IMG/VR virus record: IMGVR_UViG_3300020442_000013
Span: 37,245 to 101,244 of that record
DNA length: 64,000 nucleotides
Strand: one strand, 5' to 3'
DNA from: a virus
The stretch's first letter is position 1. Every line of letters begins with the position of its first letter. The notes below the pieces were generated by a model, which was given only the letters and a program-made list of their open reading frames with translations, searched no databases and was not told where the DNA came from. The translations under genes and the position numbers were made by a program. Of the stretch, positions 1 to 64,000 are shown piece by piece.

Positions 1-862
1 ATACTGACTTAGGTTTGATTGCTCTAAACAATCTACGCATTGCTGGTGATTCACCTTGTGTTACTCCTAGCACGTCTCCGCGACTCAACAAGTCGCTGGT
101 GGCTTTGTCTTCTTTGGGATAGTGTCTCAGTTGTGTTACACCATCTATTTCTAGCAGTTGGCTCAGTCCTCTATTGGCTAGTATATCAACCTTTAGATGT
201 TCTAAGTCTTCTACTTCATATTTGTCTAATAATATTTGATTGTCTTGTGATATTAGTGATTTTGGTAATTGCCTTGTAAACATTACTATGCCTCCACAAT
301 GTTTTGATATTGCTCTTTTCTTACCCATCAGTTTGCCTTCTATACGTTTGGCTTCTTTAGGGTCTACGCCTACTGAATCGTAGGTAAAGTTACGAGGAAG
401 ATTACCTGTGGCTCCAAGTCGCTTGGCAGCTTCTCGGCGGGCTGACTTTTCCTTATAGGTCACATAGTTGCTTAACCTTGCCGTCATGCCTGGCCACTTT
501 TTGAATATGCGTTCCATTACTTCTGTTTGACGCCAATGTTCAAAGTCTATATCAACATCGGGCAGGTCGTCCCTCAAAGGGTTCATAAACCGTGCCACAG
601 GTATACTCCACTCTATAGGGTCTACATCTGTAATACCCAATAGGTAGCATACAAGACTACTACCAGCAGAGCCTCTAGTCATATGAGTAAGGTCTGTAGT
701 TAAGTCTATGATGTCGCAGATTTGTATGAAGTAATCAGTGAAACGCTGGTTAAGAATTAATTCAAATTCTTCTGCCAACCGAGTTTGATATATGTTTCCG
801 GGTGGGATAGGCCTTTTAAATCTATCTAATAGCCTTTGTATGTTTTCTAAATCTGTTGCCAT
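1..862 (-). CDS. DnaE-like (family C DNA polymerase) protein, 3' end beyond window
   Basis: Family C polymerase homologue, translated by eye from the ATG at 862; 287 residues are in the window and the frame is open at the left edge. Three DnaE palm signatures appear in order: a glycine/serine phosphate-binding loop (RGSAGSSL, residues 63-70), the catalytic double-Asp motif PDVDIDF (101-107; D102 and D104), and KVDILANR (224-231; D226 matching the third catalytic Asp). DLLSRGDVLGVTQ (257-269) matches the start of the DnaE fingers. No PHP domain and no N-terminal palm scaffold precede residue 60, so it is far shorter than bacterial DnaE. AGAGG lies 5 nt before the ATG. An exact TATAAATA late motif lies 50 nt upstream, odd for a replication gene. 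Homology is clear; polymerase activity is inference. Confidence 0.85.
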   Translation of the reverse strand, partial: MATDLENIQRLLDRFKRPIPPGNIYQTRLAEEFELILNQRFTDYFIQICDIIDLTTDLTHMTRGSAGSSLVCYLLGITDVDPIEWSIPVARFMNPLRDDLPDVDIDFEHWRQTEVMERIFKKWPGMTARLSNYVTYKEKSARREAAKRLGATGNLPRNFTYDSVGVDPKEAKRIEGKLMGKKRAISKHCGGIVMFTRQLPKSLISQDNQILLDKYEVEDLEHLKVDILANRGLSQLLEIDGVTQLRHYPKEDKATSDLLSRGDVLGVTQGESPAMRRLFRAIKPKSV

Positions 863-911
863 TTTAGCCTCTTGCGTGTCTTGTTATGCCTAATGCACTC
901 TTGTGCAAGAG

Positions 912-919
912 TATTTATA
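912..919 (-). promoter_or_regulatory. T4-type late promoter (TATAAATA)
   Basis: Exact match on the minus strand to the T4 late promoter octamer, 50 nt upstream of the DnaE-like ATG, in the gap between that gene and the oxygenase gene. Confidence 0.7.
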
Positions 920-949
920 TTTTGGAAAACACCGACAACAGAAAAAAGA

Positions 950-1480
950 TTATAGATAATTGACTACTAAGGTTATCCTTCTACCTGATGTTGGTGTTAA
1001 ATGACAATGTTCTAGGTTGCCATCGAATATAATTGCATCATTGGGTTTAGGTTCAAAACTTTTCTGATCATCTTTGTACCTAACCATAGTTGCACCGCCT
1101 TCAAACATACTCATGTAAACCAGTAGATTAAAGTGAGGAAAACTTAAATCTTTATGCCAACTTGATTGCTTTAGTTCTCCGTCAAAGGTTGAATTTAAAT
1201 TTATTCTGTATATTGTGTTTAGTTGGATATTGTTTGCTTGTAGTATTTCTTCTATTACTTTGTAACTTAAATCAAACAAAGGACTAGTCACTGAACTATA
1301 TGATTTCCCAGGCATAGGTCTACTCATAATCATATGACTGTAGTATGGTAATTCTTTCTCTCTATTTTCTCCTGGAAAGCTCATAGGATCATGATAGTTC
1401 CAAGTCATATCAGATTCAAATATTATATTTTGTAGTTGTTGATAATTTTGTGTACAAGGATTCTTTAATTGTTGTATCAA
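950..1480 (-). CDS. 2OG-Fe(II) oxygenase, prolyl-4-hydroxylase-like
   Basis: Predicted 2-oxoglutarate and Fe(II)-dependent dioxygenase, 176 aa, single domain. The double-stranded beta-helix signature is in the C-terminal half: HKD at 109-111 (H109 and D111 as iron ligands), a distal His at 158 or 160, and Arg 167/168 to bind 2-oxoglutarate. The GGAT segment and the closing beta strand (ITLVVNY) fit the prolyl hydroxylase-like subfamily common in marine T4-like phages. Its ATG directly abuts the gp41 stop codon, so it is probably co-transcribed with the helicase. The substrate (protein, nucleobase or sugar) is unknown. Confidence 0.85.
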   Translation of the reverse strand: MIQQLKNPCTQNYQQLQNIIFESDMTWNYHDPMSFPGENREKELPYYSHMIMSRPMPGKSYSSVTSPLFDLSYKVIEEILQANNIQLNTIYRINLNSTFDGELKQSSWHKDLSFPHFNLLVYMSMFEGGATMVRYKDDQKSFEPKPNDAIIFDGNLEHCHLTPTSGRRITLVVNYL

Positions 1481-2908
1481 CTATTCATCTCCTAGATTAT
1501 TTAAAAATTGTCTTAGTTTTGTAGAATCTGTTTCAGCCCTTATTTTTCCTACAGTATCTCCTTTGCTTGGATCAACATCTTCTTCGTTGGCAGGTTCTGC
1601 TGTAGATGATCTTTTCAAGCTATCATAAATTGTTGACTTGCGTTTGTTAAATTCTTGATAATCATCATCTTCTGCTAAATCTCTAATACGCAAACTGTCT
1701 ACATCAAATTCAAGATCAACTTTTGCACCTACACCACTAGAACTTCTAGTTTTCATTAACTGTATTTGATATCTACCACGTTCACGCATAGCTCTACTTG
1801 TAAAGATACCAATCACGTTATCAGCAGTTTGAATCTTACTAAGGCCACCACTAATATGCGAATGATCAAATTCTATTTCTTCTACTGCACCTCTATTCAA
1901 TTGTGCCGCAGTAACAAAGACTGTATTCAACTCCATTGCTAGATTACGTAGTTCTTCTGATACAAACTTATCTTTAATAAACAAGTTTTCTGCACTTACC
2001 CTTGCACCATTAGGCATAAGCAAATCAAGATAATCAATCAATAACACATCAATCTTGCGTCCTGTTTTAATTTCATATTCTTTGATATAACTTCTTACAT
2101 CATTAGGAGTCTTACCACTAGGCATATACTTGACTTGGAATGCCCCAGACTTCTTACCTATCATTTTTACTTTCATCTCAACATCATCTATTGATTTGAA
2201 AATATCACGAGTTGGAATATCTGTAACCATACTATCAACACGCATACTAACCAAGTTCTCAGAAAGTTCAAGAGTTAAGTATAAAACGTTCATACCTGCT
2301 AGTGCCCAGTTAACTCCTAAGTTTGCTAAGAACAAACTCTTACCTGCACCAGAACCACCTGCAAATATATTCAGTTCTCCTCTATTGAAACCACCGAATA
2401 GTTTTTTATCTAAACTTGCCCAGCCAGTTGTAACCTGTCCGTTATTATCTTTAATTGCTGTTAGTCTAGCCTTAGGATCTTTCCAATAGTCTGTGCCTAA
2501 GTCTTTTTGCAATCCAATTTGTACTGCCTTCTTTACCAAGTCTTCTACTGGACCATACTCTCCCTTTTCAAGCAAGTCTGCACCTTTCAGTATCGCCGAT
2601 TCTAGTGCTTTGTGTCTACTAAAAGTTTCAAACTCTGCTAGTAGCCAATCATAATGATTTTCTGCTAACTCACCAGGATGTTTTAGATCTGCTTTGGTTG
2701 CGGCATTGATTATATCAAAAGTAGGAAGTGCGTTATGTTCACTTACGTAGTCATTTAAAAATTTTGCTGTTTCTTGTAGACGTCTATCAAACGCTCTATG
2801 ATCAAATACACTTTGACATCTTACAAATGTTTCAGCATCAGTAAGCATCATTTCTAGATATACTTTTTGTATATCATATCCATAATCTGTATTTTGTCTA
2901 GTTGCCAT
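1481..2908 (-). CDS. 41: Replicative DNA helicase, T4 gp41-like (DnaB family)
   Basis: Hexameric 5'-3' replicative helicase that unwinds the phage fork and pairs with primase gp61. At 475 aa it matches T4 gp41 in size. An N-terminal helical domain (about 1-150) precedes a RecA-like domain with Walker A GGSGAGKS (184-191) and a Walker B segment ending in LLIDYLDLL. The C-terminal tail is charged. The ATG lies inside the 3' end of the small gene at 2898-3056, with an AAGG ribosome site just upstream, so translation is probably coupled. Confidence 0.95.
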   Translation of the reverse strand: MATRQNTDYGYDIQKVYLEMMLTDAETFVRCQSVFDHRAFDRRLQETAKFLNDYVSEHNALPTFDIINAATKADLKHPGELAENHYDWLLAEFETFSRHKALESAILKGADLLEKGEYGPVEDLVKKAVQIGLQKDLGTDYWKDPKARLTAIKDNNGQVTTGWASLDKKLFGGFNRGELNIFAGGSGAGKSLFLANLGVNWALAGMNVLYLTLELSENLVSMRVDSMVTDIPTRDIFKSIDDVEMKVKMIGKKSGAFQVKYMPSGKTPNDVRSYIKEYEIKTGRKIDVLLIDYLDLLMPNGARVSAENLFIKDKFVSEELRNLAMELNTVFVTAAQLNRGAVEEIEFDHSHISGGLSKIQTADNVIGIFTSRAMRERGRYQIQLMKTRSSSGVGAKVDLEFDVDSLRIRDLAEDDDYQEFNKRKSTIYDSLKRSSTAEPANEEDVDPSKGDTVGKIRAETDSTKLRQFLNNLGDE

Positions 2909-3056
2909 TAAGTACCTTTTCTAATTCTTTTAATATATCTATATATTGATATACCACCCTCTTCTTCTCCTCATCTGAAACATTGCTATAAACAACTTCC
3001 ATCATTTTAGGAAATTCTTCTGTAAGTCTTTTGTTTATTATAGCTTCTGATACCAT
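2898..3056 (-). CDS. Small charged protein preceding gp41
   Basis: A 52-codon frame read by eye, starting MVSEAIINKR and ending LEKVLNGN. It overlaps the 3' end of the gene before it (stop at 3038) by 19 nt and the start of gp41 by 11 nt. This tight packing is typical of a translated gene. The product is Lys/Glu-rich and probably helical, with no membrane segment. No family was recognised. Its position suggests a helicase-associated or coupling role, which is inference. Confidence 0.6.
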   Translation of the reverse strand: MVSEAIINKRLTEEFPKMMEVVYSNVSDEEKKRVVYQYIDILKELEKVLNGN

Positions 3057-3066
3057 CGTTTGTCAA
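3037..3066 (-). promoter_or_regulatory. Sigma70-like promoter upstream of gp41
   Basis: TTGACA (3061-3066) and TATAAT (3037-3042) on the minus strand, spaced 18 nt. Both hexamers are perfect, but the site lies in the end of one coding region and the start of the next, and the spacer is 1 nt longer than optimal. Confidence 0.45.
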
Positions 3067-4009
3067 GTTCTATTTTGGTTTTTGTTTGTGCTAGTACAGC
3101 ACCTATACAGCTACCAGGATCGCCTGGATTTGGTGGTACCCAACAGTTTTCCCATTCTTTTGCCACTAGCCCTATTGCTTCTTTGTTTAAGGCGCCGCCT
3201 CCTGCGAAAGCCACAGCCTTACCATGATTTGTTTTCCAGTGGGCATAGTTGCTTAATATCTTTACACAATAATTAAATACTGCTTGTGTAGCGGCAGCAA
3301 TATCATACATGTCTTGTTTTGAAGTAAGTTCAGGTCTCCACCACATGCAACCTCTATGTAAGTTTTCACGCATGCGTATAGAGGGTTTATGTGCATCTTG
3401 ATTTACCTTTATAATTTCTTGTAGCATGGTATGCATAAGTTTAATACCATCACCTTTCTTTGCCCATTCAGAGACAAGATACTCATCTCGTTGTGGCACT
3501 AATCCTATACGTTGTGTCATAGCACTATAAAAAAGTCCTAGGCTATGTGGATATCCTTGACTGTGAATCTTTTTTAATTTATTATCTTTTCCATGCCATA
3601 TTGTAAGAGTTTCAAATTCACCTATACTATCTAAACATATTACTGCACAGTCATCATGTGGCTGTGTGTAGTATGCATATGCGGCATGACTTAGATGATG
3701 TTTTGTATAGCTTACAGGCACATCTAAATCCCAACGTTTCAAGTAATTAGGAATATTATTTTCTTTCAACAACCATCCTTGTCCGGCTCTCCATTGGCGA
3801 AGTGTTTTTAAGAAAGGCTTTTCATACCATTGTATAGACCAAGGCGGACCAAAACTTTGTTTTGCAACTTCTATCTGTGTCCAGTTAAAGTCTGGATCAT
3901 TTGGAACTTTTGAAAAGTCTTTTGCTAGACTTGCCCATAAAAGTTTATCATCATCAAATACAGCAAGACTTGCATCATGGCTATTACCAACCATTCCCCA
4001 TTGTATCAT
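3038..4009 (-). CDS. Truncated carbamoyltransferase homologue (Kae1-like domain only)
   Basis: Homologue of the NodU/CmcH/TobZ O-carbamoyltransferase family. It has the N-terminal Kae1-like (ASKHA-fold) domain: KHHLSHAA at 103-110 with the metal-binding histidines, the acidic phosphate strand CLDSIGEFE, and a glycine-rich GGGALNKE near residue 265. It ends at 323 aa, where full-length members, including the second copy at 59067-60884, continue into a YrdC-like domain that makes carbamoyl-adenylate. The start at 4009 is chosen because GGAGG precedes it and its ATG overlaps the upstream stop (ATGA). A longer frame to 4030 lacks a ribosome site. Coupling to the PP-loop gene suggests a two-protein modification enzyme. 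Confidence 0.85.
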   Translation of the reverse strand: MIQWGMVGNSHDASLAVFDDDKLLWASLAKDFSKVPNDPDFNWTQIEVAKQSFGPPWSIQWYEKPFLKTLRQWRAGQGWLLKENNIPNYLKRWDLDVPVSYTKHHLSHAAYAYYTQPHDDCAVICLDSIGEFETLTIWHGKDNKLKKIHSQGYPHSLGLFYSAMTQRIGLVPQRDEYLVSEWAKKGDGIKLMHTMLQEIIKVNQDAHKPSIRMRENLHRGCMWWRPELTSKQDMYDIAAATQAVFNYCVKILSNYAHWKTNHGKAVAFAGGGALNKEAIGLVAKEWENCWVPPNPGDPGSCIGAVLAQTKTKIELDKRWYQKL

Positions 4010-4665
4010 ACTACTTCCTCCATAGCCCATTGTCTTTCTTTACACCACCAACATTCACCACAAGGTACAGTAAAGTTTTGTGTTGATTCTATGGTGCCCT
4101 CACAACTCCAAGTCTTTTCAAACAAAGACATAATATCTAATTTTTTATACTGCTTCATTATTGTTCTTTTGTCGTTTTGTGCAAACGGTCTGAATACTGG
4201 TACTAGTAACCATTCGTCTTCAATTTTTAAAGGCATAGGCTTATCTCTACGTTTGTCTCTGCCTTCATCTAATATTCCTTTTGGTGGATTCATCGTAACA
4301 CCATTAAGCATAAGATCTAAATTATATTTCTTAGCAACATTGTGTAACATACTTTTTCTATATATTACATTTGGATCAGTACCAGCTTGTTCACCCCTCT
4401 TACGCTGACGTTTAAAAATATGATCTTTAATACTTTTTGTGCCTGTAAGTCTTATTACCTCTTGCACTACATCTTTTGCATATTGTTCATTAAAATTATT
4501 TTCTGTGTTTAATGATCCGGTTATAACATATATGTCAGCTTCATTTATACACTTGACTAAATTATAAAGCAATAGAGCACTATCTGCTCCACCACTAACT
4601 TGTACACCAACACGTTTTACGTTTGGAAAAATTGTCCATAAGTCTGCGTCTAGATAATTTTCCAT
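4006..4665 (-). CDS. PP-loop ATPase, QueC-like
   Basis: Adenylating enzyme of the PP-loop family, 219 aa. The pyrophosphate loop SGGADS is at 24-29. Four cysteines near the C-terminus (C188, C202, C205, C208; CGECWWC) form the zinc site typical of 7-cyano-7-deazaguanine synthase (QueC). QueC converts carboxy-deazaguanine to preQ0 with ATP and ammonia. No QueD, QueE, FolE or transglycosylase gene is visible nearby, so a different carboxylate or amide substrate is possible. It shares a 4-nt overlap with the Kae1-like gene downstream. The family call is firm; the exact reaction is not. Confidence 0.82.
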   Translation of the reverse strand: MENYLDADLWTIFPNVKRVGVQVSGGADSALLLYNLVKCINEADIYVITGSLNTENNFNEQYAKDVVQEVIRLTGTKSIKDHIFKRQRKRGEQAGTDPNVIYRKSMLHNVAKKYNLDLMLNGVTMNPPKGILDEGRDKRRDKPMPLKIEDEWLLVPVFRPFAQNDKRTIMKQYKKLDIMSLFEKTWSCEGTIESTQNFTVPCGECWWCKERQWAMEEVV

Positions 4666-4673
4666 AGCATAAT

Positions 4674-4904
4674 CTAAGATTTAAATTTTTTCCATAATTT
4701 ATGCAACACATAAAACCATACTGAGTTTATTGCAGGCTCTACGATTGCTACTGCCCCTGCTTCCCAAATACTTGCACCTGTAATAGCACTTACAACACAC
4801 ATAGCAATTAGTATGTGTCCTATAAAAAATATAATTGCTAGTGCTAGACTTTCATCCATTTTGTGTTTTACAGCATTAACTATACCTTTTGTAAATTCAG
4901 TCAT
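4674..4904 (-). CDS. Small membrane protein, DUF2061-like
   Basis: About 76 aa with two hydrophobic helices: one around residues 20-45 (ALAIIFFIGHILIAM) and one in the C-terminal half, ending in YVLHKLWKKF. This pattern resembles the DUF2061 family of short two-helix membrane proteins. An AAGGAGAG ribosome site lies upstream. The ATG at 4904 is preferred over a GTG four codons earlier, which would touch the ribosome site. Likely inner membrane; function unknown. Confidence 0.6.
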   Translation of the reverse strand: MTEFTKGIVNAVKHKMDESLALAIIFFIGHILIAMCVVSAITGASIWEAGAVAIVEPAINSVWFYVLHKLWKKFKS

Positions 4905-4924
4905 CAATTGAACCACTCTCCTTT

Positions 4925-5068
4925 CTATTTGTAGATATAAGGATCTTTTTTCTTCATAGCCTTAATCTTTTTTTGATATTCTCTTTCTTCCTTCCAGTCA
5001 TCATATCTTGCGATCCAATACTTGATAGGAAAGGTTACCATATCTATTATAGCTTTTAACCAAACCAT
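4925..5068 (-). CDS. Small basic protein coupled to gp61
   Basis: A 47-codon gene read by eye, starting MVWLKAIIDM. An AAAGGAG site lies 5 nt before the ATG, and the start overlaps the 3' end of the primase gene by 13 nt. An aromatic, amphipathic N-terminal half is followed by a Lys/Glu/Tyr-rich helix. It may be membrane-associated. No family was recognised. Confidence 0.65.
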   Translation of the reverse strand: MVWLKAIIDMVTFPIKYWIARYDDWKEEREYQKKIKAMKKKDPYIYK

Positions 5069-6036
5069 TTTTTCTCCTTTAGTCTTATTTTTAAAGGACT
5101 TGTTTCTACAGCACTAACAATTTTATGTAGTGCATATAGACGTCCGTGTTTGTTAACTGCTTCACCTATGTCGTTTATATTTTCACCCCAGTCGGGCATA
5201 GAAACTCCCCAACCTAAATCAATTGCTTCTTGAATTAATTTAGATCCTGCCTCATCTCTATCAGGTACGACAATAACATCTTTATTTAATCTGTTTATAA
5301 GCATCGCTTGTTGATCTTTGATTTCGCTTCCTAACAACGCAACTCCTTCTATGTGTATTGCATCTAATGGACCTTCGCATACAATAGTAAAAACTTTGTT
5401 AGGACTTTGTTCATCTAAATTGAATACGTAACCTGGTTGTTGTTCTGACAAGTACTTAGGTTTCTTATCATTTAATACTGTTCTCGCAGTCCACCCAACA
5501 ATACGTTTTTCAAAATAAAATGGAATAATCAATCTATCTCTATAGCCTAAGTTAGATGACCAAAAATATTTTGTATCATCTAAGTTTAGATTTCTTGTAG
5601 CCATATAATTTAATACAGCCATACTATGTTTGTCAAAATCTTTTATACTTGAAATTTCAATAGAGTTATCAGGTAAGTCTACAGTATTAAACTTCGGTAG
5701 ATCAACAATTTGTTTTTTAATCTGTACACCTTCATTTTCTTGCATGACTTGTAGTGCAAGTTTATTAATTACATCATCTGGTGCATTTAACCATTTCAAC
5801 AAGTTTCTAAATTTGTAAGATATATTACGTCCTGGCTGCCAGCTGGCCTTGAATCCGCAATTGAAACAATGATAACTTAGAGCATCACCTTCTTGTATGA
5901 TGCCGCCTCGTTGTCTTGTATCAACGGATTGGCCATTATGCTGACAACACGGAGCATTGAAGGAGATCCAACCGCTAGGCGTTTTTTTACGCTTAGGCGG
6001 AAGATATGTCAGAACTGTCTCGGCTACAATACTCAT
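5056..6036 (-). CDS. 61: DNA primase, T4 gp61-like
   Basis: Makes RNA primers for lagging-strand synthesis and acts with gp41. The 326-aa protein opens with a zinc-binding domain (C30/C31, H33, then C57 and C60 in CFNCG). It carries a TOPRIM domain with E221 in CEGPLDAI and the DxD pair in PDRDEAG (D259, D261). Size and domain order match T4 gp61. A strong sigma70-like promoter ends 6 nt before the ATG and no ribosome site is visible, so the mRNA may be leaderless. Confidence 0.93.
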   Translation of the reverse strand: MSIVAETVLTYLPPKRKKTPSGWISFNAPCCQHNGQSVDTRQRGGIIQEGDALSYHCFNCGFKASWQPGRNISYKFRNLLKWLNAPDDVINKLALQVMQENEGVQIKKQIVDLPKFNTVDLPDNSIEISSIKDFDKHSMAVLNYMATRNLNLDDTKYFWSSNLGYRDRLIIPFYFEKRIVGWTARTVLNDKKPKYLSEQQPGYVFNLDEQSPNKVFTIVCEGPLDAIHIEGVALLGSEIKDQQAMLINRLNKDVIVVPDRDEAGSKLIQEAIDLGWGVSMPDWGENINDIGEAVNKHGRLYALHKIVSAVETSPLKIRLKEKKWFG

Positions 6037-6042
6037 AGTGTT

Positions 6043-6071
6043 ATTATAGCGCCTTAAATGGCAAAAGTCAA
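6043..6071 (-). promoter_or_regulatory. Early-type promoter of gp61
   Basis: TTGACT (6066-6071), a 17-nt spacer and TATAAT (6043-6048) on the minus strand. Six nt separate the -10 box from the primase ATG (6036), so the expected +1 is the A of the start codon. Confidence 0.8.
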
Positions 6072-6863
6072 CTAGTTTCTAACAAGTATTTTTGAAATTT
6101 TATTGGTTGGTGACGCTGTAGTTTTAAATCTAATATAACTGTATACACCATTAAAGTTTACAGGAATTGGTGTAGTTTCTGTACCTGTGAATGTTACAGT
6201 AGCAATGTCTCCCCAATGTGTAGATTCTGTTACTACCGAATCCAAAGTAGCTTGAACTACAACATCTCCAATATATGTATCTGTATATATAGCGGCTGTA
6301 TGTAGTGCTTCATTTCCGTTTATTGCCGGCTCAGCTGATCTTGATTCACTGAAAAATATTTCACTCTCTTCATCGTTTTGTTGAAATTGTGTAAAACTAT
6401 ATGAATCTCTTGGTCCAGGCATAGCATCAGATATTACTTTAATAGTACCAGAATTTCCAAAGAAGCTATCTGAGTATGTTATTGTTTTATCACTATTAGA
6501 ATCTACTAGGTGTATGTTATATCTTAGATACTGATCTTTTACATTAAGTAAATCGTTTTCTGTAATGGTGACTGTACATAGTCCTCTTGTAGCGGCACTA
6601 TCATCTCCTGTTACAGCAGTAGCATCGTGTTCAATTATTAAACTTTTGTTCTCATCAAATGCTGTAAATTTTACAGTATAACCACTTATTGATAATGGTT
6701 TTTGATCTGCATTTAAAATTCTAAATTGTAATTTGTTATCTATATTCTTATATATTTTTATTTGTCTTTGGTACACTGGTCTATACTCCGTTATGAATCC
6801 TGAGTCATTAGCGACAATTTGGATTCTGTTATTGACTAAATATCTAGGTATTAGCTGCGACAT
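6072..6863 (-). CDS. Probable virion structural protein with BppU-like N-terminal domain
   Basis: 263 aa, rich in beta strand, Thr and Ser, with no catalytic motif. Residues about 30-130 (input strand, Ig-like fold with PLSISGYTVKF and a long acidic loop) resemble the N-terminal domain of baseplate upper (BppU) and similar tail-attached proteins. The C-terminal half is fibre-like. A GATAAATA late motif lies 5 nt upstream of the ATG, which supports late expression. It may be a small fibre or decoration protein. The structural role is inference from composition and promoter. Confidence 0.6.
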   Translation of the reverse strand: MSQLIPRYLVNNRIQIVANDSGFITEYRPVYQRQIKIYKNIDNKLQFRILNADQKPLSISGYTVKFTAFDENKSLIIEHDATAVTGDDSAATRGLCTVTITENDLLNVKDQYLRYNIHLVDSNSDKTITYSDSFFGNSGTIKVISDAMPGPRDSYSFTQFQQNDEESEIFFSESRSAEPAINGNEALHTAAIYTDTYIGDVVVQATLDSVVTESTHWGDIATVTFTGTETTPIPVNFNGVYSYIRFKTTASPTNKISKILVRN

Positions 6864-6868
6864 GCTAG

Positions 6869-6876
6869 TATTTATC
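6869..6876 (-). promoter_or_regulatory. Late promoter GATAAATA, 5 nt before ATG
   Basis: Late-type octamer on the minus strand with a 5-nt spacer to the ATG at 6863 and no ribosome site. The T4 late +1 falls about 6 nt after the octamer, which here is the start codon. Confidence 0.6.
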
Positions 6877-6877
6877 G

Positions 6878-6885
6878 GATAAAAA
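6878..6885 (+). promoter_or_regulatory. Possible late promoter (GATAAAAA)
   Basis: One mismatch to GATAAATA on the plus strand, 7 nt before the ATG at 6893. It is back to back with the minus-strand motif at 6869-6876. Weak on its own. Confidence 0.35.
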
Positions 6886-6892
6886 ATTAATA

Positions 6893-7264
6893 ATGCTACT
6901 AAAAAATATAGAGAATGACTTCCCGTTTATAAGTGTAGCTACATATGGTGGTATAGAATATGTAGGTATAATTGTAAATCAAGATCAATACGTCACTACA
7001 ATGTACGTATATAATGATCTTATAGATGACAAACACAAAAAACAATTTTTAGAATTAGGAGATATATGGTGGTGGGAATCAAACAGAATGATTCCGATCA
7101 ATATATTCCTTAGAGCTGAGATGGAAAAGTTTCAGTACGCTTTGATGTCAATGAATTCTAAAGATGTTAAAATTACTATAGGACCTGTTGTAAACTTAGG
7201 TAATTTATCTGTGAAGAGAATTAAGCGTAAATCTGTGCAATTAGTTAGGCGCCAGAAGAAGTAA
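6893..7264 (+). CDS. Conserved phage protein of unknown function
   Basis: 123 aa, the only plus-strand gene in the first 42 kb. A mixed alpha/beta N-terminal region (about 1-50) is followed by an aromatic segment GDIWWWESNR and a strongly basic tail (KRIKRKSVQLVRRQKK). The basic tail suggests nucleic-acid contact. No signal peptide or membrane helix. I believe similar proteins occur in marine T4-like phages but cannot name a family. Its 3' end overlaps the convergent gene at 7245-7484 by 20 nt. Confidence 0.65.
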   Translation: MLLKNIENDFPFISVATYGGIEYVGIIVNQDQYVTTMYVYNDLIDDKHKKQFLELGDIWWWESNRMIPINIFLRAEMEKFQYALMSMNSKDVKITIGPVVNLGNLSVKRIKRKSVQLVRRQKK

Positions 7265-7484
7265 CGTATTTTATATACCTGTAGTATATATAATCAAATA
7301 AAATAGTATTAAAAAGCAAACCAATTGCTGTAATCTGAAAACCGATCAAAAACGGTAAAAGCCAAAGCCAAAGAAACATTTTCACCAAATAATCTGTAAC
7401 AAAGATTTTGGGCACTATATATGTTCGCCAAGGTCCTAGTTCTGGTTTTTTATTTGGTCTATAATCTTCAAATTCCCAATTCAT
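7245..7484 (-). CDS. Small membrane protein
   Basis: 79 aa with a soluble N-terminus (about 1-30) and two hydrophobic helices, around 33-52 (MFLWLWLLPFLIGF) and 53-72. Its ATG overlaps the methyltransferase stop (ATGA), so it is the last gene of the operon running left from 16.8 kb. No family recognised; inner-membrane location is likely. Confidence 0.6.
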   Translation of the reverse strand: MNWEFEDYRPNKKPELGPWRTYIVPKIFVTDYLVKMFLWLWLLPFLIGFQITAIGLLFNTILFDYIYYRYIKYVTSSGA

Positions 7485-8164
7485 CTATTCTCCCACTCTT
7501 GTTTATCTAATATAATATACCAAGCTCGATACGGCTTGGCCATTGAGTTATTTCTTAATCTATCTTTGCCGGATCTATTTTTTTCAGGCCACCACAAAAA
7601 AGGTTGAACACTCTCTGGAAATACTTTTTTATTTGCTATACTACCCCAATTTGTTTTCCAAAATAGTCTACTTGTATATTTAAAAATCTCATTTATAAAA
7701 TATTCATAGTCAAATAATTCGTCTGGATATTTGTTCTCGTAACCACCTGGTAGTTCTTCTCTATCAAAAACTGATCTTGTAATTGTAATCATATCATAAT
7801 TTTTTGGTAATACAATAGGTTTTTTATTTTTTATTTCTAACAAGTGTCGAGGTGTTTTCATTTTTGCAAACATTTGTTGGTACAAACCACCGTCGAATGT
7901 TGATTTTACATCAGTTGCTTCTACTTCTATATCGTACCAATAATTTAAAAGCACACCTAATAATCCTACACCTGCACCTATATCACATACAGTTTTAACA
8001 TTCTCTATATCCATATGTTGTATGCAAAATTGTTTTTCATTATAGTAGTTCCAAAAGTTTTTGGAATACTTATAACCTTCTTCGTAGATAGTTTTGCCTG
8101 TTTCGTCTCTTTCTGATTTTACTTCAAGCTCGTCTAAAAATTTTCTAAACTTTTCTATGTTCAT
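7481..8164 (-). CDS. Class I SAM-dependent methyltransferase-like protein
   Basis: 227 aa Rossmann-type methyltransferase. The SAM loop CDIGAGVGLLG is at about 80-90, followed by an acidic strand end (EATDVKS). DNA-methyltransferase motifs such as DPPY or NPPY are absent, so a small molecule, glycan or protein is more likely the target. It starts inside the 3' end of the minimal DnaE-like gene (20-nt overlap). Substrate unknown. Confidence 0.65.
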   Translation of the reverse strand: MNIEKFRKFLDELEVKSERDETGKTIYEEGYKYSKNFWNYYNEKQFCIQHMDIENVKTVCDIGAGVGLLGVLLNYWYDIEVEATDVKSTFDGGLYQQMFAKMKTPRHLLEIKNKKPIVLPKNYDMITITRSVFDREELPGGYENKYPDELFDYEYFINEIFKYTSRLFWKTNWGSIANKKVFPESVQPFLWWPEKNRSGKDRLRNNSMAKPYRAWYIILDKQEWENR

Positions 8165-8717
8165 CTAATTGCTCGCATAGTAAATTCATATGAACAACAC
8201 ATGACATGGCGTAGGCTACTGCATGTGCTTTCTTAAAATAATATTCACCGTCTTTTGGTTTTGTCCAAACAGTTTTCATTATCGTTGGCCACGGCTGACT
8301 TGCTAGATGTCTCTTTGCTGGTCTTATTATTGCTAGTGTCGCCGCCAATTGTTCTACCGAGGTAGGTTTCAAGCGTTTCAAGAGATCGCTGTGACCGCTT
8401 AGATGAAATACTTGATCTACGAAGTCTTTGTGCTCCAAAAGTTCCCATATTGGTTTCCTTTCCATTAATGTCTGTAAGTGGGCTTCGTCTTTAATGTCTT
8501 TGTATATGCTGACATTAAGAAAGTCTAACTTAAAGTATCCGCGATCTTCTGCGTCTTTATAGTCAATTGTCGATAAATTATCTACGGGATTGTGTGGAAT
8601 TTCTGTTACATAAACACCCGTATTGTGTTTTTTGTTTGTATCTAATTTTGCTATTCTATGATCTATCAAAGAAAGAATTTGTTCTCTATCTGCAAAGTCT
8701 ATATCTATATCAGGCAT
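8145..8717 (-). CDS. Minimal DnaE-like protein (palm/fingers core)
   Basis: 190 aa, homologous to the catalytic heart of bacterial DnaE. It starts on the double-Asp motif MPDIDIDF (D3, D5). HNTGVYVTE (31-39) matches the DnaE HAAGVVI region and FKLDFLN (62-68; D65) holds the third catalytic Asp. LLKRLKPTSVEQLAATLAII and KKAHAVAYAM match the DnaE fingers. PHP, thumb, beta-binding and OB parts are missing. The start is certain because an in-frame stop directly precedes the ATG and AAGGA lies 8 nt upstream. It is not the missing half of the gene at 1-862: both carry the same catalytic motifs. Function is open. Confidence 0.85.
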   Translation of the reverse strand: MPDIDIDFADREQILSLIDHRIAKLDTNKKHNTGVYVTEIPHNPVDNLSTIDYKDAEDRGYFKLDFLNVSIYKDIKDEAHLQTLMERKPIWELLEHKDFVDQVFHLSGHSDLLKRLKPTSVEQLAATLAIIRPAKRHLASQPWPTIMKTVWTKPKDGEYYFKKAHAVAYAMSCVVHMNLLCEQLDEHRKV

Positions 8718-8868
8718 TTATTTTTTCCTTGCATTTCTTTCCGTGTTCTTTATTATAATCATATTCACTAACTTGTTTTTTGCATATTTCACAGGTATGA
8801 TCTTTCCATTCCTTGCGTCTTCTTTTTAATTCAGCCCAATATTTAGGATGTCTAAATTCATGCGCCAT
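8710..8868 (-). CDS. Small zinc-ribbon-like protein coupled to DnaE-like gene
   Basis: A 52-codon gene read by eye, starting MAHEFRHPKY. It has a CEIC knuckle (C26, C29) and a second ligand pair HGKKC (H42, C46), giving a C-x2-C...H-x3-C zinc-finger-like layout in a very basic protein. The start overlaps the deformylase stop (TAATG) and the stop lies 8 nt inside the DnaE-like gene, so it is coupled on both sides. It may bind nucleic acid and assist the DnaE-like protein; that is inference. Confidence 0.7.
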   Translation of the reverse strand: MAHEFRHPKYWAELKRRRKEWKDHTCEICKKQVSEYDYNKEHGKKCKEKINA

Positions 8869-9359
8869 TATTTTCTTTCAAGTTTTTTTGCTTTCTTCTT
8901 AGCCATATCCCATTTTAATTTTGATACTCTATCTTTAAATGTTATGCCTTGCAAATGATCCCACTCGTGTAAAAAACATTTTGCTGAGTATCCTGATATC
9001 TTAGTACTTACCTCTTTCAAATTTTCATCGTACCATTTTGCGAGTATTTCTTTTGGTCTAGTTACTTTTACAAATACATTAGGAAAACTTAGACAGCCTT
9101 CAATGTCTTGTGTTGTTTCTTCGGTGTGTTGTAATACAACTGGATTAATTACAAGTATAGCATTTTCTTTTGTGTCACCCATTACAAATACTTGTGCATC
9201 CATACCTATCTGACTTGCACTTAAACCTATGCCGTGATTTTCAAGCATAAAGTTTGTCATATTTTCTTTTAATTCTTTAGGATCAAAAGATGGATTCTTG
9301 ATATCTACATCTTTTAATTTTTTTTCTAAAAACTCATCCGGGTGATATATTAGTTTCAT
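8868..9359 (-). CDS. def: Peptide deformylase
   Basis: Removes the formyl group from the N-terminal Met of new proteins. All three family motifs are intact in 163 aa: GIGLSASQ (43-50), EGCLS (87-91, metal ligand C89) and HEWDH (131-135). Phage deformylases are known from marine T4-like phages and lack the long C-terminal extension of bacterial forms, as here. The start overlaps the preceding stop (ATGA). It may process phage or host proteins late in infection. Confidence 0.95.
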   Translation of the reverse strand: MKLIYHPDEFLEKKLKDVDIKNPSFDPKELKENMTNFMLENHGIGLSASQIGMDAQVFVMGDTKENAILVINPVVLQHTEETTQDIEGCLSFPNVFVKVTRPKEILAKWYDENLKEVSTKISGYSAKCFLHEWDHLQGITFKDRVSKLKWDMAKKKAKKLERK

Positions 9360-10045
9360 AAATTACTTTCCCTTACTACTTCTTTAACAGTTTCAACATC
9401 GCTAATTTGGCGTTTGAATCTTCTAGCCCAATGCTGAGGATCCATAACATTGTAAATAATACTTAATTGTTCATCATTAAACTTACTCATCATTTGCTTA
9501 CCAGATTTACAATTAAGTATTAGCCAAGGACTTACCTTTCCATCTTTGATATGATAGATAGCCCGATTTAAACTTACATAATGGAAATAATGATTCCATA
9601 CACTATTGTTTTCGTCAGCCCAGTCCATCATTGTAATGACCGAACGTTCTAATGCTGTTTGTACACCTTCCTTTTTAATTAGCTCTAAAGCATACTTTTC
9701 GTACATTTCCTCTCTGCACCAATGGTCTAATTTTACACCACTAGTAACAACATAGTCAACATATTTTTCTGGATACAAAGGACGCACATTGTTTACAAAA
9801 CTTCCAAATTTTACAAATGCATTATAATAAGGACTCTTACAAAAATCATCATATGTTTTATCTTTTTTTGATCCTGCACTTAATTTATAAAATTGATTGA
9901 ATGCATATAAACCCAATTGAACACGCTTTTCATTTTTTTGTAACGCTCTTCTTTTTTGTTCACACATATGTACTGCGAGAGTTTTTTCTCGTGTAAAGCC
10001 CGCTCCACAATATTGGCATACATATGGTTTTTCAGAACTTGGCAT
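9356..10045 (-). CDS. Zinc-finger protein of unknown function
   Basis: 229 aa. A zinc finger at the N-terminus (YVCQYCGAGFTREKTLAVH followed by MC; C-x2-C, 12 residues, H-x-C) precedes a helical domain of about 190 residues rich in Trp and Tyr with no recognised enzyme motif. The start at 10045 is preferred to one at 10114 because the longer form would run deep inside the preceding gene. Its place among replication genes suggests a DNA-binding role. The T4 helicase loader gp59 was considered, but nothing specific supports it. Confidence 0.7.
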   Translation of the reverse strand: MPSSEKPYVCQYCGAGFTREKTLAVHMCEQKRRALQKNEKRVQLGLYAFNQFYKLSAGSKKDKTYDDFCKSPYYNAFVKFGSFVNNVRPLYPEKYVDYVVTSGVKLDHWCREEMYEKYALELIKKEGVQTALERSVITMMDWADENNSVWNHYFHYVSLNRAIYHIKDGKVSPWLILNCKSGKQMMSKFNDEQLSIIYNVMDPQHWARRFKRQISDVETVKEVVRESNL

Positions 10046-10502
10046 TCTCAATCCCGTGTTCTTCTGCAAGTTCTTTAAGTTCTTTTTTTGTAGATATTGT
10101 AGCAAGTAATTCAACCTCTTTTTGTTTCATGTTAGGGTAAATTTGTTCTAAAAATTTTATTACAGCATTATTATTGGCGCCTTTTTTCTTAAAGCCTATA
10201 TACGGATGGAATTTTATTTTACCCCAAGCACCGCTCATACATAACAGTTGCCACATAAGTTCTTGATGTCCATTTTCTCTACCTACACCTATTGTATTAA
10301 AGTGCTTATTGTAGTATTCATTTGTTTTGAATACTGCGAGCTCCATTTCTTCTCTAGACCCTTGTACGGCGCTTATATAGCGATTAAGAAGCCAAAAAGA
10401 CACCTGTTTACGTTCTTCAATAGAAAGTTCTTTCCATACATTTTTGGCATTCATATCAATTGCCGCTAGTATATCTTTTATTGGGAGTTTCTGCGATGCC
10501 AT
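10032..10502 (-). CDS. Conserved phage protein of unknown function
   Basis: 156 aa, helical, starting MASQKLPIKD. An N-terminal segment with WLLNRYISAVQG is followed by FHPYIGFKKKG and a short helical repeat at the C-terminus (KKELKELAEEHG). I recall similar proteins in marine T4-like phages. The clamp-loader subunit gp62 was considered but the sequence signature differs. It overlaps the KdsB gene by 25 nt and the zinc-finger gene by 14 nt. Confidence 0.65.
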   Translation of the reverse strand: MASQKLPIKDILAAIDMNAKNVWKELSIEERKQVSFWLLNRYISAVQGSREEMELAVFKTNEYYNKHFNTIGVGRENGHQELMWQLLCMSGAWGKIKFHPYIGFKKKGANNNAVIKFLEQIYPNMKQKEVELLATISTKKELKELAEEHGIENAKF

Positions 10503-11170
10503 TCTTCAAGTTCCTCAGGAGTGTTTATTTCCATGCCATTAAAATCAACTTCAAACACAGACATACTGTATCCATTCTGTAACCATCTCAGTTGTTCTAA
10601 TTTTTCAATTTGCTCTTCTGTATATTGCATCAAATTTTTGTAATTTGTTAGTGCTTCTTTTGTATATCCGTATACACCAAGATGATGTGAACCATACTCA
10701 AGACTAGATCTACAAAACCAATGTGCTTTGTTATCTGTATGTATAAGTTTAACACTATTAGGATCTTTTTGCAAGTCCTTATTCATCTTTGTATACACGG
10801 TCACAACGTCCTCGCTCAAAGCAAGTCCATTTGCAATACTTTTAATTATTTCAACTGTTATGTCTGGCATGTCACCTTGAACATTGATAATACCATCGTA
10901 AGAATCTAGCATAGGAAAAGCAGAGCATCTTTCTGTGCCGTTATCATAATATTTCTCCATATAAAAGCAGTCGCCTTCAGGAAATAAACTATGCACACGT
11001 TTGCTATCTGTTAAAACATATACGGGAAATCCTGATTCCTTACATCTGTCATAAACTCTTTTTACCATTGGTTTTCCGTTAAGTAAAGCAATAGGTTTTT
11101 CAGGAAATCTAGTACTACCCATTCTTGCAGGAATACAAATTGCATAATTTAAATTTTTATGTTTCATCAT
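10478..11170 (-). CDS. kdsB: CMP-Kdo synthetase
   Basis: Activates Kdo (3-deoxy-D-manno-octulosonate) with CTP to CMP-Kdo, the donor for the first LPS inner-core sugar. The N-terminal nucleotide-binding signature IPARMGSTRFPEKPI (about 12-26) is complete, followed by NVQGDMPD (about 93-100) and a C-terminal domain ending in INTPEELEEW. At 230 aa it is slightly shorter than bacterial KdsB (about 245). Two ATGs (11170, 11167) sit after a GGAG site; ATG 11170 overlaps the upstream stop. No Kdo synthesis genes are nearby, so host Kdo would be used. A related sugar cytidylyltransferase is the main alternative. Confidence 0.85.
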   Translation of the reverse strand: MMKHKNLNYAICIPARMGSTRFPEKPIALLNGKPMVKRVYDRCKESGFPVYVLTDSKRVHSLFPEGDCFYMEKYYDNGTERCSAFPMLDSYDGIINVQGDMPDITVEIIKSIANGLALSEDVVTVYTKMNKDLQKDPNSVKLIHTDNKAHWFCRSSLEYGSHHLGVYGYTKEALTNYKNLMQYTEEQIEKLEQLRWLQNGYSMSVFEVDFNGMEINTPEELEEWHRRNSQ

Positions 11171-11484
11171 ACTGCTCCGAAATAATATTTAAATAAGCCC
11201 ATTAATAAAATTGTTGCAAGTGTGCCGTTAAGCATTGTTAAAGCTCTATCATGCCAAAGCATTCCTACCCATAACCAGCCAAGTGTTCCTGCAAAACTAA
11301 ACCATAAATCAATTAAAGGTATGCCAGCACTTCTTGCGGCTACGGCAATTAATATTAAAGCACTAGAGGCCCATTTAACATACCAACTTAAATCTCCTTT
11401 AGGTGTCACTTTTTTAAACACCCTTGTAGAATTAAGAGCTTTTATTTTATCATCTAATTTTTCTTTTATAGGCTCTATCGTCAT
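11167..11484 (-). CDS. Small integral membrane protein
   Basis: 105 aa with two or three hydrophobic helices after a charged N-terminus: about 42-60 (ASSALILIAVAARSAG), 65-82 and 85-103. The ATG at 11484 overlaps the lipoprotein stop (ATGA) and follows GGAG; a frame start at 11502 is less likely. Three linked genes here (lipoprotein, this protein, KdsB) hint at an envelope theme. No family recognised. Confidence 0.6.
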   Translation of the reverse strand: MTIEPIKEKLDDKIKALNSTRVFKKVTPKGDLSWYVKWASSALILIAVAARSAGIPLIDLWFSFAGTLGWLWVGMLWHDRALTMLNGTLATILLMGLFKYYFGAV

Positions 11485-11705
11485 TTCTCCAATTCGTCCC
11501 ATTCTTCATCATCCTTATAAAAATCTGGACATCCGTCATCTGTACAATAATTAGGATCTACCTTTTCTATTTCCGATGTATCGCCCGATCCTAATGCTTC
11601 AAAAAATTTGGATAATGTAGAAGTTTGTTCTTTTACAGATTGGCAAGCGGTTAACATTGCCAAACACATTAATATTAAAATTTTATTCTTTAAGCTCTTC
11701 TGCAT
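11481..11705 (-). CDS. Small predicted lipoprotein
   Basis: 74 aa. A positive N-terminus (MQKSLKNK) and hydrophobic core end in the lipobox LTAC (C21), the signature for lipid attachment and cleavage by signal peptidase II. The mature part is about 54 acidic residues with two further cysteines (CTDDGC). Likely anchored at the periplasmic face of the inner or outer membrane. Phage lipoproteins often act in superinfection exclusion or lysis (for example Rz1), but no spanin partner is obvious. Role unknown. Confidence 0.75.
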   Translation of the reverse strand: MQKSLKNKILILMCLAMLTACQSVKEQTSTLSKFFEALGSGDTSEIEKVDPNYCTDDGCPDFYKDDEEWDELEK

Positions 11706-11958
11706 CTTTTATAGTATAATACATTAACAGTATTCTGTCAAGTTGTTTTTTTAATACTTTATGATTTTGAGCAAGTTTTAACATATGCCTCCATTCAGCA
11801 TGGGAAAATAAATCACCAGTTTCTCTAGATATCGCGTTTGGATCTCCTCCAACTATCCATCTAGGAATTGTATTGTGTGGGGGGTCTCGATAACGAGCGA
11901 ACACAACACCGTTGGCCCGCTCGTATATCAAAGGTTGATTTGGAATCAATCTCGACAA
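11683..11958 (-). CDS. Conserved hypothetical protein
   Basis: 91 aa, soluble. The N-terminal half (PLIYERANGVVFARYRD...IPRWIVGGDP) looks like a compact beta fold and the C-terminal half is helical. No catalytic motif seen. It overlaps the lipoprotein gene by 23 nt and follows the permease gene at 12 nt, so it belongs to the same operon. Confidence 0.6.
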   Translation of the reverse strand: MSRLIPNQPLIYERANGVVFARYRDPPHNTIPRWIVGGDPNAISRETGDLFSHAEWRHMLKLAQNHKVLKKQLDRILLMYYTIKDAEELKE

Positions 11959-11969
11959 CCATGTTCTCC

Positions 11970-13262
11970 TTACACGGCTACGAAATAAACTACACTTATT
12001 GCTGCTATAGCTAGGCTACCTGCATTAAGTTCATCATGCTTACCACTAAGTGCTTTGATAACTGCATAAGCAATAAAGCCTAATGCAATACCATGAGCAA
12101 TACTAAAAGTCAACGGCATAAGCACAGCCGCTAATACTGCTGGTGCATACTCAGTAACATCATCCCAATCAATGTCTGCAATGTTACGTAAAAAGTATGT
12201 GGCAATAAAGATTAATGCTGGTGCTGTTGCAAATGCTGGAATACTTTGTGCTAGTGGAGCAAAGAATAAGCAAGCCGCAAACAATACTGCTACTGTTACA
12301 GCCGTTAATCCTGTTTTACCACCTTCTTTGATTCCTGCACCGCTTTCAATATACGATGTGGTATTCGATGTACCAACTAAGGCTCCTGCTGAAGTAGCTA
12401 CAGAGTCTGCTAGTAAGGCTCTATCGATACCTTCTACTTCTCCATCATCATTAACTTTTCCTGTCAGATTAGCAACACTAGTAAGTGTTCCTGCCGTATC
12501 AAAAAAGTCAACAAACAAAAATGCAAAAGCAGTACCAATAAATCCTGCGGTAGCAATCATACTAAAGTCTAAACTAAAAGCATGTTCTGGACTAGGAATA
12601 GCACCTGCAAATCCGTTTAGATCAGCAATACCAAAAATCCAAGCAATAATACTTACTGCAAGAATACCAATAATAATTGCACCTGGTACTTTACGTTTGT
12701 CAAGCATTGCCATAATAACAAAACCAAGTCCTGTTAGTAACACAGGCCAACTTGCAACATCGCCTAACCCTACAAGTGTTGCTGGATTGTCAACTACTAC
12801 GCCTGCATTTTTCAAACCAATAATGGCTAGAAAAAGCCCAATACCTGCACCTACACCCAATTTCATTGATTTGGGAATACTATTAATAATGTATTTACGA
12901 GCTGGTGTTACACTCAGTCCGATAAACACAATACCGGCTACAAATACTGCTGCCAATGCTTGTTGGAATGTATAACCCATTCCAAAGATTACACCAAACG
13001 TAAAGAACGCATTAAGTCCCATACCTGGTGCTAGTGCTACAGGCCAATTAGCCCATAACCCCATTATCAGGGTACCGATCACTGCGGCAATGATAGTTGC
13101 CGTAAAGACAGCGCCAAAGCCCATACCTGTTCCTTCTGTTGAAAGAATAGCTGGGTTGACTACAGTAATATAAGCCATCGTAAGAAAAGTTGCGATACCT
13201 GCCATTACTTCTGTCCTAACGGTAGTTTTGGCTTTTTCAAGCCCAAAGAGTTTTTCTAACAT
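11970..13262 (-). CDS. Purine permease, NCS2 family (AzgA/PbuG-like)
   Basis: Proton-coupled guanine/hypoxanthine/adenine transporter homologue, 430 aa, full length for the AzgA subfamily. Family motifs run through the protein: TFLTMAYITVVNPAIL (about 26-41), LAPGMGLNAFF (77-87), FVDFFDTAGTL (about 250-260), DSVATSAGALVGTSNTTSYIES (about 286-307) and GGKTGLTAV. The rest is a series of about 12-14 hydrophobic helices. The ribosome site is CGGAG. It sits inside a phage operon between two ordinary phage genes. It could import purines for phage DNA synthesis or alter host uptake. Full-length nucleobase permeases are rare in phages; recent transfer from a bacterium is likely. Confidence 0.92.
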   Translation of the reverse strand: MLEKLFGLEKAKTTVRTEVMAGIATFLTMAYITVVNPAILSTEGTGMGFGAVFTATIIAAVIGTLIMGLWANWPVALAPGMGLNAFFTFGVIFGMGYTFQQALAAVFVAGIVFIGLSVTPARKYIINSIPKSMKLGVGAGIGLFLAIIGLKNAGVVVDNPATLVGLGDVASWPVLLTGLGFVIMAMLDKRKVPGAIIIGILAVSIIAWIFGIADLNGFAGAIPSPEHAFSLDFSMIATAGFIGTAFAFLFVDFFDTAGTLTSVANLTGKVNDDGEVEGIDRALLADSVATSAGALVGTSNTTSYIESGAGIKEGGKTGLTAVTVAVLFAACLFFAPLAQSIPAFATAPALIFIATYFLRNIADIDWDDVTEYAPAVLAAVLMPLTFSIAHGIALGFIAYAVIKALSGKHDELNAGSLAIAAISVVYFVAV

Positions 13263-13273
13263 TTTTTTCTCCG

Positions 13274-13621
13274 TTATATTTTAGTGCCAACTGTTCGACG
13301 AACAATGTCGTCATGATTAAACTCAGCCCAATAAAGTTCAAAAGCGACACCGTCTTCTAAACCTTCAAATTGATGGACTTTGCCCGGCTTCACTTGAGTG
13401 AAGTCACCTGGACCAAGAATTGTTTCATCAACTAATCCTTCTTGGTCATCTTGCCAAACACGGACAATCATTTTGCCCGATTCAACAAAGAATCCGTTCC
13501 ATTTAAATTTATGCTCATGTTCTGAACATTTAAAGCCAGCATTAAATTCAATACGGTGAAATTCTAGTACACCATTTGCATGAATTAATTCTGTCTGACC
13601 CCATATCTTTCCTGCTTTCAT
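13274..13621 (-). CDS. Small cupin protein
   Basis: 115 aa single-domain cupin. It has the paired His/Glu metal motifs: CSEHEHKFKWNGFFVESGK (H-x-H and E of motif 1) and a second strand ending KPGKVHQFEG. The start at 13621 is set by AAGGAGACGAAG directly before the ATG. Probably a sugar isomerase or dioxygenase-type cupin; 12 nt from the purine permease gene. Substrate unknown. A second cupin is encoded at 50642-51058. Confidence 0.75.
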   Translation of the reverse strand: MKAGKIWGQTELIHANGVLEFHRIEFNAGFKCSEHEHKFKWNGFFVESGKMIVRVWQDDQEGLVDETILGPGDFTQVKPGKVHQFEGLEDGVAFELYWAEFNHDDIVRRTVGTKI

Positions 13622-13632
13622 CTTCGTCTCCT

Positions 13633-14139
13633 TTACAATATTAAACCATAATCTATTATTTCTGATTGGCGTGATATTTCTTTGATAAAATATGCACAAA
13701 GCGGGTTGTCTCCTTCAGTAATAGGAACTGCTAATAATTGTCCGTTTTTTACTTTAGGAAAATACCATTTTACATCATTGTAAAAATTGGTAATTTTTAT
13801 TTCTCCATAATCGATCTTGTAACTAGATATAGGATTGAATAAGAAAGCTTCGAATCCCCTATTGTTAATACTAGTTAAGGGAAGAACTTCTATATCATTT
13901 CCACTAGTACTATCGCCAACTGCAATAGACCAATCTAATGGCATCATTATTTCTTTACCAGCTATTTCTAAAACCATTGCTGGTGCATTAAAACTTTCAA
14001 GAAAAATTAGCGGTATAAAAAAGAAATCAGGATCTTTTGGATCACTATTATCTAATACTGCAAATCTTATATCTTCTTCAAGTTCATCAGGTAAGTTGGT
14101 TAATGGAAAACACTTATCCTCTAATGTTAATATTCTCAT
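13633..14139 (-). CDS. Conserved phage protein of unknown function
   Basis: 168 aa, mixed alpha/beta, starting MRILTLEDKC. Segments FFIPLIFLESFN, MMPLDWSIAVGD and DVKWYFPKVKNGQLLAVP stand out as strongly patterned and likely core strands. I recall related proteins next to uvsW in marine T4-like phages. No catalytic residues identified. It lies 11 nt after uvsW, so it is probably in the same operon. Confidence 0.65.
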   Translation of the reverse strand: MRILTLEDKCFPLTNLPDELEEDIRFAVLDNSDPKDPDFFFIPLIFLESFNAPAMVLEIAGKEIMMPLDWSIAVGDSTSGNDIEVLPLTSINNRGFEAFLFNPISSYKIDYGEIKITNFYNDVKWYFPKVKNGQLLAVPITEGDNPLCAYFIKEISRQSEIIDYGLIL

Positions 14140-14150
14140 ATATTATTCCT

Positions 14151-15608
14151 TTAATTCCATTCAACCTTTTCAATGCTGAAGGGATATTCTGCTTCTTTGT
14201 AAAATTTTTTACGTTGAGTTAAATGTCTTTTTGCAAATTTGCATGTAGATGTAAGATCCCATATTTGCACAAAATCTTTGTCTTTAGCTTTTCTCACACC
14301 ACGACCGATACTTTGGATTACACGAACGAATGACTTACCAGGCTCAATAAGCACGAGATTAAAAATACGTGGAATATTAATTCCCACCGACGCAACTCCA
14401 TAGGTCGCGATAACCACGTGATTACTTCCTTCGTTAATTTCGTCATATGCCTCCTTTCGATCTTTTAGTTTGACATCGCCTTTAACAAAAACGCTATTAG
14501 GGATTAACTGCTGAAGTAATTCTCCAGCAGATATTCTGTCCACTAATATAAGGGTATTGCCTGTTTGTGATATTGTATTTAACAGTTTGCCTAAATAATT
14601 TATCCTGTCTTTATTAGTGACAAGATATTTTAATTCTTCTTGATAATTTTTGTGTGCTACTGTATCTATAAGTTGCACAACATTTACATGACAGTTAGAA
14701 AGCACTCCTTTGTCTTGTAATTCTTTTGCTGTAACTTGACCTATCACAGGACCTAAACTTGCATGTATGCTTTCAAATTCAAATTTTTCTTTTGGAATAG
14801 TGCCAGTTAGTCCCCATCGTATAGGTGCATTGCGTAAGTTTTGTGTTAATAATTTTTTCAGTACTTCAGCTTTTGCTTGATGTACTTCGTCAATAATTAT
14901 TGTACTTACACCTTCAAGAAACTCTGCAAGACTCAATAATGCTTCGCCGTCTTTAGATTTTTTGTCTAATATATTTAAAGACTGCCAAGTACATATTGTA
15001 TGAGTTTTGCCTAGTTCTTTTCTGTCGCCAAAGTAAACACCTACGTCCAACCCACAGTTAATATAATCTTCCTCAGTCTGCGTGACTAGACTTTTATTAG
15101 GAACAATTACCAGACTACGTCCGTACGTGTCTGTGATGTTGCTTAAGGTGGCAGTAATAATAGTTTTACCGGCTCCGGTTGCGACTTCTTGTAATGATTG
15201 AGGATTTTCTAAAAAGTTATTGATTACCTCTACTTGATAATCACGCAAACGAATTTTTTCACCCTCAGCAGGATGTCCCTTTGGCCATGTTTTATCACCC
15301 CAGTAGTCTGAAGCAATTGGATCAAACTTTAAGTCTACAGTTTCTCGTCTATCTTCAATATCTACAATTTCAACGTTAGACTTGTGTAACACATCTGTAA
15401 TAACATCAAGATGATTAACATATCCTGTACCGCCGATACCAAAAAAAGCAACCTTTCCGTCCCATCTGCCTAGTTTATATTGTGGCATATAACGAGCATA
15501 CGGAACTTCAAACTTTAAAGAATTTGCAATTCTTCTTCGGACATCGACTTCAAGTCCGACAAGTTTAATGTTTACTTCATCTTCAATTATTAATTTACAT
15601 GTAGCCAT
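14151..15608 (-). CDS. uvsW: UvsW-like recombination helicase
   Basis: Superfamily 2 helicase that unwinds R-loops and branched DNA and drives the switch to recombination-dependent replication in T4. The 485 aa include an N-terminal accessory domain (about 1-110), Walker A ATGAGKT (143-149), DEVH box (240-243), GLTGTIPKE motif III and a C-terminal RecA domain with QSIGRGVRK (motif VI). Length matches T4 UvsW. It is followed within 2 nt by the gene at 15610, pointing to coupled expression. Confidence 0.93.
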   Translation of the reverse strand: MATCKLIIEDEVNIKLVGLEVDVRRRIANSLKFEVPYARYMPQYKLGRWDGKVAFFGIGGTGYVNHLDVITDVLHKSNVEIVDIEDRRETVDLKFDPIASDYWGDKTWPKGHPAEGEKIRLRDYQVEVINNFLENPQSLQEVATGAGKTIITATLSNITDTYGRSLVIVPNKSLVTQTEEDYINCGLDVGVYFGDRKELGKTHTICTWQSLNILDKKSKDGEALLSLAEFLEGVSTIIIDEVHQAKAEVLKKLLTQNLRNAPIRWGLTGTIPKEKFEFESIHASLGPVIGQVTAKELQDKGVLSNCHVNVVQLIDTVAHKNYQEELKYLVTNKDRINYLGKLLNTISQTGNTLILVDRISAGELLQQLIPNSVFVKGDVKLKDRKEAYDEINEGSNHVVIATYGVASVGINIPRIFNLVLIEPGKSFVRVIQSIGRGVRKAKDKDFVQIWDLTSTCKFAKRHLTQRKKFYKEAEYPFSIEKVEWN

Positions 15609-15609
15609 A

Positions 15610-16821
15610 TTATAAAGTTTGTACCTTTACACGGTTAAATGGACTAATATCAGTATCATAATGTATTATCAAATCCAAAGGATTTACATAATCAGATACT
15701 TTGGCATGCATTCTTACACTACCAAAAGTTAAAACTGTATTAGGTCTCCATTCGCTCTTAAGTAACGGTTTAGGAAACTTATTGCTATTAATATACACTA
15801 CTTTTGTGTTTGTGTCAAGTGGATTATTTAATTTGTTCAATTTAACATATTCATTAAATTCTCGATTTATTCCTTTGTCATTGTCTACCCTAAATAAAAC
15901 ACTCATATCTTGTTTAAAAATTATATTATTCAGACCTTTGTTAATTTTTACTAATCCTTCTAAGGGCGATTCTATTGGTAAAATTACTAATAAAGGAAAT
16001 CTATTCAATTCTAATAAACTTTCTAAAACACGTTCTATAGGATATACATTTGGTGGTACTACTACATTGTATTCTTGCCGTGTTACAATTTTCTTACTCA
16101 AAACAGTTAAAGCATTTAAACTATCTTCTAGCTCTTGTTGGTCGAAATGATAAAGGCCAAGTTGATCTTTGCGGTCATTATATATTGCTAGATTATCTTT
16201 TGTAGGCTCGCCAATTGACGAGATCATAAAATTAATTGCTTTGTCAGAAAGATTTTTTAGTTTGAAAGAATAAATGCCTGGTATATAATCGTCTTCGTTA
16301 TTACTCATTGCTTCTACCTTTTCATAAAAAGTTAACAACTCAGGTTGTATATCAAAGTTGCTATTTTTAAAATTTTGTATTACTTTAAATACATTCTGTT
16401 CATTAAAAGGAAAATAATGTATTTTATTTTTGCTATCATATATATGGCCCTGGGTGCCTGACTTTGCCTTTTCAATCGCGTTAATTAGTTTTTTGTTGAA
16501 TATAAATTTTACTGCAATAACAAGTTCTTCAGCGTTGTTATATTGTAATGTTATGGATTTTTCTCTGTCTAATTTTCTTAAAGGAATGCGTAGATTGTCT
16601 AACGAATCGTGTATGTTATGGTCATACATATCATTATAACAAACAAGTTTTGTCTTTAACAATGCATGTTGTCTATCAGTAAGACCTATACCTCTTACAG
16701 TTTGTCTACCTATGCTTGTAAGTATAGTATAATCTTCTTTCTTCATTGTAAATTTTCCAGGTTCTGCGTTCTGAAATCCTACAAGAAGTTCAAGACAATC
16801 CTCTATAGTTTTTGTATTCAT
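15610..16821 (-). CDS. UvsW-linked protein of unknown function
   Basis: 403 aa from the ATG at 16821, the first gene of the uvsW operon. The C-terminal third has patterned beta-alpha segments (FPLLVILPIESP, TKVVYINSNK, NTVLTFGSVRM) that look like a degenerate helicase or nucleotide-binding domain with no P-loop. I believe this gene accompanies uvsW in marine T4-like phages. A strong sigma70-type promoter ends 6 nt before this ATG and there is no ribosome site, so the mRNA is probably leaderless; a start at 16836 would be upstream of the expected +1. Confidence 0.7.
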   Translation of the reverse strand: MNTKTIEDCLELLVGFQNAEPGKFTMKKEDYTILTSIGRQTVRGIGLTDRQHALLKTKLVCYNDMYDHNIHDSLDNLRIPLRKLDREKSITLQYNNAEELVIAVKFIFNKKLINAIEKAKSGTQGHIYDSKNKIHYFPFNEQNVFKVIQNFKNSNFDIQPELLTFYEKVEAMSNNEDDYIPGIYSFKLKNLSDKAINFMISSIGEPTKDNLAIYNDRKDQLGLYHFDQQELEDSLNALTVLSKKIVTRQEYNVVVPPNVYPIERVLESLLELNRFPLLVILPIESPLEGLVKINKGLNNIIFKQDMSVLFRVDNDKGINREFNEYVKLNKLNNPLDTNTKVVYINSNKFPKPLLKSEWRPNTVLTFGSVRMHAKVSDYVNPLDLIIHYDTDISPFNRVKVQTL

Positions 16822-16827
16822 GTATAC

Positions 16828-16856
16828 ATTATACAAGATTATAACTTAAAAGTCAA
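16828..16856 (-). promoter_or_regulatory. Early-type promoter of the uvsW operon
   Basis: TTGACT (16851-16856), 17-nt spacer, TATAAT (16828-16833) on the minus strand. The -10 box ends 6 nt before the ATG at 16821. Identical in layout to the gp61 promoter. Confidence 0.8.
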
Positions 16857-17672
16857 GTGTTTATGCGGTATTCCTGCAGATATTTCTTCGATAGTGTATT
16901 CTGTATGTGCGTAATCATTAAGCCATTGTTGTCTATCAGTAAGGTTAGGAGAATTAATATCTTTCAAATCTTTGTTTGCAACTTCATATGCTAAACTACT
17001 AGGTCCTGTAAATGCAGGTACGCCTGCAAGTATACTATGTATGCCTGGATTGCTAGACCAACTTACAGTTGCCCATGCACCTTTGAATGACATATCAAAA
17101 TCATCATATGTGTTAGGAATTTTTTTTGGTTCTTGCCTGCGTACATTTTTCCATTCTCGCTCTATGTCTGGTAACCAACATCTTGGGTGTGGCCTAAATA
17201 TTATTGGCAAATTACAATGAAGTTTAATTGTATCAATTGTCTTGATTACCCAATTTGCCATTGACCCCATATTTTTCCATTGTAGACTTTTGTCATGTTG
17301 ACCACAAATTAAAATATGTTCTCCGCTAGTTCTCCAAGGTTGTAATTTAAGTCCTAGTTTTTCGGCTCTACTGCTATCATTTCCTTTAGGGCCAAAATAC
17401 GCATCTCTGTTTATTCCGTTAAGTCCAACTTTCCAGGTTGTACCTCTTTTTATTCCACCAACTTCTAATACAATCGTTGGTTTACCTTGCTCCCAGACTT
17501 CTTTGTTTCTCGCCATTCGACCATGAAACAATACGCTCCAAATAACATTAACATCGGCACTAGGATCATTATACACAACATCAATCCCGTGATGTACACA
17601 GCCGTCAGCAAAAGCACTGAAAACAGGCTGACTATTAAGTGCGCCATAGTCTGTCCATAAACTAACTTTCAT
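16839..17672 (-). CDS. Capsule/LPS-type glycan biosynthesis protein
   Basis: 277 aa. It resembles the GT-B-like polysaccharide biosynthesis proteins also encoded at 18540-19469 and in the C-terminal half of 19456-21159: shared features are an HxPxC/RPHPR strand (FRPHPR), GAWATVSWSSNPG (the others have GAWAVVNHNSSAA and AHCLVTFNSIAA) and GVPAFTGPSSLAYEVAN. In this fold those segments form the donor-sugar pocket. The start at 17672 overlaps the preceding stop; a GTG/ATG at 17687 is possible. Substrate unknown. Three copies of one fold in 4 kb is notable. Confidence 0.7.
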   Translation of the reverse strand: MKVSLWTDYGALNSQPVFSAFADGCVHHGIDVVYNDPSADVNVIWSVLFHGRMARNKEVWEQGKPTIVLEVGGIKRGTTWKVGLNGINRDAYFGPKGNDSSRAEKLGLKLQPWRTSGEHILICGQHDKSLQWKNMGSMANWVIKTIDTIKLHCNLPIIFRPHPRCWLPDIEREWKNVRRQEPKKIPNTYDDFDMSFKGAWATVSWSSNPGIHSILAGVPAFTGPSSLAYEVANKDLKDINSPNLTDRQQWLNDYAHTEYTIEEISAGIPHKHLTFKL

Positions 17673-18501
17673 TCCAGTATGATTCATTTCTTTGGTTAAT
17701 TAAATCTTTTGTTAAACTTTTTCCAGTGTCTTTACGAGCACCTTTGAGATGGTCCATCCATCTACCCAATTCACAGTTAATAAGTGGATGACCACCTCCA
17801 CCTGTAATTGCGCCTTTCATTATCATATCTTCTGTATAATCTAAAACGTTAGAATATTCTATTTTCATTTTATTTAGAATATGTCCAAAAACAAAACTAT
17901 CATGCCATTCTTCTAATAAAAAAATTCCGTTTTCTGCATCTTCATATACTCTTTCAAATTCTGCCATAAATTTTTTACATATTTCATTCTTAACATTTAA
18001 ACCGTAAAATCCACATTCTGGCCATGTTTGAGAACCTTTGCCTCTACCAACATATGTTATCCATTTATCATTTGGCAATAGTTCAGCAAACTGTTCATAA
18101 GTCCAAGCACTATGAATAAACGTATCTGCATCCATCCATATACACCAGTCCTTAGAGCGTCTTACAGCGTCATACACAGCATATGTTTTGTTAGCGAACC
18201 GTATGGCATCCCATTTAAATTCTTTATGATGATCCCTTGGTCTGCGTTCTGGCCACGGGCATTTACCATTTGCCTTAGGAACATTTTTCCATTTGTTTTT
18301 AAAATTATTTAATTTTGGTAATGCTTCAAAAGAATCTAATATAGTTATTTGTTCAGGATCAGGATTTACTGGGTTACAAGATTCTGCATATACTAGTAGT
18401 TTGATACGTTTGTCAACCTGTTCTGCAAAACTATTTAAAAAACGCTGTCCATATTTGTCCAATCCTGGTTGGTGAAAAGTTGTCAGCACTAATATTTCCA
18501 T
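17662..18501 (-). CDS. Glycosyltransferase (GT-A-like)
   Basis: 279 aa. A DxD metal-binding motif (WMDADTFI) follows a nucleotide-sugar-type N-terminal domain, and the C-terminal half has GCGFYG-like and GGGGHPLI segments. The shape fits a single-domain GT-A transferase acting on nucleotide sugars in the cytoplasm. The start at 18501 (AAGGA 9 nt upstream) is preferred to one at 18570, which would lie inside the next gene. Acceptor and donor unknown; the neighbours suggest LPS or virion glycan. Confidence 0.75.
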   Translation of the reverse strand: MEILVLTTFHQPGLDKYGQRFLNSFAEQVDKRIKLLVYAESCNPVNPDPEQITILDSFEALPKLNNFKNKWKNVPKANGKCPWPERRPRDHHKEFKWDAIRFANKTYAVYDAVRRSKDWCIWMDADTFIHSAWTYEQFAELLPNDKWITYVGRGKGSQTWPECGFYGLNVKNEICKKFMAEFERVYEDAENGIFLLEEWHDSFVFGHILNKMKIEYSNVLDYTEDMIMKGAITGGGGHPLINCELGRWMDHLKGARKDTGKSLTKDLINQRNESYWNES

Positions 18502-18539
18502 TTCATTAAATCCTTGTGTTAATTGCCATGCATTAAATG

Positions 18540-19469
18540 TCAAATAAATTCTCTCATATGTCGCCAGCATGAGCCATTTCTAAGTTCTTCAAAATTCCAA
18601 TGGAACATACTAATTCTTTGCAACCATTTCAATCTATCAAAGTGATCAGGTCTTTCTATTTTACTAAAATCTGTATTTGCAACTTCTCTGCATTGACTGT
18701 CTATAGGATCTGTTAAGAATGCATGAAAACCTTTTGCAATTGGACCAACTGCTGCACTACTATTATGATTTACTACAGCCCAAGCTCCTTGTAGATCTTG
18801 ATCAAGAGTTCTTCCAGGCAAACTTAATTCAACATTAGAAAAATGCTCTAATGGATGTCCTGGTCTTTTGGCAAGGTAATCAACTGCAAGTTTATCTCCA
18901 GGATGACTGCGGATAATTATTTTTCTATCTGTATATCTTTGTATTAATTGGATAGTATCCTGCATCCATTGCACTACATCATAACCTTTCATACTCCAGC
19001 CACCTTGTCTTTGGCACATTAACACTATATGATTTCCTGTACGTGTATATTCAGATATTGGTAAACCTAAAGTTTTAGAAATAATACGCCAGCGTTTTTC
19101 GTTGATTGTTGTATCACAATACTTTCCTGTTGTTGGAAATATACCATCAAAGCTATATCTTAAATAGCCTTTAGTATTATTTGGATCATGAAATAAAAAT
19201 AAATTTGCATCAGCTGTTATTGTATGTCGTCCGTATTCTTTTTGTGTTCTAATAACATTATGTCTTAAACGTAAATGTGGTGTAGTAATTTTATCATACA
19301 CCCATCCTTGTATCATACCAGCATCACATTCGATCAAATTATCATGTGTATGAACAATTCCTGTATCTCCGGCCTGACGAACACCCTCAGCAAAATCAAA
19401 TAAAAGTTGCTCTTTTTGAGGGTTTATGTTCTTACCTGGAACAGTTTTTAAGTAACTAACTACCTTCAT
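18540..19469 (-). CDS. Capsule/LPS-type glycan biosynthesis protein
   Basis: 309 aa from the ATG at 19469, which overlaps the stop of the preceding gene by 14 nt. It is a paralogue of 16839-17672 (IIIRSHPGDK strand, GAWAVVNHNSSAAVGPIAKG donor pocket, EVANTDFSKIERP). No membrane segments. Likely a cytoplasmic GT-B-fold transferase for surface or virion glycan; exact role unknown. A 38-nt gap separates it from the next gene. Confidence 0.7.
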   Translation of the reverse strand: MKVVSYLKTVPGKNINPQKEQLLFDFAEGVRQAGDTGIVHTHDNLIECDAGMIQGWVYDKITTPHLRLRHNVIRTQKEYGRHTITADANLFLFHDPNNTKGYLRYSFDGIFPTTGKYCDTTINEKRWRIISKTLGLPISEYTRTGNHIVLMCQRQGGWSMKGYDVVQWMQDTIQLIQRYTDRKIIIRSHPGDKLAVDYLAKRPGHPLEHFSNVELSLPGRTLDQDLQGAWAVVNHNSSAAVGPIAKGFHAFLTDPIDSQCREVANTDFSKIERPDHFDRLKWLQRISMFHWNFEELRNGSCWRHMREFI

Positions 19470-21159
19470 TGAGGATATCCCATGCGTAACCAGAACGAAG
19501 TTCATTTGCAGTAAATTGACAATATGATAAATGTCTTGCAAAAGCATGTACTTCATCTATGCTTGGACGGTTCAAATTTTCAACCTCATTAAGATTTTTG
19601 TTACATAATACACTTGCCGCATTAGGAGCTAAAGCTATAGCTGGAGTGCCAACTAATAATGCCTCTGTGGCTGCAATACTGTTAAATGTAACTAAACAAT
19701 GTGCATCTTTCAGAGCGTCCCATATTGTATTTTGGGTTACTCTTTCTCGCCTTGATGGTTTTAGCCTTACAACTAGTTTTCTATCTGTATGTTTTTTAAG
19801 TTCACTAAGTGTAGTTTCCATCCATTCGTCTACGTTTTGTCCATAGAACTTCATTACTTTTGCACTAGGTGGACATATTAAAACATAGTCGCCTCTTTTA
19901 AATTTACTAGGTCTCCATCCTAATCGATGTAACCTATCGTCTGGTCGTTCTACTATAGGCCCTAAGTTTTGTAAATTATTTTTTGTTACACGATGATAGT
20001 CTTTCCTTGTAGTCCATATAGGTTGCATATATCCTGTATCAATTGCATAAAAATCTCTTCCAGTTTCCCTACAAAATTTTATAGCTTTTTGTCCTCCGCC
20101 GCCTAAGCCTCTAATAACTAAGGCGTTTTTGGTTTTTGATTCTCTATCAAAATCACTAATTACTCCTCCGCTACCAAGTATAAAGTCTTCGCAAAAAGGA
20201 TCGTAGGCAAGTCCTTTAGACTTTTCGCTTAATGGGCTGAATTCAGGTTTGTTAATAGCCGCAACTTTTATCCCCATTGTTTCCTCCTTTATTCTTTTTA
20301 TTTCATCTTTTGTCTTATAAACGACTTCGTCTGGATCGGAGAGTTCATGCAAACATAGTGTTAAGTATTTCTTTGCATTCCAATTTAATGTCAAGTCATC
20401 AATGTTTACTCTTTCCTGTTGTCTCCTCTCTTCTTTCTTCTCCATCTTTACAATTTTTTTTTGGTAGTAATCAGCTTGTACACTTATCCAATCTAATGCA
20501 TATTCACATTCTTTACATTCCTCAAACCAAGGACCGCCTTCAGTATAATGTAATGCTTTGGGCTTTCCGTCTTTTGGTTCTTTGTACCATCCTACTAACC
20601 AATTCCATTCGTGTGTTATTTTACCAACAAACTTATCTGGTAACCAGCTAAATCTATGCAAGTATGCTCCTGTAGTATCAGCATGATTAATCAAATCTAA
20701 TGTTACTGCTTTATTCGATGCATGACCGCAGTTCCATAAAACCATACTTGACCAATTTTTTCTTGGATAGGGTAATTGTGCTTTACCATCCATCTTTTCA
20801 CCTTCTTTAGGAGTGTAGTCATGATGGGCACACATTACTGCATACTTGTCGTCAGCAAGAGCAAATAAATCTGCTACATCTTGCTTAAATATAAAATCAC
20901 AATCAATGAACAATGCCCAACCTGAATAGTCAGTTAGGAAAGGCACAAGAAATCTTGTAAATGTAAACTCTGTAGAACCTAGCTTATCTTCATCACGCCA
21001 ATACCAATTTTGACTGCGTAATTTGTCTTGTCTTAAAGGAATGACTTCAACAGGTACTGATGCAGTATTGTAAATGCTTTGTTTACATACTTCAAAAGCA
21101 ATATCTTCTCTACTGTCATATCCTACAAATATTTTTAATGGTTTAATCTCTTCGCTCAA
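19456..21159 (-). CDS. Two-domain glycosyltransferase (GT-A plus GT-B-like)
   Basis: 567 aa from a TTG at 21159, chosen because GGAGG lies 6 nt upstream; no ATG fits. The N-terminal half (about 1-260) is GT-A-like: IFVGYDSREDIAFEVC opens the nucleotide-sugar domain and FIDCDF is the DxD motif. A coiled linker (KKEERRQQERV) leads to a C-terminal half that is a third copy of the fold at 16839 and 18540 (VVRLKPSRRERV, CLVTFNSIAATEALLVGTPA). A fusion of two transferases suggests successive sugar additions. The N-terminus overlaps the preceding fusion gene by 17 nt. Confidence 0.72.
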   Translation of the reverse strand: MSEEIKPLKIFVGYDSREDIAFEVCKQSIYNTASVPVEVIPLRQDKLRSQNWYWRDEDKLGSTEFTFTRFLVPFLTDYSGWALFIDCDFIFKQDVADLFALADDKYAVMCAHHDYTPKEGEKMDGKAQLPYPRKNWSSMVLWNCGHASNKAVTLDLINHADTTGAYLHRFSWLPDKFVGKITHEWNWLVGWYKEPKDGKPKALHYTEGGPWFEECKECEYALDWISVQADYYQKKIVKMEKKEERRQQERVNIDDLTLNWNAKKYLTLCLHELSDPDEVVYKTKDEIKRIKEETMGIKVAAINKPEFSPLSEKSKGLAYDPFCEDFILGSGGVISDFDRESKTKNALVIRGLGGGGQKAIKFCRETGRDFYAIDTGYMQPIWTTRKDYHRVTKNNLQNLGPIVERPDDRLHRLGWRPSKFKRGDYVLICPPSAKVMKFYGQNVDEWMETTLSELKKHTDRKLVVRLKPSRRERVTQNTIWDALKDAHCLVTFNSIAATEALLVGTPAIALAPNAASVLCNKNLNEVENLNRPSIDEVHAFARHLSYCQFTANELRSGYAWDILNEGS

Positions 21160-21916
21160 TATCTTCCTCCACACACTTCTCCCCATACTGTACTTCTAGT
21201 ATATGACAATGCTCGTCAAAGGGGTTACTTGCCTTATGCCATACTTCACATCCTATAGAATAACCATTTGTACATTCTGATAAAGTTACTGTATCTTTGT
21301 TAGAATTATATTCTGTATCTAAAACACATTTTCCTTTAAGTACATACCAGTGTTCTGATCTAAAATAATGTTTTTGATCAGATAATGATCGTCCAGGTGT
21401 TATTACTAATTCTTTAACTTTATATTTTATTTTATCATCTAAAACTCTGTACCATCCCCAATTACGGACAGTTTTTGGGTTTTTCCATTCTTCTAAAATC
21501 CAACTACTGCTGTTCTTTTTAGTTTTTCCTCCTACGCCATAAACAAAACTTACATTTGGGTAATCTCCATATGTAGCTTCTTCAGGCACATTACCTTGAT
21601 TTCTGTCGCCACCGTTGGCAAATATTATATGTGTTTTACTACTATTTGTTGACAATAATTTAAAAATAGCTCCACCCGCATCATCAAATTTGTCATCGTT
21701 CATTACTTCAATTACTTGATCAACCATTGAAAGATTTTCTATAATAGCACAACGTTCTTTGAAAGGCATAAAAGGTCTACCTTTTTTACGTGTTAGCCAA
21801 TCATCACTGTTAACCCCTACTACTAACTTGTCACCTAATTTTTTTGCTTCACGGAAATAATCAATGTGTCCAGAATGTAAAGGATCAAAGCCGCCAGTGA
21901 CCAAAACTAATTTCAT
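21143..21916 (-). CDS. Nucleotidyltransferase-cupin fusion
   Basis: 257 aa, two domains. Residues 1-150 are a cytidylyltransferase-like domain with GGFDPLHSGH (8-17, the HxGH catalytic motif) and VVGVNSDDWL, similar to HldE domain 2 and glycerol-3-phosphate cytidylyltransferases. Residues 165-250 match the mannose-6-phosphate isomerase type II cupin: PGRSLSDQKHYFRSEHWYVL and LEVQYGEKCVEEDIER. In bacteria that cupin is normally fused to a GDP-mannose pyrophosphorylase, so this pairing is unusual. Expected to activate and isomerise a sugar phosphate for the glycan cluster; substrate unknown. Confidence 0.85.
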   Translation of the reverse strand: MKLVLVTGGFDPLHSGHIDYFREAKKLGDKLVVGVNSDDWLTRKKGRPFMPFKERCAIIENLSMVDQVIEVMNDDKFDDAGGAIFKLLSTNSSKTHIIFANGGDRNQGNVPEEATYGDYPNVSFVYGVGGKTKKNSSSWILEEWKNPKTVRNWGWYRVLDDKIKYKVKELVITPGRSLSDQKHYFRSEHWYVLKGKCVLDTEYNSNKDTVTLSECTNGYSIGCEVWHKASNPFDEHCHILEVQYGEKCVEEDIERRD

Positions 21917-22095
21917 CTACCTAACCATCTCCTTGCCGCGTCAATTGGATTGCGTAAGCCTTCATAAGTTTTATCAATAAAGTCTATATGTCTACTTAAT
22001 TTTTCGTCTAATTTTTCTTGATTCTTTTCAATCTTATCAAGTTGTTTTTTTAACTTGTCTATTTTATCTAATATTAAAATTTCATGAGGTTGCAT
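21913..22095 (-). CDS. Small coiled-coil protein
   Basis: 60 aa from the ATG at 22095; GGATGG precedes it and the upstream gene stops at 22097. Residues about 5-40 are a strong heptad coiled coil (LDKIDKLKKQLDKIEKNQEKL), ending in a basic tail RRWLGR. Likely an oligomerising accessory protein; no family. Confidence 0.6.
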   Translation of the reverse strand: MQPHEILILDKIDKLKKQLDKIEKNQEKLDEKLSRHIDFIDKTYEGLRNPIDAARRWLGR

Positions 22096-22096
22096 T

Positions 22097-22723
22097 TTAC
22101 CATCCAAATATATAATCACGTCTTACATTAGTAATTTCTTTTGCACCGTGACGTTTTAAAAATTCTCCTGCACAATATTCTGTATCAGAATGTTGTTCTA
22201 CTATTACTATAGGTTTGTATTTTAGAATTGTTTGTATACTGCCTTCTAGAATCGGAAGTTCATGTCTTTCGCAATCTATTTTAATTAAGCCAAATTTAGG
22301 CAAATCTAAATCATCTAACTTTTTAACTTCGAATGCACCTACACCAAATGTATTTTCATTTACATGACTGTTACCTGTGTTTATACTGTCATAAATCATA
22401 TCAACAGTTGTAGCAGTTTTACCTAGTGCATATTTGTTTATAATCACTGGTAAATCTTTTACATTTAATTCTAAACATTCTAAAACTTGTGGCATTGGTT
22501 CGTATGCTATTACTTGTTTGAATTTTTCCGTTAATGGTTTTGCCCAAAATCCTACATTTGCACCAACGTCAATAGCAAGGTCAAAATCAGTTATATATTT
22601 GTATGCTTCATCTCTAACATCATCTTGATATTCAGCAGGGCCGCCTTGGCTGATTCTTTTTGTAATCATTCTGTAAAAGTGATTGTCAGTATCAGGCATC
22701 CAATAATTATATACTTGCTTCAT
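22097..22723 (-). CDS. FkbM-family methyltransferase
   Basis: 208 aa SAM-dependent O-methyltransferase. Family signs are DVGANVGFW (about 52-60), AYEPMPQVLECLELN, and the late segment IKIDCERHELPILEG that closes the FkbM fold. These enzymes usually methylate sugars on glycans or natural products. Its neighbours (nucleotidyltransferase, glycosyltransferases) fit glycan methylation. It starts 1 nt after the next gene's stop codon. Confidence 0.85.
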   Translation of the reverse strand: MKQVYNYWMPDTDNHFYRMITKRISQGGPAEYQDDVRDEAYKYITDFDLAIDVGANVGFWAKPLTEKFKQVIAYEPMPQVLECLELNVKDLPVIINKYALGKTATTVDMIYDSINTGNSHVNENTFGVGAFEVKKLDDLDLPKFGLIKIDCERHELPILEGSIQTILKYKPIVIVEQHSDTEYCAGEFLKRHGAKEITNVRRDYIFGW

Positions 22724-22724
22724 G

Positions 22725-23276
22725 TTAAACTTTCTTTAAATATACAATATATTTTACTACAAATATTTCAGGAGCCTTTTTCAACTTTACCCAACGTTCT
22801 GTTATATCTTCACTAATAAGTTCCCAACCATGTTCTTTATTTTTAGTTTCAATTAAAGATTTCCACCATTTAGGTTTTTCAATTATTAAATGTGCATTTC
22901 TACCATCACTTAGTTTTTTCTTTGCAGGATGGCAAGCAATAAGGTGATATTGATACTTGTCTGCAATGCTATATAAATTGTTTAAAACACTTTCTAATTG
23001 ATCTGGCTCGATATGTTCTAACACATCACTGCTATAAACTAAGTCTGCTTTTTTTGGTAAATCAATAGGAGATGTTACAGGGTCATAATTGTATACTTGA
23101 TTTGATTCTTCTAATTGCTTAAAAGGCATGCCTTTACCGCAACCAAAATCTAATATAGATTGCAGTTTTTCTTCAGAAATTAATTTTTGTACGCCTTGGG
23201 GAATATTTTTTGCAACTCCAAAACCTTTTCTACTGTGCAGTCTTTGAAGTTCTTTTAAGTATTTTTCTGAATGCAT
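22725..23276 (-). CDS. Class I SAM-dependent methyltransferase
   Basis: 183 aa. Motif I LDFGCGKG (about 42-49), an acidic strand end (YNYDPVT) and motif VYSSDVLEHI (about 80-89) are typical of small-molecule or sugar methyltransferases. The ATG follows AAAGAGG, and late-type motifs lie 27-34 and 55-62 nt upstream. With the FkbM gene it may methylate the same glycan. Substrate unknown. Confidence 0.82.
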   Translation of the reverse strand: MHSEKYLKELQRLHSRKGFGVAKNIPQGVQKLISEEKLQSILDFGCGKGMPFKQLEESNQVYNYDPVTSPIDLPKKADLVYSSDVLEHIEPDQLESVLNNLYSIADKYQYHLIACHPAKKKLSDGRNAHLIIEKPKWWKSLIETKNKEHGWELISEDITERWVKLKKAPEIFVVKYIVYLKKV

Positions 23277-23302
23277 AAGACCTCTTTCATATAATTATAT
23301 AT

Positions 23303-23310
23303 TACTTATC
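23303..23310 (-). promoter_or_regulatory. Variant late promoter (GATAAGTA)
   Basis: One base from GATAAATA on the minus strand, 26 nt before the methyltransferase ATG at 23276. The same variant occurs at 34921-34928. Confidence 0.4.
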
Positions 23311-23330
23311 TCACGCATTTGAAGGAGGGT

Positions 23331-23338
23331 TATTTATA
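23331..23338 (-). promoter_or_regulatory. Late promoter (TATAAATA)
   Basis: Exact late octamer on the minus strand. It overlaps the UvsY stop codon, 54 nt before the methyltransferase ATG. It may be a true promoter or chance in AT-rich coding sequence. Confidence 0.5.
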
Positions 23339-23789
23339 GGCTTGCGTCTTCCATGCCAGCAACTCTTAATTTAACTACGTTTGTAATTTGCCACTGTTTC
23401 TGATCTAATCCTTTAAGTAGACCAAGCCATTTATTACGTAATAATGCAAATTCGTTTATGATTTTTTCATAGTCTACTACATCTGCTTCGCCATCTACGT
23501 ACTTTTCAACGTCTCTGCTAGACAAAGCTCTTTGATAGTTTTCAAGATATTTTTTAAAGAATGAACTACGTAATCTTCTCAATTCAATATTTAAATAATT
23601 TAGGATTGCTTCGATTTCTTGTAGTTGATTAAATCTATGTTCAACTATTCCTGGCATTTGTGATGCTTGTTTTTCAACACTACCTTTAAGTTTTACTTCT
23701 AATCTTGCATCTTGTAATTCACTTTCAAAAAACTTTATTGCTTCAGGAATTTTTGAAACATCTCTTGCTACTTCTGAATACCAACCCAT
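23334..23789 (-). CDS. uvsY: Recombination mediator UvsY
   Basis: Loads UvsX on gp32-coated ssDNA. 151 aa, mostly helical, with the marine T4-like UvsY signature: QLQEIEAILNYLNIELRRLR (about 55-74), KYLENYQRALSSRDVEKYVD and INEFALLRNKWLGLLKGL. It lies in a block with UvsX and gp32, as expected for a recombination operon. The acidic upstream neighbour is 24289-24528. Confidence 0.88.
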   Translation of the reverse strand: MGWYSEVARDVSKIPEAIKFFESELQDARLEVKLKGSVEKQASQMPGIVEHRFNQLQEIEAILNYLNIELRRLRSSFFKKYLENYQRALSSRDVEKYVDGEADVVDYEKIINEFALLRNKWLGLLKGLDQKQWQITNVVKLRVAGMEDASL

Positions 23790-24289
23790 TAATGTTTCTC
23801 CATAAATAATAGTTCTCGTTTTTGCACAATATCAACTTTATATCCAAACATACCTTTTAAACGGTTGTTTATTGTTCTCTGAACTTGAGTGATGGATCGT
23901 TCTCCAACAGTATCCCAATCGATTAAAGTCCATTTGCCTTTATGCTCAAGCACATTTGCCAATGTCCAATCACCATGCGAATAAGGAAAAGTTTCTTTTA
24001 CATTGTCTATGCAGAATTTACGAAACTTTTCTATAAATTGCGGAGTATGACTGTATTTCATTATAGACGTACCTGGTAAAAATTTATAATCAATAAAGTA
24101 ACTGTGTTTGTTAAAATTGCCATAATCTAAAAGATATCCTGGAAAAATTTTGTGCATAATATCAATGTGTTCTTGCACACTTGATGCGTATAAATGTTGT
24201 TCCCAATCAGCCCCAACCCAAATTTTTCTAATACGATCATTTAATTTGTAAGTATATCTTCCTTTTGAAAGTTTTTTCCTTAGTAACAT
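23789..24289 (-). CDS. Kinase-fold protein (aminoglycoside/choline kinase-like)
   Basis: 166 aa. HGDWTLANVL (105-114) carries the HxDxxxxN catalytic loop (D107, N112) and LIDWD (122-126) the metal-binding Asp D124. These are the two hallmarks of the APH/choline/fructosamine kinase fold. Most of the N-lobe is short, so ATP binding may be unusual. It sits between UvsX/acidic protein and UvsY with stop/start overlaps (TAATG), inside the recombination operon. A kinase or a non-catalytic derivative is possible. Confidence 0.72.
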   Translation of the reverse strand: MLLRKKLSKGRYTYKLNDRIRKIWVGADWEQHLYASSVQEHIDIMHKIFPGYLLDYGNFNKHSYFIDYKFLPGTSIMKYSHTPQFIEKFRKFCIDNVKETFPYSHGDWTLANVLEHKGKWTLIDWDTVGERSITQVQRTINNRLKGMFGYKVDIVQKRELLFMEKH

Positions 24290-24528
24290 TATTCATCATA
24301 CATTTCGTCTTCGTCTTCTTCGTCAGCCTTATCCAAGTCTAAATAGTAATAAATTGCATCATCCAATTCATTATCAGCACCTAACATTTCGTTAAAAGTA
24401 TGATCATCTACTCCCATGTCTGCAAGTAAATCAACATATCTTTCAGCGGCCGCATGTATAGATTTTTTATCTAAGTACTCCTTAAACATTGTCCAAACTT
24501 CGACAATATGAGTTTCATCCATTTCCAT
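24289..24528 (-). CDS. Small acidic protein after UvsX
   Basis: 79 aa, about one-third Asp/Glu, ending EDEDEMYDE. The N-terminal 50 residues (THIVEVWTMFKEYLD...AAERYVDLLADMGVDD) form two likely helices. I recall the same protein after uvsX in marine T4-like phages. The acidic surface could mimic DNA or bind gp32, but this is inference. It starts inside the end of UvsX. Confidence 0.68.
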   Translation of the reverse strand: MEMDETHIVEVWTMFKEYLDKKSIHAAAERYVDLLADMGVDDHTFNEMLGADNELDDAIYYYLDLDKADEEDEDEMYDE

Positions 24529-25597
24529 TTGCCTCCTCGGTTACAGTTTCAGTATCGTCTACTTCTGCGATATTTACCTCCGAGGACGTCTTTTCATTGA
24601 ATTCTGACATAACTAAATCTAACTTTTCGCCTGTCCAATTCTTTCTATACTCAAGATGTTCTTCGCCTTTTATATCAACGTACTTTAGTCGATTGCCTGA
24701 CTTTTCTATCAAGCCTTTCTTTTCAAAAAGTTCAACTAGACCACTATATGGATTCATACCAGTTTCGTATGGAATCTTTACTTGTACACCTTCAAAAGGT
24801 TTACTGTATCTAGTTTTCATAACTTTACAGCCAGCACGTATACCACGTACTTCAGAAATCTTGTTACCTGCTTCATCTTCTTTCAGTTTTAGTTTTTTCA
24901 TTGCAACAACAATACTTGATGCATAGATAAAACCTTGTCCACCTGATATCTTGTCATCTGGATCAAACATATCTTGAGATGCATATGTATGGTTAGTACA
25001 TACAAGACCTACGTTATGTGTACCAATCATGTTTACTGTATTTCTTACTAGAGCAGTAAGTTGTTTAGGCTTACGACCCATGTCGCCTTTCATATCACCT
25101 TTATCAAACTGATCAACATCTGTGGGTGTTAATAGCATACCTAAACTGTCAATTACAAATAAAACTTTAGGGCGATCTTCTTCAGCCATTGCTTTGTAGT
25201 CTGCCATAAAAGTTGATACTGTTTTTGCAACATCATCAATCATGGACATATTTAATTTTAATAACTTATCTTCACCAGTGTCAACACCTAGTGCCTGTAA
25301 CCATGACTCGTCTAGAGCATTTTCTGAATCTATCAATACAACAAAGATTCCTTGTTCTTGTGCATGTTTTACAATATTACCACTACAAAAATAAGATTTT
25401 CCTGCGCCTGATTCTCCTGCAAACACAGTAACTTTTCCGAGTGGTACACCTTTTTTAAAGTCTCCACTTATAAGATAATTTAGTGCATAAGAGCCTGTAC
25501 TGATCCAATCTGTAGGATCATTGAAGCCAGCACTCATGCCTGAGATGCTTTTTGTCAAGTCTTTACGAAACTTGCTTACGTCAAATGATTTAGCCAT
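24515..25597 (-). CDS. uvsX: RecA-like recombinase UvsX
   Basis: Strand-exchange ATPase for phage recombination and repair. 360 aa; Walker A GESGAGKS (61-68), Walker B strand VLFVIDSLGML (about 142-152), and a Q-containing KISGGQGFIYASSIVVAM segment. The ribosome site is AAGGAG. It lies downstream of gp32 with a 49-nt gap that holds a GC-rich hairpin. Length matches T4 UvsX (391) loosely and marine versions closely. Confidence 0.94.
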   Translation of the reverse strand: MAKSFDVSKFRKDLTKSISGMSAGFNDPTDWISTGSYALNYLISGDFKKGVPLGKVTVFAGESGAGKSYFCSGNIVKHAQEQGIFVVLIDSENALDESWLQALGVDTGEDKLLKLNMSMIDDVAKTVSTFMADYKAMAEEDRPKVLFVIDSLGMLLTPTDVDQFDKGDMKGDMGRKPKQLTALVRNTVNMIGTHNVGLVCTNHTYASQDMFDPDDKISGGQGFIYASSIVVAMKKLKLKEDEAGNKISEVRGIRAGCKVMKTRYSKPFEGVQVKIPYETGMNPYSGLVELFEKKGLIEKSGNRLKYVDIKGEEHLEYRKNWTGEKLDLVMSEFNEKTSSEVNIAEVDDTETVTEEANGNG

Positions 25598-25616
25598 AAT
25601 TTCTCCTTATCAATTT

Positions 25617-25640
25617 GGGGGTAGCATTACTACTACCCCC
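25617..25640 (-). ncRNA. GC-rich mRNA hairpin between gp32 and uvsX
   Basis: 8-bp stem GGGGGTAG/CTACCCCC with an 8-nt loop, in the 49-nt gap between the gp32 stop and the uvsX start. On the minus-strand transcript it is not followed by a U-tract, so it is more likely an RNA-processing or translational element than a terminator. GC-rich in an AT-rich genome. Confidence 0.6.
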
Positions 25641-25646
25641 GATATA

Positions 25647-26645
25647 TTATTTTGCTTGTCGCTGTCTGATCATTGCAAGAATGTCAGCCGCATCACCTGT
25701 TGATGCTTCTGCTTCGGCTTTTTCAGCTTTAGGCTCTTCTACCTTTGGAGCCTCTTCTTGCTTTGGGGCAGTAGCCACCTGCTCTTCAGGAGCACTTTGA
25801 CTTACTGCTGTCGCTTTCGGCGATGCCGCTACAGTTGGATCACCAGTACGTGCCGCCATACCTGCTGGACGGAAATAGTTACCCCAACGTTCTGAATCAT
25901 ATGCTTCACCGTCAACTGACGCTTCAAACATTTCTTTCATAACCTTTACTGCAACTTCGTCTGGTTTCTTCGGAAGGAAGTCACTAAAATTAAACAAGCC
26001 ATGTGTATTGATTGCTTGCATTTCAGCATCTGCAAGTGGACGTTCTCTACGAGCCCAGTTAGATGTTGAATAGTCTGCATATCCGCCTTTACTTGTTTTG
26101 TTAAGACGAAAGTCTACACCAGCAGTATAATCTGTTGGTAATTCTTCCATATCTGGATCCATAAGAGCCGCTTTGATAATTTGAAAAATTTGTGGACCAA
26201 TAATAAACCTGCGAATTGGATTCTCAGGAGTACTATCTTCTTGTAGTGGATTGTCAGTAACAAATCCTTGGAAGATATATGAACGCTTCTTCCAATACTT
26301 ACGACCCATGTCTTCTAGACTTGGATCTTTGAACCAACCACGTACCTCGTTCAAGATATCACAAGTATCACCATACATTTCCATACATGGTACTTGAACT
26401 TGAACTGGACGAGAATCAGTTTCACCTTTTACACCGTTAAAAGGTAATTTAATCATCAAACGTTCTTTCCAAAAGAAAGTGTTTGAATCGTCACCATCAG
26501 GAAGGAAACGGAGTGTTGCACTCTCGCCTTCTTTAATATTCCAAAATGGGTAAATTGCGTTGTCGCCGCCGCCACTTGATGAACCGCCGCCTGTGCGTGA
26601 TTCTTGTTCTTTGAGCTTTGCTCGGATTTCTGCTAATGTTGCCAT
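25647..26645 (-). CDS. 32: Single-stranded DNA-binding protein gp32
   Basis: Coats ssDNA in replication, recombination and repair. 332 aa. The N-terminal basic region and core with KLPFNG, a CMEMYGDTC zinc-type pair (C127-range) and aromatic residues match T4 gp32. The C-terminus is an acidic, Pro/Ala/Lys-Glu-rich tail (EEAPKVEEPKAEKAEAEA) that binds replication partners in T4. The ribosome site is AAAGGAGG. Two promoter types overlap upstream. Confidence 0.93.
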   Translation of the reverse strand: MATLAEIRAKLKEQESRTGGGSSSGGGDNAIYPFWNIKEGESATLRFLPDGDDSNTFFWKERLMIKLPFNGVKGETDSRPVQVQVPCMEMYGDTCDILNEVRGWFKDPSLEDMGRKYWKKRSYIFQGFVTDNPLQEDSTPENPIRRFIIGPQIFQIIKAALMDPDMEELPTDYTAGVDFRLNKTSKGGYADYSTSNWARRERPLADAEMQAINTHGLFNFSDFLPKKPDEVAVKVMKEMFEASVDGEAYDSERWGNYFRPAGMAARTGDPTVAASPKATAVSQSAPEEQVATAPKQEEAPKVEEPKAEKAEAEASTGDAADILAMIRQRQAK

Positions 26646-26703
26646 AGTTAAGCCTCCTTTAGTTGCCTATGTTTTGTGCCTGTTTGTATAGCACATAATG
26701 TAC

Positions 26704-26732
26704 ACTATACAGTCTTATTTATCAGAAGTCAA
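26704..26732 (-). promoter_or_regulatory. Early-type promoter of gp32 with a nested late motif
   Basis: TTGACT (26727-26732), 17-nt spacer, TATAGT (26704-26709) on the minus strand, 59 nt before the gp32 ATG. A GATAAATA late octamer (26716-26723) lies within the spacer. Overlapping early and late signals suit a gene needed throughout infection. Confidence 0.65.
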
Positions 26733-26743
26733 CCTGAAAATGC

Positions 26744-28045
26744 TTATTTTTGGAAATATTCCTGCTGTCCGCCTTTTCGAACAGTATCTACTGTCAAACA
26801 ATGTAAGCCACCATCCCAAAAGTTTCTATGCCTGAAACGGCAATATATTGGTTCAATTTTATGTTGCTTGAGTTTGTCATGTACATCTTTTTGATAATTT
26901 AAACTTAATATAGTGTTTTCATTTATAGACAGCATATTAACTTCAAAACTTGTTTCTTCTATATAGCCTACCCATTTGTATAGCCATTCTTTAACAAAAT
27001 TAACCAATTTAGGATTATTCTTTGCATCAGGTAACCACCACTCTCCGTTAGTAATTGCTTTTATCTCTCGCCAATCTTTAAATTCTTTCCAGCGTCTTTT
27101 TTCTCCTGGATGTTCTATTCTAAGGACGTCCCAGCCTGGTAATGTCTTTTCGTATTGTATAGGATTTTGACTTGGTGCTGTAATCACTAATCCAGGCTTT
27201 GGTAAACAAAATACCCCGTCATTATGTCCTCCTACACTAACTGCATCTGAATTAAAATTTGGATACATGTTTTTCAAAACAACATTTAAATTGCTTATAT
27301 CTTTTAAATCCACAATTAATCTTGTACCTACCCTTGTCACCACAGGAGCCCAAAAATAATATGTGTTCATTCTGTAGGGTTCGAATTGTGGGCAACCCAT
27401 AAATTGCCATGCTAATTCAGGATTGTGACCTATAGAAGATGGATTATAATCCTGACCGCGTAATGTCATAGTACCTACGTGTTCATCGCAATATTCTGCA
27501 GATGGCTTAAAAGGCCCAAGCAGTTTAAATTTTGTAGGATCATTTATTTCTTTGTTATATTCAATATGTTCCATAAACATATCGCTAAGCCTAAAATCAA
27601 CACATGCAGGATTTATCATATTTTGTAAATTTGGATTTGACCAATTTTTTCTTAATTGATATATTGGTGTAGTTACAAAAAGTTTGTCGCCCATAGTAAT
27701 ATAGTAATCTCTTGGAGTTAGGCAGGGTTTAGGTAAGCCTTGTATTTCATCCGGATGTCCTAGGTGGGGTGATGTCAAATGCGAAAGTTCTTCAACTCTA
27801 TCTAGTCTATCATGTCCTGCAACATTATCAGGCATTTGCACAACATCAACGCCTAGGTCTTCTAAAGTTTTTTTAATACCGGCTAAATCTTCTTTTGTTT
27901 CATATAGTATCTTTTGTAACATATCTCTAAGTTCAGGATCTTTTACATCATCAAACATATCTGGTTGCCAGCAATCTCCTAATATAACTTGACGTAAAGG
28001 ATCCCAACCATTCCAAGCGTTTACTTTATTAATTCTATATTTCAT
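26744..28045 (-). CDS. Glycine/inosamine amidinotransferase-like protein
   Basis: 433-aa member of the amidinotransferase/arginine deiminase superfamily, closest to glycine amidinotransferase (AGAT), which moves an amidino group from Arg to an amine. Visible catalytic elements are VGGHNDGVF (H274, D276) and the nucleophile in GGLHCLTVD (C416), in the AGAT positions. The Asp that precedes H274 in AGAT is less certain. It lies between terminase-side structural genes and gp32, with a GNAT-like gene overlapping its start. It could make guanidino compounds, or modify a nucleic acid or protein. Biosynthetic substrate unknown. Confidence 0.82.
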   Translation of the reverse strand: MKYRINKVNAWNGWDPLRQVILGDCWQPDMFDDVKDPELRDMLQKILYETKEDLAGIKKTLEDLGVDVVQMPDNVAGHDRLDRVEELSHLTSPHLGHPDEIQGLPKPCLTPRDYYITMGDKLFVTTPIYQLRKNWSNPNLQNMINPACVDFRLSDMFMEHIEYNKEINDPTKFKLLGPFKPSAEYCDEHVGTMTLRGQDYNPSSIGHNPELAWQFMGCPQFEPYRMNTYYFWAPVVTRVGTRLIVDLKDISNLNVVLKNMYPNFNSDAVSVGGHNDGVFCLPKPGLVITAPSQNPIQYEKTLPGWDVLRIEHPGEKRRWKEFKDWREIKAITNGEWWLPDAKNNPKLVNFVKEWLYKWVGYIEETSFEVNMLSINENTILSLNYQKDVHDKLKQHKIEPIYCRFRHRNFWDGGLHCLTVDTVRKGGQQEYFQK

Positions 28046-28484
28046 TTAATGGTCCTAGCACTTCATAGCCTTTTATTTGTGCCTTATATTCAGAGTGAAA
28101 TCCTAAATAATAATTTACAAATCCCCTTGCTTTATAAATGGCACATTCATTACGTAAACTCTTTATACCTAAGTGTAATTTAGGATTTTTGTAATCCCAG
28201 GCAAATTGATAACATTCTGCATTTCTATCATCATATATAGATATCATACTCCAAGCTACAAGTTTACCTTCATCAAAATATCCCATTATTTCATTGTCTG
28301 TATATTCACAGTCATGGATAGGCATAAAACTTTTAAACTTTTTGTATCTAGCATATTTGTAATATATTTCATTTAATTCTGGAATGTTTATATCTGTAAG
28401 TATTTTAGAATCTTTGTAAGGTTTATAATTTGTTTTTTTTAAATTTATTTTTGTAAAATATATATCCTCCACTATGTTCTCCAT
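28035..28484 (-). CDS. GNAT-fold acyl/aminoacyl transferase-like protein
   Basis: 149 aa. The C-terminal half (YYLGFHSEYKAQIKGYEVLGP) resembles the end of arginyl-tRNA-protein transferase and GNAT folds, and the middle has a beta-hairpin MGYFDEGKLVAWSMI. Full-length ATE is about 230 aa, so this would be a half-size version. It overlaps both the amidinotransferase gene (11 nt) and the next gene (13 nt). Both Arg-linked calls are suggestive, and I hold this one at moderate confidence. Confidence 0.45.
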   Translation of the reverse strand: MENIVEDIYFTKINLKKTNYKPYKDSKILTDINIPELNEIYYKYARYKKFKSFMPIHDCEYTDNEIMGYFDEGKLVAWSMISIYDDRNAECYQFAWDYKNPKLHLGIKSLRNECAIYKARGFVNYYLGFHSEYKAQIKGYEVLGPLNEI

Positions 28485-28942
28485 TCAACTACATCTTCTA
28501 AATTTTGTTTTGACCAATTTTTATAATATCCTTGTTTGCGTAAAATTTTACTTGCTTTATTTAATTTACTTAGTCTTTGTATAAGGACAATGCCGCACAA
28601 TCCAAAGTTCATTTGTACGCCGTTTACTATTTCTACATCATTTGGATGGTCTTCTAAACTTACAATATCTTTAGGCATAGAATATTCGTTTAGCTCTTCT
28701 ATATCTTTTGATAATTGTTCAGTTGTAATGATCTTTTCGTCAAAGTATACGCATACAACTTCATAGTCATCAGACCAGTTGTCACAAACATCTTTGACTG
28801 TGTTTTTGACAGTTGTAGTTTGTATAAAATTTATTTTGTTGGTAATTAGTGCTTGTTTAGCAAAAGGACAAGGTATATGTTCTAAGGTTGAATGGTGTTG
28901 TGATACAAAATTTAGTATCCACTGTTTAATTTTTTCAACCAC
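28472..28942 (-). CDS. Conserved protein with CPFA motif, function unknown
   Basis: 156 aa with an HHSTLEHIPCPFAKQA segment near the N-terminus (C25) and patterned alpha/beta segments (YEVVCVYFDEK, FGLCGIVLIQRL). It starts with GTG 3 nt after the LysM gene's stop codon and shares a 13-nt overlap with the GNAT-like gene. A CPFA cysteine suggests a redox or metal role. DUF1415 was considered; not certain. Confidence 0.55.
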   Translation of the reverse strand: MVEKIKQWILNFVSQHHSTLEHIPCPFAKQALITNKINFIQTTTVKNTVKDVCDNWSDDYEVVCVYFDEKIITTEQLSKDIEELNEYSMPKDIVSLEDHPNDVEIVNGVQMNFGLCGIVLIQRLSKLNKASKILRKQGYYKNWSKQNLEDVVEWRT

Positions 28943-28945
28943 ATC

Positions 28946-30871
28946 TTATATACCAGCAAGTTTAAGTACGTCTTGTAACCCTTCTGTCTTTTTGAAAGGT
29001 TTACCAAATGGATCTGTTACAGGACTACCATCTTGGTCTTTATGGTCTTCGCCTTTACTCATTCGTTTAAGTTTGTTGCGTGATTCAGCATCACGTGCTT
29101 GTTTTTCAGTTGAATACACTTTGCCTTTGTACTCCCAGCCGCCATCAACTTTTTTGTAATGATATCTGCCGTAACCTTCTAAAACATGATCTTCAAAAGC
29201 AGTATCAAACTCTTTTTGTTTATGGCCTGCTGTTAATGTAGTCAATCTTTCGATAAATTGCTTTGATGGCTCTATAAACTGTTCTCCGTAATCTTTTTCA
29301 ACTGCTGTTAGTATTGCTGTCTCACCTTTAGGAAAATTATTTGTTTCTCTATCAAACATTGACATAATAAATTCTGTAACAGGTATTTGTGGCTTTTCAG
29401 GTTCGACTTCTATATTACCAAATTGACCCATTGCTTTTTCAAATGTATCATCTATTTCTTCATCGTAATTTGTAAAACCGCTCGGCATACCTCTTGTTGC
29501 TCCGTCTGGACCGCCGCCCATAAAGTAAGGCATTTTTATTACCATACCCGGCATAATCATTGACGGGTCTTTGATATCTGGATTAAGTTCCATTATAGAT
29601 TCAATTGCATCTTTCATTGAATGCCCTTGGAAGTTCTCGTATTTAAATTTTTTGTAAATGCGATACATGTTATCGCCTTCTTTAACTTTGTAAGTTTCTG
29701 CTGGTAAACCTACTTCTAAGTCATCTACTGGACTTCCTTCTTGTACCTTATCGTTTATTCCATTGCCGTCCTTGTCTTCCCACCATGAGCCTGTTTCATC
29801 ATGCGAATCATGTTTACAAGTTGTCGTTGGCATGTGCATTGTATCTCCACAATCACAACAAGTATATTTTTTGTAGCCTTTCATGTAGCCTTCATCAACT
29901 ATATCTTCTAAAGCTATTTCTTTTGCCTTTGTAGCTTCGCTGACTAATTTGTATATGTATGGAAATACATCCTTAAGTTCTTCATTAAACTGTTTGATTG
30001 TTAATTGATCAATCCAGTTTTCTGCAACATCTGAAGGAACATCTTCTAGTACAGGTTCTTCATAAGAATCAAATGCTTCGTGATAATATTTTGTTTTTTG
30101 TAAATTTGTTATTTCTCTTCTAATAGTATTTGCACGTTCTTTTACAACTTCTACATAGTCTTTTAAACTTTCAGCCATCACTGCTGAACGTCCCATGTAT
30201 GATTTGAATTTTTTCAGTTTTGCAAGTTCTTCTGATAAACGTGTAATATGTTTACCAAATTGATCATATGGATTGCCACCTTCCGCAACATGGCGAGCCA
30301 TTGCCCTTGCACCGTTTAGATGTTTATATGGATATTTAAAACGTTCACCTTCTGCACTTTCAATATAAATTGAATTTATATGCTGTGTTCGTCTTTCCGG
30401 ATTGACTGGGTTAGAATGTTTAATTGCTAACCTAGCGCCACCTACATTTTGGTAACTAGTTTTACTTGTTCCGTACATTGTGCTCTCCATAATATCATTT
30501 CTATTTGCGGCTAAAAACTGATAGTCTCTTTTGTCTAAATTTGTTTTATTGATATCTCTTGTATCAAAATTAAGCATACGTTTTTTTGCAAATACTCGTA
30601 TTTCCTTTAAAAAATCGTACCATGCATTTTTTGTAAGTGTATCTTCTTGAGTAACAAAATCATTACTATACATTACAGCAATGTTCTTATCATCTAAACT
30701 GACACTGACTTTTCCTAAATTTCTTCCGCTTTCCATATAGTCAAAGTCAAAATACCTTGCTTCTTTAGGCTTATTTGTAACTTTGCCTTCCATATTTCCA
30801 ATGGTTATAGATGGAAAACGTCCTCTAATTTTATTGAAAAGTTCTTCTGCTATGATATCTAAGTTTCTCAT
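28946..30871 (-). CDS. Large virion protein with LysM domain
   Basis: 641 aa from the ATG at 30871 (Met19 of the open frame); the upstream codons are inside the gp17 end. The N-terminal half has two segments typical of marine T4-like structural proteins (FDFDYMESGRNLGKVSVSLDD, RMLNFDTRDINK). A zinc-type CCDCGDTMH is near the middle, and a LysM peptidoglycan-binding fold is at about 400-455 (KVKEGDNMYRIYKKF then NPDIKDPSMIMPGMVIKMP). A late promoter sits 7 nt upstream. LysM points to peptidoglycan contact at cell entry or tail assembly. Confidence 0.8.
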   Translation of the reverse strand: MRNLDIIAEELFNKIRGRFPSITIGNMEGKVTNKPKEARYFDFDYMESGRNLGKVSVSLDDKNIAVMYSNDFVTQEDTLTKNAWYDFLKEIRVFAKKRMLNFDTRDINKTNLDKRDYQFLAANRNDIMESTMYGTSKTSYQNVGGARLAIKHSNPVNPERRTQHINSIYIESAEGERFKYPYKHLNGARAMARHVAEGGNPYDQFGKHITRLSEELAKLKKFKSYMGRSAVMAESLKDYVEVVKERANTIRREITNLQKTKYYHEAFDSYEEPVLEDVPSDVAENWIDQLTIKQFNEELKDVFPYIYKLVSEATKAKEIALEDIVDEGYMKGYKKYTCCDCGDTMHMPTTTCKHDSHDETGSWWEDKDGNGINDKVQEGSPVDDLEVGLPAETYKVKEGDNMYRIYKKFKYENFQGHSMKDAIESIMELNPDIKDPSMIMPGMVIKMPYFMGGGPDGATRGMPSGFTNYDEEIDDTFEKAMGQFGNIEVEPEKPQIPVTEFIMSMFDRETNNFPKGETAILTAVEKDYGEQFIEPSKQFIERLTTLTAGHKQKEFDTAFEDHVLEGYGRYHYKKVDGGWEYKGKVYSTEKQARDAESRNKLKRMSKGEDHKDQDGSPVTDPFGKPFKKTEGLQDVLKLAGI

Positions 30872-30878
30872 TATAATA

Positions 30879-30886
30879 TATTTATC
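30879..30886 (-). promoter_or_regulatory. Late promoter (GATAAATA), 7 nt before ATG
   Basis: Late octamer on the minus strand with a 7-nt spacer to the LysM protein ATG and no ribosome site. It overlaps the end of the gp17 gene. Confidence 0.6.
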
Positions 30887-32465
30887 AATAATTCCTACTA
30901 ACGAATATAGGCATAGGTGGCTCATATTCTTCTGATTGTTCTGCTTGTGTGAATGTGTTATATACTCTAGGATCCCAATCTTTTAATACAGCTATCATTC
31001 TAATTGCTAAAAGCGTAGCAGATATCAAGTCATCTGTTGCTCCTGCTTTGGCTCTATAACTAGAACCAGCGGCAACATAATTTTTTAATTCACTTATCAA
31101 AGGTTTACTGTTTACAAACATTTTGTTTGATTCGATCATTGTTTTTAACCTACTGCATGCAGATACCTTAGTGCTGTGAGTAGTATTGAATCCTTTACGG
31201 AATTTTCTAACATGTCCTTTACGCATAGGCTCACTTACAAAAAGTCCTGGTATGTTTTCTTCTCCAAAATCTTGTATGACTAGTAAACATGCTTCGCCTA
31301 TACCGTTGTTCTCAACACTCCAATATATTGATGTGGACGATTTAATTTCTGATTCAATATACTTGCAAACATCTGCTAGTATCCTTACCTGTCCTGGTAT
31401 TCCAGTTGTGTTATGTTGCCATTCAGCTACTTGTTTATAACTTGGCAATTCCCATACTTGTATCGCGGCATTATCACCACCAGTGCCCATACTAGGATCT
31501 AAAGCTACCACATAACTAAATTGCGGGTCAGGTTTTTTATACCAACGTGTTTGCCCCATATTAATTATAGGACTGTCCCCTTCCATGTTAGCAAGATGTA
31601 TTGCATTAATTAGAGTTTCGTCATATACTAAAAATTCGCAACCGTATTCTCGTCTAAATCTTTCTTCGCCGATCCTACCAATTTCTGCATCTTTCCATTC
31701 TTCGTCTCTATCAGGATGTTCGTCCCAATAACTTCTAAAACTATGGAAGCCGTTTATTCCTATATCTTGCTCATTGCCATGTTCATCAAATTTATCTTCT
31801 GCTTGTTTCCATATAGTAGCAAATGTGTCTTCGTCTGAGTTTGGTGTGCTTGTAAGAATTGCACGACCACCTGTTGCGAGTGTAGGAGATATTGATGTCC
31901 AAAATTCTTCTGCTATATTTGGTGCAACAAACGCAAACTCATCACAATACAACAATGAAATACTCATACCTCTACCTGTATTACCAGTTGTAGTTGCACT
32001 AACTATACGAGATCCGTTTTCGAATTCAATTGAACCTTTGTTGTAGTTTACAACACCTGCCCTAATATAGTCAGGGCATAATTCATATACATATCTTATT
32101 CGTTGCATAATCTCTTGTGCGCCTGTATATTTGTGCGCCGCAATTAATATTGTTTGATCAGGATGAAACATTGCATACCAAGCTAGATACACAGCCGCAG
32201 AGGTTGTCTTGCCAGTTTGCCTTGGTAACATGTTTATATTGAATCTGTAATTATGATAACTTGATAATAATCTTTCTTGAAATTCAAAAGGATCAAACAG
32301 AAGTTTACCTTTGACAGGATGTTGTATATATGCAAAATTTTTTGCAAAGTGCATATATCCGTCTTTAGGATCCATACATTTACGTAAATGGTCTACTTGA
32401 TCTTCAGTAAATGTTTCTTTTGTATTGGCTTTTTTGGTTAAGACACCATCTAAACTCTTGCTCAT
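30885..32465 (-). CDS. 17: Large terminase subunit gp17
   Basis: Packaging ATPase and nuclease that drives DNA into the prohead. 526 aa. Walker A LPRQTGKT (80-87), Walker B LLYCDEFAFV (D175, E176), and a C-terminal RNase H-like nuclease with VALDPSMG and a late Asp in DDLISATL. Length is close to T4 gp17 (610) for a marine form. The ATG follows a late promoter and a factor-independent terminator. Confidence 0.94.
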   Translation of the reverse strand: MSKSLDGVLTKKANTKETFTEDQVDHLRKCMDPKDGYMHFAKNFAYIQHPVKGKLLFDPFEFQERLLSSYHNYRFNINMLPRQTGKTTSAAVYLAWYAMFHPDQTILIAAHKYTGAQEIMQRIRYVYELCPDYIRAGVVNYNKGSIEFENGSRIVSATTTGNTGRGMSISLLYCDEFAFVAPNIAEEFWTSISPTLATGGRAILTSTPNSDEDTFATIWKQAEDKFDEHGNEQDIGINGFHSFRSYWDEHPDRDEEWKDAEIGRIGEERFRREYGCEFLVYDETLINAIHLANMEGDSPIINMGQTRWYKKPDPQFSYVVALDPSMGTGGDNAAIQVWELPSYKQVAEWQHNTTGIPGQVRILADVCKYIESEIKSSTSIYWSVENNGIGEACLLVIQDFGEENIPGLFVSEPMRKGHVRKFRKGFNTTHSTKVSACSRLKTMIESNKMFVNSKPLISELKNYVAAGSSYRAKAGATDDLISATLLAIRMIAVLKDWDPRVYNTFTQAEQSEEYEPPMPIFVSRNY

Positions 32466-32470
32466 ACATG

Positions 32471-32478
32471 TATTTACT
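32471..32478 (-). promoter_or_regulatory. Late promoter (AGTAAATA) of gp17, 5 nt before ATG
   Basis: Late-type octamer 5 nt before the gp17 ATG, with no ribosome site. It directly abuts the terminator at 32480-32506, so gp17 transcription must restart here. Confidence 0.65.
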
Positions 32479-32479
32479 C

Positions 32480-32506
32480 AAAAAAATAGCACCCGAAGGT
32501 GCTATT
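32480..32506 (-). terminator. Factor-independent terminator with UUCG loop
   Basis: 9-bp stem (AATAGCACC/GGTGCTATT) with a UUCG tetraloop on the minus-strand RNA, followed by seven U. It ends the transcript of the peptidoglycan-binding protein gene, 26 nt past its stop. Confidence 0.85.
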
Positions 32507-32532
32507 GAGTATATAAAATTTTTTGTTTTTTG

Positions 32533-33792
32533 TTATTTCCAGCTATCTGACTTTTTAAGATCGCCTAAAGCCTTTAATAGTGTCTCTTTTACAGCCATTG
32601 GGTTATCGCCTAATTGTGTGGCTGGGAATGATTTTTTAGGTTTGTTAATACCGCCTGCTAAGTCCCTTAACATATAATCGTCATCTTTATATTCAGGATC
32701 TGGAGAATTATCCCATTCGTCCATTAGTGCATGATATTCAGCTTCATCTTCTTCACTGCAACCACAAGGACTAGGACCTTCTTTGTCCATGCCCATTGGA
32801 GGCATATCCATTGATGGCATTGCTTTTATAGCCATCATCTTTGGCTCATCCATTCCTGCATTTTTTAGAATACCTACTAGTTCTGCTACTTCTCTTGCAT
32901 CAGTACCATTCATTGAAATGTTCATTGATGCTTCGTTAACTGTTTCAGCAGCCATCTGTTGTCTATCTGTTTTTGGTTTTGGTGCTGGTTTTTTAGGAGC
33001 CGGAGCTTGTCCTGCACCTGCATCTAATTCTGCTTGATCTGCTCCATCAACACCTGCATTCGCTTGCCCTTGTGCCGCTGCAACATCTGCCTGATCAACA
33101 CCTTGTTGTGATGCTTGAGCCGCCGCTTGATCTGCTGGCACTTCAGTTGCATCTACATCATCTGCTGGTGCATCTGCTGGTGCATCTCCTGGTGTTGCTG
33201 CTGGTGCAGGTTCGGCTGGTTTAGCTGCCTGAGCTGTACCACCTGCTTTTTGTAATGCTTTCATTGTATTAGGACCGGCCTGTCCGTCTGCTTGTAAACC
33301 TTGTGCAGTTTGAAATGCTTTTACTGCCGCAAACGTACCTGGACCATACTTACCATCAATGCCTCCAGGATCATGCCCTGCATCTTTCAATGCCTGTTGC
33401 ATTGCCTTGATGTTATCCATAGGCTTCTTTCCACCAGCATTGTACGCTTTCATTAAGTTTGGTGTTGTAGTATCAAGTCCTCCACCTGCTGGTGCTTGAC
33501 CTTGTGATGCATCGCTTGCACCTGCATCTGCTGTTGCATCTGCTGGTCCGTCTATTCCTTGTTTTGCTGGTACTGGTTTTTTAGCTTTTGGATCTGCTCC
33601 TGTTTGCTGTTGTACACCTTTAGCGACTTCAGCTGCTTGTGCATCGTCCATTCCTAATGTTTTCTTAACAAAACCAGTTAAGTCTTCCCACCAACCTTCA
33701 TCTAGTTGTCCAGCTTCTTTTTTATCTAATAAATCTCTAGTTTCTGTGCCGTAAGCGTCAGCAATTTTAATTAAATCTTTAAAATCTTTCAT
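32533..33792 (-). CDS. Virion protein with peptidoglycan-binding domain
   Basis: 419 aa, extremely rich in Ala, Pro, Gly and Asp. A peptidoglycan-binding (PG_binding_1) domain covers about 125-182 (MDNIKAMQQALKDAGHDPGG, GTFAAVKAFQTAQGL, NTMKALQ). The rest is low-complexity linker, then a C-terminal acidic region with CGCSEEDEAEY. No lytic active-site residues seen, so it likely anchors or probes the cell wall rather than cuts it. Located between small (gp16) and large (gp17) terminase genes; the ribosome site is AGGAGG. Confidence 0.78.
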   Translation of the reverse strand: MKDFKDLIKIADAYGTETRDLLDKKEAGQLDEGWWEDLTGFVKKTLGMDDAQAAEVAKGVQQQTGADPKAKKPVPAKQGIDGPADATADAGASDASQGQAPAGGGLDTTTPNLMKAYNAGGKKPMDNIKAMQQALKDAGHDPGGIDGKYGPGTFAAVKAFQTAQGLQADGQAGPNTMKALQKAGGTAQAAKPAEPAPAATPGDAPADAPADDVDATEVPADQAAAQASQQGVDQADVAAAQGQANAGVDGADQAELDAGAGQAPAPKKPAPKPKTDRQQMAAETVNEASMNISMNGTDAREVAELVGILKNAGMDEPKMMAIKAMPSMDMPPMGMDKEGPSPCGCSEEDEAEYHALMDEWDNSPDPEYKDDDYMLRDLAGGINKPKKSFPATQLGDNPMAVKETLLKALGDLKKSDSWK

Positions 33793-33793
33793 G

Positions 33794-34351
33794 TTATCCT
33801 CCTACAACACTTTTTGCGTTTTCAACATTTTCAATATCTTTTGATTCTCCAGGTTTTACACCTCCTGTATAATCAATATCTCTTTCTGCTTTTGCTGTTT
33901 CTAATTCTTTTAACAAGTCCATAATTCTTGCACCAGCTACATCTTGTTGAGCACTTTCTGATTCAAGTTCTACTGTGTTTAATTTTGATTCATATGGACT
34001 ATCATCTATTTCGCCTTGATATTCTTCAATTGGGTCATGTTCACCTCTAACAATAATATGACTATGTGTTATTCCGCAACAATCTACCAGATACTTTTCT
34101 AGCAAATGAGCAGTAACAGGATAATTAACCTCAGCTTCATAGTGCGTCACTTCCATATTTTGTAATTGTGGGAAATCCAAAGGTTTTTCTGTAATAGGTG
34201 TAGTTTTACCTGCACTTAAATTTTTTACGTCATATTTTTGTAAAGCACCTTCTAAAGTGTTTGCAAAACCTTCAGGAACTTCACCTGCAACACGAATTTT
34301 AAATTTATATGTCTTCTTAGACTCTGTTAAATATTGCTCAAAAGATTTCAT
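33794..34351 (-). CDS. Probable virion or morphogenesis protein
   Basis: 185 aa, starting MKSFEQYLTE, an opening common in T4-like phage morphogenesis proteins. No catalytic motif; an acidic C-terminal region. The ribosome site is GGGG with a late promoter 29 nt upstream. It sits between the terminase small subunit and the peptidoglycan-binding protein. Assignment as structural is inference. Confidence 0.55.
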   Translation of the reverse strand: MKSFEQYLTESKKTYKFKIRVAGEVPEGFANTLEGALQKYDVKNLSAGKTTPITEKPLDFPQLQNMEVTHYEAEVNYPVTAHLLEKYLVDCCGITHSHIIVRGEHDPIEEYQGEIDDSPYESKLNTVELESESAQQDVAGARIMDLLKELETAKAERDIDYTGGVKPGESKDIENVENAKSVVGG

Positions 34352-34379
34352 TATTAAACCCCAAATATGTATATAATGT

Positions 34380-34387
34380 TATTTATC
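34380..34387 (-). promoter_or_regulatory. Late promoter (GATAAATA)
   Basis: Late octamer on the minus strand, 28 nt before the ATG at 34351, in the gap after the gp16 gene. Confidence 0.65.
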
Positions 34388-34407
34388 ATTAATTACCCAC
34401 TTTTGCT

Positions 34408-34899
34408 TCATTCTTCCATCCTTTTTAATTTTTCAAGTAAACTGTTTCTATCTGTAACAACATAGCCTTCACCTGTAGTTATATTGCCGTTATCTATGGT
34501 ATCGTTATCTAATTTTGACTTTTTAAGCTGTAATTCTATCATTTTTAGCTTTTTGTCCATTTTTGCAACTTTGGCGTCAAGAGATGTCTTAAGCATTCCT
34601 CCAGCCACTTCAAAAACTCTGCCACTATATCTACTCTCCACATTCATACCTAAATCCATAAGATCTTCATACGCATTCAATGCTTTGTCTGCAATCTCAT
34701 TAAGCTCTGTATCTGCCATTTCACCTAAGCCTTTTACAGCTGGCAAAGCACCTGCAATCTTATCAAATTCTGCAATGTCACGCATTACTGGCTCTTGAGT
34801 TTTAAGTGCCATATCTGCTTTATTGGTGTTGATTTTAGTTTCTTCAACTATTTCTTTTGAAGAAGGCAAATTCAATAAATCTTCAAGTTTTTTGGTCAT
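34408..34899 (-). CDS. 16: Small terminase subunit gp16
   Basis: Recognises the packaging start and stimulates gp17. 163 aa from the ATG at 34899 (AAAGGA 8 nt upstream; a TTG six bases earlier is possible). The central helical segment RYSGRVFEVAGGMLKTSLDAKVAKMDKKLKM (about 93-123) matches the marine T4-like gp16 oligomerisation region. It lies next to gp17 as in T4, but the peptidoglycan-binding protein and another gene are inserted between them. Confidence 0.82.
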   Translation of the reverse strand: MTKKLEDLLNLPSSKEIVEETKINTNKADMALKTQEPVMRDIAEFDKIAGALPAVKGLGEMADTELNEIADKALNAYEDLMDLGMNVESRYSGRVFEVAGGMLKTSLDAKVAKMDKKLKMIELQLKKSKLDNDTIDNGNITTGEGYVVTDRNSLLEKLKRMEE

Positions 34900-34920
34900 T
34901 GTCAAAATCCTTTATATATG

Positions 34921-34928
34921 TACTTATC
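34921..34928 (-). promoter_or_regulatory. Variant late promoter (GATAAGTA) of gp16
   Basis: Variant late octamer 21 nt before the gp16 ATG on the minus strand. It overlaps the end of the gene at 34927. Weak; same variant as 23303-23310. Confidence 0.4.
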
Positions 34929-35169
34929 ATTCCTTAAACTTTTCAATTTGTTCTTTGGTCCACTTATTTCCCTTATAATCTCTTTCTTTAAAAGGTAAAG
35001 GATTGCGGTCTACATATAATTTTCGAGGGCATTGATATTCCTTTAAAGTTCTAGCAAACTCTTTTGTACTATCTCTACATTGATAAAAACAAAGTATATC
35101 TTCATTTACTATCATTTCTTCTTTGATATCACAGGCTAACATTCCTGCCATTGCAAGTTCAATGATCAT
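34927..35169 (-). CDS. Small possible exported protein
   Basis: 80 aa with a short hydrophobic N-terminus (IIELAMAGMLA), then a soluble part with three cysteines. The signal-like start is weak. Last of a run of five overlapping small genes before gp4. No family. Confidence 0.5.
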   Translation of the reverse strand: MIIELAMAGMLACDIKEEMIVNEDILCFYQCRDSTKEFARTLKEYQCPRKLYVDRNPLPFKERDYKGNKWTKEQIEKFKE

Positions 35170-35377
35170 ATATATTTGGTCCGTCCTGAGTATAAATTGG
35201 TTTACAATAAGCAGTAATTCTATGTTCTGAAGGTACTAACGAACTATAATTATAATTTCCATACTGCATTGGTATGCGTTTTGCATAATACTGACAAACA
35301 TCAATGCTTCTAAAAATCATAGGCTTAGGTTGTTGTACTTCACCTATAAGAACAACTAATAAAAAAGCATGTATCAT
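35159..35377 (-). CDS. Small probable secreted protein
   Basis: 72 aa with an N-terminal hydrophobic stretch (HAFLLVVLIGEV) that looks like a signal peptide, followed by a soluble domain with two cysteines (C28-range and C58-range) that could form a disulfide. The ATG overlaps the previous stop (ATGA). No family recognised. Confidence 0.5.
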   Translation of the reverse strand: MIHAFLLVVLIGEVQQPKPMIFRSIDVCQYYAKRIPMQYGNYNYSSLVPSEHRITAYCKPIYTQDGPNIYDH

Positions 35378-35544
35378 TTTCTTCTCACAATCTTTTTATT
35401 TGCTTTTGCTTTTTCTTCTTCTTCCTTTTCTTTATCTTTTTGCTTTGATTGTTCAAATATTTGACCCATACAAAATCCTATTGTATAACATATAATTATT
35501 GTTACACACATAAAACTTACCAGGCCATAATTTACTTCACTCAT
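35374..35544 (-). CDS. Small membrane-anchored charged protein
   Basis: 56 aa read by eye. An N-terminal transmembrane helix (VSFMCVTIIICYTIGFCM) is followed by a Lys/Glu-rich tail (KEKEEEEKAKAN). Spanin-like in outline, but it has no lipobox partner in the right place. Starts 8 nt inside the preceding gene and ends on the next ATG. Confidence 0.6.
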   Translation of the reverse strand: MSEVNYGLVSFMCVTIIICYTIGFCMGQIFEQSKQKDKEKEEEEKAKANKKIVRRK

Positions 35545-35755
35545 TTTTATGCTCGCTTTTTTGAAAACGGGGTTTTTCTCTTTGTTCTAGTCTTGCTTTG
35601 AATAATGCTGTAACTTTTGGGTCGTTACAATGTTTGATAAAAGTCAACATGCCAGGGTAGCCGGATCCTTTAAAAATAAGTTTTCCAGCAACGTATACCT
35701 TTGCCCTATTATTTCCTAAAAATAAAATTGCATCTTTGTGTTCATATCTTGTCAA
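35537..35755 (-). CDS. Small conserved protein next to gp4
   Basis: 72 aa, basic. An N-terminal beta-rich half (DAILFLGNNRAKVYVAGKLIF) and a helical tail. It overlaps gp4 by 4 nt, so probably translated with it. No family known. Confidence 0.55.
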   Translation of the reverse strand: MTRYEHKDAILFLGNNRAKVYVAGKLIFKGSGYPGMLTFIKHCNDPKVTALFKARLEQREKPRFQKSEHKNE

Positions 35756-36189
35756 CCTCTTCTGCCTTTATGAAAAATATCCCCTTCTGTAATAACTCTA
35801 AAAAAAATTCTTTTTTGTTTACACCAAGCTCGAGCTGCTTTCCACTTTGCTTGGTTTACAACAAAATGTGCTTTGTTGTATTTACTTCTTCCTAACTTTT
35901 CTTCTAGTGCTTGGTTAGATGGTTTAACTTCAATAAGTTCGACATGTTGTTTGCCTTGTGCATTAACATATGTAATAAAAAAATCTGGTACATAAATTGT
36001 AAATTTTCCTGTCAATGGATTTCTATATGGAATCTTTACTGCTTCACTGGCCCAATTACGCACACTATTATGTTCATCACAAAATTTCATAAAAGCAAAT
36101 TCCCAACTGGACCTATAAGTTGGAACAGTAGTACCTATATACTTTGCGGGATTCTTAAGCGTGTATTTGCCTTGTGCAAACCTTGACAT
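35752..36189 (-). CDS. 4: Head completion protein gp4 (nuclease-like fold)
   Basis: 145 aa. T4 gp4 is needed to finish the head after DNA packaging. The N-terminal signature YKNPAKYIGT-like region and SSWEFAFMKFCDEH, then VPDFFITY and ELIEVKPS, give the PD-(D/E)XK-like core (E, D, E-x-K) shared by this family. Close in length to T4 gp4 (150). Preceded by a conserved structural gene. Confidence 0.88.
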   Translation of the reverse strand: MSRFAQGKYTLKNPAKYIGTTVPTYRSSWEFAFMKFCDEHNSVRNWASEAVKIPYRNPLTGKFTIYVPDFFITYVNAQGKQHVELIEVKPSNQALEEKLGRSKYNKAHFVVNQAKWKAARAWCKQKRIFFRVITEGDIFHKGRRG

Positions 36190-36192
36190 AGC

Positions 36193-36561
36193 TTACACCA
36201 ATATGTTGCGACGTTCTGTTTTGTCTGAAACTTGATCTGCTGTAGAATAACCTATTGAACTAGTAGCGTCTCTATTGAAGTTTAATATTTCAGCAACTAC
36301 ATTACTTAATTGTGCTTCTGACAAACCTTTCAAAGTATCTAAAAGTTGAAATACAGGTATTTCATCAAGTTTAGCTTGCGTCAATAAAACTGTTGCTGTA
36401 GCTCTTGATGCTTCATCACTAAAGCCACGTTTTTCAAAGTAACCTATTACTGCATTGACATCATTAGTTGGAAAGCTGATAGACTTAGTATAATACTTGT
36501 CAAAAAATTCTGTAACTTCTTTATCGCTGTTTGCTGTATTTGTTGATGGTAAACTTGGCAT
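36193..36561 (-). CDS. Conserved virion-associated protein
   Basis: 122 aa, helical. The middle (NAVIGYFEKRGFSDEASRATATVLLTQ) is a pattern I recall from marine T4-like phages at this locus, between gp4 and a tail-tube-like baseplate gene. Baseplate wedge gp53 was considered but does not match in length. Likely a tail or neck component. Confidence 0.6.
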   Translation of the reverse strand: MPSLPSTNTANSDKEVTEFFDKYYTKSISFPTNDVNAVIGYFEKRGFSDEASRATATVLLTQAKLDEIPVFQLLDTLKGLSEAQLSNVVAEILNFNRDATSSIGYSTADQVSDKTERRNILV

Positions 36562-36562
36562 T

Positions 36563-37831
36563 TTATGTTCCTGTTACTTGGGCGTTAAGTGCTGCTCTAT
36601 CTGCTGATCCTTGATTGTCAAAATTAGCGTTTGCTTCATTCACTCCGCCAGCATTTCCATTTGCTTGAAAATTAGATCTATTTTGTTGTCTTGCCGCTGA
36701 TTCTGCCGCGGCTGGATTTTGACTTGCCTGAGAGCCACTTATAGCTGAAGATAATGAACTTAATCCTACTACTGCGGCAGTTGCTCCTAGTAAATCAGCT
36801 GCACCTCCAGAACTTCCTTTAGGAAAAACTGTTTGAGATACACCACTTACATTTGTACCGCCTGCGGCTCCTATTGCGCCAGTTAGTAAACCAAATCCTT
36901 CTGCACGTAAACCATCTGCACTTAAATTTCTTGCATTTGCAATCAAACCTGCAGCAGCTAATCCTGCCTGTAAAGGACTATTAAAGCCTGTGCCTTGTGT
37001 AATAAAACCAAATAGTTGCGATGCTGTGCCTAGTATTCCTCCTAAGCCTTTACCACTTAGCATACTTGGTGTATTATCATAATGTTCTGGTGTGCCAAAA
37101 CCTTTTGGATTTCCGTTTGTACCAGTTTCAACATTGCCTCTATCATAGAACACAGATTCATATGCAACTGTAATGGTATTAGCCATTGTAGTTGTACCAT
37201 CTGCAGAATCAACAGTATCATGTTGCCAGTCTGTAATAATTGGATTTACTAAAGTGTAGGTTGTATAGGCTTTCCTAGCCATTTGTGAAATTTGTATATT
37301 TTGAAAAAACGGTACAGTTTGATTATTATCTAAACCATAGGAATGTGTATTTGCTCCAGGTCCTTTGTATGTGTTATCACCTGCACCTGCTTTGTTGAAT
37401 GCTCCTGGAATTTCTTTATAATTTCCATCTGCAAAATAGTATCTATAATATGCTTCTAATAAAGCTGTAGTTACACCATAGTTATCGTCGTGAAATGTAA
37501 TAGTAACTGGATTATATTTTATTGCAGTTTGTACATTCTTTTTTCTATTGTATTTGTTTTTAGTTTCAACATCTGCACTGAATCTAGGAAGGTCAGCACT
37601 TTTTACAAGCATACCTATTTCTAATTCATGTTTTTGTTTTAGATCAGGTAGAATACTTGCTGCGACCGGATCCATCTGGAAGAAACAATGATATAAAAAT
37701 TTTTGGTGTGGTGCTAACTTTTGATTTTCAGTTACAAATAATCTGCTGGCGTGAGCGTAATCTCCTAAATTTCCTTTAGGGCTTAATACACCATCTGCTA
37801 GTTGTCCTAAAAAACCGTTGAATACTGACAT
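36563..37831 (-). CDS. Baseplate tube-initiator protein (gp48/gp54-like)
   Basis: 422 aa. Residues about 60-230 have a tail-tube-like region: MLVKSADLPRFSADVETKNKYNRKKNVQTAIKYNPVTITFHDD and YYRYYFADGNYKEIP, similar to the tube-fold baseplate proteins that start tail-tube growth. The C-terminal half is Gly/Ala/Asn-rich and low complexity. The ribosome site AGGAGA and a late promoter lie upstream. gp48 versus gp54 cannot be decided. Confidence 0.75.
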   Translation of the reverse strand: MSVFNGFLGQLADGVLSPKGNLGDYAHASRLFVTENQKLAPHQKFLYHCFFQMDPVAASILPDLKQKHELEIGMLVKSADLPRFSADVETKNKYNRKKNVQTAIKYNPVTITFHDDNYGVTTALLEAYYRYYFADGNYKEIPGAFNKAGAGDNTYKGPGANTHSYGLDNNQTVPFFQNIQISQMARKAYTTYTLVNPIITDWQHDTVDSADGTTTMANTITVAYESVFYDRGNVETGTNGNPKGFGTPEHYDNTPSMLSGKGLGGILGTASQLFGFITQGTGFNSPLQAGLAAAGLIANARNLSADGLRAEGFGLLTGAIGAAGGTNVSGVSQTVFPKGSSGGAADLLGATAAVVGLSSLSSAISGSQASQNPAAAESAARQQNRSNFQANGNAGGVNEANANFDNQGSADRAALNAQVTGT

Positions 37832-37852
37832 TAATAGAGTCTCCTATAGCAG

Positions 37853-37860
37853 TATTTATC
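37853..37860 (-). promoter_or_regulatory. Late promoter (GATAAATA)
   Basis: Late octamer on the minus strand, 21 nt before the baseplate gene's ATG. Confidence 0.65.
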
Positions 37861-37868
37861 TACAATAA

Positions 37869-38063
37869 TTAAGTGGGTAGATTAAAATCTAGATGTTTAA
37901 AAGGTATAGGCTTACCATTATTGTCTACAACTATTTCACCATCTATAGCACCAACCATTAATGATCCATTAGAGTGATATAGTTTACATGGTTTTATTTC
38001 AACACCATCTTTATATCTTTTCCAATTTGGTGTAAGCTGACCTTTACGTTTTTTGAACGCCAT
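37869..38063 (-). CDS. Small conserved protein between tube and baseplate genes
   Basis: 64 aa, basic N-terminus (FKKRKGQLTPNWKRYKDG) followed by short beta hairpins (NGSLMVGAIDGEIVVDNNGK). The ribosome site is AAAGGA. Its late promoter lies directly beyond the terminator at 38093. Possibly a small tail-assembly protein; no family recognised. Confidence 0.6.
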   Translation of the reverse strand: MAFKKRKGQLTPNWKRYKDGVEIKPCKLYHSNGSLMVGAIDGEIVVDNNGKPIPFKHLDFNLPT

Positions 38064-38083
38064 TATTAAATCCTTTTTGATGG

Positions 38084-38091
38084 TATTTAGT
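38084..38091 (-). promoter_or_regulatory. Variant late promoter (ACTAAATA)
   Basis: Late-like octamer 20 nt before the ATG at 38063, 1 nt from the U-tract of the terminator at 38093-38121. Confidence 0.5.
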
Positions 38092-38092
38092 C

Positions 38093-38121
38093 AAAAAAAA
38101 AGGAGCCGAAGCTCCTTTTTT
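38093..38121 (-). terminator. Factor-independent terminator after tail tube gene
   Basis: GGAGC/GCTCC stem extended by A-U pairs with a UUCG tetraloop on the minus-strand RNA and nine U after it. It lies 21 nt past the gp19 stop. U-tracts on both sides mean it could work in either direction. Confidence 0.88.
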
Positions 38122-38141
38122 AATATATTTTATTTTAAATT

Positions 38142-38768
38142 TTAAACGCCGCCGCCTGTAATAAGCGTATTCACTGTTCTTCCAACTGCTGTACCTAATC
38201 CAGTACCTTGTGGTGTTTGGATAGCGTTGTCATATTGGATTTCTAATGTAACTCTCATTGGTTCGTTGTTAGCATATGCAAGTTCGTTATAGTTTGCATT
38301 TGTTACAAAACAACCATACAATTCAAAAGTTTCTAGCGTAGTTGGTGTGTTTGCACCATTACCACCATCTAAAATTTCAATCGTAGTTGAAAATTTATAG
38401 TCTTGTCCTGATGCTGCACTTGACTGTTCGAAAAAGTCAAATTGTTTCTGTAACTGTTCACCTACTAATTTCTGTACGTTGTTGTTAACATCTTCACGTA
38501 AGTTTATAGTAATTGGTGACCAAGTATGTTTACCTGCTAGATATGCTTTAGAGTTGTAAACTGGAATTTCAATTGGTTCAAAAGCAACTGTTGGTCTTGT
38601 TACATCCACTACTTGTTTTGTTAATTCTGTAGTTGGTGTAGTTACACCAAAATTTTGCAAAGACACCCTAAATCGATATTGCAGTTTCGGCATTAACAAG
38701 CCCTGATTGCTTGCGGAATCTCCACTAGCTAACGGGACTGTAATTTTTGATAGTGTTGAAATAGACAT
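38142..38768 (-). CDS. 19: Tail tube protein gp19
   Basis: Major component of the inner tail tube through which DNA passes. 208 aa; the N-terminal FRVSLQNFG, PTVAFEPIEIPVYNSKAYLAGKHTW and C-terminal FELYGCFVTNANYNELAYANNEPMRV match T4-like gp19. Directly downstream of the sheath gene, the T4 order. A late promoter lies 23 nt upstream; a terminator follows. Confidence 0.92.
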   Translation of the reverse strand: MSISTLSKITVPLASGDSASNQGLLMPKLQYRFRVSLQNFGVTTPTTELTKQVVDVTRPTVAFEPIEIPVYNSKAYLAGKHTWSPITINLREDVNNNVQKLVGEQLQKQFDFFEQSSAASGQDYKFSTTIEILDGGNGANTPTTLETFELYGCFVTNANYNELAYANNEPMRVTLEIQYDNAIQTPQGTGLGTAVGRTVNTLITGGGV

Positions 38769-38791
38769 TTAGTTTGCTCCTATATTAATTG

Positions 38792-38799
38792 TATTTATC
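38792..38799 (-). promoter_or_regulatory. Late promoter (GATAAATA) of gp19
   Basis: Late octamer on the minus strand, 23 nt before the gp19 ATG, in the gap after the sheath gene's stop. Confidence 0.65.
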
Positions 38800-38802
38800 A
38801 TA

Positions 38803-41800
38803 TTAGAGTCCTGCAATTTCACCAGTATTTTTAAGTCTTAGCGGAATATAAATAAATTCTACTGCTTTTACTGGTTCTATAGCTATATCTAAGTATAGTT
38901 CGTTACGGTCAATCCTACTAGGTGTATTGTTGGACTCATCACAAACAACTAAGAAGTCATACAATGCTCTTTGTCCTACTAATTCTAATAGTAAGCTCTC
39001 TGCTGCTCCTTTGATCTCATCTCTAGTAATCTTATCATTAGGTTCAAAGATATAAGGCTTAGCAAGTTTCTGTAATTGGCTACGTAAGTAAATAACCAAA
39101 CGTGCTACGTTGATTCTATCTAATGCACTTGTACCTCTTGCACGAGTCTTTTGTCCGTATGCTACTAATCCTGCTCCTGTAATAAAAGTAATTGGATTAA
39201 CATTTTGAGCATATAGTGTATCTCTTTGACCTTCGTTCAAAGACACTACATTAAACTCGCCTTCGGCATCAACATAACCTGTTGATGTTGCATTTGTAAT
39301 ACCACCTCTTCTAATACCTGCTGGTGCAAACCAAGGAAAACTTACTTGATCGCTTAGTGCAATAGTTCTTAGCATCATGTGACTTGGTGGAACAACAATG
39401 TTGTTACCTGCGTTGTCACTTGAAAATCCTGCTGGATAAAACACACCTAAGTACTCATCTCTTGACACAAGACCGTCGTCGTTATCTTCTGGTGCTAACG
39501 CTTGGTTAGTTGCCCAGTTATTTAAATCAGTTGCATTAGGTTTCAATGTGAACGGTGAATCACCAACGATAAATGCACTTAATCCTCTATCATAGTTTAA
39601 GCTAATCATTTCACCAATTAATTCTGGATAACCTGGAGTTGCCATTAAGTTAAACAATCTAGATTCATCATCTCTAATGTCTTCATTGCTGTTTACTAAT
39701 GACTGTAATGCTTGTACAACAACTTTACGCTGTGCTTTAGCACCAAAGCTACCTGAACCGTCTGCTTGGTTTCCTGACTCTGTTACCCAACGATGTGGAT
39801 AATAATTTTCCATTGCTTCATCATTAAATCTTAAATTGTCAGCATTTACATTTACCCAATTACGCTCAAAACGTTTTACGTTAAATCCGCTTCTACGTAG
39901 ATTGTAAAGTAACATTCCTTTTGGATACAACGCTGGATCTGGAGCATCTGTATCTAAGAAGTTACTTGTAAGTAAGTCTGTGATATCACTTGCTGTTGAT
40001 AAAGAACCTGCTGTAGCATAACGAGCGTCTGCAAATAAAACTCCATTTTCTGTAGTTTGATCTGCACTATCACGTAATTCCCATCTATTTGCTATTGGTG
40101 TATTTAATTTATTTGCATTAAACACATAAATTTGCGGATAGCTAGAAAGTGTAGCTGTGCTCACCCAAATATCACCATGTTTTAAGGCTGTGCCATCACT
40201 CTGTAATGTTGGTGTAGATGCACTTACAATTGGCCCTGCTGGATCTGTTTGTTCTGCTTCAGATGCTTGAAAGTATGGACTTGTTGAGTCTAAGTAACCT
40301 ACCCAAGTAGTACCATTGTGAATCATAATATCTACTTCATCAACAATTGAACTGTACCATAAAGTTTTTGCTTCTGTTAAAGCAGTTACTTCATTTGGAC
40401 TTGCAGTATAAGCTAACGGTTTCCATTGACTTGCTTGAAGCTGTTTTGGATTTGTAGTTCCGTCTGTGCCTGGTACATAATAAAGATTAGGTGTACCACT
40501 TGTTGAACTAACATATGCAGTAAAGCCTGCTTCTGTTAATACACCGCTTGTATCTACAAAACGTATATCACCAAATTGTGAATGTGATATAGTAATCCTG
40601 TTTTGACTATCAACGTCTGCTGTTACATTTTCAATATTTGCACTTGTAATTGCAGCCGCAATAGTATCTGCATCTTCAGTTGTTCCGTTTGTAACTACAG
40701 AAACTGTAATTGGTGTACTAAACGAAGGTTGTCCAGCATCAGTTGAAGCTACTGTAAATGTTCTTGTACCTGCTCCTATAGTAGACGCTAAAATTTTGCT
40801 AGATCTTACAGCAGTTACAGCCGCAGCTTCTCTTTTATAAATTTTATATGAACCTAAAGGTTGTGCATCTCCTGCACAGTTAGTTTGTACATACAAAGCA
40901 CCTGCTGCTAAATTTGCTCCGCCGCCTGCTAAATCAAGTTTGTAAAGAGCTTCTTCATTGCTTGAATATAATGGAGCTTCTACTGTGTCCCATAAAAGTG
41001 TTGCACTATTGAAAGATTTAACTCTAAATCTTGCTCCTGCATTTGCTTCTGTTGTTTTAAACCAAATACTTCCTGTTGGACGAGTGTATGTATCAGAAGT
41101 TTTAAATTCTGGTACTGAAGTGTGTGGTGAAATTTGTAATGCTGGTGGATAATAAGTTCCAGCACTAATACCTAACAATGTTAGTGTACCACTATCTCCA
41201 GCAATAACAACTGGACCTCCAGTTGTTGAATCTGCCGCTCCAGATGAATTACCATCACTGTAAATTTCTAGTTTGCTGTTTACAGCCGCTGCAAGTACTC
41301 CTGGAATATTTAATCCGTTTATAGTTGCCGCAATAGTTGTTACTGTATCAACTGAACCAACTGAAACTGACACGCCATTAACTGTAATTGTATTGCTACC
41401 TACAAATGATGGATTTGATTTTGAACCTTGAACAGTAGGCCAACTCTTCATCCAATCTTCGCTTCCCAACTGGACCCAAGTACCAGGTGTTACACCAGGG
41501 GCATTACCTGCTGTTTTATACCACATAGTATTGAGTGTTGTAATAGCTACAACGGCATAGTCACCTATAGTTCCAAAAGATGTTTTTGGAGCTCCTGGTG
41601 ATTCTTGTGTACCTGTAACAAATGTTACATCTGTAATTACGCTTGGAATTCTATTTGTAAAACTTTGTCCGCCTGTTACTGTAACTGCGGCTCCGTTCCA
41701 TTCTTGGAGACCAAAAGTTGTTACTGAAGTATCAAACCAATAAGTTCCATTTGCTGGATAAGCTGCTGGTGCAGTCGCTTTTGGTTTTAATTGATTAGTA

Positions 41801-42144
41801 TCTACATCTGCTCTTGTTACAAAAGCCGCATTACTAATTCCTAAATATGAATATGCAGCCTGAAGTCCGTATTCGTTCAGCTCTCCTGCATGTACTGCGT
41901 TGTTGCTTGCGTCTGTTTCAAATACCGGATCACCAAATGTATCTGCTAAATCTCTCTGAGATGTTAACAAGAAAGGTTTTCCTGCATTTGCTTTAGTTGT
42001 TCCTGTTGCTGTTCCCGTACCCGCCGCGTTCTTTTTATCTTGAGCACTCACAACAAATATCATAGGTGTTGTGCCTGGCTCTGCCGGAGTATAAAAACTC
42101 TCGTCGATGACGCTTACTTGTACGCCTGGTGAAGTTAATGCCAT
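38803..42144 (-). CDS. 18: Enlarged tail sheath protein gp18
   Basis: Contractile sheath subunit. 1113 aa, against 659 in T4. The N-terminus (SPGVQVSVIDES, about 5-16) and the C-terminal 380 residues (FLVVCDESNNTPSRIDRNELY, AVEFIYIPLRL at the end) are conserved and make the sheath core. Residues about 130-700 are inserted domains rich in Thr, Ser and Gly, with short repeats of strands such as TITVNGVSVSV and DTVTTIAATING. The insertion would face outwards. The ribosome site is AGGAG and a TATAAATA promoter lies upstream. Confidence 0.92.
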   Translation of the reverse strand: MALTSPGVQVSVIDESFYTPAEPGTTPMIFVVSAQDKKNAAGTGTATGTTKANAGKPFLLTSQRDLADTFGDPVFETDASNNAVHAGELNEYGLQAAYSYLGISNAAFVTRADVDTNQLKPKATAPAAYPANGTYWFDTSVTTFGLQEWNGAAVTVTGGQSFTNRIPSVITDVTFVTGTQESPGAPKTSFGTIGDYAVVAITTLNTMWYKTAGNAPGVTPGTWVQLGSEDWMKSWPTVQGSKSNPSFVGSNTITVNGVSVSVGSVDTVTTIAATINGLNIPGVLAAAVNSKLEIYSDGNSSGAADSTTGGPVVIAGDSGTLTLLGISAGTYYPPALQISPHTSVPEFKTSDTYTRPTGSIWFKTTEANAGARFRVKSFNSATLLWDTVEAPLYSSNEEALYKLDLAGGGANLAAGALYVQTNCAGDAQPLGSYKIYKREAAAVTAVRSSKILASTIGAGTRTFTVASTDAGQPSFSTPITVSVVTNGTTEDADTIAAAITSANIENVTADVDSQNRITISHSQFGDIRFVDTSGVLTEAGFTAYVSSTSGTPNLYYVPGTDGTTNPKQLQASQWKPLAYTASPNEVTALTEAKTLWYSSIVDEVDIMIHNGTTWVGYLDSTSPYFQASEAEQTDPAGPIVSASTPTLQSDGTALKHGDIWVSTATLSSYPQIYVFNANKLNTPIANRWELRDSADQTTENGVLFADARYATAGSLSTASDITDLLTSNFLDTDAPDPALYPKGMLLYNLRRSGFNVKRFERNWVNVNADNLRFNDEAMENYYPHRWVTESGNQADGSGSFGAKAQRKVVVQALQSLVNSNEDIRDDESRLFNLMATPGYPELIGEMISLNYDRGLSAFIVGDSPFTLKPNATDLNNWATNQALAPEDNDDGLVSRDEYLGVFYPAGFSSDNAGNNIVVPPSHMMLRTIALSDQVSFPWFAPAGIRRGGITNATSTGYVDAEGEFNVVSLNEGQRDTLYAQNVNPITFITGAGLVAYGQKTRARGTSALDRINVARLVIYLRSQLQKLAKPYIFEPNDKITRDEIKGAAESLLLELVGQRALYDFLVVCDESNNTPSRIDRNELYLDIAIEPVKAVEFIYIPLRLKNTGEIAGL

Positions 42145-42180
42145 TTCTTTGTCTCCTGTTGGAATAAGTTATTCTACATG

Positions 42181-42188
42181 TATTTATA
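42181..42188 (-). promoter_or_regulatory. Late promoter (TATAAATA) of gp18
   Basis: Exact late octamer on the minus strand, 36 nt before the sheath gene's ATG, giving a leader with the AGGAG ribosome site. Confidence 0.8.
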
Positions 42189-42255
42189 AGATTTATTTCA
42201 AAAACGCCTTAAAGATGCCCAAATAAAGGGGCGATAAAGGGGAGCTAAATACAAT

Positions 42256-42594
42256 ATGAGACCTTTATGTGTGTGCGGATTGCGGCCTGCGGCTATAAAC
42301 TATAAAAAAAACAACAAAATTTTTTATAGGAGAAAATGTGAGCTATGCTGTAAACATGGAGGCACAGGACATGGTATTCCAAAATGGAAACGTGCAGGTT
42401 ATGAGAAAAAATCACATTGTGAAAAGTGTGGCTATAAAAGCAAACACAAAGAGCAGTTCAATGTCTTCCATATTGATGGTTCCTTAGATAATTGTAGATT
42501 TAATAATTTAAAAACTATTTGTGCTAACTGTCAACGTATTATGCAGAAGCAAGGTGTTCGGTGGAAACAAGGTGATCTTGTACCTGACTTTTAA
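42256..42594 (+). CDS. HNH-type zinc-binding protein, possible endonuclease
   Basis: 112 aa. C-x2-C pairs (CVCG, CELC, CEKC, CANC) and an HIDG segment with NLKTICANCQ near the end match the HNH core as found in small phage HNH proteins. It is on the plus strand between minus-strand genes, and its 3' end overlaps the dNMP kinase gene by 56 nt. Overlap and orientation suggest a mobile or late-acquired gene. Whether it cuts DNA is untested; the classical H-N-H triad is only partly visible. Confidence 0.72.
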   Translation: MRPLCVCGLRPAAINYKKNNKIFYRRKCELCCKHGGTGHGIPKWKRAGYEKKSHCEKCGYKSKHKEQFNVFHIDGSLDNCRFNNLKTICANCQRIMQKQGVRWKQGDLVPDF

Positions 42595-43150
42595 GCGACT
42601 CTATAGTACTATTATTTTCAAGAATACACGTAAACTTTGTATTTGCCCATGCCCATTCACTAGGATGAACGTCTTTAGGTTCTACACCTAATGATTGATA
42701 TTCACTGAACCAATCTGGATCTTGCCCACGTTTTACACGCCACACTTGTCCATTTATGCCGTATATCATTTTTGCTTCATTAGGAAATCTTACATCTGGT
42801 ATAACAAAATTTTTATCAGGATTATCTAATATTTTCTTTTTAGTCAAACTTACCCAAATACCGTCATAAAATCCGTCACGCATACATTCTGTACCAAATA
42901 ATTGTAAAACATATCTAGGTGTTATTTCTTCGCCTGTCTCATTAGTCCAGTATTTGTCAATTGATTCACGCCATTGCCTGCTTTCATTTGTTTTGCCGTC
43001 TAGTAATTCACGGTCCCAATCAAACATTGTTGCTACGCTATCTTTCAGCTTATCTGCAAAACTTAATTTTATGTAGTTGTGTTCTTTTATTAGATATTCA
43101 GCTATTGTATCTTTGCCACTACCTATTAATCCACAAATTCCAATAATCAT
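42539..43150 (-). CDS. 1: Deoxynucleoside monophosphate kinase (T4 gp1-like)
   Basis: Phosphorylates dNMPs for phage DNA synthesis. 203 aa; P-loop GLIGSGKDT (7-15), then the T4 dNMP kinase pattern with RYVLQLFGTE and VIPDVRFPNEA. Its ribosome site is AGGAG and a sigma70-type promoter lies upstream. The 3' end overlaps the convergent HNH gene. Confidence 0.88.
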   Translation of the reverse strand: MIIGICGLIGSGKDTIAEYLIKEHNYIKLSFADKLKDSVATMFDWDRELLDGKTNESRQWRESIDKYWTNETGEEITPRYVLQLFGTECMRDGFYDGIWVSLTKKKILDNPDKNFVIPDVRFPNEAKMIYGINGQVWRVKRGQDPDWFSEYQSLGVEPKDVHPSEWAWANTKFTCILENNSTIESLKSQVQDHLVSTEHLASA

Positions 43151-43172
43151 ATAGATCTCCTAAGTATCTATA

Positions 43173-43201
43173 GTATACTGGATATTTTTCAGAATGTCAA
43201 G
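43173..43201 (-). promoter_or_regulatory. Early-type promoter of dNMP kinase
   Basis: TTGACA (43196-43201), 17-nt spacer, TATACT (43173-43178) on the minus strand, 22 nt before the kinase ATG. It drives an early gene among late ones. Confidence 0.7.
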
Positions 43202-43207
43202 TGTTTT

Positions 43208-43966
43208 TTAACCAATTAAGAAACTATAGCCTACACCACCAGGAACTTGTGTTGCTATATCAGCTTCTAATTTTTCCATTTCAGCTTGTGCTTCTTGTTT
43301 TAATGTATCACCATTAAGCTGGCTTCCGCCTTGTGGTCCTGCAATAGTAGCAAACTTGCTTCTAGCCTCACCTAGCATAAATTTACATGTTGCAAGTGTG
43401 TAATCTTTGAGCCATTGGTTAGCTAGATAATCTGTTATTAGTTCGCTGTTTGGTCTATAATTATAGCATAAAAGAAGTAGGTCTTCTTCAGCTCTAGGTC
43501 TTTGTAAAAGTGTTAATTTTTTGTTTGCTGTGTTCCATTTAAATTCAATAAATGAACCAAACATACGTCCTACTATTTCTTGGTATCCAGAAAATAATTC
43601 ATATGATGCTAGACCGCCCATATTACTACTTGCTAAAAGATATGTATTTGTATATGCTAGGTTAAAAGGTTCAAATAAAGATCCTCCGTCTCCCCCGCCT
43701 GTTCTAGAACCTATTGAACGTCTATGTATTTTTCTGACTTCGACAATTTCATTAGGTAAAACATATTCGTTTTGATCAATAATAGTAGGTAAAAACACAT
43801 AGGATTCTTCTACAGAATTATCAGATCTTTGTCTAAATTTGCTAAATGCTTTATCTAATGCTGTTTGATAATGTATAGGATCAAGCTCTACATCAATCAT
43901 TCCTCCACCCAGCATTGTATGCACATAATCAAATATTTCTTGTTTCTGAGTTTGTAGATCTGCCAT
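43208..43966 (-). CDS. 13: Neck protein gp13
   Basis: Head-to-tail connector protein. 252 aa from the ATG at 43966, with GGAGA before it (an upstream ATG at 43990 lacks a ribosome site). Conserved segments are GGMIDVELDPIHYQTALDKAF (about 21-41) and VEVRKIHRRSIG. gp14 is divergent across a 50-nt gap with paired late promoters. Confidence 0.85.
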   Translation of the reverse strand: MADLQTQKQEIFDYVHTMLGGGMIDVELDPIHYQTALDKAFSKFRQRSDNSVEESYVFLPTIIDQNEYVLPNEIVEVRKIHRRSIGSRTGGGDGGSLFEPFNLAYTNTYLLASSNMGGLASYELFSGYQEIVGRMFGSFIEFKWNTANKKLTLLQRPRAEEDLLLLCYNYRPNSELITDYLANQWLKDYTLATCKFMLGEARSKFATIAGPQGGSQLNGDTLKQEAQAEMEKLEADIATQVPGGVGYSFLIG

Positions 43967-43992
43967 TAATATTCTCCGAATTGTCCTCATAG

Positions 43993-44011
43993 TATTTATC
44001 GTCGATAAATA
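43993..44011. promoter_or_regulatory. Palindromic bidirectional late promoter
   Basis: TATTTATC, 3 nt, GATAAATA: one perfect late octamer on each strand. The minus copy serves gp13 (27 nt upstream) and the plus copy gp14 (5 nt before the ATG). An exact, symmetric arrangement. Confidence 0.75.
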
Positions 44012-44016
44012 CTTGT

Positions 44017-45177
44017 ATGCCGAGACTTAGTTTATATAAACCAGAACGTGGTAATGATTTTGAATTTTTAGACAAGCAAATACTTGAAATGTTCACTGTT
44101 GGTGGTACTGATATGTTTGTTCACAAGTATCTAGGTCCTAAAAATGCTGATGAAGATACTGCTACAGCAGATCAACCTAAATATGATGCTGTAAAACATA
44201 CTAATATACAGGACTTATTATTCCTAGAAAATAGAGATAGGAAATATGATAAGGATGTATACACAATGCGAGGTATCTACAACGTACAAGATGTAGACTT
44301 TGATCTAAGCCAGTTTGGACTATTTTTACAAAATGATACCCTTATGTTAACAATACACATAAGAAGTAGTGTTAAAACATTAGGTCGTAAAATTATGCCA
44401 GGCGATGTTATAGAATTACCGCATTTACGAGATGAATACGCACAAAATGATCTAGCAGTTGCGTTAAAAAGATTTTATGTAGTTGAAGATGTAAATCGTG
44501 CAAGTGAAGGATTTACTCAAACATGGTATCCACATTTGTATAGATTAAAACTTAAACAAATTTACGACAGTCAAGAATATAAAGATATATTAGATTTACC
44601 AGCAGAAGAAGATGCACCTGGAGGTAGCACATTAAGAGATCTACTATCTACCTATGAAAAAGAGATGCAAATTAATAATGCTGTAGTAAAACAAGCGGAA
44701 GCAGATGCGGCAAAAAGCGGTTACAATACAAGTCATTTGTTTACATTACAAACGGACGATAAAGGTGAAACAGAACTAGTTACTGTTGATTCTAGTGATA
44801 TAGATGTTTCAGATGGCATTAGTGTTGATAAAATTATGGTTCCGCCGGATAAAAACGGATACCAAGGATATTTATTAGGCGATGGTTTACCACCTAATGG
44901 AGAAGTATTTGGTCACGGAATTAGTTTTCCTGTTGAACCATCAACTCATGATTACTTTCTAAGAACAGACTTTTTACCAAACAGATTGTTTAAGTATGAT
45001 GGTAATCGTTGGGTAAAACTAGAAGATGGAGTTAGGATGACACTTTCACAAACAGATGATAAGAAAACACTTAAAGGTGGCTTTGTTAACAATACTAAAA
45101 CAGACAACATTGGTGGCGAAACTGTTCAAGAAAGACAAAGTCTTTCTAAAGCTCTTAAAGCGAAGCCAGATAATTAA
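44017..45177 (+). CDS. 14: Neck protein gp14
   Basis: Tail-head connector, 386 aa; conserved N-terminal half (LDKQILEMFTVGGTDMFVHKYLGP, LHLRDEY-like segment). First gene of the plus-strand late unit. The late octamer ends 5 nt before the ATG and there is no ribosome site. C-terminal third (PNRLFKYDGNRWVKLEDGVRM) looks like a fibre-binding or carbohydrate-type beta domain not present in T4. Confidence 0.88.
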   Translation: MPRLSLYKPERGNDFEFLDKQILEMFTVGGTDMFVHKYLGPKNADEDTATADQPKYDAVKHTNIQDLLFLENRDRKYDKDVYTMRGIYNVQDVDFDLSQFGLFLQNDTLMLTIHIRSSVKTLGRKIMPGDVIELPHLRDEYAQNDLAVALKRFYVVEDVNRASEGFTQTWYPHLYRLKLKQIYDSQEYKDILDLPAEEDAPGGSTLRDLLSTYEKEMQINNAVVKQAEADAAKSGYNTSHLFTLQTDDKGETELVTVDSSDIDVSDGISVDKIMVPPDKNGYQGYLLGDGLPPNGEVFGHGISFPVEPSTHDYFLRTDFLPNRLFKYDGNRWVKLEDGVRMTLSQTDDKKTLKGGFVNNTKTDNIGGETVQERQSLSKALKAKPDN

Positions 45178-45187
45178 GGTATAACAA

Positions 45188-46714
45188 ATGCAACATTTTT
45201 ATGACGGACAAATAAGAAGATACTTAACTCAGATGATTAGACTTATGAGTAATTTTTCTTATGAGGACGGTGATAAAAAATTAACACAGATACCTGTTAT
45301 GTACGGTGATATTACTAGGCAAGTTGGTAGTATTATACGTGAAAATTCTGAAAACAAAATACCTAGTGCTCCTAGAATGGGAGTGTATGTCACTGGTTTA
45401 GAAATGGATACAGCAAGACTAGCTGATGCAAGTTTTATCAGTAAGGTCAACGTGCGAGAAAGAGCATATGATGCACAAGGGCAAGAATATCTTAACGAGT
45501 CTGGAAAAAATTATACTGTAGAAAGGCTTATGCCGACACCATACAACCTTTCTGTAAATTGTGATATCTGGTCAACAAACACAGATCAAAAATTACAAAT
45601 ACTCGAACAAATACTAATGTTATTCAATCCAAGTTTTGAAATTCAAACCACGGACAACTACATTGATTGGACTAGTCTTAGTGTAGTAAATTTAGAAGGT
45701 ATTACGTTTAGTAGTAGATCAATACCAACAGGGACTGAATCTGAAATTGATGTTTGTACATTACAATTTCAAACACCAATATATATTTCACCACCAGTAA
45801 AAGTAAAAAGACTTGGAGTTATTACAAATATCATAACAAGTATATTTGACGAAACTGGTAACATTAATAATATCAATCCAGATAAAATATTTGATAGCTT
45901 CGGTAATCAAATACAAAGCGAGCTATCTTCAGACTTTGATAGTCAAGATCAAATTATGCCTGAATTAAACACAGATCATACAGAAGTACACGGCAGAGTA
46001 GGAGTATTACCTACTGGAGAAATAGAACATATTACACAGACTGGTAAAGTTAAAAGAGGTACTGCTGATGCTGTATATGGTATATCTCATCAAGGTCATG
46101 ATTTACTTGTGCTTAACAATACTTTACAATTAATTAACAAAGGCATTGTTGGAAACACGTTATGGACACATTATTTAAATGAGGTACCTGGTAATTTTAG
46201 AACAGGGCTTTCACAGATTAGATTAGCTAGAAAAGATCTTGCAAATGATATAGTAGGAACTTTTGCTATTGATCCTAACGATGAGACTAAAGCAGTTGTT
46301 AATTGGGACACTGATACTTTACCTAGCGATACTATTATTACAAGTGCGTTACAAGAAAAAGCAAAAATAGACTACATTCTAGATCCTACAAAAACAAATC
46401 CAACAAGTCTTAAAACAGCTGGAAACAGAATTTTACTTTTAGGTGCTATAGGTTCTACGTTAAACGTCGACGGTGCAGATGCATGGAAAAATGCAGATGG
46501 CACTGACTTCATTGCTAAAGAAAATGATATTTGTGAATGGGATGGAACTAAATGGGTTATAGTATTTGACGCCTCCAAAAAGACAAATCAATTAACAGAT
46601 GTTACATATGTAACCAATTTAAACACAGGTATTCAATATAAATGGGATACTTTTGAATGGGTTCTTTCATTTGAAGGCGAATATCCAGACGGCACCTGGC
46701 GTATCGTATTTTAA
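45188..46714 (+). CDS. 15: Tail sheath stabiliser gp15, extended
   Basis: Tail completion/sheath terminator. 508 aa against 272 in T4. The N-terminal half (MQHFYDGQIRRYLTQMIRLMSNF, VYVTGLEMDTARL, NYTVERLMPTPYNL) is the gp15 core. The C-terminal 240 residues are an extra beta-rich region ending FEWVLSFEGEYPDGTWRIVF, like the ends of some baseplate proteins. Immediately after gp14. Confidence 0.85.
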   Translation: MQHFYDGQIRRYLTQMIRLMSNFSYEDGDKKLTQIPVMYGDITRQVGSIIRENSENKIPSAPRMGVYVTGLEMDTARLADASFISKVNVRERAYDAQGQEYLNESGKNYTVERLMPTPYNLSVNCDIWSTNTDQKLQILEQILMLFNPSFEIQTTDNYIDWTSLSVVNLEGITFSSRSIPTGTESEIDVCTLQFQTPIYISPPVKVKRLGVITNIITSIFDETGNINNINPDKIFDSFGNQIQSELSSDFDSQDQIMPELNTDHTEVHGRVGVLPTGEIEHITQTGKVKRGTADAVYGISHQGHDLLVLNNTLQLINKGIVGNTLWTHYLNEVPGNFRTGLSQIRLARKDLANDIVGTFAIDPNDETKAVVNWDTDTLPSDTIITSALQEKAKIDYILDPTKTNPTSLKTAGNRILLLGAIGSTLNVDGADAWKNADGTDFIAKENDICEWDGTKWVIVFDASKKTNQLTDVTYVTNLNTGIQYKWDTFEWVLSFEGEYPDGTWRIVF

Positions 46715-46727
46715 GATAATTACTTAT

Positions 46728-47165
46728 ATGAATAATATTGTTTGTAGTGGTGCTCTCTTCTATACTTTAGACACCCATAGATTTTTATTTTTATTTAGAT
46801 CAAATGGAAAAAAAGCAGGATTATGGGGTTTAGTTGGAGGAACAAATGAAGGAGTAGAAACTCCTTTTGAAGGGCTACAAAGAGAAATTAAAGAAGAAAT
46901 CGGTAGCTTACCTGAGATAAAAAAAGTGCTTCCTTTAGAATCTTTTGTATCAAATGACGCACATTTTCATTTCCATACATATCTCTGTGTAATAAAAAAT
47001 GAATTTATACCAACACTAAACAACGAACACAGCGGTTATGCTTGGTGTAGTTTTAGAAACTGGCCTAAACCTTTACACTTAGGGTTACGTAATACCTTAC
47101 AAAGCAAAGCTAATCTAACTAAACTAGAAACTGTATTCGAAACAATTAATTTACTTGACAAGTAA
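46728..47165 (+). CDS. Nudix hydrolase
   Basis: 145 aa. The Nudix box G-x5-E-x7-REIKEEIG is complete (GGTNEGVETPFEGLQREIKEEIG, about 40-62). Nudix enzymes hydrolyse nucleoside diphosphates linked to X, for example ADP-sugars. It starts 13 nt after gp15 at the ATG at 46728. Its place before HldE suggests it acts on ADP-heptose or a related donor, or cleans damaged nucleotides. Confidence 0.88.
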   Translation: MNNIVCSGALFYTLDTHRFLFLFRSNGKKAGLWGLVGGTNEGVETPFEGLQREIKEEIGSLPEIKKVLPLESFVSNDAHFHFHTYLCVIKNEFIPTLNNEHSGYAWCSFRNWPKPLHLGLRNTLQSKANLTKLETVFETINLLDK

Positions 47166-47189
47166 GTTTAGAGAAAGTAAAATGAATTT

Positions 47190-48440
47190 ATGATAAGAGT
47201 ATACGGTGACATCATGTTAGATAGATGGATACTAGGAGATGCCACACGGATAAGTCCTGAAGCTCCTGTACCTGTTTTATTAGAACAAGAACAAAAATAT
47301 AGTATAGGTGGAGCAGGAAACTTAGCTCTTAATATACAATCTATCAATGGAGATGTATACTTATATGGAAATGTTGGACAAGATAAAGAAGGATTTAAAC
47401 TACTAGAATTACTTGGAGCAACAAAATTAAACACAAATATTGCTAGTGATCATGATATTACTACAACCAAATCTAGATTAGTTGGACAACAAGGACAACA
47501 CATTGTACGTTGGGACAAAGAGAAAAAATACACAGGCCAAGATGCATTTGAAAGATTAGTATCTTCTATTGAAGCACTTGACATTATCTGTATAAGTGAT
47601 TATAACAAAGGCACAGTTACAGAAGCTACAATAGAAAGAGTTTTAACCAAAACAAATAGAATTCTTGTTGATCCAAAACAAAATTATAAAATTTATCGCG
47701 GTGCGTTATTAGTCAAACCAAATATGAAAGAGTATAATGAATGGAACGGACCTTATAATCCTGAAACAGCATTAGATTTTATGAAAAAAAATAATTGGAG
47801 ATGGTTGGTTGTAACTGACGGTGCAAACGGTATGCATGTTCTAAACGATAGCGGAGAATATAAAAGATTTATAGAACCGGTAGCAGAAGTTGCAGACGTT
47901 ACTGGAGCAGGCGATACTGTACTAGCAATAATTGCACACGGTATAGAAAAAGGTATGGGAATATTTGATGCTTGTAAGATAGCTTGTTATGGTGCTGCAA
48001 GGATAGTTGAAAAAAGAGGTGTGGCAATAGTAAACCATTTAGATCTAAATCAAGGAATAGTTTGGACTAATGGTGTATTTGATATATTGCACACAGGACA
48101 TTTAGAATTACTTAGATATGCAAGCACACTTGGTAAAAAACTTATTGTTGGCATAAACAGTGATGAAAGCACAAAAAAACTTAAAGGAAATGATAGACCA
48201 ATCAATAATCAATCTGTTAGAAAACAAAATTTACAAACTTTGCCTTGGGTAGATGAAGTAGTAATTTTCAATCAAGAAACACCTAAAGAAATAATTAGTA
48301 AGACAAAACCTAATATAATAGTAAAAGGCGGAGACTATACAGTTGAGACTGTAGTAGGTAATGAGATTGCTAATGTAGTAATTTTTCCTACTGTAAAAGG
48401 ACATAGTACAACTGAAATTATAGAGAAGATGAAAAAATGA
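47190..48440 (+). CDS. hldE: Bifunctional heptose kinase/adenylyltransferase HldE
   Basis: 416 aa, both HldE domains in order. Residues 1-285 are a PfkB-type kinase with the VTGAGDT anion hole and catalytic Asp near 240, which phosphorylates heptose-7-phosphate. Residues 292-416 are the adenylyltransferase with GVFDILHTGH (HxGH) and GINSDES. Full length is about 477 in E. coli. It makes ADP-D-glycero-beta-D-manno-heptose with GmhB between the steps. It overlaps the next gene at ATGA. Confidence 0.93.
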   Translation: MIRVYGDIMLDRWILGDATRISPEAPVPVLLEQEQKYSIGGAGNLALNIQSINGDVYLYGNVGQDKEGFKLLELLGATKLNTNIASDHDITTTKSRLVGQQGQHIVRWDKEKKYTGQDAFERLVSSIEALDIICISDYNKGTVTEATIERVLTKTNRILVDPKQNYKIYRGALLVKPNMKEYNEWNGPYNPETALDFMKKNNWRWLVVTDGANGMHVLNDSGEYKRFIEPVAEVADVTGAGDTVLAIIAHGIEKGMGIFDACKIACYGAARIVEKRGVAIVNHLDLNQGIVWTNGVFDILHTGHLELLRYASTLGKKLIVGINSDESTKKLKGNDRPINNQSVRKQNLQTLPWVDEVVIFNQETPKEIISKTKPNIIVKGGDYTVETVVGNEIANVVIFPTVKGHSTTEIIEKMKK

Positions 48441-49072
48441 AAGCTGAAACACTTGCGGAAAATATTGTAAAAGGATCTGGCGGTCATGGACTTAAGAAAA
48501 ATCAATTAATAAAAATTTTTAACAATATAGAAAATTTAGAAGATTTTGCTTACACTTTAAAAAAAGTTTTAGAACACGGTGGAAAAGATTATCTTACTAC
48601 GCAGGTTTTTCAAACTGATATTCCTAGTTTCGATACCTTTACAAAATGGTTTCATATAGATGAGAAATACGATAACAGTTGGGGATTTGATAAAAAAGAT
48701 GCAGGTTGTTATATGTATGGATTATACAAAGAGAAACCACCAACTAGTGTTGATATTTTAGATCCTGGTGTAATTTACATAGGAGAAAGCAGAGCGACTA
48801 CAAGAAATTGTATGTTAGGTAGACGCACAGACTTTAAAGGTACTGTACGTAATGATAGATTATCGCCTTATGGTTGTGGAACAGCTTTTAAAGAAAAGTT
48901 TGGCAGAGACAATATTAATTTTGTTTATCAATGTTATTTGCCTATGCATAACAGTCTTGTAAAAGAAGTAGAAATGCAGATGCTTTGCATGTATTACAAA
49001 AAGTATAATACAATTCCTGCGTGTAACCCGGAAAATGATTTACGTAGGGTAAAATTAAGAATGGAAAATTAA
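48437..49072 (+). CDS. GIY-YIG-like nuclease-fold protein
   Basis: 211 aa. GCYMYGLYKE and VIYIGESRATTR (about 95-125), then an Arg, then a late Glu in EVEMQML and Asn in PACN, give the order GIY-YIG-R-E-N of this nuclease family. The spacing is wider than in classic members. It is coupled to both HldE (4-nt overlap) and the next membrane gene. Possibly a homing-type or stray gene inside the sugar operon. Confidence 0.55.
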   Translation: MKAETLAENIVKGSGGHGLKKNQLIKIFNNIENLEDFAYTLKKVLEHGGKDYLTTQVFQTDIPSFDTFTKWFHIDEKYDNSWGFDKKDAGCYMYGLYKEKPPTSVDILDPGVIYIGESRATTRNCMLGRRTDFKGTVRNDRLSPYGCGTAFKEKFGRDNINFVYQCYLPMHNSLVKEVEMQMLCMYYKKYNTIPACNPENDLRRVKLRMEN

Positions 49073-49413
49073 TGGATCATTTAAGAAAGTATATTGGACT
49101 TTACATGACTGCAATGATATTGCCGTTCATGTTTGGATACGGAGTAAGCGAAGAACATCCAATATGGGTATGGTGGCTAATATTTGTTATTGTAATATGG
49201 AAAGTTCCGCCTTATAGTATTGGTGATCGATTCTGGGGTAATGTTGCACGATTCTATGAATGGCTGTTTCAAGTACCTATGAGTTGGATAAAGAAATCAC
49301 CAAAATGGTTTCAATATACTTTTGTGATTGTAATGATTATATTGTTTGAAGAATTTATATTTTCTCCGTTAGGATATACTATGTACCCTTGGAGAATGGA
49401 TTTTGGAAGTTAG
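49072..49413 (+). CDS. Membrane protein with two or three helices
   Basis: 113 aa, with helices around 8-25 (MTAMILPFMFGYG), 30-46 (WVWWLIFVIVIW) and 82-100. No family identified. Its ATG overlaps the stop of the GIY-YIG-like gene, in the heptose operon. Confidence 0.6.
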   Translation: MDHLRKYIGLYMTAMILPFMFGYGVSEEHPIWVWWLIFVIVIWKVPPYSIGDRFWGNVARFYEWLFQVPMSWIKKSPKWFQYTFVIVMIILFEEFIFSPLGYTMYPWRMDFGS

Positions 49414-49423
49414 GAAAGTAAGG

Positions 49424-49834
49424 ATGAATATATTTAAAAAAATTAATCAATCTATACCAGATTTTTGTTTGAGTCATTGGCTATTTAGAATACCTTTAGC
49501 TATAGTTTTTATACAACAAGGGTTATCTAAATTACCTGTGACTATTGAGGAGGCAAGTTCTTTTGATTTACCATACTTAGTATGGTGGTTTGTAGCTTAT
49601 GGTGAACTTGGTGGCGGACTAGGTTTAATTGCAGGCGGTGTAGTAGCACGTTGGTGGGAAGAGATTGGAGATCTTGTTACACGGTTTAGCGGAATTACTA
49701 TATGTTCAATTATGACAGGAGTAATATGGATTGGTCAACCTGAAAACGTAATGGATGTATTATTATATGATAATCTACATGTATTTTTATGGGTAGGCGG
49801 ATTATATTTTGCTCTAAGAGGAAACAGACGATAA
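49424..49834 (+). CDS. DoxX-like membrane protein
   Basis: 136 aa with four hydrophobic helices. WLFRIPLAIVFIQQGLSKLP (about 15-34) is the DoxX family's first helix with a conserved loop after it, followed by GELGGGLGLIAGG. DoxX-like proteins occur with redox and thiol enzymes, but the function here is unknown. The start at 49424 is chosen because AGGA lies 8 nt upstream. Confidence 0.7.
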   Translation: MNIFKKINQSIPDFCLSHWLFRIPLAIVFIQQGLSKLPVTIEEASSFDLPYLVWWFVAYGELGGGLGLIAGGVVARWWEEIGDLVTRFSGITICSIMTGVIWIGQPENVMDVLLYDNLHVFLWVGGLYFALRGNRR

Positions 49835-50652
49835 TGAAAATATTAGTGACTGGATACAAAGGATTTATAGGACAGAATATGTCTCATTACCTAATGAGCA
49901 AAGGTCACGAAGTAGAAGGTTGGGACTTTATGGAAAATGCTGTGCCTGATCCAAGCAGTTATGATTGGGTAATACATCTTGGTGCAATAAGCGATACAAC
50001 ATGCACAGATGTAGAACAAATAATGGCACAAAACTTTGAAAACAGTATGAGACTTTTACAAACCTGTGATACAATGGGTACTAATATACAATATGCTTCT
50101 AGTGCAAGTGTATATGGTCCTACAACACACTTTAAAGAAGACGGAAAACTTTTACCACAGTCTCCTTACGCTTGGAGCAAATATCTGTTTGATAGATTTG
50201 TAAAACAGCATATTGACGACTTTAAAGTAATTGTGCAAGGATTTAGATACTTTAATGTGTATGGTCCTTATGAAGATCATAAAGGTGATCAAGCAAGTCC
50301 TTACACAAAATTTACTAAACAAGCTAAAGAAAATAAAACTATAAAGGTTTTTGAAAATAGCGAAAATTACAAAAGAGATTTTGTATGTGTAGATGATGTT
50401 TGTCAAATTCATGAAAAGATGTTTGATGTAGATAAGACTGATATTTGGAATGTAGGAACAGGCAAGCCAGAAAGTTTTGATGCTGTAGCCAGAACAATAG
50501 CCGATAAGCATGGCGCCGAGATTAAATATATACCTATGCCAGATAACTTAAAAAGTCAATATCAAAAATATACTTGTGCAGATTTAACAAAATTAAATTC
50601 AGTAGTAAACCATAAATGGATAGATATTAAGGATTATATAAATGGAAGTTGA
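49834..50652 (+). CDS. hldD: ADP-heptose 6-epimerase HldD-like
   Basis: 272 aa extended short-chain dehydrogenase. N-terminal GYKGFIGQN (7-15) binds NADP, SSASVYG and YAWSK give the catalytic Tyr-x3-Lys, and FRYFNVYGP and KYTCADLTKL match E. coli HldD in the heptose-pocket and tail. It converts ADP-D-glycero-D-manno-heptose to the L-glycero form. ATG shares TAATG with the DoxX gene. A related sugar-nucleotide epimerase is the alternative; the HldE and GmhB neighbours favour HldD. Confidence 0.88.
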   Translation: MKILVTGYKGFIGQNMSHYLMSKGHEVEGWDFMENAVPDPSSYDWVIHLGAISDTTCTDVEQIMAQNFENSMRLLQTCDTMGTNIQYASSASVYGPTTHFKEDGKLLPQSPYAWSKYLFDRFVKQHIDDFKVIVQGFRYFNVYGPYEDHKGDQASPYTKFTKQAKENKTIKVFENSENYKRDFVCVDDVCQIHEKMFDVDKTDIWNVGTGKPESFDAVARTIADKHGAEIKYIPMPDNLKSQYQKYTCADLTKLNSVVNHKWIDIKDYINGS

Positions 50653-51058
50653 AAGACTTAGTGGTGTTGTACAAAAAGGTTGGGGATACGAACTAATTTG
50701 GGCAACTAATGACAAGTACTGTGGTAAAATTATGGTATTTGAAAAGAAGGGTAATAAATTTTCTATGCATTTTCATCGTGAAAAAGATGAAACATGGTTT
50801 GTAAATAATGGTAAATTCAAAATAAGATGGATTGATACAAAAACTGCTACATTGCATGAGCAAGAATTAATTGAAGGCCAAACTTGGCATAATCCACCGT
50901 TACAACCTCATCAACTAGAATCACTAGAAGATGGTAGTAGCATAACCGAAGTCAGTACACCTGACTCAGTAGAAGATAATTATAGAATTATTCCCGGAGA
51001 TAGTCAAAGTGAACGAACAACAGATACCAGTGACGGAAGTACCGCAACCGATAATTAG
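50642..51058 (+). CDS. Cupin, sugar isomerase-like
   Basis: 138 aa single cupin. YELIWATNDKYCGK, then MHFHREKDETWFV (metal His/Glu) and HNPPLQPHQLESLED complete the fold as in type II mannose-6-phosphate isomerases. It overlaps both HldD (11 nt) and GmhB (50 nt), so it is part of the sugar operon. It could supply a sugar-phosphate isomerisation step, perhaps one taken by GmhA in bacteria, but the substrate is unknown. Confidence 0.75.
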   Translation: MEVERLSGVVQKGWGYELIWATNDKYCGKIMVFEKKGNKFSMHFHREKDETWFVNNGKFKIRWIDTKTATLHEQELIEGQTWHNPPLQPHQLESLEDGSSITEVSTPDSVEDNYRIIPGDSQSERTTDTSDGSTATDN

Positions 51059-51665
51059 ATGGTCCTCGGACATTCCAAACTTAATCCAAAGTAACGACAG
51101 AAATAAAAAAATTGTTATAGGATTAGATAGAGATGGTGTTATAAATGTAGACCTAGGAACATATGTCACTAAGCCAGAAGATTTTGAACCTATTCCTGGT
51201 AGCTTAGAAGCAGTCGCTACAATCAAAAGATTAGGATTTCAAGTTGTAATTATAACCAATCAAGGTGGTATTGCAAAAGGCATAATGACACAAGCTGATG
51301 TTAACCGAGTACATGATCGTATGTTTAAATTGCTAGGTGAAGCTGGTTGTGCTTTTATTGAAGCATTATACTACAGTGAAACTAATAGAAAAGACGACAA
51401 ATTTGCAAAACCAAATATAGGTATGTTTAAAAGATGTCAAGATGAACATCCTGATATTAGATTTTCTAGAGGATATTATGTTGGAGATAAAATTTCCGAT
51501 TTAAAAGCCGCAATGAAAATAGGAGCAAAACCTATTTTGGTTCGTACTGGTTATGGTAAAGAAACTGAAAAACTTCTAAATAGATTTACCTATAAAAAAA
51601 TAAAAGCTAAAACAAAAGTATATGATGATTTAAAAAGTTTTGTCGATACTTTAGATCAAGCCTGA
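51009..51665 (+). CDS. gmhB: HAD phosphatase, GmhB-like
   Basis: 218 aa from a GTG start at 51009 (GGAG 9 nt upstream), overlapping the cupin gene by 50 nt. DRDGVIN (about 40-46) holds the nucleophile Asp and general-acid Asp, TNQGGIAKG the second motif, and YYVGDKISDLKAA the third. It fits the HisB-N/GmhB subfamily, which removes the 7-phosphate of heptose-1,7-bisphosphate. The zinc cysteines of E. coli GmhB are absent, so another HAD role is possible. Confidence 0.8.
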   Translation: MNEQQIPVTEVPQPIIRWSSDIPNLIQSNDRNKKIVIGLDRDGVINVDLGTYVTKPEDFEPIPGSLEAVATIKRLGFQVVIITNQGGIAKGIMTQADVNRVHDRMFKLLGEAGCAFIEALYYSETNRKDDKFAKPNIGMFKRCQDEHPDIRFSRGYYVGDKISDLKAAMKIGAKPILVRTGYGKETEKLLNRFTYKKIKAKTKVYDDLKSFVDTLDQA

Positions 51666-54600
51666 GCTTCACCCCATTTAAGCAAAATATTAGCGTTGGT
51701 GTCTGAACCAGCAATCTTGTAAATGTTAATAGCTAACACATCAGGCCCATTTGGAAATGTTCCTCTACCACCTAATGGTGTATTTGTAATTTCTTTCAAA
51801 TCTTTAAGATCTAGTGTTGAACGTTCTCCTGGAACAGCAATAAATGAAAATACTGTTTCTCCTGGAAGAGCAAACGGTGGTTGTTCAAATGTAAATTCTA
51901 CTGTGCCGGATCCATTTGCAAGTGTACCTGTAAATGCATTGTTAAAAATAACTTCATAATAAGTAGTGCCTGCCCATGTTTTTAATGCTACACTAGATAC
52001 TAATGAACCAGCTGGCCATGTAACGCTTCCGCCTGTAGCTGCAGTACCGTTAGCCGCTCCTGCGTTTACCCAAGAAGTTTGATCGAATAATGCTTTGTTT
52101 GAATTCGTCTGTGGATTATTCAAAGTAATCGTAAAGTGATCTGTTTGATTTTGGGCAATGTTACCACCACTAATACGTTGACTTAGATAAAAGTATCCAT
52201 AGGTACCTGTTGGGCTAATGTATCCACCATTTATAACAGTACCAGCTTGCACTCTTGTACCTGAAATGTTTCTTCCCAATACATGATCTAAACTGTTATC
52301 CCCAAAAGTATTTCTATAGTCAGCGGCACCTATATACACATATCTACTGTTGTTATACGAAGTATATATTCCTGAATCAATTGCCGCTGTTGTTGTTGCA
52401 AGAGCAGTAGCACTTGCAGTAGTTGATGATACACCAGTACTCCAGTTAACAGAAGTACCTGAAGCAACTTGAGCAAAACTAGGCTGTCCACCTTGTGCAA
52501 GTCCTGCTAGTCCGTTCCAACCAACATCAACAGGGTTAATTGGGTAATTCTGTGGATTGATAACACCTTCAACAATAATACCTTTACCATCACCTGCTTC
52601 TGAAGTAACCTCAATACCATTAAGCAATAACTGAGCTCTGTTAAGTAGTTCGCGTTCTCCTAGGTCACCAATAATAGCGTTTGATACGCTAGGTGCTAGT
52701 CTAAGTAGGAATGCTGTCTGTTTAATTGTACTGACAGTGATGTTGGTTTCTGGATAGGAGAAAATATATCCTCTATCTTCATCAAACCCACCATCTGTTA
52801 TAAATGCCGAACCCCAGTGACTAATTAAAGGAGTAATCGTGTTTGAAATAAGCACAACTCCTGTGTTAATAACATGAGTAGTTGCTGTCCCTGCAGAATA
52901 TGTTCTCTGTGCTCCTGCTTGGAAATTGGCAAATGTTGTGCCTCTTACACAGTTTTGTAAATTATTTCCGCTTATTCCGTCATATTGTATTATTTCATTA
53001 TTAATATAAACTGTACCACTTTTTGGAAAGAAACTTGCATCTTTTAATGGGATAGTAGTTTGTGTAGCATCAATAGCTGCACTTAATTGTCCTGGAGGTC
53101 CTTCATTAGTTACTTCATACCTAACCGGCAAGTTACCTGATCTCATAAATGCTTCTGTGTTGACGTTTGAATTACGCATTCTATGGCAGTATACAAAATT
53201 TCCATCTGCTCCACGTACCATATAGTCGATAAAACCAGCACCGTACCAACTGTATTGAATACCAATCATCTGCATTTTTGCAGGGTCCATATTGTATTTA
53301 GATTTACCTGTGCCGTCTAATTTGTCAATATTAAAGTCTTGTTGTTTAACTTTTCTATCTGTAACATACATCATCTTAGCGCCAGTGATATCATTCACAC
53401 CCCTAAAGTCTGGAGTAACTGTACAATTTGTGTCGTCTGTTACGTTAGTGACAACATGGGTCATTCCTTTGATAATGACCCTGTCTCCTGCTTTTAATTG
53501 TTTTGTAAATTTAGTATTTGTACCAGTAATTAAGTTAGCATCTGCTAACATTGCAATAGTACCAGCTAATTGGAATGTACCTGTTCGTTGAACAACATTA
53601 ATATTCACTCCATCATATTCCCAGAAAATTCCGTTTTGATCATCAAATACTCCTGCTCTAACAGTAGCACCGTGCCATGTAACAACACTCATCTGTGCGT
53701 TAAACCCTAGGTCAGGAGTGGTGCTTCCTAGTCTACGTTTAGCTCTAACTTTAAATGTTCTTTCATCTGTTACTTGTACAACTTCATAATCTTCATAAGG
53801 TTGATAATCATTTCCATTACCTGGACCACTATTGTATCCTTCAGTTTCTATACCGAGTAATCTAATTACACCGCCAATCTGTACTCCATGATCATGATCA
53901 TCTGTGACTACTGTAATTAATGAATTTATTTCTACACCATCAGCAGTAACACTTTGAAGATCATAACTAGGTGCAAATAATGCACCAGTGGTATACATAA
54001 TACCTTTACCTGATTGATATCTAATATATTTTTTACTTTGACGTATCGCTTGTGCGCCATGTTGTGGCCCGCCTGTACCTAACTGCACACCTCCATCAAA
54101 TGGTCTATGTATAAAAAAGCTGTCTGGTTTTGGATAAACGATTGCAATAATATCGCTTGCACTTGTATCAATTGTTCCTGCCGCTCTAGCTTGATATCTA
54201 ATTTTATCTACAGCGGGAATATTTGTTGCAATAAAAGTACCGTCAGCTAGACTATGATTATTTGACCCATCATCTGACTGTGTGGTTACAATAAAACTAC
54301 TGCCGGGTACTAATCCGTGTGCATTTGGAAAGTCTATCTCTAGTGTTGCTAATGCTTCAAAACTAATACTTGTGCTTGCAGCAATTTGTGAAGTAGTAGC
54401 TTCTGTCATTGTAAATGTACATAATAAATTCAAAATATCTGCTTGTGCAGGCTGTCCAGATACAACATCAAAAGATGCGAAGTTGCCATTAGTTGATACT
54501 ATTGTAAGATCATTTGCAGGAGTTGCGCCGCCTAGTAAATTACCAGGAACAACAACTTTGTCTCCTGTAACATAACCAGCACCATTATTATAACTTATAC

Positions 54601-57600
54601 TTTCGTAGATTCCGGTTGAGTCTTGTGATGACCTAGTAACATTAAATAATGCACTAGTGCCGCTTGGTGATCTATTACTAGAATTTACAGAAGTAGCACC
54701 AAATGCTCCCTGTGATGCAGTTCCTGATATACTCACAGAAGTCACTTCACCTCTTGCAGTTGAATCATCTGATACAACACCAGTAATTGTAATTGTTAAA
54801 TCATTAGCAGGTGATAAACCTGCTAAGTCTGTGCCCAGAATAGTAAATGTTTGATTCAAACCGTAATTAGAACCGCCATCACCTGGACTATCAAAGTCAA
54901 TACTATAAACTCCTCCAGATGTGCTAATGTCTGCAATAAAGCCTGATCCTATTAATTTGGTTCCTGCTTGATTAGTATACTGTGCGCCATTTACTGCTGT
55001 TCCAGATGGTGAAAATCCTGTTATAGCACCGCTACCTAAATCTATACCTGTGATTTTTACTACACAATCGTTAGCAGGAGTTGAACCCCCTAAAATGTTT
55101 CCTGGTACTGTAATTGTTTCCCCACTCATAAAACTATCGCCGCCAACTAAATTTACCAAACCGTATGTTGTGCCATTTGTTCTTACTGTGAAACTTGCAT
55201 TTTGTCCTGTACCTGCTCCTACTGTTTGTACCACAAAGGTTAAATTAGCAGCGCCACCACCGCCTAAATCACTGTCTTGAATTGTGATTGTATCGCCTTG
55301 TGAATGGCCAGACCCTATTGTCTTTATATCCAAATTTGATACAGCACCTGAAGCATTGATAGTAATATCAAAAGTTCCTACAACACCCGATCCACTAGAT
55401 GTACCTGACACATTGAGATACGTGCCTGCTGTTCGTGATGCATCTCCAGCTGAAAAGTTACCAACAAGCAGATGTGATCCTGGTGCGGACATAATCATTT
55501 CAGTGCTGTCGTCTGTGATGGCAAAATCATTAACTGCATCAGGTGCTGTACCTGTTTGAGTAGTACCTGTAATTCCACCAGTACCATTCACACTAGAAAC
55601 CGTTATAACAAGGTCATGTGTACCATCAATTCCATTTGTTCCAAATGTTGAACCTGGAATAATTATTCTGTCATTCACTATATAATCAGCACCAGGTGCA
55701 GTAATTGTTACTGCTTGGAACGTGTTATTAGTAAAATCAACAGTAAAGTTTGCGCCACCACCTTGACCACCATTAGTTGTTGGTGTTAAACCGGTATAGG
55801 TTGCAGTACCATCAAAAGGTGTGCCTGACACTATAGATAAAGATGTAACTCCTCCTACAGCATCAACACTTTCTACTTTTAATATTAAATCGTTGTTAGG
55901 ACTTGTACCACTAAGATTATTACCTACGATTTTTACGACATCAGCTACTTCATAATTTTGTCCTGGATTAGTTATGTTACCTACGCTGTATGCAGTTCCG
56001 TTAGAACTTATTTCTACCTGTAAGTTTGCTCCTGATGGAGTATAATTATTTGCTTGTACTCCACTGTACGTAGCTGTGTTGGCTGTCAAAGGGGCTGTTA
56101 ATGCACTTGATAAAGTAATTACATTTGTGCCTTGATCTACTGTTTCAACATACGTTGCAACACCGTCTCCTCTATCAAAAGCCAAATTTGGTACTACACC
56201 AGTTGCATCTAGTAGTGTAATAGATTGTGCACCTATTAGTGTATCTGTAGCAATGTCGGGAGTTAAAAACGAACCTCCGCCTGCTGAATTATCTATAACT
56301 GCTGTAGTCTGTGAACCTGTTGGTATGGATGCATTTACTAAAGGAGCACCAATAGTTGGTGATGTTCCGTCATATGGTATACGTGTTTCACCTTGTGGAA
56401 CTATTACTTCTGCTGTTAATGTTCCGGATGCACCCTGTGATACCACTGTAAATCCTTGAATAGCCACTGCGGCTTGTGGACTACCAATAGCTGCACCTGT
56501 GTAAAATCCTGCTTTCCTTAATTGTGTATAATTTGTATAAAGAACTTCTCCGTTAGTACTTCCTACTTTTGCTTTAGCAAAGTATGTAAAACTAGTTGTG
56601 CTTGGTACTGTGTATATTATAAAAGAGCCTTCAGCTCTTGCCGCTCCTGCAACGGAGTTTTCTAATGCTTTGATAGTAATAGGATCGCCTTCAATAAAAC
56701 CGTGCGGCGAAACTGTTGTAACTGTAATTAAACTTTGACCTACACCTGAAGTACCTGCACTAGCATCTGTTACAACTGATTGTACATCTGTTGTTGTTCC
56801 AGGAACTTCATATATACTAGGATACCCTCTAAGTGTTCCTATAGCTGACCATTTAGTAGGTTGTAGTCCATATTCAAAGTCAGCATCAAGCATAGCCAAT
56901 GGTGATGCATGACGCATACGTTCAATAGCATCAACACCAAAATCATAAGGGCGAACAGCAAGTTCTGGAGCTTCTTTGAATATTTGCAAATCATCATTTG
57001 CAGTATGTGCTGACGTGTCTTTGTTAAGCGTTAATGTCGTAACAGCATCTGTAATTTGTAAAAATTTTGGAAAATCTGTATCTGTTGAATATTGGTCTTG
57101 TGAAATTGTACCGCCAAGTTCGTTGTTTGAAAAATTAAATATTACTTCATTTGTAGTTGAATTTGTAATTAATAGTAAATCTTCTAGCTCGCATCTGCCT
57201 TGAAATTTAATTGTACCTGCACCTGTAGGAACATGCGTAGGTAAAGCAGATAAGCCTGTAGTAATTACATTTATAATTATGTTAGATAATTCTGTTATTC
57301 GAGCAGTGACTCCTGACTCAGTTGTTTTACTGTTATCAATCACTTGACTAGATGCACTTAAACTTGTATGAGCAGTATTTGTTAAAATAAAATTGTTAAT
57401 TATGTTTCTTATTTCTGTATGATAATTTATTTCAGCTTGTCTTGTACCTGAGATTTGTGCAGTGGCTCCTTCCCAAAAGAATCTTGCATTTTTGCTTGTT
57501 TCTTGATTGCCACCATATCTTAAATCATGTAGGTATGCATCTATAATGAGTCCTACATCTTTTTGTGTTTTTGTAATATCAAAAGTATAGCCTGAAAACC

Positions 57601-57760
57601 CAGTTGCTCCAGCATTTACTTGGGCTGTTATGTATGCCGTAGCTTCTGCTTGAAGATATGCTTTGTTGCTGTTTAACAAACTATAACCATTAGGGTACAG
57701 GTTAGCAAGTCTACTTATACCTGGTTTAAATACGTAATCTTTTATTTGTGTCTTTGCCAT
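51656..57760 (-). CDS. Giant fibre-like virion protein
   Basis: 2034 aa, a Thr/Ser/Gly/Asn-rich beta protein with no catalytic motif. A central region (about 580-1090) holds six imperfect repeats with a G-(Y)-x-x-D-x-(V/I)-x-(V/I)-x-G-x-x-L-x-G...NDL pattern (copies near 600, 690, 818, 874, 960, 1060), typical of bacterial or tail-tip adhesins. The extreme C-terminus (NTPLGGRGTFPNGPDVLAINIY and LLKWGEAQA) is like the ends of marine T4-like structural proteins. Likely a tail fibre or adhesin arm. The convergent GmhB stop overlaps its end by 10 nt. Confidence 0.78.
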   Translation of the reverse strand: MAKTQIKDYVFKPGISRLANLYPNGYSLLNSNKAYLQAEATAYITAQVNAGATGFSGYTFDITKTQKDVGLIIDAYLHDLRYGGNQETSKNARFFWEGATAQISGTRQAEINYHTEIRNIINNFILTNTAHTSLSASSQVIDNSKTTESGVTARITELSNIIINVITTGLSALPTHVPTGAGTIKFQGRCELEDLLLITNSTTNEVIFNFSNNELGGTISQDQYSTDTDFPKFLQITDAVTTLTLNKDTSAHTANDDLQIFKEAPELAVRPYDFGVDAIERMRHASPLAMLDADFEYGLQPTKWSAIGTLRGYPSIYEVPGTTTDVQSVVTDASAGTSGVGQSLITVTTVSPHGFIEGDPITIKALENSVAGAARAEGSFIIYTVPSTTSFTYFAKAKVGSTNGEVLYTNYTQLRKAGFYTGAAIGSPQAAVAIQGFTVVSQGASGTLTAEVIVPQGETRIPYDGTSPTIGAPLVNASIPTGSQTTAVIDNSAGGGSFLTPDIATDTLIGAQSITLLDATGVVPNLAFDRGDGVATYVETVDQGTNVITLSSALTAPLTANTATYSGVQANNYTPSGANLQVEISSNGTAYSVGNITNPGQNYEVADVVKIVGNNLSGTSPNNDLILKVESVDAVGGVTSLSIVSGTPFDGTATYTGLTPTTNGGQGGGANFTVDFTNNTFQAVTITAPGADYIVNDRIIIPGSTFGTNGIDGTHDLVITVSSVNGTGGITGTTQTGTAPDAVNDFAITDDSTEMIMSAPGSHLLVGNFSAGDASRTAGTYLNVSGTSSGSGVVGTFDITINASGAVSNLDIKTIGSGHSQGDTITIQDSDLGGGGAANLTFVVQTVGAGTGQNASFTVRTNGTTYGLVNLVGGDSFMSGETITVPGNILGGSTPANDCVVKITGIDLGSGAITGFSPSGTAVNGAQYTNQAGTKLIGSGFIADISTSGGVYSIDFDSPGDGGSNYGLNQTFTILGTDLAGLSPANDLTITITGVVSDDSTARGEVTSVSISGTASQGAFGATSVNSSNRSPSGTSALFNVTRSSQDSTGIYESISYNNGAGYVTGDKVVVPGNLLGGATPANDLTIVSTNGNFASFDVVSGQPAQADILNLLCTFTMTEATTSQIAASTSISFEALATLEIDFPNAHGLVPGSSFIVTTQSDDGSNNHSLADGTFIATNIPAVDKIRYQARAAGTIDTSASDIIAIVYPKPDSFFIHRPFDGGVQLGTGGPQHGAQAIRQSKKYIRYQSGKGIMYTTGALFAPSYDLQSVTADGVEINSLITVVTDDHDHGVQIGGVIRLLGIETEGYNSGPGNGNDYQPYEDYEVVQVTDERTFKVRAKRRLGSTTPDLGFNAQMSVVTWHGATVRAGVFDDQNGIFWEYDGVNINVVQRTGTFQLAGTIAMLADANLITGTNTKFTKQLKAGDRVIIKGMTHVVTNVTDDTNCTVTPDFRGVNDITGAKMMYVTDRKVKQQDFNIDKLDGTGKSKYNMDPAKMQMIGIQYSWYGAGFIDYMVRGADGNFVYCHRMRNSNVNTEAFMRSGNLPVRYEVTNEGPPGQLSAAIDATQTTIPLKDASFFPKSGTVYINNEIIQYDGISGNNLQNCVRGTTFANFQAGAQRTYSAGTATTHVINTGVVLISNTITPLISHWGSAFITDGGFDEDRGYIFSYPETNITVSTIKQTAFLLRLAPSVSNAIIGDLGERELLNRAQLLLNGIEVTSEAGDGKGIIVEGVINPQNYPINPVDVGWNGLAGLAQGGQPSFAQVASGTSVNWSTGVSSTTASATALATTTAAIDSGIYTSYNNSRYVYIGAADYRNTFGDNSLDHVLGRNISGTRVQAGTVINGGYISPTGTYGYFYLSQRISGGNIAQNQTDHFTITLNNPQTNSNKALFDQTSWVNAGAANGTAATGGSVTWPAGSLVSSVALKTWAGTTYYEVIFNNAFTGTLANGSGTVEFTFEQPPFALPGETVFSFIAVPGERSTLDLKDLKEITNTPLGGRGTFPNGPDVLAINIYKIAGSDTNANILLKWGEAQA
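54478..56023 (-). repeat. Six tandem 90-residue-class repeats within the giant protein
   Basis: The six copies of the NDL-ending pattern, about 56 to 128 residues apart, lie in this stretch. At DNA level they are degenerate, so they have diverged for a long time. Confidence 0.6.
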
Positions 57761-57763
57761 CTG

Positions 57764-58612
57764 TTATGTTCCAAGTGCTATAGCCAAAGCTGATACTGTT
57801 TCATCTACATATTTTTTATTTGTTGCTGATGTAGCTGTAGTTGGTGTATTGGCTACTGTTGCTGATGTAAAAGCCGCTGTTGACGGTGTAGTCGCTCCTA
57901 TTGTTGTGTTGTTAATTGTACTATTATTTATTGGTCCTACAATATTTCCGCTTGCACTATCTACTAATAATGTAGCATTATTTGCATATACAGATCCAGT
58001 TAAGTCTCCTGTAACACCACCTAATGCATTTAGAGTGCCACCAAAGTTTGACTGCAATCCTACACCTAAACCTCCTGCTACTATCAATGCGCCATTGTTA
58101 GTTGCATTACTATCATTTGTGCTTTTTACAGTCACAGTAGTAAATGATCCTATAGGATCCTCTACACTAATGTTTCCTGAAATAGTGCCTGCTAAATTTC
58201 TGTATGTAATATTATCTGGCGCTGTAGAAGAAACTGCAAACACTAATCTGCCTGAAGTTTTTCCTAATGCTGTTGCCCCTATTCCACCGTCTGAATGTGT
58301 AAGTCCTGTGTGATATTGATCTGTACCGTTATAAAAATAAAATGCGTTAGTTAGTGAAGATAAATCAATTATATATGATTCGCCTCTATACATTGTAATA
58401 TTTGCACTTTCTCCGCCAGGAGTCCAAATATAAGCTGTGTTTGAACCATTTTCTGTAATTGTAAAATTTGCTGGAGTAGCTAAATCAAAAGTTTCTGATC
58501 CCTGTGTTTCAACAAGCGATCTAGCAGTTATGTTACCTTGTGCATCAACAGTAAATCCAGTACTTTTAAATCCGTATGCTGATTCTAACGCTTTATTTGT
58601 AACTGTTGGCAT
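57764..58612 (-). CDS. Fibre-like virion protein
   Basis: 282 aa. An N-terminal anchor region (MPTVTNKALESAYGF) with a beta-sandwich domain (NFTITENGSNTAYIW...RGESYIIDLSS, about 50-130) and a collagen-free Asn/Thr/Gly repeat shaft (about 155-240: KSTNDSNATNNGALIVAGGL, NNSTINNTTIGATT). Followed by a short C-terminal knob (KKYVDETVSALAIAL). It starts 3 nt from the stop of the gene upstream and has a late promoter. Confidence 0.7.
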   Translation of the reverse strand: MPTVTNKALESAYGFKSTGFTVDAQGNITARSLVETQGSETFDLATPANFTITENGSNTAYIWTPGGESANITMYRGESYIIDLSSLTNAFYFYNGTDQYHTGLTHSDGGIGATALGKTSGRLVFAVSSTAPDNITYRNLAGTISGNISVEDPIGSFTTVTVKSTNDSNATNNGALIVAGGLGVGLQSNFGGTLNALGGVTGDLTGSVYANNATLLVDSASGNIVGPINNSTINNTTIGATTPSTAAFTSATVANTPTTATSATNKKYVDETVSALAIALGT

Positions 58613-58639
58613 ATTTCAATAATCCTTTTGGCTTTAACA

Positions 58640-58647
58640 TATTTATC
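58640..58647 (-). promoter_or_regulatory. Late promoter (GATAAATA)
   Basis: Late octamer on the minus strand, 27 nt before the ATG at 58612, with AAAGGA between. Confidence 0.65.
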
Positions 58648-58660
58648 CATAATCTAAATG

Positions 58661-59056
58661 TTAGATAACTTGAGGATTTTGATTCTGATAATACTGGGCA
58701 GTATAAATTATTTTAGCACCCTCTTTTCCTGTGGTTGGATTTACTATTATATCTACGTAACTTTGATTTACAGTAGCTGATATGTCTATTAAATTGGTGC
58801 CTAAATTATTTCTTGCATATACAATCACACTAGCTTCATCTAAACTTGCAGTTACCAATACTTTTATTATTTCTTTGTTATCTTTATCAAAATCTGCTGA
58901 TATTGTATACTCAGCACTTGAAAAGTCAGCTACATGAAATCTATCTATAAGAGTATCTGTATACGCTTGCTTCCAGGGGCCATTATGAGATATTGTGCCT
59001 GTTAGAAGCACACTATCTTTTAATCCTTTGCTAAAAAATTTATCTAATTTAAACAT
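58661..59056 (-). CDS. Small virion structural protein
   Basis: 131 aa, beta-rich with no cysteines or catalytic motif (DKDNKEIIKVLVTASLDEASVIVYARNN). I recall similar proteins near fibre genes of marine T4-like phages. The late promoter is 7 nt before the ATG with no ribosome site. Confidence 0.6.
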   Translation of the reverse strand: MFKLDKFFSKGLKDSVLLTGTISHNGPWKQAYTDTLIDRFHVADFSSAEYTISADFDKDNKEIIKVLVTASLDEASVIVYARNNLGTNLIDISATVNQSYVDIIVNPTTGKEGAKIIYTAQYYQNQNPQVI

Positions 59057-59063
59057 TATACAA

Positions 59064-59071
59064 TATTTATT
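59064..59071 (-). promoter_or_regulatory. Late promoter (AATAAATA), 7 nt before ATG
   Basis: Late-type octamer 7 nt before the ATG at 59056; it overlaps the carbamoyltransferase stop codon. No ribosome site. Confidence 0.5.
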
Positions 59072-60884
59072 CGTTTTCTATTTTAAATAAATGCTTGTAT
59101 TCTGGTAGATATAAGTATTCTATTTTGCTTTCTTTGAGTGTTCTAAGTGCATCATCTAGTGTTTCTACTAATGGTTCTCCACCTAGGTTAAAACTGGTAT
59201 TAAATATAATTGAACAGCCTGTTTGTTTTTTAAATTCTTTAATTAAATCATAATAGTGTTTATTTTGTTCTTCGCTTACAGTTTGTATTCTACACGTACC
59301 ATCTACATGTATAATTGCAGGAATTTTTTCTTCTACTCCTGGCTTGCAGTTTACAGCATACATCATAGTTGGTGAATTCTTCATGCCTCGTAAGTCAAAC
59401 CATTCGTGTACATCTTCTTCTAAGATTGTTCCTGCAAAAGGTCTAAAGTATTCTCTTCTCTTTACTTCGTTAACATGATCTTTGCCTTTTGGGTCTGTCG
59501 GATCATATAACAAAGATCTATTTCCTAATGCTCTTGGTCCATTTTCGCTTTGTCCTTGAAAAATTGCAACAATATTTTTTTCAGTAATTAATTTTACAAC
59601 ATCTTCATGTGTGGCATTTTCTGTTACGTCAGCCTCATAAGTTTTTGCTATGGATCTTAATTGTTGCAATGTAAAATCATACTTTGGTCCTAAATATAAA
59701 TTGTCACCTTTACGTCCAGAAACTTCTGTGCTTTGTGTTAGTTCATGATACATTATCAATGCTGCACCCATTGCTGTACCAGCATCATTACTTACAGGTT
59801 CTACATAAAGTTCGATATCAAGGTCTTCTAAATCTTTCAAATAGTGATAATTTGCTACACAATTTAAACCATAACCTCCACTTAATACTACCTTCTTTTT
59901 ACCTGTCTGTGTAACTGCTTTTCTAATCAAATCACTTGCTTGTTGTTGTGTTTGGATTTGACATGCATAAGCCATGTCTCTCCTGTTTGGCATCAATGTT
60001 AAGTCTACTCTATCGTAGTCATCAGCTTTGCCATTGTCTACTCCGTCAGGAGTTAGTTCTTCGTATAATCCATCATTTACTAATGCCGCATTTGGATATG
60101 TAGGAACAATCAAATTTCTATTAGACAGCGGTATTTTTCCTAGGTCGTCAAATAAAGCAGGAATTTTTTTATTCTCTTTTCCATAAGGAAATAAGCCCAT
60201 AGTTTTGCCAGCTTCAATTGCACTAAAGCCACAGTATTGTGTTACTGCTTCATATACTTTTGTAATACCTGCTCTATCAGAAATTGCAATTTCATATTCA
60301 GTACCATCAGCATTTTTTTCTGTCAAGAATGAAGTTGTGTTAGGACCTCTTGTGCCTAAGTGCTTGTAGACAACACCAAAATCAGCAGGATAGTTACAAT
60401 TAAAAACTGTTTCAGTTTCAAAACCATATGTTGATTCTCTGTTTATCTCCATCGGAATAAATGTACCAGCTCCGTCTATCACTACAGCCACAGCTTCAGT
60501 AAATCCGCTTCTATAAAAAGCACATCCTGCATGTAACTTGTGATGTTCCATTGCTACATCTATTACTTGAGGGTGCTTACCTCTTGAATGCCTATCAATC
60601 AAACCAAGTTTTCTACACATACCAGTATATACATCATCACCTGAAAATTCTAACCTGCCAGCTGATTCTGTAAGTGGTTGTGTATGGGCTACTACTAGAT
60701 AATCTAATTTGTCTGTATAATCTAAAATTTTTACTATAGAAGCTAATGGTCCACCATCATACTTGCTCCTACTAAGTCTTTCCTCCTCTATAGAAAAAAC
60801 AACTTCGCCATCCTTTAATAAACATACTCCACTATTATGTCCTCTTGCAATTCCTGCAATCCATTTTGAATTATTTTTACTCAT
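59067..60884 (-). CDS. O-carbamoyltransferase (NodU/CmcH/TobZ family), full length
   Basis: 605 aa with both domains. The Kae1-like N-terminal part has EEERLSRSKYD, HHKLHAGCAFY (H114, H118 region) and VVIDGAGTF. The C-terminal YrdC-like part (from about 400) has NGPRALGNRSLLYDP, which binds carbamoyl-adenylate. It makes carbamoyl-AMP from carbamoyl phosphate and moves the carbamoyl group to a sugar or other hydroxyl. It overlaps the GT9 gene by 8 nt. In Pseudomonas, WapO of this family carbamoylates LPS heptose, a tempting parallel. Confidence 0.93.
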   Translation of the reverse strand: MSKNNSKWIAGIARGHNSGVCLLKDGEVVFSIEEERLSRSKYDGGPLASIVKILDYTDKLDYLVVAHTQPLTESAGRLEFSGDDVYTGMCRKLGLIDRHSRGKHPQVIDVAMEHHKLHAGCAFYRSGFTEAVAVVIDGAGTFIPMEINRESTYGFETETVFNCNYPADFGVVYKHLGTRGPNTTSFLTEKNADGTEYEIAISDRAGITKVYEAVTQYCGFSAIEAGKTMGLFPYGKENKKIPALFDDLGKIPLSNRNLIVPTYPNAALVNDGLYEELTPDGVDNGKADDYDRVDLTLMPNRRDMAYACQIQTQQQASDLIRKAVTQTGKKKVVLSGGYGLNCVANYHYLKDLEDLDIELYVEPVSNDAGTAMGAALIMYHELTQSTEVSGRKGDNLYLGPKYDFTLQQLRSIAKTYEADVTENATHEDVVKLITEKNIVAIFQGQSENGPRALGNRSLLYDPTDPKGKDHVNEVKRREYFRPFAGTILEEDVHEWFDLRGMKNSPTMMYAVNCKPGVEEKIPAIIHVDGTCRIQTVSEEQNKHYYDLIKEFKKQTGCSIIFNTSFNLGGEPLVETLDDALRTLKESKIEYLYLPEYKHLFKIENE

Positions 60885-61827
60885 CGTCTTCCTTTGGTTC
60901 TGGTTTACCTAGTACTCTGTCTATAACGTAATCGACTATTTCTGGACTCATAGTCATTAAGTGTTCGTTATGCCTTGACGTAGTTTCGTCAGGCATTATT
61001 CTTATAGGATCATAAACTCTATCGGTCATTCCTAAATCAACAATATTAAAGTAATCACAGTTTGGATAAGAAACATTGATAGGAAATGTTGGACCTAATA
61101 CTACAGTAGAAGGTGTATCTACCATATATGCCAAATGTTGTCCTACACTATCACAACCAAGAAAATGATTTGCATATTTTATTGCAGCTGTCCAGTTCCT
61201 TAGTGCAACCTGTTCAGGCATAGCTACATCTTCTTTAAATTTATCTTTGCTAAAATCAAATCCCATTTCAGCCATTGTGATTACTGCAAAGTCGTTTTCT
61301 TGCAATTTTCTAATGAGTGATTTAAGGTCTTTGAATTCAATACTTCTACCAGTGTTATCAACAAACGATCCATCTACATGTTGTATTGCCCTTCCAAAAG
61401 GTTGTATAATAATTACTTTATCTTTTTTTAATCTATCTTTTACTTGATTGATAATTTGTCTACCAGTTAACATTTCTTCTTTGGAAAGAAACATTCTTGG
61501 TTTGTCTAATTCTCTTAAACCTTTGTTATTAATAGCAATATCATAACCTTGAGCAAGACTAGCTTTTTGGTTGTAGTATTCCCAAATTCTATATGGTTCA
61601 GGAGAAATAATATCTCTATCTTTGAGTTTTTCTTGAAATAAATTTTTGTGCCAATTGTCATAAGCACGATGATCTAGATCTGGATGACCTTTAAATGCAT
61701 CAGTGCCGCCTTCACATACGATTATAAAATCATCGTCATTTGATTCTTTAGCATATAATTCGAAAGCTGGTATTGAACTTACTACTCTTCCGTAGCCACC
61801 GTTCACAAAAAAAGCCTTTGATCTCAT
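60877..61827 (-). CDS. GT9-like (heptosyltransferase) glycosyltransferase
   Basis: 316 aa GT-B protein. NGGYGRVVSSIPAFE (9-23) is the GT9 N-terminal loop and CDSVGQHLAYMVDTPSTVVLGPT (about 236-258) matches the ADP-heptose donor-site motif of LPS heptosyltransferases WaaC, WaaF and WaaQ. The gap between is FGRAIQHVDGS. The ribosome site is AAGGA. Next to it are the carbamoyltransferase and fibre genes, and the ADP-heptose operon is 10 kb away. Donor identity is inference. Confidence 0.8.
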   Translation of the reverse strand: MRSKAFFVNGGYGRVVSSIPAFELYAKESNDDDFIIVCEGGTDAFKGHPDLDHRAYDNWHKNLFQEKLKDRDIISPEPYRIWEYYNQKASLAQGYDIAINNKGLRELDKPRMFLSKEEMLTGRQIINQVKDRLKKDKVIIIQPFGRAIQHVDGSFVDNTGRSIEFKDLKSLIRKLQENDFAVITMAEMGFDFSKDKFKEDVAMPEQVALRNWTAAIKYANHFLGCDSVGQHLAYMVDTPSTVVLGPTFPINVSYPNCDYFNIVDLGMTDRVYDPIRIMPDETTSRHNEHLMTMSPEIVDYVIDRVLGKPEPKEDDE

Positions 61828-61892
61828 CTATAATTCCTTTTTAGGTTTGTAGTAAACATTATACTACTACTTATAGGTTGAGACCAAAGGCT
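61813..61892. repeat. Inverted repeat across the GT9 start
   Basis: Arms 61813-61825 and 61880-61892 pair at 12 of 13 bases, with a 54-nt loop holding the promoter, ribosome site and ATG. In read-through RNA it could hide the start codon. Confidence 0.4.
61858..61875 (-). promoter_or_regulatory. Possible promoter of GT9-carbamoyltransferase pair
   Basis: TATAAT (61858-61863) preceded by TATAAGTA (61868-61875), a one-base variant of the late octamer, on the minus strand about 30-48 nt before the GT9 ATG. Which is used is unclear; no good -35. Confidence 0.4.
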
Positions 61893-61913
61893 GTACTTAA
61901 TTATGGTTTATTT

Positions 61914-62579
61914 TTATTCCCAGGTAAAACTAATTTGTTTATGTGGAATTTTCCAAGCATCAATACTTGCATAGTTACTTCTCACTGTCTTTAACCATGC
62001 TGACATTGCTTGCATTTCTGTTTTTTGTGCCGCAGTAAAGTTCTCTGGGCGATCTGCTAAAGCCTCATCAATCCGTGCTGCTTCTGCATCATATCCATCA
62101 AATAAAGATTCTTTGTCAATAGGATGTTCCTGATAACCTGGCATTGTAAATTTAGTGCCATCATATTTCATTGCACTAGCTCCATTATGAATTGACTGCA
62201 TAAAGTTCTGCGTTCTATATTCGTATTCATAATCTGGGTCATCACCTGGTGTTTCAAACTTGTAATCAGGTATACCTCCTGTTTCATCTTTGGCTGGTAT
62301 AGTGTCATCGCCCTGCATCAATGCTATTGCTTCAGGGTGATCATTTGCATCTACCAAGTAAAATTTATGACCTTCATGTACATGATTTGGCAAATCGTCC
62401 TCTAGTTCTTTTTTAACGTCATGTGAACCTTCAATGGAAAATACTTCTCCTGTAGCTTCAACTACGCTAATTATATGGTAACGTAGTCCAGTCCATGTAA
62501 CATCTACTGTTTTTCCCTCGGACACAGATGGGTTCCATGGTTCATTTGGATACGTGTATGTAAAAGTTTTTGTAATCAT
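61914..62579 (-). CDS. Conserved phage protein, probable virion component
   Basis: 221 aa, acidic, with no enzyme motif seen. The N-terminal 90 residues look like beta strands (TYTYPNEPWNPSVSEGKTVD, RYHIISVVEATG) and the C-terminal half is helical (PENFTAAQKTEMQAMSAWLK). A late promoter is 34 nt upstream, so it is probably late and structural. May be a chaperone for a nearby fibre. Confidence 0.55.
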   Translation of the reverse strand: MITKTFTYTYPNEPWNPSVSEGKTVDVTWTGLRYHIISVVEATGEVFSIEGSHDVKKELEDDLPNHVHEGHKFYLVDANDHPEAIALMQGDDTIPAKDETGGIPDYKFETPGDDPDYEYEYRTQNFMQSIHNGASAMKYDGTKFTMPGYQEHPIDKESLFDGYDAEAARIDEALADRPENFTAAQKTEMQAMSAWLKTVRSNYASIDAWKIPHKQISFTWE

Positions 62580-62613
62580 ATCTGTTTCCTTAATTAAGTA
62601 CCTTTCGTATTGT

Positions 62614-62621
62614 TATTTATC
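62614..62621 (-). promoter_or_regulatory. Late promoter (GATAAATA)
   Basis: Late octamer on the minus strand, 34 nt before the ATG at 62579, with AAGGA between them. Confidence 0.65.
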
Positions 62622-62643
62622 ATACTATAGTAAGTTACTACTC

Positions 62644-63759
62644 CTAATCGTGGGCTGGAGGTGTACCCTTATATTTAATTCTAACTATAGAGCCTCCGCC
62701 GGACCATCCATGCGTTCTCACGCCATTACATGGAAATGTAGCTGGTGCTGGCATAGCTGGTCTCCACCATGGAGAACATCCAGTCCATTCATAACATTCA
62801 CACATTTTGTTACCACTCCAACAACTTGTAGGTCTTCCGCCCCAGGTTGGTCCTCTATCCAATCCTTGTGTAGCATGGTCCATGTTACCAAAGGCTGATC
62901 CTGCGTATGTATACATATCTTGCCATCCGTGGTTGATTTGCATTTCTGCTCCACATGTAGAATATAACATCGGTGGTGAGTGGATAATTTGTCTGTGGCA
63001 ATTCCAACAACATGGGTTACAGTGACCGTAATACATACAAGCCACCCTATCAGCTTGGCCCCAACAACATGTTACATTAGTTGCAAAAGCTGTATCTCCC
63101 CCAAGGTAAGATTTTGCTAGTCCATCTGCTGTCGGCCAATTGTTTCCTGATCCTAGATTACATACCATACCGCATCCATCGCCTACTGCATTTCCTTCAT
63201 AGTCAACGTTTGGTGTAATACATGCACCGTTTGAACCTAAACAACACATCATTGATCCATCATTTATACAAATTGTACGTCCTCCATACCCTGGTTGGGC
63301 ACAAACACACATACAACCATATTGGCATGTGATGGCGCCGGTGCCGTCGTTTGCACATGTACTTCCTGGACATATGTATATACATGCGGCACCACTTTGT
63401 CCGCCACACATACAGTTGTTTCCTGAGTTACATTGACGACCACCATAGATGAATATCCATCCGTTTGCTGCCATTGGAGTTGTAAATCGAATATATGCGC
63501 CTGGATTTCCTCCTACGCCGCCACCGCAACAACAGGAACAAGCATTACCTCTACCGCCAGCACCCCATAACTCAATTTCAAGTTCAACTGGAGTTGTTCT
63601 ATCACAGGTTACTTGACATCCGTACCATTTAGCACAATGTGGATATTCTGAGTAGTTGTTAGGTGTAAATCCCCATACTCTACCATATTCTAAATTTGTT
63701 TCTTTCGCCCCTTCAGTTATTACGCTCTTTGACGATAATAATGATCTAAGTGTTGCCAT
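62644..63759 (-). CDS. Cysteine-rich virion tip or adhesin protein
   Basis: 371 aa with 36 cysteines (about 10 per cent), many paired in CxC or CC (ACSCCCGGG, CMCVC, CCWNC). Glycine, tryptophan and asparagine are also enriched. It starts with a phage-typical N-terminus (ATLRSLLSSKSVI) and ends in a GWSGGGSIVRIKYKG segment. ELWGAGGRG early on recalls the glycine-rich receptor-binding domains of marine phage fibres. A tight disulphide or metal knot is likely. A paralogue lies immediately upstream on the same strand. Confidence 0.75.
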   Translation of the reverse strand: MATLRSLLSSKSVITEGAKETNLEYGRVWGFTPNNYSEYPHCAKWYGCQVTCDRTTPVELEIELWGAGGRGNACSCCCGGGVGGNPGAYIRFTTPMAANGWIFIYGGRQCNSGNNCMCGGQSGAACIYICPGSTCANDGTGAITCQYGCMCVCAQPGYGGRTICINDGSMMCCLGSNGACITPNVDYEGNAVGDGCGMVCNLGSGNNWPTADGLAKSYLGGDTAFATNVTCCWGQADRVACMYYGHCNPCCWNCHRQIIHSPPMLYSTCGAEMQINHGWQDMYTYAGSAFGNMDHATQGLDRGPTWGGRPTSCWSGNKMCECYEWTGCSPWWRPAMPAPATFPCNGVRTHGWSGGGSIVRIKYKGTPPAHD

Positions 63760-63787
63760 ATCTATTATTCCTAATTGTTATCATGTA

Positions 63788-64000
63788 TTAGCTACTTGCC
63801 TTCCATAAAATTCTAACATATCCTAATCCACCTCTTGAACCAACGTCTCTAACATCTGGACAACCCATTGCTTGTGTAGCACCTTGTCCTGGTGGTACAA
63901 AAGGCACACAACCTACTGCTTCATAACATGCACATACTTTACTAGAGTTCCAGCAACTTGCAGTACTTGGGTACCAACTTGTTATATTTCTAGCAATAGA
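63788..64000 (-). CDS. Cysteine-rich paralogue, 5' part beyond window
   Basis: C-terminal 70 residues of a protein that aligns to the end of the 62644-63759 product: TASCWNSSKVCACYEAVGC corresponds to TSCWSGNKMCECYEWTGC, and GGLGYVRILWKASS to GGGSIVRIKYKG. The start is to the right of the window. A tandem duplication of a Cys-rich adhesin. Confidence 0.75.
   Translation of the reverse strand, partial: SIARNITSWYPSTASCWNSSKVCACYEAVGCVPFVPPGQGATQAMGCPDVRDVGSRGGLGYVRILWKASS

Follow-up and report, generated by a model that had tools for sequence, protein, structure and literature searches.

The purpose of the "LPS genes" of marine T4-like phages has been a question since P-SSM2 was sequenced. 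A change of the host surface was proposed for the P-SSM2 genes (PMC2984593), pelagimyophages carry rfaE (PMC7029224), heptose-LPS genes were reported in a cyanophage (PMC7378029), and a heptosyltransferase I was reported in a wastewater huge phage (PMC10747093). Glycans on the virion itself are known from mycobacteriophages (as cited in PMC12619734). The original prediction for the locus studied here held that carbamoyl-heptose on the virion, or late rewriting of host LPS, was not described for a phage; this claim is not supported, since T4-like cyanophages carry the same genes and a host-surface change had already been proposed for those of P-SSM2. The gene set itself is not new, and its genes are known piecemeal. 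New here are the joint reading of the module, a candidate enzyme in place of the apparently missing GmhA and the likelihood that the sugar is foreign to certain hosts, together with the HAD identity of the cyanophage "phosphoheptose isomerase" and the retention, in some relatives, of a transferase pair beside an empty pathway slot.

We analysed a 64,000-nucleotide stretch of the record of a large marine phage (the window; positions 37,245 to 101,244 of IMGVR_UViG_3300020442_000013). A putative ADP-heptose supply block and a glycosyltransferase-carbamoyltransferase pair were both located within the tail-fibre locus. Fibre genes were also the usual neighbours in relatives, and the same layout recurred in dozens of metagenomic phages. 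The features are as follows.

44004..44011, + strand: late-promoter-like element GATAAATA before gp14, with a divergent copy at 44000-43993 before gp13
44017..45177, + strand: gp14-position virion structural protein (neck protein by position), phrog_11591 1e-93
45188..46714, + strand: gp15, tail sheath stabiliser, PF16724 2e-28
46728..47165, + strand: Nudix hydrolase, PF00293 6e-14; position between gp15 and the cassette conserved
47190..48440, + strand: HldE, heptose-7-P kinase and heptose-1-P adenylyltransferase, PRK11316 6e-102
48437..49072, + strand: 211-aa ORF without Pfam match, possibly a GIY-YIG-like endonuclease (by eye only)
49072..49413, + strand: 113-aa hydrophobic ORF without Pfam match
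49403..49834, + strand: DoxX-family membrane protein, PF07681 2e-8
49834..50652, + strand: HldD, ADP-heptose 6-epimerase, TIGR02197 1e-70
50642..51058, + strand: conserved cupin, candidate aldose-ketose isomerase in place of GmhA, D-lyxose isomerase profile match
51009..51665, + strand: GmhB-like HAD phosphatase, PRK08942 9e-42
51656..57760, - strand: 2034-aa fibre-like virion protein, phrog_5838 (virion structural protein) 2e-246, phrog_4527 (short tail fibre) 2e-12
57764..58612, - strand: 282-aa fibre-locus protein, late element at 58647
58661..59056, - strand: 131-aa protein adjoining the carbamoyltransferase, position conserved, late element at 59071
59067..60884, - strand: O-carbamoyltransferase, NodU/TobZ-like, PF16861 1e-59, PF02543 6e-24
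60877..61827, - strand: GT9-fold (heptosyltransferase-like) glycosyltransferase, phrog_8954, AlphaFold2 mean pLDDT 91.4
61914..62579, - strand: 221-aa fibre-locus protein upstream of GT9, late element at 62621

All genes named in the original prediction were found where it had placed them, with the start of HldD better placed at 49834 than at 49789. HldE, HldD and GmhB do follow gp14 and gp15, but other genes intervene: a Nudix gene separates gp15 from HldE, three ORFs that look unrelated separate HldE from HldD, and the cupin sits between HldD and GmhB. Likewise, the two blocks do lie apart on opposite strands, but the spacing from the GmhB end to the near carbamoyltransferase end is about 7.4 kb rather than 10 kb. 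The name gp14 rests on adjacency to gp15, phrog_11591 being a virion structural family, and the nearest isolates for this protein were jumbo phages of Agrobacterium (38% identity) and Sinorhizobium (36%).

The T4-type late transcription feature, a TATAAATA-like element before late genes, was present. Of 35 distinct loci, 32 had the NATAAATA element ahead of gp14, and 13 of its 18 sites in the window preceded a gene start by at most 70 bases, which upholds the predicted late control. The form present before genes was the degenerate GATAAATA; exact TATAAATA was rejected as the late promoter, as it was not enriched (4 seen compared to 11 expected). No intergenic gap from gp14 to GmhB exceeded 24 bases, and scans for sigma-70 promoters and terminators gave matches at no above-chance level.

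HldE, HldD and the GmhB-like protein were each, at the sequence level, closest to their own heptose family, with key catalytic residues retained. HldE further matched rfaE_dom_I (1e-70) and rfaE_dom_II (2e-44) of NCBIfam, its best PDB matches were the heptose kinase 4e84 (7e-38) and the nucleotidyltransferase 5x9q (1e-24), and it retained the equivalent of kinase D264, GAGD and HxGH. For HldD, the next unrelated family after TIGR02197 was galE (2e-19), the best PDB match was E. coli HldD (2e-47), and the equivalents of E. coli S116, Y140, K144 and K178 were all retained. The GmhB-like protein matched 4pnh by profile (2e-30) and retained the D11, D13, D136 and K137 equivalents, while its zinc ligands C92, H94, C107 and C109 were all replaced; because the zinc loop is gone, its substrate may differ. 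All three scored under the NCBI curated cut-offs, as would be expected for divergent phage copies. These family matches, far beyond chance, and the retained catalytic residues bear out the predicted identities.

The original prediction considered the pathway complete bar GmhA. No SIS-type GmhA (SIS_2) was indeed found in the phage's own record, 50 relatives or 5 cyanophage genomes, but the gap may be unreal and the statement wrong in spirit, because a conserved cupin could perform that step. The cupin was present in 31 of 31 records having the cassette adenylyltransferase. Its best PDB profile match was the D-lyxose ketol-isomerase 2y0o (1.4e-5), and weak matches to Lyx_isomer were obtained in 21 of 24 family members. 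H45, K48 and H90 were invariant in the family and H43 and E50 nearly so; the cupin fold contains a 3-His/1-Glu metal site, which is common to many other cupins, and its Foldseek matches mixed isomerases with quercetinase and oxalate decarboxylase. An extended reading, which we consider unlikely, is that the cassette forms a complete sedoheptulose-7-phosphate route, with a cupin ketol-isomerase for GmhA and carbamoyl-heptose on virion proteins, in phages of hosts that make no heptose; the cupin would then be a candidate relative of D-lyxose/D-mannose isomerase with the same stereochemistry. If this holds, a well-studied pathway would gain a new enzyme, a cupin isomerase, at its first committed step.

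Another candidate for the missing GmhA was the cyanophage gene that carries the annotation "phosphoheptose isomerase". We rejected it: the product is a mini-HAD with a DxDGT motif, matching the capsule phosphatase family TIGR01689 (9e-5), and by these features is a HAD phosphatase. This corrects a repeated misannotation in cyanophage records.

Sequence gave the GT9 assignment little support (Pfam E 0.29), and identity was judged by fold after a sequence profile search of the PDB gave no match. Foldseek comparison of the model with the PDB returned GT9 3tov (7e-12), TibC (3e-9), WaaF (5e-9) and WaaC (3e-8), and hhalign with E. coli WaaC/F/Q/U gave 89.7% (E 1.8e-6). The high-confidence structure prediction confirmed a GT-B fold of the GT9 type, in line with the heptosyltransferase-like call made earlier. 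Donor contacts were partly matched, with the D/H motif retained and a different loop at the WaaC K192 position. The carbamoyltransferase consisted of a Kae1-like N-terminal domain (PF02543) and a YrdC-like C-terminal domain (PF16861), and matched by profile the carbamoyltransferase 7xb6 (7e-77) and TobZ 3ven (1e-57). The phage GT9 family was found almost only on phage-like contigs. A cellular origin was rejected, since 10 of 11 MAG hits were GT9-carbamoyltransferase pairs, the majority of them flanked by genes for fibres or the phage pathway; the eleventh was a short motif match.

The GT9 and carbamoyltransferase genes overlap in this phage, and GT9 immediately preceded carbamoyltransferase in 66 of 80 loci. 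The 31 of 50 records with the adenylyltransferase were also those with HldD. In P-SSM2, S-CAM1, S-SSM7, Sf-FS3 and a further locus (L085), the pathway and the pair were contiguous, and in another (L013) they lay close to each other. This gene linkage supports the grouping of GT9 with the carbamoyltransferase, and of both with the ADP-heptose genes. Of 45 GT9-bearing records, 17 lacked the adenylyltransferase, and in some of these the pathway slot was empty; the pair can thus work when the phage itself makes no donor. The HAD slot held three types, namely GmhB here, EcbF-BcbF-like in cyanophages and NT5C-like in one relative (G005).

We tentatively favour, at a little under even confidence, a late two-part sugar-modification module that yields a carbamoyl-heptosylated virion, the most likely acceptor being a phage fibre or tail protein. 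HldE, HldD, the GmhB-like HAD and probably the cupin would produce ADP-L-glycero-beta-D-manno-heptose from host heptose-7-phosphate, or from sedoheptulose-7-phosphate if the cupin is the isomerase. The GT9-fold enzyme would set heptose on the acceptor and the O-carbamoyltransferase would carbamoylate it; what we infer here is which donor sugar is used, which transfer comes first and what the acceptor is. Late-promoter-like elements precede both blocks, which would be expressed together with the tail genes. The presence of TibC, a protein heptosyltransferase, among the best fold matches points to a virion acceptor, while fibre neighbours would also be expected of a hypervariable region without acceptor relation. 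No collagen-like repeats, a possible hint of glycosylation, were found in the fibre proteins.

Somewhat less likely is that the same chemistry acts on a glycan of the host surface (LPS or O-chain), where late carbamoyl-heptose would hide receptors from superinfecting phages or released progeny. This is the published view for the P-SSM2 LPS genes (PMC2984593) and pelagimyophage glycosyltransferases (PMC7029224), carbamoylated heptose is known in Pseudomonas LPS via WapO (PMC8005017), and WaaF and WaaC were among the fold matches. A KdsB-like CMP-Kdo synthetase gene and a glycosyltransferase-like ORF were also present in the window; the former leans towards LPS and against a virion acceptor, but KdsB was not found in two relatives (G002 and G005). 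The late operon and the fibre-locus position argue against a host glycan, as does Sf-FS3, which infects Synechococcus WH8102. The LPS of this host is reported to lack heptose (PMC4515613); the sugar would therefore be foreign there, and the genes cannot serve to replenish heptose of the host core. WH8102 offers no heptose or Kdo core to extend, although its glucose chain might receive a new decoration.

We regard it as improbable that the donor is not ADP-heptose, with kinase, HAD, nucleotidyltransferase, cupin and epimerase using another sugar phosphate and the GT9-fold enzyme the resulting nucleotide sugar. The sub-cut-off scores, the three HAD types and the lost zinc ligands would fit such a donor, but for each of HldD, the HldE kinase and the adenylyltransferase, heptose enzymes were by far the best matches and the catalytic residues were retained, and the transferase has a heptosyltransferase fold. 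Very improbable is that ADP-heptose serves other host or phage needs or signals to bystander cells, with the GT9-carbamoyltransferase pair unrelated: some relatives do carry the pair without the pathway, but linkage and contiguity were strong across several phage lineages, and ADP-heptose sensing is known for animal cells, which this phage does not infect.

Read as a single conserved late module for which a definite product, carbamoylated heptose, is predicted, the genes turn a vague annotation into a searchable mass, and the module occurs in an isolate (Sf-FS3) whose host LPS reportedly has no heptose. Compared to the bacterial ADP-heptose pathway (GmhA-HldE-GmhB-HldD), the phage matches three of the four enzymes by family and catalytic residues, and differs in having no SIS-type GmhA, a GmhB without zinc loop and a cupin that is always there. 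The phage GT9 shares with WaaC, WaaF and TibC the fold and a D..G.H-type motif near the C-terminus, whereas identity is about 11%, the donor loop is altered and no PDB sequence match was obtained. WapO of Pseudomonas, which 7-O-carbamoylates LPS heptose, is alike at the level of the carbamoyltransferase family and in its heptose-linked setting. Mycobacteriophage virion glycosylation uses different enzymes and sugars. The principle shared with it is phage-encoded decoration of virion proteins (cited in PMC12619734). The T4-like cyanophage "LPS gene" cassettes (P-SSM2 PSSM2_307-313, S-CAM1, S-SSM7, Sf-FS3) also have a GT9-fold gene directly before the carbamoyltransferase, followed by adenylyltransferase, kinase, HAD phosphatase, cupin and epimerase near tail-fibre genes; the S-SSM7 cassette contains insertions, and its epimerase was not seen within the stretch read. 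In contrast, kinase and adenylyltransferase are fused in this phage as one HldE, a GmhB-like phosphatase takes the place of the cyanophage mini-HAD, and the genes form two convergent blocks on either side of the fibre gene.

The 101,244-base virus record, whose final 64 kb forms the window, covers part of the genome of a large T4-like myovirus. Every gene named in the original prediction was found in the window. The top family matches of HldE, HldD and GmhB were heptose-pathway families, and their top solved-structure matches were heptose enzymes. Compared with the E. coli K-12 enzymes, the phage proteins kept S116, Y140, K144 and K178 of HldD, the kinase D264 region and HxGH motif of HldE, and D11, D13, D136 and K137 of GmhB, catalytic positions in these enzymes; the four zinc ligands of GmhB were all lost. 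In sister phage G001 (locus L186), the HldE kinase domain was just 30% identical to window 47190-48050, compared with 60-96% in the genes around it (81% for the adenylyltransferase domain, 94% for Nudix), and its position was occupied by a cyanophage-type kinase, a kinase-domain swap.

The GT9-like protein was weakly recognized by sequence (Pfam E 0.29), and a sequence profile search of the PDB returned no match. An AlphaFold2 model built from an alignment of 39 sequences (mean pLDDT 91.4) gave as best PDB fold matches a Veillonella GT9 protein (7e-12), TibC (3e-9), WaaF (5e-9) and WaaC (3e-8). Comparison with E. coli WaaC/F/Q/U by hhalign (89.7%, E 1.8e-6) paired CDSVGQHLAYMV of the phage protein with VDTGLSHLTAAL of WaaC. 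On the basis of the modelled fold matches and this alignment, the protein has the predicted GT9 fold, with putative donor use. The carbamoyltransferase contained both NodU/TobZ-family domains. A second carbamoyltransferase (3038-4665, - strand), with the N-terminal domain only, adjoined a PP-loop ATPase-like gene.

The carbamoyltransferase lay downstream of GT9 on the same strand in 66 of 80 IMG/VR GT9 loci, overlapping it or within 16 bases in all except five of these. The full layout recurred in many contigs:

One strand: gp14, gp15, Nudix, kinase, adenylyltransferase, HldD, cupin, GmhB
Opposite strand: fibre, 282-aa protein, 131-aa protein, carbamoyltransferase, GT9

Adenylyltransferase and HldD co-occurred in the identical 31 of 50 whole records, and the cupin was present in these 31 and four others; the 50 were gathered with the cassette's own genes as queries, and the tally measures linkage, not prevalence. 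The adenylyltransferase was missing from 17 of 45 GT9-bearing records, some of them fragments. In loci L033, L034, L038 and L044, which retained GT9 and carbamoyltransferase, the Nudix gene immediately adjoined the fibre gene, and the supply block is therefore absent from its site. We infer that GT9 and carbamoyltransferase are the working module, with the pathway genes supplying donor for some hosts only.

Exact TATAAATA showed no enrichment. NATAAATA occurred 18 times in the window, and 13 of these sites lay no more than 70 bases upstream of a gene start, among them sites before the sheath gene, gp13 and gp14. A divergent NATAAATA pair was conserved between gp13 and gp14; of 35 distinct loci, 32 carried the copy on the gp14 side, and the largest gap from gp14 to GmhB was at most 24 bases, a sequence arrangement consistent with the late control originally predicted. 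On the opposite strand, a late-promoter-like element preceded the 221-aa gene, itself upstream of GT9; none was found directly before GT9 in the window.

As anticipated for a set complete bar GmhA, no SIS-type GmhA was found in the phage's own record, 50 relatives or five cyanophage records. The cyanophage 'phosphoheptose isomerase' was rejected as GmhA; it is a mini-HAD phosphatase and therefore occupies the GmhB slot, and the misannotation is repeated (e.g. NC_006883.2 PSSM2_311, NC_020837.1 SXBG_00218). The cupin is a further constant cassette member. Its top PDB profile match was D-lyxose ketol-isomerase 2y0o (1.4e-5), with metal ligands and the invariant Lys preceding Glu aligned, and Pfam Lyx_isomer matched 21 of 24 members weakly. 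D-lyxose isomerase and the GmhA reaction share manno/lyxo stereochemistry. The cupin model (pLDDT 90.7) had a cupin fold, and its fold matches mixed isomerases with oxygenases and decarboxylases; the cupin is a tentative candidate for the GmhA step, somewhat short of an even chance. A fusion of an HldE-C-like nucleotidyltransferase and a mannose-6-phosphate-isomerase-type cupin (21143-21916, - strand) was kept in relatives.

As acceptor, the virion stands slightly ahead of a host glycan, owing to the late operon, the fibre neighbours, TibC among the fold matches, and the host of Sf-FS3, WH8102, whose LPS is reported to lack heptose and Kdo (PMC4515613). Slightly behind, a host-glycan role has already been proposed (PMC2984593, PMC7029224) and would fit the KdsB-like CMP-Kdo synthetase gene in the window (10478-11170, - strand; 78% identical in G001). 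The nearest gp14 relatives were from Agrobacterium and Sinorhizobium phages, which, together with a 5-aminolevulinate synthase in record G000, outside the window (L002:3612-4901; 565 bits, curated cut-off 339), suggests an alphaproteobacterial host.

The system had been thought undescribed for a phage; this does not hold for its gene content, already described in cyanophages, and other papers report heptose-related genes in phages (PMC7378029, PMC7029224, PMC10747093). GT9, carbamoyltransferase and ADP-heptose genes as one module were not found in the literature searched, which was largely open-access. GT9, carbamoyltransferase and GmhB-like genes also stood together in contigs L221 (JAHFPP010000006.1) and L220, which may be phage and are binned as a woesearchaeote and a gammaproteobacterium. 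The cassettes of S-SSM7 (L228) and Sf-FS3 (L229) contained prolyl-4-hydroxylase-like 2OG oxygenases and a second carbamoyltransferase, and that of S-SSM7 a tryptophan halogenase. In cyanophages P-SSM2, S-CAM1, S-SSM7 and Sf-FS3, the GT9-carbamoyltransferase pair continues into adenylyltransferase, kinase, HAD and cupin genes, with extra genes inserted in S-SSM7 and Sf-FS3, and in P-SSM2, S-CAM1 and Sf-FS3 an epimerase follows on the opposite strand.
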